A stretch of 64,000 bases of DNA from Enchytraeus crypticus (taxonomy: Eukaryota; Annelida; Clitellata; Enchytraeida; Enchytraeidae). The stretch is taken from NCBI GenBank assembly GCA_905160935.1, contig CAJHZI010000475.1:511001-575000 (forward strand), in the 5' to 3' direction. The notes below the pieces were generated by a model, which did no database searches, had not been told where the DNA came from, and saw only the letters and a list, made by a program, of their open reading frames with translations. Positions 1 through 64,000 of the stretch are shown in pieces; positions within the stretch are counted from its first letter, which is position 1, and every line of letters starts with the position of its first letter. Made by a program: the position numbers and the translations under genes.

Positions 1-2254
1 TTTCAGAACATTGGCAAGTGGTTGGAAAGTCAGCAGAATTTAAGCAACTCCACACCTTAATCTGATATCATACTCTGACCTTGCTGGATTGTCAACAAAC
101 TTAATGCATAAAAAAAAAAAAAAAAACAGTATTAGGGCCTCTAGTACATGTTCATCACTACACCATGTGCTATTTATAAGAAAATAATTACAGCATTTGG
201 CTATAAAAAGAAATAGAAAAATAGAAAGAATATAGAATGAATATCTATTTTCAGGTCAGTGCTATCCCAGTAACATCCAAAGCACAAATTCTTAACTGTA
301 TCACTGACTTAAACTACAAACAGAAGAGATCTATAGTTGTCATATTATGCATTACAAATTAACACCTCACTCCCATTATCAGTTAGTTTTCATATGGAAG
401 AGAAAGAATTGATGAAAGCAGACTGATTTAAGCGAAAATATTTGGTACCCTTTAAAATGGTGATTTTCCATTGCCTTCATCAACATCTGCATTATCTGCC
501 TCTTTATGGTTCTAAAAAGGCAACTAATGCAGATGCTGTATGGTAATATGCAGATGCTATAAGTTAAGGTATGCATACAGTCATCTGTTTACCTTAACTT
601 TCGCCTAATTAAACTTTAATTTTACAGAAATTATAAAAGTAACATTTAGTTGGGTCTGTTACGTGCATGCTACATGCCTATAATATAAAATCGAGAACAA
701 TGTCATTCTGAATTACAATTAAACATAAATCATTTTCATATAGAGCTTAACTACACCATATTAAATCTGCGAGTAATCGATTTATATTTTTCTTTTTTAA
801 TTTTGTATTACAGTGAACGCTTATAGTATCTCATCTAGGAATCCCACTTTATGATGTATTACTGCATAGGATTCCATCTTGAGAGGGTCTTTATTTTCAC
901 TACTTCTAAACTGCAGGAATTTCATAACAAGTAATGCTCGTGAAAACTAATGGAGCCAGTGCCAATGTCGGTAAGATATCCAATTCTGGATCAGTGTGTG
1001 TGGGCTAAAATCCTGAGCTTGCCCATAACTGATATCGTTTTCGAGAAACAAAACTTACTTTAACATCAGCTCCTTTTACGGCTTTTTAATAGAGTCTATA
1101 GGTGGAAATGTTATAAAGCCAATCCTTACATTATTTTTCTATTAACCTTCCACATAAAATACACACATGCTAACAGAAATTATTTAGAAGTATGTCGTCA
1201 CTATTCTTTTTTATTCATTTCATATGAAGAAGCTATAGGGAGCTACTTCCGGTTCACAATCATCACAAAGCACTTTTTATTAGATTGTCTGTTTTTGCGA
1301 CTGAATCTTTAAGAATTGTCAAATCCACAAAAGAAAGTATTTAACATATAATTTAGAGGAGACTCATCACTAAGCTTAGTACTGGGCATGAGGATGTACC
1401 TTCTGAAAGTGGAAATGAATTTAAATAGCACTGATATACTTCTGACTTGCAAGATATTAATCAATCAATCAATCAGTAAGAATTTAACATCCGGTTCCTC
1501 GCCACAAGGCAAATTCAGGGACATTTCTTGCGGACTATACACAAACAGGCGCCAAAGCACCACACAATGATGACTAAGTACACACAGCCCACAAGAGAAA
1601 ACAGCTAAATAGCAGCTGGGATGTAAATACAGTTTAGGCAACAACTGGTAAAGCAGCAGCAACAATAGAGTGAAATAGTCAACCATTAATCAGAATGGAA
1701 TCCAAATCAAGCCTAGGATCAAAATAGAATAGAAAACGTTATGTTAAACAGGGAAAATCCAATATATTACAAATCATTCCAAGGACGAGGTTGAGTAATT
1801 TAATGAAGGTTTCGGAATATATTGATACTCATCTACAAATATGGAAAAGAGATCATAGGATAAAAAAGTTGGATATGGAATCAAATAGTAACAATTTGTG
1901 TTACTCTCAATCATTTTTTTTAAAACAACAACTGATGTCAATAGTCAATTTTTTTATCAATAGTCAATACTAACATTGAGTAAATATTACTTAACCAGAT
2001 CCAAGCCAAAGAGCTGAAAAGAGTTCAAAAACATTAAATATCCACAAAATCTGTCCAAAGATATAGAATTAAAGAAATTATTTACGTTCTCGTTGTAACG
2101 CCTAAACACTATTTGAAAAAAATTAACAAAAGCACAATGATTTATTTCTTGCAAGACAAATAGCCAAGGCCGTGAATGTATTTTCCGCATTTTTTAAAAT
2201 CAATTTAGCTACTGGTACATAATTTTAGTATTAACGTAAAAATCCAGCAATATA
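1..2254. other. AT-rich stretch without a recognisable gene
   Basis: I see no exon with family similarity here. It holds a poly-A run near 110-126, a degenerate SINE copy (948-1076) and, at about 1460-1530, a TCAA repeat followed by a short module beginning ATTTAACATCCGGTTCCTC that recurs elsewhere in the window. Short open frames lack splice context or similarity. Confidence 0.5.
948..1076 (+). mobile_element. tRNA-derived SINE, family A, diverged copy
   Basis: The copy reads GGAGCCAGTGCCAATGTCGGTAAGA at the start, has a degraded B-box-like stretch (GGGCTAAAATCCTGAGC) and ends with the family tail around GACTGATATCG to TTTAACATCAGCT. It is one of about 14 copies in the window and among the more mutated. 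Confidence 0.6.
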
Positions 2255-2263
2255 TCAATATAT

Positions 2264-2265
2264 CG

Positions 2266-2330
<65 letters not shown>
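2264..2330. repeat. (TA)n microsatellite
   Basis: A nearly uninterrupted TA dinucleotide run of about 60 bases. Confidence 0.95.
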
Positions 2331-2335
<5 letters not shown>

Positions 2336-2796
2336 TAGAGCAATATATCGGATACAGAACGCCCTTTTGATAGTTTAGAAATTATACATAAAAACTAGGC
2401 ATATTTTAATTGTCAAAACTCAACTAAGCTACATTAATAACGTTTTCAAGCACAGCTATTATTATACTTAGAGAATTTCTACAACGTTAGGAAAATTATT
2501 TACTATATCGTATAACTATTACATTTTACGTCTAAAATTATTAAAAAATAACAAACTTATTCGGAAAAATAATAAAAAACATACGCTCGACATATTTGAT
2601 TATCCATTACGCCTCGCACAACAACTATGACGTGACTGGTCGATTTCATCCACCAATCACTACCTTTTTCACGTCGCATTACCAACACCTCGACCAATAG
2701 TAACGTTGAATTTTAGAATAGTTATCATTATTGGCTACAGAATCTCAGAAAGGAACAAAATATTTAAAAGCAAATCTACAGATACCGCGGACGGGA

Positions 2797-2955
2797 ATAA
2801 TAACAATAATAGCAAATTAGAGTGCTACAGTCATCAATGACAACAACGAGCACTATTGAGACAAAATCAAGCCGGCGAGCAAAAAAAGAAGGTCCAAAAA
2901 CGGTGCAAATTCCAAAATCCAGAAATTCAGTCCAAAGTAAAAAGAAAATCAGGAA
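2797..2955 (+). mobile_element. Interspersed repeat, family B
   Basis: The family starts after a (TAA/CAA)n tract with TTAGAGTGCTACAGTCATCA, continues with GAGCACTATTGAGACAAAAT and the AAGCCGGCGAGCAAAAA block, and ends near CAGAAATTCAGTCCAAAGT. It occurs about ten times in this window. It has no coding capacity of its own; class is not certain (short non-autonomous element). Confidence 0.7.
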
Positions 2956-3105
2956 CAGCAACAGTTTACGTGCTGGTCGCAACTCATGGACACTGGATGG
3001 AAGAGATGGGTCATCACTTGCCTATGGAACTATTCGTAAGAAATCAAAGGCCGATGTGAATCAAACGAAGACTTCCGAAGATTGGATAGAAGAGAATTCC
3101 AGATC

Positions 3106-3232
3106 ATAATAATAATAACAACAATTAAAGTGCTACAGTCATCAATGACAACATCGAGCACTATTGAGACAAAATCAAGCCGGCGAGCAAAAAGTAGGTC
3201 CAGAAACGGTGCAAATTCCAAAATCCAGATAA
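3106..3232 (+). mobile_element. Interspersed repeat, family B, second nearby copy
   Basis: A second family B copy about 310 bases downstream of the first, preceded by (AATAAC)n and reading TAAAGTGCTACAGTCATCAA and onwards through CCAAAATCCAG. The pair may be a local duplication. Confidence 0.7.
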
Positions 3233-3235
3233 AGA

Positions 3236-4925
3236 TAACATAACGGCACACTGGGTCAGGAAGCACAGATGCTTGTTTAAGAACCACTTCCTCCTTCATC
3301 TCCATGGTTATTAGTAATCGTTGCCTTTTGATGGCGCATCAGTTGCAGCCGGCGCGGATTTAAGAATAACCTTCCATCACCCTGGGATTTTTCCTTCCTA
3401 AGCTTTTACCAACACTCGGTCTTCCAAGTTGGTCACGCACAAAGTACTAACCGAGGTCGATGCAGCAAAACTTCGATAATTGACACGCAACTAAACCAAG
3501 TGCGCTAATCCCGCCGTCTATCTGCGGATCTGTAGATCTGCGGTGTAGCATGCTGGAAAGAAAGATTAGAGAGCGTGAAGGTAAACTAGGTCTCACAAGA
3601 GTAATTACTTTAGAAGACCGAGTAACAGCAGGCTCCATCACTTTAATCAAGTGAGCCATACAAGTTCGTCCTGGGAATTGATGGACTATTAATATAAACT
3701 ATTAAATTTTAATAAATACAGAAATATTTCTAGTTACAGGACTATATATATAATACTATATAACTATGAAGATATTTAATGTTTTAAATTATACTAGAAC
3801 ATTTTTAATCGCTAGGCTGATCAATCGTGGGTTCAGTGACCAGTTTTATGGGTGTCTTTTCTGATTGGTTTTCTGACTGTTTCCAACTTTTAGGACCCTC
3901 CTTCAAATTTTAAGACCCTCATTCATTAAATTTAAATCTGCACATTATAGTATATAAGAAATACAATTCGCATGTGAACTCTTAAGAGAAAGATTACTAA
4001 CAATTAATGAACAAATTTCATTTTCAAATCCAGGTTTCACAAAACTCGAAAAATAACATTCTAAATACTGAGTGCAGAATGTCAAGGCCAGTAGAAGTAA
4101 ACAAACAATATGTAAACAAAAGTTGCATGCATTTTAACTCTTATATTAATTTTTATTTGATTCTCAAGTTTTCAGAATGTTTAGCAGTCTCTGCAATACA
4201 AATATGCCTACAGTATTTATTATTGGTGTAACTCTTAATTATATGGTCTCAAATGTTTAGATTTAGTGCCTAGTTTCATTGCTGCCTTTACGGTCTCTAT
4301 GTATTAAGATATGAAATTACATCTAAACTTGTGTTATAAGTCTTCGCGACTTCCTGAACCAGTGTGGTTAAGTTAAGTTAATGACATATACTCTGCTCGT
4401 TAGCATCTGGAAATTTCTTCCGTCTAACTCATCGTATAGTACTCTTCCTCTCAATCCATAATTACCTCAGCTTTCAATGTATTTTAGAAAGCTATACGAG
4501 GTGGTTATTTAATAGTTTATGCTTCTGTGTAGTTAGTTATATACTTTTATGTCGATGTAATTATCAAATACTGAACATGACGGAAGGCACGGATTACTTT
4601 ATACGGCTTCCTTGTGCTAGTAGGTAATAGAACAGCGTTTGTCTACTCATATGGTGACCTCATTTCCGGATCTTGGATACTACGGTCTTAATATTTTGAA
4701 CAAATTTTATGTTTTAAACAATTTTGTAAGTGATCTAAGTTATAAACCTATATAAACAGATTAAACTTGTAAAGATTGAAACTGTTTTTCAGATTGTTGA
4801 TAAAATTATTCTCCAGATATTGTTAAGAAACTTTATGTCAATTTAAATTATTTACTCGTTAATTTTGTTGATTTTGCTAATCACATAGACTGCTTAGGAT
4901 AGTACTGCTGTTGGCATTATTTATC
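3236..4925. other. No recognisable gene; likely upstream region of ERAL1
   Basis: Open frames such as the minus-strand one at 3447-3659 match nothing I know. The last few hundred bases before 4926 must contain the ERAL1 promoter and 5' UTR, but I see no distinctive element beyond AT-rich sequence. An in-frame stop at 4878 separates the ERAL1 start codon from upstream sequence. Confidence 0.4.
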
Positions 4926-7900
4926 ATGTTTACAAAATTACTGAATTGCGGGATGTTAATTCCTGGAAAAACTCCTGCTTCTTTCTATTCACATTCAAGA
5001 AAAGGTTGTATGGTATCTTCCATAGTACCTTACAATCCTCGATTTGAAATCATTGGAAGCAGATTTCTTACCAATCAATCTCATATTGCTTCCCCAGAGA
5101 AGCTAGATACTGTTGAGGGCACAAGGAGTCTAGGAATAACACCAAGTATGTTATATTTATTTTAATTTAATTGTAAATTCTAAATTTTAATTCTAAATTT
5201 AAAAAAAATTATTTTCATCCCAATTACATAGTTATCAAATTAGGAAAGTTAATCACGACTCTAGCCTCTATGCTAAGCAGAACTTTTCATGGGAACATTA
5301 TATGTAATAGAATTCATTGTGTGCTCTGTTGATTCCTTGCTGTATTGTGCAATTGTTGTAAAAACCTAATTTGCTATTTTATTTATTATTTCTGATAGAA
5401 TAACAGTTTAATAGCAATTTATTTTTTCGGCCTACAAAATTTAAACATTATGCAGTTATTATATAATGATAAGATACTTGTACCTCATGTTTTGTTACAT
5501 ATTTATTACTGAATTGCCTGCATAAATTCATAATGTTGTGATACCATCGCCAGATTACTAGGAAATTTGAATAGATCTATTTAATACTGGTGCTTAGTTA
5601 TCCATGATTTTACTTTACTTTTGTATACTTAAAAATCTTATGCTATCTTTTTTATGTTAATTACGATTTAGAGGAACAAAAGCGACTGCAGAGGCAGAAG
5701 CCAGCAAGGCAGAGGGCAGACACTGAAATACTGAAAGTAGCGATCATTGGAGCCCCAAATGCCGGCAAGTCTACGCTTACAAATCAACTGCTGGGTTGGA
5801 AGGTAAGATGATAATTTAAATGGAAATTAGGTGCATGTTATATATGTAACAGAATGAAAGATGATAATTTAAATGGAAATTAGGTGCATGTTATATATGT
5901 AACAGAATGAAAGATGATAATTTAAATGGAAATTAGGTGCATGTTATATATGTAACAGAATGAAGGATGATAATTTAATTGGAAATTAGGTGCATGTTAT
6001 ATATGTAACAGAATGAAGGATGATAATTTAATGGAAATTAGGTGCATGTTGAAGGATGATAATGTAAGGTGCAGAATGAAAGGATGATAATTTAAATGGA
6101 AATTAGGTGCATGTTATATATGTAACAGAATGAAGGATGATAATTTAAATGGAAATTAGGTGCATGTTATATATGTAACAGAATGAAGGATGATAATTTA
6201 AATGGAAATTAGGTGCATGTTATATATGTAACAGAATGAAGGATGATAATTTAAATGGAAATTAGGTGCATGTTATATATGTAACAGAATGAAGGATGAT
6301 AATTTAAATGGAAATTAGGTGCATGTTATATATGTAACAGAATGAAAGATGATAATTTAAATGGAAATTAGGTGCATGTTATATATGTAACAGAATGAAA
6401 GATGATAATTTAAATGGAAATTAGATGCATGTTATATATGTAACAGAATGAAAGATGATAATTTAAATGGAAATTAGGTGCATGTTATATATGTAACAGA
6501 ATGAAAGATGATAATTTAAATGGAAATTAGGTGCATGTTATATATGTAACAGAATGAAAGATGATAATTTAAATGGAAATTAGACACACATTGTATATGT
6601 AGCAGAACGAATAATATAGAAGTATTAGTAGTTAGAAGCTAAAGCTCTACTTACATAGGCATGCAGGCTTCAATCATGACTTAGCTTGGTCATCTGCTGT
6701 CATAATGTGCACATGCACAAAAGTCAAATACTTGCATACTAGTGTGCTTAGTGGATTTGTTTAGCCACTATTCTAGTCATACTAGCAATCAATCATTTAA
6801 CGCCAGTTAGAAGGTCTAATTTGTGTGAATATTTCACCTCATCTAGCTTTGGTTATCTCTAATAAAATGTGTTTTATTGCTCTAGATTGCCCCAGTATCT
6901 GCAAAAGTACATACAACAAGACAACGCACCCTTGGAGCTTTAACCCAGGAGAATAAACAAGTGGTTTGTTTTACTTTGATTCTTTTTAGTTTATGTGTAA
7001 ATATGTTTCATTTTGAGCCTTTTTAGTTTATGTTATATGTTTCATTTTGAGTCTTTTTAGTTTATGTGTAAATACGTTTTTAGTTTGAGTCTTCTTGGCA
7101 TATGTATAAATAAACTAATGATGTTTAGTCTTTGTAAAGGGTATTTTCTGAATTTGTAGGTTTGATTTATGTTGATTTAAACATATGCATCTATGTTTTC
7201 ATTCGATAAAGAAAGATTATATAAAATATTTTTTTATCAAAGGACATAAATATCGTGAGACAACCTTGATAGATGGTCACTTAAGCACATGTTGTTTATC
7301 GACAGAATTAAGTAAATACAAATATTAATAAAGAGATAATTTATCAAATGAAACTGCCCATCTGTATTGTGTTGGGCTCATCTGTTGTTTGTTGGAACAC
7401 ATCCTAACTCGTAATGAGCAGTAACATTTTATATAATGTGTTTAAATATTAATACTGTATTGTATTGTATTCTATTTTACTGTTTTCTATTGTATTCTAT
7501 CAAGTAATACATGGTATTATATTGTATTATATTTTGTAAAGTAATAATTGTATTCTATTAGCACTTGTCATGTGTTGTATTAATAATTATTCCTTCTTTT
7601 AATGATATCTGACTTAACGCAGAAATCTTACCTAGTTAGAAAAGCGCTTACAGGTTCATACAGGTGAATACACAAGTGCATTATCATCAATCATTGTGCA
7701 AAGTAATTGCATCGTAATTGTATTGCATCGTATTGTCAGGCATTGTGTAGAGTTATGCTCTCTATTGTTGTATATTGCTATATACTGTATATTTAGATTT
7801 TCCTTGACACTCCGGGAATAATCGTTCCAGGAAAAGTAAAAAAGTGAGTTGATATAATTTGATTTGTAATTTATTTAGTTTTATGTGATTCATGATAAAA

Positions 7901-10900
7901 AATTACTGGCTGCCATTTACTGGCTACTCTCATTAACGATAGCTTATATTATACAGAAATCTTGATTTTTTTGACTAGGATTAGGATGAAGTTTAAACAG
8001 AATATTTACTAAAGTTATAACGACAATATTTATGTAAGAAATTGATGCAATTTTGCCCTTGTCGTTTATCTTATCTATTTTCTCTATATATTGTATCTTC
8101 TGCAGCAGATAATAATCATATTAATCTTCTGAAAATTGATCTTTATTTTATGTACTTTTACATATCACGATGTACAGTCGCTATCTTTCTGATGTAAAAT
8201 CTATGTATTTATTTTGACTTATTGAGAAAGATTTAATAGATTGATAAGTATTATTTTACATATATATCCATGGTTGATGGTAGTACTCTAATTGCTCTTG
8301 TATACGCGCAGACATAATTTGGAGAAAACCCTCCTCATTGATCCGCATTCTGCTATTGAAGAGGCTGATTTAAGTGAGTTTTATATTTTTATTTTTATTT
8401 TTGAATTTTTTTAAAAATGAGTCTCTTTTTATTTAAACTGTTTTAAAATTTTGTTTTAGTTTTTTTAGTGACATTGTCTTTTTTATCAATCTATCTCGTG
8501 CAGTCTTGTTTTGCTATTAGTTATTGGTATGATAAAGTTATTGGCTTGACACTTTATATTTACATGTTTCATTGTTTTGCTATTCATATGACGTCATAAG
8601 CATTTCTACATTGCCCAATATGCTCAGACTCACTCAGGACAATTTATTGAGTGTTTTATTATGTTTTTACTAAATTTTATTTTGTTAATTTATTTTTGCT
8701 TTATAATTATTGTTCTTTTACGGTTCGCAGTGGCGGTCTCACTATTTGTATTTTGTATAGTTGCAGTGATGATCTCACTGTTTGTATTTTGTACAGTTGC
8801 AGTGGTGATCTCACTGTTTGTATTTTGTACAGTTGCTGTGGTGGTCTCACTGTTTGTATTTTGTACAGTTGCTGTGGTGGTGGACGTATCACATGTTTGG
8901 CACAGAGCCAAGCTTGATCTTGAAATAATGAAAGCTCTTCAACTTCATGTGGACAAGAAATCTATTTTAATATTAAATAAGGTTAGTGTTTTATCAATTC
9001 AAATTTAACACCCATATCTTGAGCTACCAGTGACATTGAGAGGAACTTTGTTGATGTTTTGGCATGGCTGTGGTTTTCTTGATTCTGCTAACAGAGGATT
9101 CTGCTTTAATTCAGTTTGGATATTATACCTCAAGGTTCTTAATGGTTGATCATATTCAATTCTTCATTACGACGCAAAGAGTTGCAGTTTTAATGAAAAT
9201 AAAATTGCAATATAAAAAGACATCTGTACAAGATGTAGAATAAGATATCTGTTCTTACTGGACTTAAATATTATTTATGTTTATCTCTGATAATCAGGAA
9301 TCTTTTTCTTTAATTGATTTATTGATAAATATTCTCATTTTTAGTACAATAACCTAAATCATATGTTTCAAAGATCCCAACAACTGTTATAGAATATTGA
9401 ACTGCTATTTACTGATTAATCGTATCTTACCAGTAAGCTCCATGTTCATTAATAATAATAAAAGGTTTAACGTCCGTTTCCTCATGCTAGGATGATGTCA
9501 AGGACATCGCCATTATTGACTGCACAGGTTGATCTGATAAAAGACAAGCAGGAGCTGTTGGGCGTGGTCAGAACTTTGACTGACGGCATTGTGGGAGGAG
9601 TCAAAGATTGGTCGACTAAGCGAGAGAAACGTAGCCCTGTTAATCTGCAACAGCTGTTTGATAAAACCAAAACCGTTACATTGTCTGCGGTTAAACAGCG
9701 CAGCGGGGAAAAGGTCCGGAATATGAAAGAATTTGAACCTAAGACCGATTCTACATCTTTTGTTAATCGTCAGATGAATGATGCCATCAGTAATGATGCC
9801 ATCACTAATGATACCATCATCCGTAATGATGGCATCAGTAATGGCATGGACTCAACAGTTAGAATGCCTCCATTGTCAACGACAACATCTAGTACTACTT
9901 ACTCTTCTTCTCGTGGTGAATTATCTCAAAATATTCAGCAGAAATATAACAAGCTGGGAAGTTCCAAAGAGTGGGAAACTTCAATTTCTGATGAAAGTGA
10001 CATTTCTGCATGTAGTCAAGCCGATGGTTTACTTGTAAGTGGCACCACTGTGGCTTCAATCAATAGTAAAATAATTGAATCGTTCCCAACGCAAGACAAT
10101 AATCTGTCGATAGATATTTGTGAGAGCATTCTGTCGCTAGACGAATGCTCTTACGATGAATGCACTGATGATGATATGAAGTCAAGCTATTCATCAGATG
10201 TCACTACTCAAAACTATAAAATTTCTCCTGTTAATAGCCACAACGATACAAAAATTAGTAGAGACAGAATACCTTCTAGTGATTCTACAGGTAAAAGAGA
10301 TTCTAATATTGAAAGAACTTCCAATGTTGAACTAGTAACTTATTCAAAAGCAAAACCTGGAGATGGTAGCGGTGAGTTTCCAGAAAGCAGTGATAATACT
10401 GACTTTGCTAAGCGCTGTAACGATGATCTCTCATCTTGGAGTCCGAAAGAATCCACGCAGAGAGATTTGTCAGTCCCTGACGCTTGGAATGATTACTACA
10501 AGAAATTGAAACAAGTTGAACAGCTGGTCCGAGAAAGGAGGGGTTGGTCACATTTCAGTCGAGTCTTCATGATATCTGCTATATCCGGTGACGGAGTGAC
10601 TGAAATAAAGGTATTTTCTTAGATTAAAATAGTAATAATATTAAAATTATTAACTTTCGTTTTGGTTTCGTTTTTAGATAAATCTACTTTTACATGTCAG
10701 GCCTCATTCAGTGCACGCATTCATTTATTTAATCATCCTCCGAGAGCTACGTTACTTATGAAAAGATAATTATTTATATTAGATTTAATTTATTTTTCAG
10801 GAATTAATAATAACAATAAGGGGTAGAATGTAAGGAAAAAAGAGGCAGAGGCAGGCCGAGGTTAGGTATGTTAGATGATTTAAAGATCCACTCATATGTG

Positions 10901-13900
10901 AACATGAAGAGGAAAGCGGAAGACAGAGAAGAGTGGAGGCGTTATATACCATGAACCTGCCAGTAGGTAGTGCACTAAGAGAGAATAATATAGGTGTAAC
11001 GTCCATTTCCTCATCTAAGAATGATGTCAGGGATGTTAAACTGCTATATTGGAGTGTGACGTTAAACCGCTATATTGGACCCCTGTGCATTATGATTTTC
11101 TACTTAAGAAGCTTAATAAATATTTTGTAAAAACAATGTTATTACTAGTTATTATTAGTATTATTATTATTATTATTTGTCTAATTGTTTGATCTATGCT
11201 GTTATTGTGGTGATGCTAATTTGTTTACAATGAAATTGTTTTCTCGTAGGACTATTTTCTGAATTCAACGTACAGATCCGATTGGCTGTATCATCCTTCC
11301 TTAGTTACAGACCAGAATCCCATGAGATTGGCGAAGCTGTGCGTGTGGGAGAGGTAGGTGAGGTTGTTGTTGTTGTTGTTCTTGTGGTTGTTGTTTCACA
11401 GGCTGATTTGAATGACTGGTTGTAGCTGAATAGATTGTATGGACACAATATGGATCCAATAGTATTGTCAAACGTTATCTTTAATCTTTCAAATTCTGTT
11501 AGTTTTAATCGAATAATAATAATAACAACAATTAGAGTGATACTGTCGTCAATGACAACATCGAGCACTTTTATTATTTATTTTTTATCAAGTATTTTTT
11601 TACATTAAGAGACTCATGTGTTAAACATAGTAATTATTAACTGTGACTTATTTAATTAAGCTATTTGTTTAAATGTTAATTTATATTTTTATGATTTATT
11701 TCTTTTGCAATTTATTAACTGGCTCCATTTCTACGTCAATAAAGCTGCTACTTCCATCGGCCGCTATATTGGTCGTGCAGTTTCGTGTATTCAATTAAAT
11801 GGCCCGTGATCACAATTGTTTGTATTTATTTTGACCGTGGCTTAGATTGATTTACAGTATTGCATTCTAGATTATTATTTGCATTTAGTCAAAAACGTTT
11901 GTAATAAATTTTTTTATTTTATTCTTGTTTACCATCCATGCTGCAGTTTTAGACGAATGAAATTGATTCAGTATAAACTGACGCAGTGTTAATATCTAAG
12001 AATATTAACCGAAGACTTTTTTACTTATTCTCTCCGCTTTTCCAAAATTTTAGACTTTACCACAATTTTAATAAATTATCTTCAACCTGTTTGGTAGTGC
12101 TCGTATCAAAACCTCCTAAAGCATCATCAGCGATGGACGAACCCATGAGATTTGAACCCAATATCCTCTATCCTGAAGAATGCTGAGCCAATGTGCCACT
12201 GATATACCTCACTGTGTTAGTTGTTATATGGTGTGGACGCTTCTTTACAAATACTTCTGTCTACAGTTGCACCACTCTGTTTTAAGATATCATCAGTTGA
12301 TTTAATGATTTCAATTGTCATTGTGACATTTAATGATTTTAATTGTCATTGTGACATTTAATGATTTTAATTGTCATTTTGACATTTAATGATTTTAATT
12401 GTTATTGTGACATTTAATGATTTTAATTGTTATTGTGACATTTAATGATTTTAATTGTTATTGTGACATTTAATGATTTTAATTGTCATTGTGACATTTA
12501 ATGATTTTAATTGTCATTTTGACATTTAATGATTTTAATTGTTATTGTGACATTTAATGATTTTAATTGTTATTGTGACATTTAATGATTTCAATTGTCA
12601 TTGTGACATTTAATGATTTTAATTGTCATTGTGACATTTAATGATTTTAATTGTTATTGTGACATTTAATGATTTTAATTGTTATTGTGACATTTAATGA
12701 TTTCAATTGTCATTGTGACATTTAATGATTTTAATTGTCATTGTGACATTTAAAGATTTTAATTGTCATTGTGACATTTAAAGATTTTAATTGTCATTAT
12801 GACAGACTGTTGGAGCATTTGCCTGACGAGATACCGTATGAAATCACTGTGGTAAGTTTACAGGATATTTATCGTTTCTACTCTTTTTCTGGTGGCCAGT
12901 GATGGGTATGGGAAACTTTAGGTAAATAGTCAAGGAATGTGAAGGAAGGCTTCCGTTGAATCCTAATTTTGTAAAACTATTGACAGTTTGGTGTTAACCC
13001 ATGTTGAGGCCGGGTTGCAGATGAATGAACCAACCGTGGATTGCATATGTCGTAAAAAGGCGACAATGCACTCATTTGTCATAAAAAGGCGACAATGCAC
13101 TCATTTGTCGTAAAAAGGCGACAATGCACTCATTTGTCGTAAAAGGGCGCTCATTTGTCGTAAAATGCACTAAGATTCAAACCAATGTCAAAAAGAGTTT
13201 TTTTATGCGTGTATCTAGTGGTGACTGGTTTCATTCAGATTACTTTTAATTTGTCTGCAAAGTTTATTTTGATGTGGAATTGAGTTTGTGCAATGTATAT
13301 GGCCTCTTGCCTTCATCAGAGAATGTATGTGTTAGAATGTTATGCTATTGTTTACCCACAATGAACTCTTCTATTGTAATCTAGCATTTGTAGATGTTCT
13401 ATTGATTTAGACTATATCTATTAATAAATTCTGTTTGAATGTATGTGAAACGCAAACTATAATAATACATGATACTTAAATCCCAGAAATTAATGAAAAA
13501 TGCGTGTTCCAGTTCTCCACAAATTCTACTTATTCTCATTAATTCTGTATTTGTTATGTCTTAATTCTGTATTAGAATGTCTCAATAGCGTAGGGGTAAC
13601 GTCGTGAAGTTTTAAGTGACAGATCCTGAGGTGCATTAAACCTCGTGGGTTCGAATCCCGGCCGCGCTGATCTGAGAGTAAATTCTCGAACATTCACTGG
13701 ACTGGTTACACGGAAAATGATCTAAATTGCCTAACGGTTTAAATATGTGGTATTAAAAAGGATAGATATCGACATAGTTGATCATTTCACTATAATGCGT
13801 GTTTACGTTTTTACTTTATTTATTGCTTCAACAGAGGCTTTGCTGTTGGGAGATGTCAGAGGAAAGCCTTTGGAGAGCCAGTTTTGATATCATCTGTCCG

Positions 13901-14567
13901 GAGAAGAGACATCTAGTGAGTATTGTATTGAGATAAGAGACATCGGATGAGTAAGCTAGAGGATAGTGGTGCTAATCCATGCCTGACCACTTCTGCCAGT
14001 AACTTTTGTATGGAAACAGAAATTAAACTTATTGCTGTTTAGCTTTGTTGATATATTTTGAATACTTTGTTGAATTGTTTACTAATCTTTAATTTTTAAC
14101 ATATCTACGGATGTTTTGGTTTCGTACTTGTCTGACCTTTTATTTATAAAATTTAAATTTTGTATTTTGTATTTGTTGCTTGATACTGTAAAGATGTGGA
14201 AGTTCTGTGCGTGCGAAAGCCTAATTGTTATATAAAGCTAAGGGTAACGTCAGTTTCCTCACTCGAAAGCGATGTCAGTGACGGGTGAGCCCAGGATTTG
14301 AACCCGCATATAATAATCCGCGATCGAGTATCTTACCGACATCGCTACTGGCTCCAGCCATAATATATTTAGTATTGCTCTACATAAGAGGTTTCTTTGC
14401 TGTTTCAGCGTCATGTTCTTGGGCCCAATGGCAGAACGATACGTACGATAGCATCGGAGTCTAAGCAGGAGCTAATGAACGCTTTTAGACGGGATCTCTC
14501 GCTGCGGCTAGTGGTGAAGGGTTCCCGTAGTGGCATTATCAGCAGTGCTAAAGAGGGCTATCACTAA
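4926..14567 (+). CDS. ERAL1: ERAL1-like mitochondrial Era GTPase, 11 exons
   Basis: Era-family GTPase that chaperones small-subunit rRNA, in animals the mitochondrial 12S rRNA. Exons read from the sequence: 4926-5145, 5672-5802, 6886-6960, 7797-7843, 8312-8373, 8869-8981, 9528-10610, 11250-11353, 12806-12851, 13835-13915, 14409-14567 (TAA). All phases agree, giving 706 residues. G1 is GAPNAGKS (100-107), the G2 threonines follow KVH (127-128), G3 is DTPG (146-149), G4 is NKVD (215-218, split by an intron), G5 is SA (566-567). The KH domain follows, with LLEHLPDEIPY (613-623) and GPNG (659-662). ATG 4926 is preferred because TTG 4911 is not a normal eukaryotic start; the basic N terminus fits a mitochondrial presequence. 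Odd: about 330 residues of Ser/Asp/Asn-rich sequence between G4 and G5, and four tandem 3' splice sites before exon 6. The orthology is secure; the start codon is less so. Confidence 0.92.
5807..6590. repeat. Minisatellite in ERAL1 intron 2, about 53-bp unit
   Basis: About 14-15 tandem copies of a unit beginning GATGATAATTTAAATGGAAA and containing GTGCATGTTATATATGTAAC. The first unit starts about five bases after the exon 2 donor, and the donor region GGTAAGATGATAATTT resembles the unit boundary GAAAGATGATAATTT. A shortened, rearranged unit lies near 6045-6075. Confidence 0.95.
8730..8885 (+). repeat. Tandem 36-bp repeat carrying the ERAL1 exon 6 3' splice site
   Basis: About four copies of a 36-bp unit ending TTTGTATTTTGTACAGTTGC. 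Each contains a pyrimidine/T-rich stretch and an AG, and each copy leaves the reading frame open, because 36 is a multiple of three and no unit holds a stop. The copy nearest the exon gives an acceptor at 8867-8868 and the best fit to Era proteins (IAVVVDVSH). The first copy reads TATAG instead of TACAG. Confidence 0.9.
9455..9515 (+). mobile_element. Retroelement tail module before ERAL1 exon 7
   Basis: AATAATAATAAAAGGTTTAA followed by CGTCCGTTTCCTCATGCTAGG and GATGTCAAGGACAT. The same module recurs near 11000, 22405-22470, 31640-31700, 45020-45090 and 48020-48070. Here it lies directly upstream of the exon 7 acceptor at 9526-9527 and may provide part of that splice site. Confidence 0.6.
10826..10990 (+). 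mobile_element. LINE 3'-end fragment, family C
   Basis: Translation gives a piece resembling the C terminus of a LINE ORF2 (GRGRPRLGMLDDLK, then AEDREEWRRYIP and a stop), followed by AACCTGCCAGTAGGTAGTGC and ACTAAGAGAGAA. Other copies at 16178, 21510, 27744, 46250 and 52930 share this end. Clade not determined. Confidence 0.65.
11513..11570 (+). mobile_element. Partial family B repeat
   Basis: AATAATAACAACAATTAGAG followed by TGATACTGTCGTCAATGACA and a terminal ACATCGAGCACT; the copy stops after about 58 bases. It lies in an ERAL1 intron. Confidence 0.6.
12297..12805. repeat. 28-bp minisatellite abutting the ERAL1 exon 9 acceptor
   Basis: About 17-18 copies of a unit built from GACATTTAATGATTTTAATT and GTCATTGT, with C/T and G/T variants. 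The final unit runs into the 3' splice site as TCATTATGACAG at 12794-12805, so the acceptor AG is a point-mutated unit (GACATTT replaced by GACAGAC). Confidence 0.95.
12995..13200 (+). mobile_element. Interspersed repeat, family H, with internal tandem copies
   Basis: The copy contains GGCCGGGTTGCAGATGAATG, then a block around TCGTAAAAAGGCGACAATGC repeated three to four times with a 29-bp period, then a CACTAAGATTCAAACCAATG end. Related single-block copies are at 41190-41300 (+), 46595-46690 (-) and 49015-49255 (-). Confidence 0.55.
13572..13806 (+). mobile_element. tRNA-derived SINE, family G (about 235 bp)
   Basis: A tRNA-like head (CAATAGCGTAGGGGTAACGT) and a good B box (GTGGGTTCGAATCCCGGCC) are followed by a tRNA-unrelated body (TCACTGGACTGGTTACACGG, then CATGTGG-like and ATAGTTGATCATTTCACTAT). 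Two further copies at 22075 and 52313 share the whole length, in the same orientation. Confidence 0.75.
14235..14360 (-). mobile_element. tRNA-derived SINE, family A
   Basis: On the minus strand: TGGCTGGAGCCAGTAGCGAT, a tRNA-like region, B box GGGTTCAAATCCTGGGCTC, and the tail GAGTGAGGAAACTGACGTTA. It lies in the last ERAL1 intron. Confidence 0.75.
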
Positions 14568-14569
14568 AT

Positions 14570-14860
14570 TATCTGTACCACTGGATTAACTGTACCCTGA
14601 ATCATCTGTAACACTGGATCAACCGTACCACTGGACTAACTGTACCACTTAATTAACTGTACCACTTGATTAACTGTACCACTGGATTAACTGTACCACT
14701 GAATCAACTGTACCACTGGATTAACTGTACTACTGGATTAATTGTACCACTGAATCAACTGTACCACTGGAATAATTGTGCCCTGAATTAACTGTACACT
14801 GAATCAACTCTACCACTGAATCATCTCTACCACTGAATCATCTCTAGCCTTAAGCAAGCT
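14570..14860. repeat. 17-bp minisatellite starting at the ERAL1 stop codon
   Basis: About 16 diverged units of TACCACTGGATTAACTG occupy the start of the 3' UTR, beginning three bases after the TAA. Variants replace GGATTAAC with GAATCAAC or GAATCATC. Confidence 0.9.
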
Positions 14861-15030
14861 AGTGTATTCTTCCTTGTTATATTGGTAGCAGTCGGTGTAG
14901 ATTTATTTACCTAAGTCACACTGAGAACAGCTTTAGAGGCTTAGGGAAGTGGACTCTACACTGTCTGTGAACAAAGAGGAGAATTTCAGAGCTATTCATA
15001 AAGAACTGACTCTAGAGTCTCTCTACAAGA

Positions 15031-15036
15031 AATAAA
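15031..15036 (+). promoter_or_regulatory. Possible ERAL1 polyadenylation signal
   Basis: AATAAA about 465 bases after the ERAL1 stop codon is the first strong hexamer downstream. Position is reasonable but there is no transcript evidence. Confidence 0.35.
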
Positions 15037-15511
15037 CCTGAACATTTATTTCAGGTACAAGCTAATTCTAAACTGTTGAATAAGATCTATTAGGGAAGAT
15101 ATGATGTGTAAATATTTGTTAAGAAACAAATCTTTATACGATTGAATATTATAATTAAAAAGTTAATGAAGAATCGCACTGGAAATGAATGTGTACATTT
15201 ATTTCAGGTACAAGCGAATACTTTACACACGCGCAGACAGCATACACGTGCCTACGTGATATATACAATTAAATTAATATAAAACTATTTAACGTCCGTT
15301 ACTTAACCTGAAGGTTGGTGCGATACTAATTGCACAGTTAATAAGTCGATTTATTGATTGGTATCTATATCAGAGTATTTCATACGAGCAGTCTAGCTCA
15401 CTTCACGCCAGTATTCTATGAGATATACAGGCTGATAAACTAAAACCATCTTCATCAACTCGCGATATGCCAATTTTAAACAATAATCACATACATGTGT
15501 GTGTAAAAGAC

Positions 15512-15635
15512 AGCTGGTAAAGCTAATGTTAACGTCAGTTTCCTCACTTGAAAGTGATGTCAGTGACAGGCGAGCCCAGGATTTGAACCCCGCACATACT
15601 GATCCGCGTTCGAATGTCTTACCGACATCGCTCCA
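15512..15635 (-). mobile_element. tRNA-derived SINE, family A, 5'-truncated
   Basis: The tail AACTGACGTTAACATTAGCT, a changed B box (GGGTTCAAATCCTGGGCTC) and most of the head are present; the first approximately 12 bases of the family are missing. Confidence 0.7.
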
Positions 15636-15751
15636 GATGTGTCACAATTCAGAAGATGAAGCGAAACATTCGAGTTCAACGTCTGTTTTCAGTACTGAAC
15701 GGGTCAAAGAACATGGGTCTCGCTGTATAAAATAGAGAATTCTAATATTCT

Positions 15752-15832
15752 ATATCTTGTCCTCGCTGGGTCTCGAACCTACGGCGTCCAGTGAGTAAAG
15801 CTAATGGGTTACTAACTCATCCATCCAGCTGC
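15752..15832 (-). mobile_element. tRNA-like sequence (SINE head or tRNA pseudogene)
   Basis: Minus strand shows an A-box-like GCTGGATGGATGAGTTAGTA and a B box GTAGGTTCGAGACCCAGC at plausible spacing. I could not fold a full cloverleaf with a matched acceptor stem, so a tRNA-derived repeat is likelier than a working tRNA gene. Confidence 0.4.
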
Positions 15833-16177
15833 TACAATTTACGAGAAAAAGAAACGAATTGTACACACACGTGGTTTAAATATGTCATCCAGCTTTGTCA
15901 ACACAGTTTTTCTTATCAACCGTATCCTGTAAGATTTACACGTAGCATACTGAATTAACAAACGTGATGAAAATATCAGAATTAAAAGTCTAAGTTTACA
16001 TCGATTCTGTTGTACTATTAATAACAACCTTCTTCCTTTCAATTTGTAGTTGATTAAATACGGAATAATCAATAGGTACAGATAGACAGCTGATAAATGT
16101 ATTAAGAAATAGGAAGAGTTGGTTACGACACATTCTAAAGGGAAAAGTCTATTTAAAAAGGTCACAGAAGATAGAAT

Positions 16178-16322
16178 GGAAGGAAATAGAGGCAGAGGCA
16201 GGCCGAGATTAGGTATGTTAGATGATTTAAAGACCCACGCATATCTGGAAATGAAGAGGAAGGCGGAAGACAGAGAAGTGTGGGAGCGCTATATAACATG
16301 AACCTGCCGGTAGGCAGGGCAC

Positions 16323-16356
<34 letters not shown>
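16178..16356 (+). mobile_element. LINE 3'-end fragment, family C, with (GA)n tail
   Basis: Encodes RGRGRPRLGMLDDLK and KAEDREVWERYIT before a stop, then AACCTGCCGGTAGGCAGGGC and ACTAAGAGAGAG running into a GA microsatellite of about 30 bases. This is the clearest copy of the family's coding end and tail. Confidence 0.7.
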
Positions 16357-16359
<3 letters not shown>

Positions 16360-16918
16360 CAACAGGTTGATTTCTGAACACATTAGGAATTACTCCGGTT
16401 GGACTATAGCTCTACTGATGAATCAACTCTAAATATTTACTTCACACTTTGCGCTTCGAGTTGAAAATTTACAAACAACCATCCAAGCATATCTATGAGT
16501 TTATGGTCTCGCTGGCAGTACAACGAATATTTAACGTTCGTTTTCTCACCTGCAGATGACGTTACGAACGCAAGCAGAGTAATTAAAGCAATGATAATCA
16601 AGAACACGTAAACATTTCCTAGCGACAGAATCAAACTACAAGTGACAATTTCGTTACAAACAAATTCTGTGACAATTTATTGACAAATACTTGACAATCA
16701 TACGTGTGATAATTTTCATAACACTCGATAGTGACCTACTGACAATTTGTGACCAATGCGTGACAGCGTCAAATGTGCAACAATTCTGTGACAAAGACCT
16801 GTCGCGGATAATACACATAAGTGATAAGTAATGTGATAACATATAAACCATTTGACATCTTCACACAGATTAGGATGACAATGGATTGAACTCCATCCAT
16901 ATTCAATGATTTAAAAAG

Positions 16919-17052
16919 GCTGGTAACGCTAATGCTAACGTCAGTTTCCCCACTTGAAAGCGATGTCAGTAACGGGCGAGCCCGAGATTTGAACCCCGCA
17001 CATACTGATCCGTGGTCGAGTATCTTACCGACATCGGCACTGGCTCCAGCCA
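16919..17052 (-). mobile_element. tRNA-derived SINE, family A, near full length
   Basis: Minus strand: TGGCTGGAGCCAGTGCCGAT, GGGTTCAAATCTCGGGCTCG, and tail GAAACTGACGTTAGCATTAG ending AGCGTTACCAGCC. Full family length of about 135 bases. Confidence 0.8.
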
Positions 17053-17352
17053 ATGATTAAACGGTTCAAAGCATATATTCATGTCAAGTAATAGTGTGAT
17101 AAAACCTTGCAGTATATGTGAGATAAATGTGAAAAGTGCGGATCTAATTATATACGATATTTATTAGAATAAAAACAGACGCGAGACATTATGTGATAAA
17201 CTCTAGAGAGTGAAAGAATGGATTCCAGTTACATTATATTAGTAGAATAATTAATATATTAAGTTACAAACACACATACATACAACACAGACATGCACAC
17301 AGATATAGCCATATAGAGACGAATAGGTAACAACATTAATACACTGACAATT

Positions 17353-17366
17353 ACACACACACACAC

Positions 17367-17436
<70 letters not shown>

Positions 17437-17450
17437 GTACATATATATAG
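17353..17450. repeat. (CA)n and (TA)n microsatellite
   Basis: Short CA run followed by about 70 bases of TA repeats with interruptions. Confidence 0.95.
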
Positions 17451-19969
17451 TAAATAATATTGTATATTTATTATATTTATAAGTAAATAATATTAAAGAA
17501 TCTTATTTACACTATACAGTAATATATAAAGATATACATGATCCCATCCTATCAAACAGTACACTAGAAACACCATGCCACATATATTGTGCAGTATAAA
17601 ATTAGACTCTACATAAAGACGACTAAATTTCAATCCAAGACACTATCTAACACTTTACAATAAATGGTTAAAACTTCTGGCAGTCTAATCAACTTCAATA
17701 CCAGTACTTCTGCTCATTCACCCGTCAATCAGCATATAATACAGTAGGCCCATATGTTATACATTACTTGCATTTTGTCAAACTTAATGCCTGTTTTCAT
17801 CACCCGAAGGGGACAGAGGAGACAGGAGGGCCTGGGATTGGAAACGTGCACCTATGGACCCTGCATCGAGACCCAGACCATTAAACAACCATGCACGCAG
17901 ATAGTGAATACATATAGATAGAGATATACAGATATAGATAGATATAGATAGATAGAGAATACAGTGAATAGAGAATACGCAGATAGAGAATACAGTGCCG
18001 TCATAATGCTCATACAGTACTTGTCAACTTATTTACACAAATAACATACAGATCAACGAGTATTCTAGAATTAACATTGAAGATTGTAGAAAACTGTAAA
18101 GCTATACTGCCATCAACACACAATCAAGCCTTATTGCAATCAAATAAAATAGAAGACCCCGAATCATTAACTAAGTGAAATCATTAACTTAGTGTCAGCA
18201 TCTGCTTGTTAGTCACATTACAGCAAGCACAACGTACTATACTACAGGCGCCTCACAATCTAATTAATAGAAACTAAATTGAAAGCAGGAAACTCTGGAT
18301 TGATTCTTGAACACAATTATATCAGCACGGAAAGTCATTCTTAGACAAGGAAATTAAAACGCCTTGCTGAAGGCTGCAACCCGATGCTCAAAACGATTGC
18401 AAGGACAATAAACTGGAGAAAAATGGAGAGAAAAGAATGACAACATAAAGTGCTAGGGACAAGAGAGAGTGTGGTGCCACTACCGTCCAAATCAAAAACT
18501 GTACAACACAGAACGCAAATAGTTTTCTATCAAATTAAACATGGAAACTCTGCAGATAAAGTAAACATATAAATCGTACAGATAATGGCAGGGTGAACAA
18601 TTAAAAACTGACGATATGCATCTTAGCCTTATAAATAGATAATTTTCATAAGTAGATAATTTTCATAATAAAAATAGCAAAGGAAATAGATTTAAATAAC
18701 GTATTCTTATCATTTATAGTCAGGCCAATTACCAATGCTTATCACGACATAGAAGTCTTTTCGCTCAATTTTCAATTGCCATCTATGAACTATAAAGAAA
18801 TTACAAGTCTGTTTTCACACCTAAAAGCGATTTCTCTTATTTTCTCTTCACGAGTGCTACAGAATTTTTCTACTCACATGTAATAGGATCATAATTATTT
18901 CTAGCATAATTGATAATAAACTATGAAGTAATTCTGCAAAGCGTTATCACATGTAATTATTACACCTTGAGAACACTAAATGTAATTATCACAAGCAGTA
19001 TTACAGGATATTACAATAAGCAATAGGTAATTCAGTAGGAGATTACAGACAACTATTAACAGAAGCAGTAGGATGTTTAGAATTAAAGCTAATAGGTAAT
19101 CAAGTCGCTGCTATCAGCTATTTACAGGCTCAGGGCACTCACAGGCGATATTGGTTATAACACGGCACACATTTAGACAGCAATCAACAGTAACTAGCAA
19201 AGATCTCAGCCTGGGCTCGATCTTTGAGCCTCGTCGTCGAATAGCAGCTGTGTTAAGTATTTGATACACACCCTAGCATTATTATCTCATCAGATTAATC
19301 TTATCAGATTAATCTTATCCGGTTATTCTTAACAGATTATTCTCACTAGATGAATCTTATCAGATTAATCTGATCATATTAATCTGATACAGCACACAAC
19401 ATACTTATAACGGTTATCCATGATGACGCCCAGCACTTTCACCAGGCAAACACCTGACAGATAGCTCAGCATGTACGCACTCTCAATATCGATATAAAAA
19501 TCTAATTTCTTAATCAATAATCGTCCAAGCTGCTCTCCAGCACCTTTTAGCAAATATGGTAGTCATATTGGATAGTATGTGGCGAATTCTTCAGCGCAAC
19601 AATCGGTCAGCTTATACAAGCATATAGTCTATATACAAGTCAGCGTACAGAATTCAATGACATGACACGGTCCAATGAATTGGCAGCATTTTTACACAGC
19701 ATACTTTATATAACAACAGCGCAGGTAATTACTACTGTTTACTAACGACGTTTTAAGTAATCTGGTACTAGATAAATGTTCTAAAAATCTTAAAAAACGT
19801 GAAATTAACGATAGGACATGCAATTCTGCGAAACACTTCCTATGCAAAAGCCAATCAGCGAGTACGCTCAATCATTGAATGAATTGAGGCTGAGAATTAG
19901 AGTGAGTCAGGTCAGGATTAGCACCCAAGTACTGATCAGTTATTAGAGAGGACTGGCCTGTGCAAACTA

Positions 19970-20219
19970 GAAGTAGACTGAGCGGTATAGAAGAGAGGTT
20001 AGCGGCGGGTGGTGAGCTAAGCTAAATAATGAGCTAATAAATAATGACATATAATAATAATTAAAATATATTATATATAATATATTATTATATATAACTA
20101 TAATATAATTAAAATATAATTATGTTATTATATATAATTATAATATAATTGTAATATAAGAATGATAGTTATAAATAATGAATAGTATATATATATATAT
20201 AATGAGTTAATAGTGAATA

Positions 20220-20266
<47 letters not shown>

Positions 20267-20720
20267 ATGAGTTAATTGGAAGTATACTGGGCGGTATAGA
20301 AGAGAGATTAGCGGGGAGTGGTGCGCTCAGATAAATAATGAGTTAATAAATAGCGATATATATATATATATATAATATATTATATTATTATATATAATTA
20401 TAATGTAATTATAATAATTATAATATAAGAATTATAATAATAAATACTGAATAATAAATATATAATGAGTTAATAATGAATAGTAAATAACGAGTTAATT
20501 AGAAGTAGTCTGACGGGAATAGAAGAGAGATTAAAATGATATAAATAATAATTATATATAATTCTTATATAATTATAATTACTTAATATAAGAATGATAG
20601 CAATAAATACTGAATAATAAATATATAATGAATTAATAATGAATAATAAATAATGAGTTAATTAAAAGTATGCTGAGCGGTATAGAAGAAAGATTAGCGG
20701 TAAGTGATAAGCCAAAGAAT
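19970..20720. repeat. Four imperfect copies of a 150-310 bp repeat
   Basis: The landmark GGTATAGAAGAGAGATTAGC (or GGAATAGAAGAGAGATTA) recurs at about 19985, 20290, 20515 and 20680, each followed by AATAATGAGTTAATAAATA and long TA/TAATTATAA tracts. A (TA)n run lies at 20220-20262. The block sits downstream of FBXO11. Confidence 0.75.
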
Positions 20721-20854
20721 GAATTAATTAGAAGAACCAATCAGGAAAATTACTCTGACAGCTATAGAAACAAAAAAAAAACCAATGAGCCAGCTAGCAC
20801 TGTGCCGTAAACAATAACGCCTAGAATGGGGAGATGAAAGAACAACGTCAATAA

Positions 20855-20860
20855 TTTATT
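20855..20860 (-). promoter_or_regulatory. Possible FBXO11 polyadenylation signal
   Basis: AATAAA on the minus strand, about 140 bases after the FBXO11 stop. No transcript support. Confidence 0.4.
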
Positions 20861-20913
20861 AGCGAGTAGAAAACTAAACGATGATAATAATTTAGCCTAG
20901 ACGTGAATATATG

Positions 20914-20998
20914 ACGTCAGTTGACGAGCAGCCTGTGAGACTTCATGGGTGGGGCGGAGTCATAGAGAGTGTCAGTGATTGGGCGAGAGGAGATGACG
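20914..20998 (-). repeat. Tandem copy of the FBXO11 C-terminal coding end
   Basis: About 80 bases directly after the stop codon repeat the last coding bases at 20994-21075: both contain CCCATG-like GTCTCACA blocks, GTCAACTGACGTCAT and the CACTGACACTCTCTATGACT block. The copy has small changes and lies in the 3' UTR, so it should not be translated. Confidence 0.85.
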
Positions 20999-38701
<17,703 letters not shown>

Positions 38702-39541
38702 ACGGTTATAATGGTTAAACTAATCTCAGGCAGTAGTTAAATTAGGCAAAATTGTTTAATTAGTTAAGCAAAATAGTTGTTAAATTATTTCTCGCATTCT
38801 CCCATTAATTCATTCTAACAACACTAGTGTTTTCTATTGTAAATTATTGTCTTGGCTTCCGTTGACTTGATTCTAACTGCTGTTGGCCTAATATTTTATT
38901 ACTCCTCTACTGTTATAATTTGAAATTTAATTAGTCCTCTTTAGATTCCAATTTTTGTTCCCATTAACATGTTATTGTTTAAATATAATTTAACCTAGAA
39001 TATAAGGTTCGTTGGCTCTAATGTGTTTCAGTAAATTTAAACAAAATTAGTTCTAGTCTAGTCACAAAAATTCACGTCAATAAATATATTTCAACGGCAG
39101 TCATTTTACCCTATTGAGATTTTATACATTTGGATCCAGATTCAATAACATAGTTTAGTTTCGAATTTTTTAATATAAAGCATTCGAAATAACAGCAAAG
39201 TTAAAGCGGTTTTAATAATATTAACATGCATAATGGTGAAATGATCAGCTATATATATGTTTATGCAGGCCCGGATTAATCGGGTGGCAGTGGGGGCAAA
39301 TGCTCCCGGCTCCAGTTTCCAGACCGGCCCCCGTCAAAGTATTAGCAAAAAATGTACTTGGGTAACCTTTTGTCTTGATATTTGATTTTATTACTATATT
39401 GCAAAATGAACCCATAATGTCGGGCGGGGCCGGAACCCGGAACAATCTTTTCCAACATCCAGATTTTTATGACTAGAAACATGAGGAGCGTGCAGCCTCA
39501 CATCATGGAAAAAGTGTAGCACATTGAGCTGAAGCAGTTAT

Positions 39542-39670
39542 AGTGTTCTAGTGCTCTGCCTAGCTGCACGTCCAACGCATCTAATTTAATTCCTATCACG
39601 TGCTGCTTTTACGCTCATAAAGGACCACTCCATCGATTAACTAGTTGATTCATTCATAATAAAAGACTTG
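39542..39670 (-). mobile_element. Diverged family D fragment
   Basis: Minus strand shows AATGAATCAACTAGTTAATC, ATGGAGTGGTCCTTTATGAG and a worn GGACGTGCAGCTAGGCAGAG end with CACTAG. Confidence 0.45.
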
Positions 39671-39908
39671 ACTTTATCCATACCAAATATAATGTGGCCC
39701 GTAGCTAATTGTGATTATTATGGCTTCTGGGCTGGTTTCCCGTTGCCTTCTCCAATTTCTGCTCAGTACGACTCTTAAGACACACGCAGTTAACGATTGT
39801 TTTATTTTTTAGCGGTGTCCCGGATACATCACGAGTAATAGGCCTATCTTGTAAAATTCAGAAAAGTTGATATCATGTACACTTATTTATTAAGCGACAA
39901 AACCTAAA

Positions 39909-40006
39909 GAGCTAATGTTAATGTCAGTTTCCTCACCCCAAAGCGATGTCAGTGGCGGACGAGCACAGGATTTGAACCCCGTACATACTGATACGCGGTC
40001 GAATAT
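39909..40006 (-). mobile_element. tRNA-derived SINE, family A, 5'-truncated
   Basis: Tail TGAGGAAACTGACATTAACA and B box GGGGTTCAAATCCTGTGCTC are present; the head beyond ATTCGACCGCG is missing. Confidence 0.7.
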
Positions 40007-40165
40007 ATAATCTATATACATGTATAGTGCTCTGTATAGCGCTATAGATAATTAGATTTGTTCAAAATATAAGAGAGTTTAAATAATAGTTTAAATGATT
40101 TTTCACATTGCGCAATTTATACAATTCTCAATATCAATAAATCCTCCACCAATGTGTAGACATAC

Positions 40166-40285
40166 AGTGCTGCTGTCGTCCATGACAACATCGAATACTA
40201 TTGAAAGAAATCCAAGCCGATGAGTAAAAGAAGGTCCAAAACAATGCAAATTACAAAATCTCAAAAATCAGTCCAAAGATAGCCT
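40166..40285 (+). mobile_element. Interspersed repeat, family B
   Basis: ACAGTGCTGCTGTCGTCCAT, AAATCCAAGCCGATGAGTAA and GGTCCAAAACAATGCAAATT to CAGTCCAAAG. Confidence 0.65.
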
Positions 40286-40399
40286 GCGTACATCTCATTC
40301 AAAAATTAGTTGAGAGAAATTAAATGATATGAAAAGTCAGTCTTTACTAGGCTTAGGCCTATAATTCAGCAGCGATTGGACCTGTTGTAGGAAAGCGTA

Positions 40400-41030
40400 A
40401 CAGTGGTCATACACGATCCGCTTTGCCATCAAATTTATCTGTTCAGCTATCTGAAGAGCCGTACGTTGATTTGACCTGGTATATACAGGAAGGCCGTGTA
40501 ACAGTGGTCATACACGATCAGCTTTGCCATCAAATTTATCTGTTCAGATATCTGTCTCAGATGTCTGTTCAGAAATATGTTCAGATATCTGTTCAGATAT
40601 CTGATGAGATATATTCGATCGTGTACGTATGGGCTCGTCGATTTTGAAAACTGACGAGAGAACCGATAACTTATACCTATTTATCTTATTTAACCGATAA
40701 CTTATCCCCACACACGGTCAAATTTAACTGTTTAAACTTAAGCTTATCTGATATCTTTTCAGTTAAATTTGATCGTGTATGGACTCGTTAACGGCGTAGT
40801 AGCTTATTTCAGCCGTTAATGGGGCCTGGCGTAAGACGGCGGCGTAACGGCGTAGTAGATTTTTCAATCGTTGATTGGCCTGGCCTAAAAGCGTAGTAGC
40901 TTATTTCAGCCGTTGATTGGGTATGGCGTAGGAAGGTGGCGTAACGGCGTAGTAGCTTATTTGAGTCGTTGAATTGGCCTGGCGTAGGAAGGTGGTGTAA
41001 CGGCGTAGTAGCCCTGTTTATCGCGAGAGT
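40400..41030. repeat. Two diverged tandem repeats
   Basis: At 40400-40600 a block around GTCATACACGATCAGCTTTG occurs twice, followed by TCAGATATCTG units. At 40795-41015 a roughly 60-bp unit containing GGCGTAGTAGCTTATTTCAG and CGTTGATTGG recurs about four times. Open frames on the minus strand follow this period. Confidence 0.8.
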
Positions 41031-41374
41031 TCTCCAAGGCAAGGATGGGCGGAGACACGAGCCTCGTTACCAGTCCTGGACACCAGTCAACCAAATACGA
41101 TCAATCAGCTAAACTCTTTCAGTGATGAGACAGAGTTAATCTTTTAAAATTGTGTTTATTAATTAAATAAACTAAATCCCCGTGTTGTGCCCGGGTTGTT
41201 AGAAGAATTGACCAACCCGTGACTGTACGTGTCGTAGAAGGCGACTAAAGCACTAAAATCCATACCAACGTCAGAAAGGGCATTCGGTTGGTAAGCTCCT
41301 AGGATCCAGAAATTGCTAAGAAATTTTAACGAATGGAAAGTCTCAAATAGGGGATTGTAAATATACTAAATGAG

Positions 41375-42092
41375 CTGAGGATTTAGAGGAAGAGTTTAGC
41401 TGAGGACTTAGAGGAAGCGTCTAGCTGAGGATTCAGAGGAAGAGTTTAGTGAGGATTTAGAGGAAGAGTCTAGCTGAGGATTTAGAGGAAGAGTCTAGCT
41501 GAGGATTTAGAGGAAGAGTCTAGCTGAGGATTTAGAGGAAGAGTCTAGCTGAGGATTTATAGGAAGAGTCTAGCTGAGGATTTAGAGGAAGAGTTTAGTG
41601 AGGATTTAGAGGAAGAGTCTAGCTGAGGATTTAGAGGAAGAGTCTAGCTGAGGATTTAGAGGAAGAGTCTAGCTGAGGATTTAGAGGAAGAGTCTAGCTG
41701 AGGATTTATAGGAAGAGTCTAGCTGAGGATTTAGAGGAAAAGTATAGCTGAGGATTTAGAGGAAGAGTATAGCTGAGGATTTAGAGGAAGAGTATAGCTG
41801 AGGATTTAGAGGAAGAGTCTAGCTGAGGATTTAGAGGAAGAGTCTAGCTGAGGATTTATAGGAAGAGTCTAGCTGAGGATTTAGAGGAAAAGTTTAGCTG
41901 AGGATTTAGAGGAAGACTTAAGCTGAGGATTTAGAGGAAGACTCTAGCTGAGGATTTAGAGGAAGAGTATAGCTGAGGATTTAGAGGAAGACTCTAGCTG
42001 AGGATTTAGAGGAAGACTCTGGCTGAGGATTTAGAGGAAGAGTATAGTTGAGGATTTAGAGGAAGAGTATAGCTGAGGATTTAGAGGAAGAG
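41375..42092. repeat. 25-bp minisatellite starting at the Tec-like SH2 donor
   Basis: About 29 units of GAGGATTTAGAGGAAGAGTC with TAGCT. It starts about eight bases into the intron after the last visible exon. On the minus strand each unit reads CTCTTCCTCTAAATCCTCAG, a pyrimidine-rich stretch with a possible branch site and AG, so every unit resembles a 3' splice site. Confidence 0.95.
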
Positions 42093-42101
42093 TTGATCTA
42101 C

Positions 42102-43915
42102 CTGAAGTGTTCTTCTTGTGATGCATGATCAGCTCAGAGAGACGAGGGAATGGCTGACTGATGGAGAACATTCCATTGCTGTCTTTCTTTATTTTATAAT
42201 GAACTACTTGGCGTGGATCTGCATTTTGGCTGCTACCGGTGCCTCTGTGAAGCAATATATTGTAGCATTAGTAAGTTTAGAAACAGTCGTTCATGCAACA
42301 TCAAGTTCAAGATGTCAAAGCCCTGTACTGAAGATCTGTGTGTGGATCCACAACATGCGGACACTTCTGTATAGGCTCACATTAGCAACAACAAGAGCAA
42401 TTTTATGTTTCCTAAAGTCTTACCGGCAAACATGACCAAGGTAGGTAGACTATTAGGCTATGTTCGGTTAGGCTATTAGGCTATATGACAAGGAAATTGT
42501 GTTTCCAATAGTTAAAGAAAATTTACATAAATTCTGATGATAATTGATTGATTGATTGATAACGATGACTATAATAATAACAACAATAAGAACAATTAGA
42601 GTACTACAGTCATCAATTAAAACATCGAGCACTATTGAGACAAATTCAAGCCGATGAGCATTAGAAGGTCCAAATACGGTGCAAATTTCAAAATCCAGAA
42701 AATCAGTCCAAAGCTAGATGACTACAAATCAGTAATGACTTACTTAGTGCAGGAGTTGGTAAACACAGACAGAGTGTACGGATGATCTTTTGATTGGGAG
42801 TCTCTAATCAGGAATGCCCCCTCGTGATTTTCTTTCGTCAACAATTCCTCGGCTTTCTCTCGATCCAGGTCTCCAAAGTACCAACTGAAAAAATGCCAAA
42901 ATGGAATACAAAAACAATCGACAATGAAAACCTAACTAGCGAGACTAGTGAAAGCTGGAGAAACAAGTTAAACAACGATTTCTGCATCCGTCCCTGAAGT
43001 TTATAATTGTTTGTTATTAGTCATTTGATGACAGTCAGCTTTTGACTGAGTATAAAAGCAGCTCAGTAAATAGTGTAATTTTGTGATCAATCTTTTATGA
43101 TCTACGGTACCTTATATTCTCCTACCACAAGCCCCAAATTCCTTCTCTCGAAGAAGCCGGGTCCCCACCAGTCAAATCCCGCCCTAGTGCTTAGATGAAA
43201 CCAATCAGCTACCTTAACACAGCTGTAGTTCTTAGATGACAGCCAATCAGCTACCTCAACACAACTATAGCTCTTAGAGGAAAACCAATCAGCTACCTTA
43301 ACAAAGCTTGAGTTCTTAGATGACAGCCCATTGGCACTATCGGATAGAGTGACATAAATGAAAAACGCTTGACTTGACATAGATAGAGTGACATAAATGA
43401 AAAAAGCCTGATCTGGGTAAAAAAACTGGAATCTAGGTCATCAGTTCTCTTGTCAGTGTTTCCAGTAGTTTTCGCCGACTCATGATCAAATTTATCTTGT
43501 CAGATTTCAGATCAGATAAATTTTATCTGAGATCAGACTGATAGTTTGAAAACTGAGCGCAGTTGGATACTTTTAGATGACAACCAATCGGGTAGAGCGA
43601 GGCAAACCAGCTTTTAGATGACAACCAATCGGGTAGAGCGAGACAAACCAGTAAACACATACTTGTACTTAGCGAGAACCTCTTCGCCTGATGTGCTCTT
43701 CGCATTGGTCGGCATTAAATAATTGGCTGGCGCGCAACCAATACTCCTGAAACAATCATCAAAGCAGCTAAATATGAATATCGTCTTTTCACGCTCTAAG
43801 AGTGACTAATTAATAATTAATTAATAAATTAATTAATTCATAGTAAACAAACTATGTACACAAGCTCTCCAGACAAAAGACGCAGCCGGTGTGACTAGCT
43901 AGACCTTTAAGTGCG

Positions 43916-43946
<31 letters not shown>

Positions 43947-45067
43947 CCTCCACTCGGCCTTCTGCTATAGGTCGACCAAAAGCTATATAGGCTACGCAGA
44001 ATTAGACTGCCGGCTCATATTTGGAAATATTTTCAGAATATTCCAGACGCCTGAAAGCTTAATTTAAATATGAATTTTAGCTTTTATCACGCCAATAAGC
44101 AGTACATCAAGAAAAGCTACAAAAGCTAATATTAACGTCAGTTTCCTCAAACGAAAGCGATGTCAGTGACGGGTGAGCCCAGGATTTGAACTCCTCACAT
44201 ACTGATCCGCAGTCGAATATCTTACGACATCGCGATTGGCTGGATCGAATATCGAATAAAGCTATTTCTCACTGATAAATCAGATAAAATAAATATGTAT
44301 ACATGTACGAGTGTATTAGCTAAATTAGTACAATATTATCCCTGTCAATGCAATTTAATAATATAACTTAAATCCATCACTCCTATATGCTGCGTGCTAT
44401 CGTCTAGTTATCAGGATACTGTATGCCAGAATATGCACCGTTAATTGACCTTTTTATTGATTGTTGATGTCTCGTAGGTGAGACTCATGATAACACAGTG
44501 CTAACTGTTGTCATGGCTAATGGCTATCACCCTTATTGTATATTTTTGTTGTTGTTGGCTGAAGCCAGTAGCGAAGTCGGTAAGATACTCGACCGCTGAT
44601 CAGTAGGTGCGGGTTCAAATCCTGGGCTCGCCCGTCACTGACATCGCTTTCGAGTGAGGAAATTGACGTTAACCTTAGCTTTGCCAGCTTTTAAATAGTC
44701 AATTTTCTGACAAGTTGAATTTTCAAGGTCAATTTTTCTGACAAGAGTAGCTTTTAGCTTTAGCTTTTTTATTGTTGTTTTTATTGCTGTTGTTGTTGTT
44801 CTTGTGCTACTTGCCCATCCGTTCTGCTCTTCACCTTCCACCAGTTGATGTTCTCTTCCACCAGAACTTCATACTCCTGCCCCTGCAGTAAACAACAATT
44901 AGAGTGCTACAGTCATCAATAACAACATCGAGCACTAATGAAAGAAATCCAAGTCAACGTAGAGCTCCTACTGAGCAACAGAGCTGAATTTGTGTTGGAA
45001 TATGTACTTAAGTTGGAATTTGTACGTCCCTGACATCATCCTTGAATGAGGAAACGGACGTTAAACC

Positions 45068-45102
<35 letters not shown>

Positions 45103-48100
45103 CATTATTATTATTATTATTATTATTAAGATTGTGCAGAGTCTGCATGAGAAGTTCATGACGTTGGCCTATGACGAGGAACCGGACGTCAGAGTCTTAT
45201 TGATTGATCCAATTAAAAGTTAGTCTTATCATTAGTCTTATTTGATTGATTAATAGGACCTGCCACTCACTTAACACTAGAGGGAAAAAGAACATTCTCT
45301 GTTTGTGTAACATTTAATCAAAACCTAGGCTAATATTGAACTGAATTTTCGAAAGCGCTCATTTCCAACTTACCCTTTTAAGACCCAAGTCACCAGGTTC
45401 TATAGGACTGAAGTCAAACAGCGCAACGAATACCTTCTGCAACACAAAACAATCCAATTCAACATTTCATAAGTTCAATAACTATGTCAATATAATCTAC
45501 ACTTATAACTGCCATCGATCAGTTAGAAAAACAATTTAGCTTTGAAAATAAAGAAATTATAGCAAAAAAACCGAGAGTGATAAGCTTCAATTCACTGACT
45601 TAGGAATAGCAGAATGTGCACTATAAGTCATTTACAAAACGGCGGTTTTGAATTTAACTCGAAGTTGTTCACACAAAAATACTAAACAAATAAATGTGAC
45701 TTGTTAAAAATCACATTTAAAAATAAAAATTAAAAGTCAGAAATTCAGTACAAAGTAAAGGGAGTTTCTTTAACTCCCTTTACTTTGAACTGAATTTCTG
45801 TATTTTGGAATTTGACCCGTTTTGGACCTTCTTCTTTTTGCTCGCCGGCTTGATTTTGTCTCAATAGTGTTGTCACTGATGACTGTAGCACTCTAATTGT
45901 TGTTGTTGTTGTTGACTAACAAGTGAAAACGTTCAGCAAAGTTAGAATAAACGCTGTTTATTCGGTCTAACGTAACCAGCATCAACGATGATATCTATCA
46001 CTATTCAGTCTCACCGGTTTAGTGCGAGGTTTAAGGACGGGTGGTGGCTGTGGTGGTCTAGTGGACGAGGGATTAGGACTTCCGGGAACTGACTGGATAG
46101 GGACTGCAATCCTGGAATCAGGGATTGGTAATGGAACTTCGAAATCATCTGATTTCTCTGATGTGTGAGATATTGTTCTGCAATCAGTATTGTCGGTGAT
46201 GGTTTCATCTGAAATATATAAATAAATTATATAAATGTGATAATTCTCAGTCGTAGTGCACTGCCTACTGGCAGGTCCATGGTATATGGCGCCTCTACTC
46301 TTCTCTGTCTTCCGCTTTCCTCTTTATGTCCACATATGAGTGGGTCTTTAAATCATCCATTAAACTTTAAATCATCATCATCCATTAAACTTTAAATCAT
46401 CATGAGTTAATATATTTCTAAACATATGACGTCAAGCTGATAGCGTGGGATAAACAAATAATTGAGTTAATTAAAAAATGAGTTAATTATATCACAATAA
46501 TAGACTTCATTTTCCCTTGAATCTCAGTTTTACAAGGGTCGCGATTAGAAAACTTTGTACCAATTTCTGAAGCCTCAGCGCGCATCACCCGAAGGCCCTT
46601 TCGACAATGTTTTGGATCGTAGTGCTTTGTCGCCTTTTACGACACGTGCAGTCGGATACAACAAGGGTACTATGACAATAATAATATCCGTAGTAATTTG
46701 ATTGAGATGAAAAAACAAATTTTCTGTCAGTAGTAATAGGCCTAGAGCACAAGAAAAGAGTTAACTTTACAAAATGTACAAACTATATTAACAACAATTA
46801 GAGTGCAACAGTCGTCAACGACAACATCGAGCCCTATTGAGTCAAAATCAAGCCGGCCAGCAAAATGAAAGGTCCAAAAACAGTGCAAATATCAAAATCC
46901 AGAAAATCAGTCCAAATTAAAGGGAATTAAAGGAAATAAGGTTTTGGTGCTGAAAAGAAGGTTTAGACTTATCACAATTGATCTATTTTTGTCTCGTACG
47001 TACCCTCGCAGTTCTTCTCCAGCTTATAAGAGATCAGGCGACCCTGTGGAGAGGTAGGTACCGGGATCGCTGGCAATCTTTTCTTTTCCATACTCCAGGA
47101 TGTAGGCTCACAGCCTCCTGCCCTACGATCGATGTTGTCACAGCACGGATACCTGCCGGCGTGGAAAGCAGCAGGGTGGAAGAGGTCAACTGGATTGCAG
47201 AAACCTGAGTGGAATAACAACAACAACAATACGATTAGAGTGCTACTGTTATCCAAGACAACATCGAAAACTGTGAAACCAAATTTGAAACCGATGAGCA
47301 GATTGAGGGGTACGTAAACGGTGCGAGCAGTAGTTAGTAATAGGCACTACAGTAGAACATAGTAGCAGTAGAATGGTAGGAATTAATTACATTACGTAAA
47401 ATGTATTGCATTATGTATTATGTTGTTCAGTGCAGTAGTAGTAGCTAAAGGCATTATATAGTACAGTATCAGTACAGTAATAGCAGTTAATACATTATAT
47501 ATTACAGTACAATACAGTAGGAGCAGTTAAATACGTTATATAGTACAGTACAATACAGTAGGAGCAGTTAAATACGTTATATAGTACAGTACAATACAGT
47601 AGGAGCAGTTAAATACACCACACAATGGCAAAGCATTTAAAGTTAAACTCAAATTGGATTCTAAAAACATAAATATCACTACTTCTCCACTTCCAAGGCA
47701 CAAATTAAATTCGACTGGCAGACCAATAAGTAACTGTTCATTCATCGGTTCTCTGACACTGCTTTCTTCCGATCTCTCAACCGAGAACCGAACCCACGAA
47801 ATAACTTCATGATGTTAACATTTCACGACGTTATCTGACGCTCTACACACTGAGCTATTGAAAACAGAGTAGTACAACCTGTATTGATGCACGCGGTGCG
47901 AACAGCTTCTAGCCAGGCTCTTCTCTGATCTGTGTGAGAGGTTTTGATATATAATGTGGCCGTCTCGTCATCATCGTCAGTCTCCGGGCGATACACTATC
48001 TGAAAAACCAATCATTCAATCAATAAGATTTTAACGTCCGGTTCCTCGCCATAAGGCAATGTCAGGGACGTAACATTTATTCAACAAATTAAACATTTAT

Positions 48101-50926
48101 TCAGTTTGATTTGAAAAGCAGCATGAGTAGGAATATGTACCTTGGACCTGCCGCTTGGCAGAACACGAGAGAGGGTTTTATTTGACTATTTCATAATCTT
48201 CAATTTTCAGTTGTGGAATTTTACTTAGTGTTCTTCATGCACATTTATAATGCAATTAGTTTTACTTTTTTTCGGTTTTTAGGGCAACACAAAATTTAAG
48301 CGTTGTTTTTACTATCTGCCTATTTCACTGATTCAAATTATAAAACTGTTTTCTTTACAATTTTATGTTTAGCTTTTTGGTGATGCACTGCAGAAACTTC
48401 AGTGAATTATCAAGTCATTTTTTCTACATATTCATTATTTCAATAGCATCAACATCATCATCATTGAATTCCAGTTTAACTAGGGTCGGGATGCGAATAG
48501 AAATATTTCCATTCGTTTTAGAAAATCTTGTAGCAATTTCTGGAGCCTAGGCTCTCACCAACTTGTTCATGAATTAATTAATTAACCACCATGTTCATTG
48601 ATTAAAAAATAAAATGTACAAATCGGCATACTGCTAATTTCGTAACAGTTCTTTGGCTCAAATGCCTAAAGCAACAAATAAGATTACAGTTCAAGTATCA
48701 CTTCACGTTTTCTACAAATCAGAGGAAAGAAATACTAAAGTCTACTAAGTGACACTTGAAGATTTATCGTAAAGAGGGATCTTAGGCTATGTCTATTACA
48801 ACCCGGGTTATACAGAGGTCTAAATCTCTTATATAAAATAGATGTACGTACATGTATCTAACCTGGCCACTCCGTTAATCGTTTCATTTAATTTCCGGTC
48901 ATACACAAGTTTCAAAAGTGTTGCCCTCAGCCCTTCTTTTATGCTCCCGCAATTTTCACAACTTTTATATTAGTAACTTGTAAAACGATAATCAATCAGT
49001 CAATTAGAGTCACATGATCTTTATTCCCTGTTTAGCTAGGGTCGGGACACTAATTGACCTTCTCCACCACCCTGTACGGGATTGGGAACTTTTCCGTTCG
49101 TATTAGAAAATATAGTAGCTATTTCTGGAGTCTTTACGCTCGTCAACCGAATGCAATTTCTGACGTTGTTTTGGATCTTAGTGCTATAGTCGCCTTTTAC
49201 GGCACGTGCAGTCTACGGTTGGTCTATTCTTCAGTAACCCGAGCTCAACACGGGTAATCATAATTTTACAATTATGAATTAAAAATTTCTCTCTCCCTCT
49301 CTCAAAGTCTAAGGAAGCAATGTTATACACACAACACAAATCAGATTTGTTTACTGTTTAAACATATGCCTCTGAAGGGTAACACACCATCGCTACCCCC
49401 CTCCCCCAAATATATTCCGCCCCCTCCAGCTCTTAAATCTCAACATGGAGACCACAGCCTAGCAGCACTTGGGTTTGTTTTATCTAAAATTGTCATTAAT
49501 TGTCTCGTTTGTTTCCTGGTATCGACATTTGTTCAATCTTCCTGTCGAAAAGTTTGCTTTCAAAGTAACTGAACAAATACCAAGCGTCTTATAATTAAAT
49601 ACATTCTGCTTGTATGGAACAGACGCTACCCCTACATTGTATAGAAGACATTATGTTTTATTGATTGATTGAGTAATTGATTTATTTATTTATTGATTGA
49701 TAGATAGATTGATTGATTAATTGATTGGTTGATTGATTAATTGATTAATTGATTAACTGCTTAATAAAATGATTGAATATTTGATTGATTAATTAATTAA
49801 TTGATTGATTAATTGATTGCTTGATTAATTTATTGATTGATTAGCCTGAGCTACTTAACCTGGAAGACGAATTGTTTTCCACCGATGTGTTCAGGTTTAG
49901 TGTTAATTGATCGGTTGATTGATTGCTTGATTAATTGATTAATTAATTGATTGATTGATTGATTGATTAATTGATCGATTGATTGATTAGCCTGAGCTAC
50001 TTAACCTGGAAGACGAATTGTTTTCCACCGTTGTGTTCAGGTTTAGTGTTAATTGATCGGTTGATTGATTTCTTGATTAATTGATTAATTGATTAATTGA
50101 TTTATTGATTAATTGATTTATTGATTTATTGATTTATTGATTTATTGATTTATTGATTATTGATTATTGATTGATTAATTGATTGATTGATTGATTGATT
50201 GGCCTGAGCTACTTAACCTGGAAGACGAATTGTTTTCCACCGATGTGTTCAGGTTCAGTGCGCTCCACCGCTATCACACAGTTCAGCACCACCGAGCCCT
50301 TCACCTTGCCAGGGCCAGACTATATAATCAATCAATCAATCAATCAGTTAATTAATGATTTAATTAGTCAGTCAATCGATCGATCAATCGATCAAGAGAT
50401 CGATCAATCAATCAAAAAATTCACAAATAAAAAATCGATCAATTAATTAATCAATCAAATTAGTCAATTAATCGATCAATCGGAACTGAAAACTTATATG
50501 TTTAACTTACTAATTGATTGTTTACCATGTCTATCTTTTGAAGACTGATTTACTAATCAATAAATCGATTTGACTTGAATCGATGGATTAATTGATATAT
50601 TGGCGAATAGAAGCCAGTTGATTGATATATTGACAGATTGATTGATTGATTGATTGATTAATTGATAGATTGATAAATAGATTGATTGATAGATAGATAG
50701 ATTGATTGATTGATTAATTGATAGATTGATAAATAGATTGATTGATTAATTAATTAACCTCTAAGCTCCCCTCACAGTAGTAGAGTGCCTGGGGACAGAG
50801 TAGGAACCAACGACTCTTGTAATTGTCCACCCTTCCTCTTCTCTTCAGTGATCTCTTCACCATAAAGTCGTACTTTATTATGTGCTCCTCAGAGATACAC
50901 TTAGGTAAGTTCTCAAATAAAGGCAT
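42102..50926 (-). CDS. Tec-family gene: PH, Btk motif, SH3 and SH2; no kinase exons found
   Basis: Exons: 50759-50926, 50218-50319, 47879-47999, 47004-47204, 46015-46208, 45374-45436, 44815-44882, 43663-43746, 42744-42884, 42102-42244; all phases agree over 428 codons plus one base. A PH domain (1-130) starts MPLFENLPK. The Btk zinc motif has H140, C151, C152 and C162, with exactly the BTK spacing. Then come KKRLPAIP, a proline-rich linker (RPPQPPPVLKPR), SH3 (263-about 325, ALFDFSP, NWWKVKS, PANYL) and SH2 (335 on, WYFGD, FLIRDS with Arg361, HYKI). Family members are cytoplasmic tyrosine kinases recruited by phosphoinositides. Here the last exon ends in phase 1 (HHKKNTS) and no SH2 end or kinase exon follows before FBXO11. 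The intron 7 donor looks like GC (GATGG, then GCAAGT). The gene may be truncated, misassembled or adaptor-like. Which Tec paralogue it is cannot be told. Confidence 0.88.
42572..42718 (+). mobile_element. Interspersed repeat, family B
   Basis: AACAATTAGAGTACTACAGT, GAGCACTATTGAGACAAATT, then AATCCAGAAAATCAGTCCAA. Lies in the intron between the two SH2 exons, antisense to the gene. Confidence 0.65.
43186..43345. repeat. Tandem repeat of about 45 bp between SH3 and SH2 exons
   Basis: Three to four units containing CCAATCAGCTACCTTAACAC and AGTTCTTAGATGACAG. Minus-strand open frame across it is a by-product. Confidence 0.85.
43572..43652. repeat. 41-bp direct repeat at the donor of the last SH3 exon
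   Basis: Two copies of TTTTAGATGACAACCAATCG with GGTAGAGCGAGGCAAACCAG, ending about 10 bases from the donor at 43661-43662. Confidence 0.9.
44114..44245 (-). mobile_element. tRNA-derived SINE, family A
   Basis: Minus strand: CCAGCCAATCGCGATGTCGT head, GAGTTCAAATCCTGGGCTCA B box, CGTTTGAGGAAACTGACGTT tail. Confidence 0.75.
44556..44693 (+). mobile_element. tRNA-derived SINE, family A, near full length
   Basis: TTGGCTGAAGCCAGTAGCGA, GCTGATCAGTAGGTGCGGGT, TTCAAATCCTGGGCTCGCCC, and tail through AACCTTAGCTTTGCCAGCTT. Confidence 0.8.
44889..44958 (+). mobile_element. Partial family B repeat beside an SH3 acceptor
   Basis: AACAACAATTAGAGTGCTAC to AAAGAAATCCAAGTC. It starts within five or six bases of the acceptor AG of the exon at 44815-44882. 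Confidence 0.65.
45020..45128 (-). mobile_element. Retroelement tail module with long (TTA)n
   Basis: ACGTCCCTGACATCATCCTT, GAATGAGGAAACGGACGTTA and AACC followed by about 65 bases of TTA repeats. Confidence 0.65.
45716..45916 (-). mobile_element. Family B repeat with a terminal foldback
   Basis: Minus orientation copy (TAGAGTGCTACAGTCATCAG to GGTCCAAAACGGGTCAAATT). Its end is an inverted repeat: arms about 45738-45766 (CAGAAATTCAGTACAAAGTA onward) and 45770-45799, separated by three or four bases. Confidence 0.75.
46250..46360 (-). mobile_element. LINE 3'-end fragment, family C
   Basis: Minus strand: GATGATTTAAAGACCCACTC, AGGAAAGCGGAAGACAGAGA, ATGGACCTGCCAGTAGGCAG and TGCACTACG. Lacks the GA tail. 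Confidence 0.65.
46595..46690 (-). mobile_element. Family H fragment
   Basis: Plus strand TTTTGGATCGTAGTGCTTTG, TCGCCTTTTACGACACGTGC and AGTCGGATACAACAAGGGTA, matching 49170-49230 and the reverse of 41210-41260. Confidence 0.5.
46790..46930 (+). mobile_element. Interspersed repeat, family B
   Basis: AACAACAATTAGAGTGCAAC, AAATCAAGCCGGCCAGCAAA, ATCCAGAAAATCAGTCCAAA, then a short TTAAAGGGAATTAAAGG remnant of the foldback end. Confidence 0.65.
47219..47325 (+). mobile_element. Interspersed repeat, family B, diverged
   Basis: (CAA)n, then GATTAGAGTGCTACTGTTAT, AAACCGATGAGCAGATTGAG and ACGGTGCGAGC. Lies about 15 bases from the acceptor of the Btk-motif exon. Confidence 0.6.
47400..47615. repeat. 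About 42-bp tandem repeat
   Basis: Three good and one or two diverged units containing GAGCAGTTAAATACGTTATA and TAGTACAGTACAATACAGTA. Confidence 0.85.
47755..47872 (-). mobile_element. tRNA-like sequence related to SINE family G
   Basis: Minus strand: CAATAGCTCAGTGTGTAGAG (A box), ACGTCGTGAAATGTTAACAT, and GTGGGTTCGGTTCTCGG (B box). The long A-to-B spacing and the ACGTCGTGAA block recall family G, not a working tRNA. Confidence 0.45.
48018..48072 (+). mobile_element. Retroelement tail module
   Basis: CAATAAGATTTTAACGTCCG, GTTCCTCGCCATAAGGCAAT and GTCAGGGACG. Lies directly upstream of the third PH exon. Confidence 0.55.
49015..49255 (-). mobile_element. Interspersed repeat, family H, longest copy
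   Basis: Plus-strand view: TTTAGCTAGGGTCGGGACAC, ATTAGAAAATATAGTAGCTA, TTTTGGATCTTAGTGCTATA, GTCGCCTTTTACGGCACGTG, and CGAGCTCAACACGGGTAATC. A shorter partner lies at 48470-48560. Confidence 0.5.
49640..50200 (-). repeat. (TGAT)n-rich array with copies of a PH exon end and donor
   Basis: ATTGATTGATTAATT tracts alternate with two copies, at about 49850-49910 and 49990-50052, of a block matching 50203-50260: GCCTGAGCTACTTAACCTGG, AAGACGAATTGTTTTCCACC and TGTGTTCAGGTT on the plus strand. This is the last 40-odd bases of the second PH exon plus its donor (minus: TTCGTCTTCCAG, GTTAAG). Confidence 0.9.
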
Positions 50927-52109
50927 CGCCTAGCTTGATGAAGGCAATAGTGTAACAGTCTATAGGTATAACGATCTTTTACTATAATACTCTAATCTGT
51001 CTTTAACAAAATAGTCTACTAAAGCTATGTACTAGTTTGCTTGAATTCTACTACTTAGCTAGTATTATCTTACTAGAGCTATTTACTAGTAAGCTAGCAC
51101 TAGTTTACTGGAGCTACGCACTAGTAAGCTAGCACTAGTTTACTGGAACAACGTAGGCTTCTAAGGGACTAGTCTTAATTTGCACGAGGTAGCGTTCAGT
51201 TATCTACTGTAGACTGGTTATCATCATTGAATTGGGTATTCTGCTGCATTAAGTACAGAGACTAGAATAGCCTATATAGGCCTATAGCTTAGCGGCGAAA
51301 TTAAACAGCTTACATTCGAGATCTCGTGTCAAATAAGATCAGATCTCCTGTTACGATATTTCCCAATTAAACCAGGAAGCTTTAATTACGAGAGATTATA
51401 TCTGTCGCCCACTTGTAGGCCGTGATAGCGGAGGCATACTTAAGTCAAAGTGTCACAATATTATTTCAACCGGCAGATTGTCATTACAACTTGTTTAGGC
51501 TTAAATGTGCGGCGCTATAAATCTACACTACTGTTGTATCCGGGCCTTCTTTCATCAACACAGTGTTGTAGTGTGGTGAAACTTAATTAGTCCAATTATT
51601 CATTTCATAGGCCTAGTTGTTAGGTATTAAATTCATGACCACTAAATGTATTCAGTCGTCATCGTGTGGAGCATTGGCGCCTGTTTTATTTATTTCATTT
51701 ATCATACGCATATCACATTTGGACTTCATTGACTATTATAATGTTATTACAAAAACCCATTTAATTACTATATGTTGGGGGGGGGGGGAATTAGAGTAAA
51801 AATGAATATGAGCTTTAAATAAGAGCGCTTAAGGTCTTAATAGGGGGCACAAAATTATATCTTCCGCCGATTTCCAATACTTCCTTTTAAATAAGTAAGT
51901 GACGACCTTTTTTAGCTTAAAAAGGTCATTTATAATTTTATGTTTTGACAGCTGGGGAAATCACTGTAGAAGGAAAATCACCTTTACCGGGGTGGAGAAC
52001 ATTTAAATTCAATAACTCTCAGAATGCCGGTAATCAAGTCGAAATTGAGGATGACCGATTCATTTCATAGGCCTATCCTTTTATCAGCATCAGTCTACTG
52101 GAAATAATA

Positions 52110-52215
52110 TTACTGTAGGCTGGACACCAGAGCAGCCTCCTCAACCCTCTGCCTCCACCTATCACGATCCTGTGCAAAGTCATAAACATCACCCTGCGTA
52201 AGACTGAATTTGGTA
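52110..52215 (-). mobile_element. LINE ORF2 C-terminal fragment
   Basis: Minus-strand frame gives TQGDVYDFAQDRDRWRQRVE, with the RDRWR-type end common to many LINE ORF2 proteins. Confidence 0.5.
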
Positions 52216-52312
52216 TCTAATTGACTTATATCATTATTATATTGTTTAATTATATATAATGTGTATTTATTTCCCATTCCTGCCTTCATTTTATTGTTTA
52301 GTGGTCTATAAA

Positions 52313-52552
52313 TGAATGCCTTAATAGCGTAGAGGTAACGTCACGAAGTGTTAAATGACAGATCCTGAGATGAATTATGAATGGAACCATCGTGGGTTCG
52401 AATCCCAGCCGCGCTGATCTGAGAGTAAAATCTTGGACATTCACTGGACTGGTTATAAGGAAAATGGTCTAAATTGCCTAACGGTTTAAACATGTGGTAG
52501 TAAAGGCGATAGATATCAACATAGTTGATCATTTCACTATAATGCGTGTTTA
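52313..52552 (+). mobile_element. tRNA-derived SINE, family G
   Basis: TTAATAGCGTAGAGGTAACG, AAGTGTTAAATGACAGATCC, CGTGGGTTCGAATCCCAGCC, CATTCACTGGACTGGTTATA and TAGTTGATCATTTCACTATA. Very close to the 13572 copy. Confidence 0.8.
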
Positions 52553-52929
52553 ATTTTTATATTATAAAGCTTTTCTAAATGGAGTATCCACTAGAAATAT
52601 AGACATTAATTTACGAGAATGCAAATGTTTTTATTTGTTTATTCGCCAGATGGTAGCGCTATCTACAACCTGACACCCCTCAGACCTCAAGCAATGGACT
52701 CGCCCAGACCGCAGTGCGTTCACGGACTACTGTATACTGCTGAGTTGTGCTAAGTGTCCTGCTCTATAGTTGTCTACTTCTTTCGCTTTAGCTTTTAACT
52801 CACCTAATTTAACCCAGAGATGAATAAAATTATAAGAGCGGAAATACTCAGTTGTGCGTTATCAATTTACTAGATTTGCATACAAAATTTTTTCTCCATG
52901 ATTTAAATGGCATAAACAATTATACAAAG

Positions 52930-53001
52930 GAAGGCTGAGGATAGAATTGGTTGGAAGAGTTATATGCCAAGGACCTACCTTTAGGCAGTGCACTAGAAGA
53001 A
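52930..53001 (+). mobile_element. Short LINE 3'-end fragment, family C
   Basis: AGGCTGAGGATAGAATTGGT, TATATGCCAAGGACCTACCT and TAGGCAGTGCACTAGAAGA. Confidence 0.5.
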
Positions 53002-53204
53002 GATATTTACTAGAAATTACAATTTTTCTGTTGTTGCAGCCTTCAGCAAGCTACTCCAGCTGAGAACTGCCATTAAATTCTTAGCTACGAACAGCAGACA
53101 CATCATCATTCAGTCGTCCCTTTTAGCTACAAGCAGCTGATAGCTATATCCTCTGTAGCTGATAGCAGCTGATAGCTACATCCTCTGTAGCTGTTAGCAG
53201 TAGG

Positions 53205-53420
53205 CATATGATGCCTAGGCACGTAGGCACATGATGCCTAGGCACGTAGGTACATGATGCCTAGGCACGTAGGCATATGATGCCTAGGCACGTAGGTGCA
53301 TGTTGCCTAGGCAAGTAGGTGCTTGATGCCTAGGCACGTAGGTGCATGTTGCCTAGGCACGTAGGTACATGATTCCTAGGCACGTAGGTACATGATGCCT
53401 AGGCACGTAGGCACATGATG
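53205..53420. repeat. 23-bp minisatellite with palindromic core
   Basis: About nine units of CATGATGCCTAGGCACGTAG with GTA. Each has the perfect 10-bp palindrome TGCCTAGGCA. Confidence 0.93.
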
Positions 53421-53714
53421 GGAACGTTAAGCCGCATCATGTTTTCAGAACAAATCACTGTTTTTGTGTTTTGCAGACAAGATGCGTTGTGTTTATGTAA
53501 TAAAAAGCCATTACAAGCATTTCACCGGCGAAAAGATAAAAAATTGAAGATACTTTACGTGCAGCAATTTCCGATGCAAATCTTTCGACACAAAAAGAAT
53601 CGTTTGAAAGGTGCATGGAGTTCAAACCAGTCCGTCAATCAATCAATAAGTGCCGGTCTAGGCTGAAAGCCACAGCAGTGCAAAATCAAGGATCTCTATA
53701 TTAATTAATGTTAT

Positions 53715-53732
53715 AATTATATTATATTATAT

Positions 53733-53787
<55 letters not shown>

Positions 53788-53862
53788 CAGTGTATATATA
53801 TATATATAATTATATATATAATAAACTATTAACTTATATATATATATATATATATATATAGA
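53715..53862. repeat. (TA)n microsatellite cluster
   Basis: Several TA runs separated by TTTACAGTG and AATAAACTATTAACT. Confidence 0.95.
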
Positions 53863-54329
53863 GCATGGCTTGGCTAAATGAACAAATTAAAGCCAATTAT
53901 ACTAATTAATTATATAATCAATCGACATCACCTTCTTCAATTACATCCATTTATTGAAAGATCAATCATCAATCAATCAAGCAGATCAATTAATCAGTAA
54001 ATTACTCAGATAAAGAACAACCAGCCTCTCAGTGAATCAGTTAAAACAATCAGTGCATAACCTACCAGTCAATAAATGAATTAATGCATTGTTAATTAGT
54101 TAATTAATTAAGAGAAATTAAGTAAATCATTAACAAGGTCATTCGCTTGATAACATTCTCTTTACACCCTATGTCATCCTGATTTTGCTTGCCCTGCATG
54201 CAATACATTCACGGTCAATCTTTATATCTAAATATCAATCAGTCAGTATATCAGTCGATCAGTCAATTAACTTATCAATCAATAAGTCATTTGAGCATGG
54301 AATTAAGTTTCTAACCAATGATTTAATCA

Positions 54330-54970
54330 CTGCAGTAATGAATCAATGAAACAGTGATTAAATGAAGCAATCAATCAATGAAACAGTGATTACATGCAGC
54401 AATCAATTAATGAAACAGTGATTAAATGAAGCAATCAATCAATGAAACAGTGATTAAATGAAGCAATCAATCAATGAAACAGTGATTAAATGAAGAAATC
54501 AATCAATGAAACAGTGATTAAATGAAGCAATCAATCAATGAAACAGTGATTAAATGAAGAAATCAATCAATGAAACAGTGATTACATGAAGCAATCAATC
54601 AATGAAACAGTGATTAAATGAAGCAATCAATCAATGAAACAGTGATTAAATGAAGCAATCAATCAATGAAACAGTGATTAAATGAAGAAATCAATCGATA
54701 AAACAGTGATTAAATGAAGCAATCAATTAATGAAACAGTGATTAAGCTAATCAATCAATGAAACAGTGATTAAACTAGTCAATCAATGAAACAGTGATTA
54801 AGCTAATCAATCAATGAAACAGTGATTAAACTAGTCAATCAATGAAACAGTGATTAAGCTAATCAATCAATGAAACAGTGATTACATGAAGCAATCAACC
54901 AATGAAACAGTGATTAAATGAAGCAATCAATCAATGAAACAGTTATTAAGCTAATCAATCAATCAATCAG
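54330..54970. repeat. 32-bp minisatellite
   Basis: About 20 units of CAATCAATGAAACAGTGATT with AAATGAAG, with a subset carrying AAGCTAAT or AAACTAGT instead. Confidence 0.95.
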
Positions 54971-55333
54971 TGACAGTTTGAATGCATACTTTGATGAGAA
55001 AACTTTCACACATTTAGTACACACAACTTAGAGTAGATGACTTTATAATCATAGCTAAATTAGCAAACAAGTCAATCAATCAATCATTAATCAATCAATC
55101 CTTCAATCTACTAATCAATCAATCAATCGATCAATCAATCAATAAGCAATCAACGCTTTCAAATCACTGTCAACAATGACAACAAATGTACACGTGACAA
55201 ATGCAAACTATTTGCTAACCAGAATACTACTTGTTACAATCTAGTAGTATTTGCACAGCGAACAGTAGCAAAAGTCTTTCTTTATCAACGAAAAGTAGCC
55301 ACAATATAATTCAAAATACACAGGAGAAACTAA

Positions 55334-55334
<1 letters not shown>

Positions 55335-55398
<64 letters not shown>

Positions 55399-55402
55399 GA
55401 GA
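55335..55402. repeat. (GA)n microsatellite
   Basis: GA run of about 65 bases, followed by about 110 bases of purine-rich sequence. Confidence 0.97.
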
Positions 55403-55564
55403 GGAGTAAGAGAAGAAGAGAAAAAAATAAAGATATGAGAATAAAAACTCGAAGATGTAAAACCAAAGAAAAGAACAAAATAAAGAAATGTAGAAACCAA
55501 AGTAGAGAGAGAGAAAAGATTAAAAAATGACTGAGTGCAGAATATAAAAAAATGTTTAGAGAGT

Positions 55565-55770
55565 GTACATATGAGTAAATAGGGTATGTGTGTAAGAGTG
55601 TACATAGAATATGTGTACATGTAAGTTGGGTATGTGTGTAAGAGTGTACATAGAATATGTGTACATGTAAGTTGGGTAAGTGTGTAAGAGTGTACATAGA
55701 ATATGTGTACATAGAATATGTGTACATGTAAGGTGGGTAAGTGTGTAAGAGTGTACATAATATGATGTGT
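55565..55770. repeat. Minisatellite of about 46 bp
   Basis: Four units containing GTGTGTAAGAGTGTACATAG and AATATGTGTACATGTAAG. Confidence 0.9.
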
Positions 55771-55989
55771 GTATCTGTCTAAGTTGGAATATCTTAGTAC
55801 AAAATACTAATGCACAGCATACATGCATCTCAACTAAGATGTGCTGATAGCACTATGAACATATTTGATAGTGCACACGGCTAGTATTAATAAGGCGTTT
55901 TGAATAAAGAAAGGTAGCTTACCTATCTTATGCCACCACCTATATACATGCGTGTATGTAATATACTATGTATATGTACAGTATATATA

Positions 55990-56221
55990 TTTTTATATAT
56001 AATATAAATATATATATATATATAATATATATATATATACACCTTTAGATGTACGTGAAAGTAAAGAAAGCTCAAGAAAATAGAGTTAAAAGTCAGTTTT
56101 CTGCATCGAATGCATGTCAGTGAAGGGGAGATCTGCACCTACTGGTCCATAGGCAGATAACTTTACGACATGACACCGGTTCAGTTTAAGACCTTATACC
56201 TGCTAATACCCGTACATTTAA

Positions 56222-56258
<37 letters not shown>

Positions 56259-56293
56259 GTTATATATTATATAGATATATATATATATATATA

Positions 56294-56330
<37 letters not shown>
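55990..56330. repeat. TA and CA microsatellites
   Basis: TA runs near 55990-56040 and 56240-56330 and a CA run at 56222-56240. Confidence 0.9.
56085..56185 (-). mobile_element. Degenerate SINE family A copy
   Basis: Plus strand retains AGTCAGTTTTCTGCATCG, CATGTCAGTGA and CTGCACCTACTGGTCCATAG; box sequences are worn. Confidence 0.4.
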
Positions 56331-56334
<4 letters not shown>

Positions 56335-56574
56335 TCCTGTATATAGTATGTCGTGCACGTATGAATGAGCAAAGCAAACAGATACAGTGAACCAATTTAT
56401 GCTAATCATATAACATAATTACCATATTACACAGTCAGTTACCAATCATACAGTAAGTACGTCATTAAAAGCCCAAAGTCAATAAAACTGCCATGTACAA
56501 AAAAACTACGAAACAGTATATTTTCATAGCTTAAATAACCTAAGCTAGCAACGTTCGAACACAAACACAAAAGA

Positions 56575-56629
56575 GAGAGAGATAGATACAGAGATGAGAG
56601 AGAGAGAGGAGAGAGAGATAGAGAGAGAT

Positions 56630-56684
<55 letters not shown>

Positions 56685-56725
56685 AAGAGAGAGAGAGAGA
56701 GACAGAGAGAGAGAGAGAGAAAGAA
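56575..56725. repeat. (GA)n microsatellite
   Basis: Interrupted GA run of about 140 bases. Confidence 0.97.
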
Positions 56726-57124
56726 TCGAAAACTGCAGGATTTCAGTTCATATTGATATTACTCTTAACACCTTTATAACACATTATTACATAAAATTAA
56801 AATAAAATCTAACAGCGTCAAGGAGCTCAAAACCGCTAGTCTAAGCTATACTAACTATATTCTAATTAACCTCGTGTCCGGCATTTGATTACTTTGCAGC
56901 AATCTAAGTCTTTCACAACCAGGAGAAGTAAGCAGTCAACAACGAGAGATAGATAGATAGATTGAGCGAGAGAGAGGAAGAGAGCAAGAAAGGGAGGAAG
57001 AAATATTTACTTCAGATCATGTGGAAAGTTTAGTGTGGGCTCTAGGATTGAAAATATTGGAAATTAGTGAGTACCAAGTAACTACATGTATATGTATAGC
57101 TCGAGCGCCTTACTGGTGTCGCTC

Positions 57125-57610
57125 TACTTGTGCATCACACCAGTGACCTAGATTAGCACCAGTGACCTAGATCAGCATCCGTGACCTAGATTAGCACCAG
57201 TGACCTAGATCAGCATCCGTGACCTAGATTAGCATCAGTGACCTAGATTGGTACCATGAACCTAAATTAGTGCCAATGACTAAAATTAGCACAAGGTACC
57301 AGCAATCTAGATTGGCACCAGTGATCTAGATAGGGAGAGAGAGAGAACTATGTTTTATTTCAAAAATACACTCAAATATGCACACACACTAGGCCGTCAA
57401 AGAGGTTTAAAAAACCTATCTAGTTGATCACCCATCATGCATGCGTAAAAGTACAAACTAAAAAATGAATATGCAAACGATAAAAAATAATAGGCAATAG
57501 CGACCTAGATTAGTGACCAGTGATTCATTGTCGATTGTCACCAGTGACCTAGATTAGCATCAGTGACCTAGATTAGCATCAGTGACCTAGATTAGCCTCA
57601 GTGACTTGGA
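57125..57610. repeat. 20-bp minisatellite, interrupted by a retroelement
   Basis: Units of CAGTGACCTAGATTAGCATC before 57325 and again after 57500; the family K insertion at 57335-57490 splits the array. Confidence 0.85.
57335..57490 (-). mobile_element. Retroelement 3' UTR fragment, family K, with (CT)n end
   Basis: Minus strand: GGTGATCAACTAGATAGGTT, TTTGAAATAAAACATAGTTC and TCTCTCTCTC. Confidence 0.6.
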
Positions 57611-57775
57611 TTACACAACCCTCAGCAAACAGCAGCTCTGCTGGAGAGGAAGCGGACGTTAAATGATCACAGTATTGTAACTACCTTACATCTACAAGTA
57701 TATGCTTACAAATATATCTACATAACCAACACAGTGCAGCATTAGTAATAAAGCTAGTATATTCTGTAAGTACAA

Positions 57776-57808
<33 letters not shown>

Positions 57809-58429
57809 CGCAAAATACTCCTTCACGCATTACCAGATCAAACATTAACATTAATCATCAAATCATTACTAGATCATTCATTAACTTTAATCATCAGATC
57901 ATTACTAGATCAATCATTAACATTAATCATCAAATTATTAACCAGATCAATCATTAACATTAATCATCAAATCATTACTAGATCAATCAAGCCTTAACGA
58001 AGCAAAAGTCTTGAAATATAAATATATTATATACATTGTAAGCGGTGAAATTATGAATCTCGTTCACTACATTAATCACACAGCACGAGTAAATACAAAT
58101 AAAGAAGCAGTATCAAGTGCTCAGTACTAAGTATAAAGTAGTAAGTACTCAACAGTAAACAGCAAGCAGCATATACTGCAAGGTATAGACATACACCTAC
58201 ATGCGCAATTACTCTACCTGCCCTCAAAGCTTCCAAAATACGTGCATCAATATAATTATATATACAGTATACGTTATAAATATATAATATACAAGCATAT
58301 AGAAGATAAACGTATTTATAACATTATCGCCGACTCTCTATCTTTAAATCATACATTATTAAACATAAGTCTCACCTCGCTCACAAATGAGCGCATATTA
58401 GACCTATAGTTCCAACAGCAGCACTACAT

Positions 58430-58845
58430 GGCTCTACCTAAAGGCTTAGGCTTTGCCAAAGACTTTGCCCAAAGGATCTGCCTAAGGGCTCTGCCTAAAG
58501 GCTTAGGCTTTGCCAAAGACTTTGCCCAAAGGATCTGCCTAAAGGCTATGCCTAAAGGTTCTGTCTAAAGGATCTGCCTAAAGGCTCTGCCTAAAGGCTT
58601 TGCCTAAAGGTTTTGCCCAAAGGTTTTGCCTAAAGGCTCTGCCTAAAGGCTCTGCCTAAAGGCTCTGCCTAAAGGCTTTTCCTAAAGGCTCTGCCTAAAG
58701 GTTCTGCCTAAAGGCTCTGCCTAAAGGATCTGCCTAAAGGCTTTGCCTAAAGGTTCTGCCTAAAGGCTTAGGCTTTGCCAAAGACTTTGCCCAAAGGATC
58801 TGCCTAAAGGCTCTGCCTAAAAGCTTTGCCTAAAGACTTAGTCTT
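58430..58845. repeat. 12-bp minisatellite (GCCTAAAGGCTC type)
   Basis: About 34 units of the GCCTAAAGGCTCT family, including a longer duplicated block containing TAGGCTTTGCCAAAGACTTT three times. TGCCTAAAGGC-type units are partly self-complementary. Confidence 0.93.
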
Positions 58846-58990
58846 TTATTGACAGGAGTATAGTAGGACTTGCAGTGGAATCTCCTAATACAGGACTACA
58901 AAGGGCACGAATTCAACTTCTTCGTTCTACTCAAATTCCTCGAGCACAACGAGAAAACTTGGAACATATAGTAGACACAAATACAAGTAA

Positions 58991-59126
58991 AAGCTGGTAA
59001 ATCTAAGGTTAACGTCAGTTTCCTCACTCGAAAGCGATGTCAGTGACGGGCGAGCCCAGGATTTGAACCCGCATCAATTGATCCGCGGTCGAGTGTCTTA
59101 CCGACTTCGCCACTGGCTCCAGGCAA
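58991..59126 (-). mobile_element. tRNA-derived SINE, family A, near full length
   Basis: Minus strand: CTGGAGCCAGTGGCGAAGTC, ACTCGACCGCGGATCAATTG, GGGTTCAAATCCTGGGCTCG and GAGTGAGGAAACTGACGTTA. Among the least mutated copies. Confidence 0.82.
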
Positions 59127-59404
59127 CCAACCCAGTTAAGATTTACTCTGCGACAACTCGTAACAACATCTACAAATCATACGGTAGTTAGCAGGAGTTA
59201 GCAAGGTAGTTACGCATTTAGCAATTTAAGGTGTTTTCTAACTATTTCTAATCAGTATATTTTTCCATTCCTACGAATTGTGCACAACATCATCATCGTT
59301 TAATAAAATGGGCGCTAAATTCTCTATTTATAATAAGTGTATCGAGTCTATATAAAACACGTCGAATATGAAGCAGTTTTATGACGCCTCTTATACAGAG
59401 AAAA

Positions 59405-59935
59405 TATTGGATAAATATTAGATAAATATTAGATAAATATTAGATAAAATACTAGATAAATATTAGATAAATATTAGATAAATATTAGAAAAATATTAGA
59501 TAAATATTAGATAAAATAAGATAAATATAAGATAAATATAAGATAAATATAAGATAAATATTAGATAAATATAAGATAAATATTAGATAAACATAAGATA
59601 AATATTAGATAAATATAAGATAAATATTAGATAAATATAATATAAATATAAGATAAATATAAGATAAATATAAGATAAATATAAGATAAATATAAGATGA
59701 ATATAAGATAAATTTTAGATAAATATTAGAAAAATATAAGATAAATATTAGATAAATATAAGATAAATATAAGATAAATATTAGATAAATATTAGATAAA
59801 TATAAGATAACTATTAGATAAATATTAGATACATATAAGATAAATATAAAATAAATATAAGATACATATAAGATAAATATTAGGTAAATATAAGATAAAT
59901 ATTAGAAAAATATTAGATAAATATTAGATAATATC
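59405..59935. repeat. 11-bp AT-rich minisatellite
   Basis: About 48 units of TAGATAAATAT and AAGATAAATAT in irregular alternation. Confidence 0.95.
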
Positions 59936-60191
59936 TCATATAAATACACAACCTAGAGTTTACTCTCATTCGTGAAATTACTGTACGGACATTTTTATTT
60001 TGTAACAACAGTAAAAAATATATTATTACAGTAGTAATGCACTGTGCTACATTTATAATTAAAACCACAATATACTGCATATTTCAATAAAGTTCTTAGT
60101 TAGCTGGGTACCGCACTTACAATAGTTGAAGTACAAAAATAGGAACTTGTAGATTTTTACAGTTTAAAGCTTCACACGTCTAAAGATGAAC

Positions 60192-60250
60192 ACCGGTTTA
60201 ACGTTAGTTTCATAGCTCAAAGAGACGTCAGTGACGGATACCGAGTATCG
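60192..60250 (-). mobile_element. SINE family A tail fragment
   Basis: Plus strand: TTTAACGTTAGTTTCATAGC, AAAGAGACGTCAGTGACGGA. Only the tail remains. Confidence 0.45.
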
Positions 60251-60469
60251 TTGAATGTAAAAAGTTTAAGAGGTTAGGTCCAAAAAGAATTCCATTCTGG
60301 CCCACAAAAAATTCCATTTCCGTTCTACTTAACAAAACAAATGATAAATAGCATAAAACGTCAAATACAATTTTTAAAATGTTTAATCAAATTTCACACC
60401 TCTGATAAAACTGTTCGACCGCTTTGTTAGCTAATCGCTCTCAATTCTACACTAACTACTACTCTTACA

Positions 60470-60600
60470 TTGGCTGGAGACAGTGGCGATGTCGGTAAGC
60501 TATTCGACTGCGGATCGGTATGTGCGGGATTAAAATCTTGAGCTCACCCGTTACTGACATCGTTTTCGAGCGAGGAAACTGACGTTAACATGAGCTTCGT
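60470..60600 (+). mobile_element. tRNA-derived SINE, family A
   Basis: TTGGCTGGAGACAGTGGCGA, GCGGATCGGTATGTGCGGGA, a mutated B box (TTAAAATCTTGAGCTCACC) and GCGAGGAAACTGACGTTAAC. Confidence 0.75.
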
Positions 60601-61720
60601 TTACTTTAAAAAGCTTATCCTAGAATGTTCGGTTGCCTACAACAAGGACACAGTACGAAACCAGACTTAGCTCTGATGAAGTTCAAATCCAAGTCACCGC
60701 CAAACAACGAACAGAATAGAGAGGCCGTATAGTAGATGTCGCTAACGGCCTCTATAATTAGTCGTGTCTTTAAAGCCAACTTTTGTCATTTTATAAAAAA
60801 AATGTAGCAAAAATGCCATTTTTACGAAAATCGAAACACAAACAGTGCTAGCTACGAGGGAGCAATCGAAAGAGCTGATGTTAGTCAACTTGAATTGCCT
60901 TTCTTCATCAGCTATTGCTGTCAAAATGTGCCATTAACTCGATGTGCCATCAAGAACTTGAACAAGAACTTGGGTCTAACAGAACTTGAACAAGAACTTT
61001 AGTCTAACAGCACTTGAACAAGAACTTGAAAGCTCAGAGCATGTCAGTCACTTTTACACACAGTTCATGAAACTACTTCCTCCACTTTCAGTTTATAATT
61101 TGACAATTGCATATAACGCCTGGTCATATATCGCAAAATAAGTATAAATCATGCAGCCGTGGTTGTACAAAAGCCTACCGTTCATTCTACACCCGTACTA
61201 TCAGCCGATACAAACACCACCAAGTACACAAACACAAAAACACAGAAAGACATACAAAAACAGAAAAACATACAAACACAAGCAACACCGTGAACTATAC
61301 AAACACTACCTATTTACACAAACACAGGCAAACACCCACAAACACAGAGAGACATAAAAACACAAGCAAGCACAGTGAAATATACAAACACTAATAATAC
61401 AAAAACACAGGCAAACACACAAAAAGACATACATACACATGCAAATACACAAATAGAGAAAACATACAATCACAGACACATACAAATACACACACGCATC
61501 TAAGCAAACAAACAGAGGACAGAGACATACATGTACATTATATACAATTAAGTACATACCGGTATAAACCTATTCTATCTCTCGAATGTTCTGCAAATGA
61601 AAAGGTTCAATACACATATTCCTAATCACAGTCCGCATGCATGGCTATAAAGCGAGTTAAAGAGCACTACAGTGAATATCGCAAAAAGGCTAAGCCTTTG
61701 CTGCATCTCAGTACACAGCT

Positions 61721-61726
61721 TTTATT
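61721..61726 (-). promoter_or_regulatory. Possible Sprouty polyadenylation signal
   Basis: AATAAA on the minus strand about 395 bases after the stop codon. Weak evidence. Confidence 0.25.
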
Positions 61727-62120
61727 AGTGAGGAAAACAAAGACCATAACAACGAGCTAATAAATATAAGCTACTGGCTCATAATTAGCATAAATATATA
61801 GCAGGTTAACTCGCTAAACGTTACTGAATTCTGAAATCTGTACCGACTGTACATTGGTAAGCAAGCTTGGGTAATTAATACCGACTATCACTGAAAATGA
61901 TATCTACAGTAGCACAATGGAGAAACTTTCTCTGTGACCTTAAGACAAATTTGAGTCTAGAACCAGCAACTTACAGGTCATATGACGGTAAATTTGAATT
62001 TAGCTTTGCTATATACGTTGGAAGATCGACCGACAGCTAATTCGTCCACACACGCCCTCTCATTCGAGGCTTGATTGGTGTCGAGTAACTAACTGTAAAC
62101 AAATCTATGCCACGGACACT

Positions 62121-64000
62121 TCAAGCACTAGAGTGTTCAGGAGAGTCGACCAGTAGACTCCTGGTGGTTCCTGATGAAGTGCTGGTGGTAGCGGTGGATA
62201 GAGAAGGGGCCTCAGCCCCCTGGCCACACCTACATCCCTGCCTGCCTCTAACACGCCACCTCTCTCTACACCTCAAGCACCCCACCAGCGTACAGCGTAT
62301 CGGCTCCGTTAGAGCATAGAGGCCCAGACAGGGCATGACGGGCGCCAGGGCAGCGATGATCGCCCACCTAGCGCAACAGTGCGGCGCCTCGGTGCAGGAA
62401 AACGGCTGAGCCACAATATCCACATCGTCGTCTTCATCGTAGAGACAGTGATAGAAGAGAGTTCGCAGACAGCACACACATGACACCCTGTCCATACAAG
62501 ACTGAAGACTACACTCGTACCTTCCCCCAGCCAACCAGCAGCTGGGCAGATCGGTGCCAGCACCTTCGTCGTCTACCACATCACCTCCCGCCAGTCTACC
62601 CGTACAGTTTCTACATCTACACAGGCCGCAACGCGAGCACACCACCTCGTCAGGATGTGCCGTCACCACCACCGCTTCCCCCTTAGCGACCTCAGCGGCC
62701 TGCAGTGACTTAGGGGCGGCAGAAGAAGGGGGCTGACAGGTTAACACCTCTCCGCAGTCTCGTAAATTAACTGACTGACCGTGTGCCGCACGGCTCAGTT
62801 CTTGGTTTACTCGGTTCTCGACTATTTCCACTTGATGGACGGCTGTCGGCTCGTCGACATATTCATTACCCGTAGGTCGACGAGCGATTCTATCGAGAAC
62901 GAAATGAGTTTGAGGGCGCTGGGAGGTCGAGGGTTGCTGGGTGGAGTTGAACGGCCACCTATCTAGCGGCACAACGTGCTGTAGCCCGGCTCTCGGTTCC
63001 CTCACAGCGCGCTGTGAACCCTGAGGCATGCTTCCTCGGCTAGAAGACATGATATCACCCGCCGTGAACCGATCTCCTAGTAGATGAACATCACCTGCCG
63101 CAGAGGTTCTCTGTCCCAGCAGTCTACTCCTCTCGACCGGGTCAGAGTCGCCTCTCCTCATGCCCTGTCGTCGTACCCTTAGCCTGGAATCCACTGCCTC
63201 TACGTGACTGGAGCGAGGCAGCTCGTGACTGTGGCGAGGACGGAGTGGTTTGTGTGTTCCACTCAGAGTCTCCCTGTCCTCAGTTCCTTCCAGGTTTCCT
63301 CTAGCGCGAGCAGATGCCTGCCACTCCAAGGCATCAACATTCTCCGTCACTTCAACTCTCTCGCTTCTCTGTAATACTCTGGCACCATTCTGAAAAGTCT
63401 TTCCATCGGCACCATCCTGCAAAGTCCTTCCAGCGGCACCATACTGCAAAGTCATTCCACCTGCACCACTCTGCAAAGTCTTCCCTCCACTGGCACCACT
63501 CTGCAAAGTCTTTCCACTGGCACCATTCTGGAAAGTCATTCCATCGGCACCACTTCGTAAAGTCATTCCACCGGCACCATTCTGTAAAGTCTTTCCACTG
63601 GCACCACTTCGTAAAGTCTTTCCACCTTCAAATGAACCAGGTGAGCCAATCCCGTTGACAACTCTACCTGCCACCACTACACTACGATCACTGGCTGAGC
63701 GTCTCCATGCTGATCCATCCTCCTCCAGCTCTGAAGAGCCTCTCAGCGGTGGAGCCGAAGTCCTGATCCGTGCCGGAGCATCAGAGCGGTGCTCCTCAGT
63801 GGAGCATCCTCGCAATACAGTCAGAACTCCTGCTGGAGCAGAGCTATGAGCAGGCACCAGCTCATCATCACAACCCTCTGGTTGCCTCACCACCACGTCG
63901 CGTACAGACAGGGACTCTCGAGTCCCGATAGCGTCGACCCGACAACTTGTCGAGGCTCTACTGGCCTCGTTCGCCCCTCGGACCCTCCGAGGATAGAGAG
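62121..64000 (-). CDS. Sprouty protein, C-terminal 625 residues, 5' partial
   Basis: Sprouty proteins restrain Ras/MAPK signalling downstream of receptor tyrosine kinases; the cysteine-rich SPR domain is palmitoylated and membrane-targeting. The frame is open from the right edge to a TGA at 62121 in one exon. The SPR domain lies at about 62230-62645: CSRCGLCRCRNC, then CVCCLRTLFYHC, SCTEAPHCCARW, and a GCRCG end, all in Sprouty order, including the CCxxxLFYHC centre. The preceding 450 residues are mostly low complexity and include about nine 9-residue repeats (TLQSGAGGM type, about 63370-63640). GTG at 63896 is not a start, as the frame continues upstream. No EVH1 domain is seen, so Sprouty fits better than Spred, although more of the protein may lie beyond the edge. 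GC content is far above that of the surroundings. Confidence 0.9.
   Translation of the reverse strand, partial: LYPRRVRGANEASRASTSCRVDAIGTRESLSVRDVVVRQPEGCDDELVPAHSSAPAGVLTVLRGCSTEEHRSDAPARIRTSAPPLRGSSELEEDGSAWRRSASDRSVVVAGRVVNGIGSPGSFEGGKTLRSGASGKTLQNGAGGMTLRSGADGMTFQNGASGKTLQSGASGGKTLQSGAGGMTLQYGAAGRTLQDGADGKTFQNGARVLQRSERVEVTENVDALEWQASARARGNLEGTEDRETLSGTHKPLRPRHSHELPRSSHVEAVDSRLRVRRQGMRRGDSDPVERSRLLGQRTSAAGDVHLLGDRFTAGDIMSSSRGSMPQGSQRAVREPRAGLQHVVPLDRWPFNSTQQPSTSQRPQTHFVLDRIARRPTGNEYVDEPTAVHQVEIVENRVNQELSRAAHGQSVNLRDCGEVLTCQPPSSAAPKSLQAAEVAKGEAVVVTAHPDEVVCSRCGLCRCRNCTGRLAGGDVVDDEGAGTDLPSCWLAGGRYECSLQSCMDRVSCVCCLRTLFYHCLYDEDDDVDIVAQPFSCTEAPHCCARWAIIAALAPVMPCLGLYALTEPIRCTLVGCLRCRERWRVRGRQGCRCGQGAEAPSLSTATTSTSSGTTRSLLVDSPEHSSA
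63370..63640 (-). repeat. 27-bp coding minisatellite in Sprouty
   Basis: About nine to ten in-frame units such as minus-strand GGCAAGACTTTGCAGAGTGG with TGCCAGT, encoding Gly-Lys/Met-Thr-Leu/Phe-Gln/Arg-Ser/Asn-Gly-Ala. One unit has a 3-base insertion (an extra Gly), also in frame. Confidence 0.92.

Follow-up and report, generated by a model that had tools for sequence, protein, structure and literature searches.

Relation to known repeats at exon edges

Minisatellites that run across exon-intron boundaries, known as mirages, have been described in amphioxus in Adh3, the globins BflGb6 and BflGb9, troponin C and PGBD5 (PMC3087553, PMC3902484). In these reports the repeats span the boundaries at both 5' and 3' ends, the units are about 10-160 bp long, AG and GT occur in the copies, the exon is intact and the frame is open. 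The window analysed here, the whole stretch of 64,000 nucleotides from the annelid Enchytraeus crypticus, contains arrays that fit this structural definition of mirages: the boundary is spanned, exon bases are copied and both 5' and 3' ends are involved. Repeats running across exon edges are already known from amphioxus, and the present arrays appear to join them. Unlike the amphioxus cases, several genes are hit here and most arrays in contact with a junction carry no exon bases; a coverage control and a sense TTGA bias are also added by this study.

Two further systems are comparable. In the Rogers model, as cited in PMC3087553 and also treated in PMC4974935, tandem duplication includes splice-like sites, as it does here; that model deals with intron gain, whereas the duplications in the window lie within existing introns and no intron gain is shown. 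In Daphnia, PMC3152781 describes T-rich motifs favoured on the intron sense strand, whereas the bias found in this study concerns the 30-60 nt that immediately precede the acceptor.

Gene models and repeat content

The genome totals 524 Mb with a G+C content of 36%. Tandem Repeats Finder gave 148 rows in the window, which merged into 83 arrays; these account for 21.6% of the window sequence and for 27.5% of modelled intron sequence, and the share of intron sequence in arrays is about 20-28%. Exons of FBXO11, the Tec-like gene and ERAL1 were searched for by tblastn with human FBXO11, human BTK and E. coli Era. Exons silent in tblastn (several of ERAL1 and the Tec-like gene) were filled in by eye from reading frames, and exons were joined at GT/GC-AG sites with phase agreement. 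The resulting models of ERAL1 (plus strand, 10 exons), FBXO11 (minus strand, 17 exons) and the Tec-like gene (minus strand, 10 exons found) all have an open frame. PDB matches bear out the identity of FBXO11 (UBR domain 7yrb, 1e-43), ERAL1 (mitochondrial Era 8csp, 4e-73) and the Tec-like gene (BTK 8gmb, 8e-29), and FBXO11 is 72% identical to human FBXO11. A repeat-blind spliced aligner reproduced 15 of the 16 FBXO11 introns exactly; its error, at exon 4, consisted of calling a repeat copy as an additional exon, an example of how exon-edge copies mislead gene finders.

The exons found in the Tec-like gene are of PH-like, BTK-motif, SH3 and SH2 type. No Pfam match to a kinase domain was found in the next 5.6 kb toward FBXO11 (window 42102-36500, minus strand); the gene may be truncated, or its kinase may be located elsewhere. 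A GC donor (GG/GCAAGT, the slash marking the junction) at window position 44814 on the minus strand, after exon SH3b, is required by the reading frame. ERAL1 exon F (window 9528-10610, plus strand) measures 1083 bp and includes a coding repeat with a 15-bp unit (9777-9843); in the ERAL1 protein the GTPase and KH parts are about 309 residues apart, against about 31 in the human chain. A Sprouty domain exon lies at about 62223-62556 on the minus strand (Pfam 8.8e-21).

Tandem arrays at intron and gene ends

An array within 20 nt of a modelled intron end was counted as a contact. All 15 arrays that the sequence-only reading had listed near splice sites do lie within about 20 nt of modelled junctions. 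The 34 introns of ERAL1, FBXO11 and the Tec-like gene have 68 ends, and our count gives 21 contacts among them, 13 at acceptors and 8 at donors; 14 were already on the earlier list and seven are new (intron ends 6964, 11354, 23819, 25645, 28184, 50320 and 50758). The Tec-like contact at 42093 (listed as 42092) falls outside the 34 introns, as the next exon was not found. The arrays at intron and gene ends are given below in window coordinates, the seven contacts absent from the earlier list being marked as new.

5805..6611, plus strand: 53-bp array, 2 nt into the intron after ERAL1 exon A (intron start 5803)
6967..7093, plus strand: 34-bp array, 3 nt into the intron after ERAL1 exon B (intron start 6964); new
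8719..8881, plus strand: 36-bp array reaching 13 nt into ERAL1 exon E (start 8869), acceptor and first exon bases copied upstream; mirage
11363..11395, plus strand: (GTT)n, 9 nt into the intron after ERAL1 exon G (intron start 11354); new
12300..12804, plus strand: 28-bp array of 18 copies, ending one base short of the final intron base before ERAL1 exon H (12806)
14562..14838, plus strand: 17/51-bp array from the final ERAL1 codons past the stop (ends 14567); a coding edge, not a splice site
20904..21059, minus strand: direct duplication, period 82, of the final FBXO11 codons, the stop codon and the bases after it
21138..21377, minus strand: array 9 nt ahead of FBXO11 exon 17 (start 21128)
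21853..22071, minus strand: 16-bp array 15 nt ahead of FBXO11 exon 16 (21837)
23158..23270, minus strand: arrays upstream of FBXO11 exon 14 (23153); mirage
23507..23580, minus strand: 24-bp array, 17 nt into the intron after FBXO11 exon 13 (intron start 23597)
23821..23861, minus strand: sense (TGAT)n ending 2 nt ahead of FBXO11 exon 13 (23818); new
24205..25565, minus strand: 38-bp array of 36.7 copies that overlaps FBXO11 exon 12 by 7 nt (intron start 25558); mirage
25655..25747, minus strand: sense (TTGA/TTGG)n, 10 nt ahead of FBXO11 exon 12 (25644); new
28177..28401, minus strand: sense (TTGA)n array in contact with FBXO11 exon 9 (28183); new
28887..29032, minus strand: array 3 nt ahead of FBXO11 exon 8 (28883)
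31995..32097, minus strand: 24-bp array 20 nt ahead of FBXO11 exon 6 (31974)
33375..33609, minus strand: array with a 21-nt overlap with the start of FBXO11 exon 4 (33395); mirage
34895..35069, minus strand: 71-bp array with a 27-nt overlap with the start of FBXO11 exon 2 (34921), exon-start copies and (TGAT)n; mirage
41373..42093, minus strand: 25-bp array of 29 copies, about 8 nt into the intron that follows the last exon identified in the Tec-like gene (exon end 42102)
43570..43651, minus strand: 41-bp array, 11 nt into the intron after Tec-like exon SH3c (intron start 43662)
49660..50201, minus strand: (AATC)n and two more copies of the end and donor of Tec-like exon PHb (intron start 50217); mirage
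50326..50481, minus strand: sense (TTGA)n, 6 nt ahead of Tec-like exon PHb (50319); new
50618..50755, minus strand: sense (AATC)n, 3 nt into the intron after Tec-like exon PHa (intron start 50758); new

Comparison between the genes showed three donor and two acceptor contacts in ERAL1 (9 introns), two and ten in FBXO11 (16 introns) and three and one in the Tec-like gene (9 introns). Contact is made at one end only in 17 introns and at both ends in 2 of the 34.

Contact compared with chance

Whether contacts beat chance depends on the null chosen. With intact blocks dropped into their own introns, 4.9 contacts were expected against the 21 seen, and 21 was never reached in 20,000 trials (p<5e-5); a null in which the seed unit was allowed to straddle the junction gave 7.8. 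The block null depresses the intron edge because a block forced to fit inside an intron rarely reaches its end. The coverage null compares array sequence in the 21 junction-adjacent bases with that in any 21 bases of the same intron, and for the window it predicts 19.1 contacts among the 68 ends against the 21 found (p=0.31). A random intron position is in or near an array in 33% of cases and junctions in 31% (21 of 68), figures that overturned the block null as a decisive test of excess. When each type of end was compared with random positions of these introns, acceptors gave 13 contacts for 9.5 expected (p=0.083) and donors 8 for 9.5 (p=0.83). The excess over shuffled positions that the sequence-only reading named as support for its claim is present in the 34 introns under block shuffling (21 against 4.9) and is not found under coverage (21 against 19.1). 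Its statement that chance would not place arrays in this way is not established, the intact-block null being rejected and the coverage null not.

The base adjoining the junction is depleted in arrays, being part of one at 1 of 34 donors and 4 of 34 acceptors where 8.5 were expected. Across 71 introns (the window and the genes described below), array density is at the bulk mean from about 8 nt off acceptors and about 20 nt off donors, and 25-100 nt ahead of acceptors arrays cover 23-28 of the 71 introns, nominally above the bulk mean of 15.1. The median length of arrays is 156 bp in contact and 58 bp in the interior, and edge and interior arrays showed no difference in copy identity.

Neutral turnover was simulated without junction preference by letting introns acquire, expand, lose and delete sequence, with parameter sets matched on length, coverage and array number. 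The simulation is crude: its segments have no sequence, and the draws from which the nine sets were selected were not counted. The nine sets gave 7.7 to 20.4 contacts; 21 contacts were unusual (p<0.01) in six and not unusual in three. On a rerun two of the nine left the matching range, and among the seven that stayed 21 was unusual in five and not in two. Nine unmatched sets gave contact fractions of 0.096-0.271, all below the observed 0.309. Overall, seeding at junctions is neither needed by the data nor, in modest form, contradicted by them.

Replication in CLTC and flanking genes

The clathrin heavy chain gene CLTC, which lies on another contig (C189), was picked for its conservation, blind to repeats. 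Its model, obtained by automatic alignment, has 28 exons and 85.8% identity to human CLTC. Contacts were found at 15 of the 54 ends of its 27 introns, against 2.6 under the block null; under coverage, acceptors gave 8 against 5.68 (p=0.16) and donors 7 against 5.68 (p=0.32). CLTC, unlinked to the window, thus shows a like pattern. An NPR-like receptor guanylate cyclase gene beside the window gave 2 contacts among 18 ends (0.77 by the block null, 3.7 by coverage), one of its 10 introns having been dropped before counting for an uncertain acceptor. The pool also includes one ABLIM-like intron, the second of two predicted having been dropped. An esterase-like gene was dropped before counting as its model was unreliable (33% identity), and VCP was not used, its matches being of only 32-70% identity and spread across many contigs. 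Among the 71 pooled introns of six genes, 38 of 142 ends are in contact against 34.1 by coverage (p=0.20), with acceptors at 22 against 17.0 (p=0.067) and donors at 16 against 17.0 (p=0.70).

Copies of exon edges

Junction-straddling duplications leave copies of splice sites and exon edges. At ERAL1 exon E, upstream copies resembling TTTTGTACAG/TTGCAGTGG are spaced 36 nt apart. The array at FBXO11 exon 14 has a 36-bp unit in which the first 20 exon bases are copied, with (TGAT)n after them, and the start of exon 4 is copied five times upstream, TTTCAG preceding four of the copies. At FBXO11 exon 12, GATCAG/GT (last exon bases and donor) is present in all eight printed units beside the exon. 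In the Tec-like PHb donor array the copies cover the last 30 or more exon nt and the donor, with a period of about 146. Many of the copies keep AG or GT while the true exon and frame remain intact. One array was looked up across the genome, and this single array had a single full-identity place in the one haplotype available.

Exon edges of 30 nt were searched for with other introns as control and a cut at the 99th percentile, at which 0.34 hits are expected per end type. In the window, 4 of 34 acceptors (ERAL1 E; FBXO11 2, 4 and 14) and 2 of 34 donors (Tec PHb and ERAL1 B) exceeded the cut, and no antisense exon-edge copy did so. The Tec PHb donor copy matches at 30 of 30 nt and the FBXO11 12 donor has a 7-nt exon copy. 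The ERAL1 B donor copy lies about 700 nt into the intron in no array; it is probably due to chance and was left uncounted. Arrays with at least 13 exon bases occur at four acceptors and one donor of the 34 window introns, which bears out the earlier observation that some arrays carry copies of the splice site and flanking exon. Among the 27 CLTC introns, four acceptors and no donor exceeded the cut; three of the four acceptor copies are inside an array, and inspection by eye revealed copies of 7-9 nt at two donors. The copy in CLTC intron index 4 was rejected as a straddling array since it lies outside any array, which changed the count from 9 to 8 and p from 0.04 to 0.085.

Exon-edge copies are thus present at 8 of 61 acceptors in the window and CLTC together. 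Arrays with at least 13 exon bases in these two loci number 8 against 4.5 under uniform seeding (Poisson p=0.085), and seven of the eight sit at acceptors. Inspection by eye also showed exon-edge copies in the donor array of CLTC (G000:C189:867301-895300) intron index 9, which has such copies in the acceptor array as well, and, at an NPR-like donor (G000:C382, about 608.9 kb, minus strand), array units resembling the exon end and donor CACTCAG/GTAGGCG.

TTGA repeats at acceptors

The last 30 nt of introns were searched for TTGA repeated twice in tandem on the sense strand. Such copies were found in 9 of 34 window introns against 1.90 expected (p<0.0005), in 5 of 27 CLTC introns against 1.35 (p=0.006) and in 2 of 10 flanking introns against 0.58 (p=0.06). 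Antisense TTGA was not found within 60 nt of any acceptor in the window, CLTC or the flanking introns, and within 100 nt it occurs at one window acceptor. Sense TTGA is present at 2 of 27 CLTC donors. Within 50 nt of the 3' end of window introns, the 5-mers with the strongest enrichment are TATTG, GATTG and ATTGA, with TTGAT ninth. The ABLIM-like case is on the opposite genomic strand from the rest, and therefore it is the sense strand, not the chromosome strand, that counts. Sense TTGA enrichment at 3' splice sites is clearly a junction-specific signal that survives an unbiased null. UUGAU would fit the animal branch-site consensus.

In Tec-like intron 1 (window 50320-50758, minus strand), (AATC)n at the start pairs with (GATT)n at the end when the intron is folded; the predicted fold has -111.7 kcal/mol and a z of -8.8 and would place the two splice sites next to each other. 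Pairing of intron ends as hairpins was rejected as a general cause, the folding having covered this one intron (PHa-PHb) of the 34.

Origin of the arrays at junctions

The explanation that we consider probable is ordinary local duplication tolerated up to the coding edge, with splice-compatible repeats kept at acceptors. It starts from what is observed directly, namely the positions of the arrays, the gene models, the exon-edge copies, the near-equality with coverage and the strand bias. Minisatellites and microsatellites would form by common local tandem duplication and expansion in an intron-rich genome; duplications would arise throughout the gene, and selection would purge the exonic ones. 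An edge-straddling duplication would be tolerated where an intact exon and a working splice site survive, and the leftover copy of the splice site and exon edge would turn into intron and may expand, giving a mirage. Arrays would reach splice junctions and stop codons because tolerance ends at coding edges. At acceptors, sense T-rich repeats, above all (TTGA)n, would be kept or would arise there, and they would be kept because they may act as the branch and tract region before the AG.

Tolerance agrees with a contact total close to coverage, with the like pattern in CLTC, with the sense TTGA enrichment at acceptors in the window and CLTC, with the depletion of the first intron bases, which constraint predicts, with the greater length of contact arrays, as expected when a fixed point samples arrays, and with a number of exon-edge copies within a factor of two of neutral straddling. 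Arrays also occur at edges that are not splice sites, namely at both known stop codons (ERAL1 and FBXO11), a number too small for a test; arrays take in or adjoin about 27% of window positions, and these cases are illustration, not proof. Against tolerance stand the strong rejection of the block null at both loci (21 against 4.9 and 15 against 2.6), the 7.8 contacts of the straddling-unit null, the six of nine neutral sets in which 21 is unusual together with the unmatched sets, all lower, and the coverage nominally above the bulk mean 25-100 nt ahead of acceptors. The acceptor bias of straddling arrays (seven of eight) is not predicted by tolerance alone.

Several of these points would also follow from a mutational process that seeds duplications at splice junctions, mainly at the 3' side, for example when the template slips or is switched within the T-rich tract or at transcription-linked breaks, an account that we regard as unlikely. 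Seeding at junctions had been suggested by the sequence-only reading. The rejected block and straddling-unit nulls, the straddling arrays (8 against 4.5, mostly at acceptors), the acceptor contacts (22 against 17.0, p=0.067) and the neutral sets falling short of 21 argue for it. Total contact is close to coverage (38 against 34.1), and therefore seeding at junctions is unnecessary as a general cause; donors show no clear excess (16 against 17.0), and the NPR-like gene alone falls below coverage (2 of 18 ends against 3.7). The part of the earlier interpretation that stands against an unbiased null is the sense TTGA enrichment ahead of acceptors. It also seems improbable that this animal, which is no lancelet, has a duplication process preferring 3' splice sites, with mirages throughout its genes and a steady supply of exon-edge copies; if true, such copies would be raw material for new exons or introns. 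Selection of acceptor repeats as splicing signals, sense (TTGA)n giving several branch-site-like or U-rich motifs, overlaps with tolerance and is a tentative possibility for part of the contacts. It is consistent with the sense-only TTGA within 60 nt of acceptors in the window, CLTC and flanking genes and with the lead of TTGA-type 5-mers in the last 50 nt; however, 9 of the 34 acceptors in the window have the repeat, junctions are also reached by minisatellites of other sequence, and antisense copies at one window acceptor within 100 nt and sense copies at 2 of 27 CLTC donors do not fit.

Retention of duplicated splice sites as back-ups, also raised by the sequence-only reading, found no support and is extremely unlikely. 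AG or GT is kept in many printed copies, but use of a second copy would put intron array sequence into the mRNA, the copies diverge from the true edge in several cases and there is no donor excess; in amphioxus, PMC3087553 reports that mirages do not disturb splicing. It is very unlikely that the introns were made by introners (repeat-bearing elements) or by AGGT-site duplication, the repeats being the introns' own ends. A retroposon-like family with a (TTG/TTA)n tail directly ahead of the Tec-like BTK and SH3b acceptors points to introners, but dispersed repeats, with families sought within the window, are within coverage at intron ends (5 of 34 acceptors and 1 of 34 donors against 6.06 each), and contact at one end only in 17 introns, with 2 of 34 at both, also argues against such an origin.

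Local duplication tolerated up to the coding edge implies that patterns of repeats at junctions can largely follow from array coverage and purifying selection, and the coverage null is the control needed for claims of repeats at junctions. In a genome with common exon-edge duplications, their proposed role in new exons or introns is open to testing; a function of simple repeats as branch or tract signals is also made testable by the cases in the enchytraeid window and CLTC.

Dispersed repeats in the window

An apparent enrichment of dispersed repeats at acceptors under the block null (5 against 1.34) was gone under coverage (5 against 6.06). The retroposon-like family is represented at 44890-44953 and 47198-47324 of the window and by other copies, with variable 5' ends; its (TTG/TTA)n tail takes the position of the pyrimidine tract at two Tec-like acceptors. 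Sequence patterns taken from two dispersed families and from FBXO11 had no match in the collections viral_contigs and genome_contigs. Another dispersed repeat, about 130 bp long and carrying a GGATTTGAAC motif, occurs at 14233-14360 and in at least 9 other places, and we take it to be like a tRNA-derived SINE in antisense.
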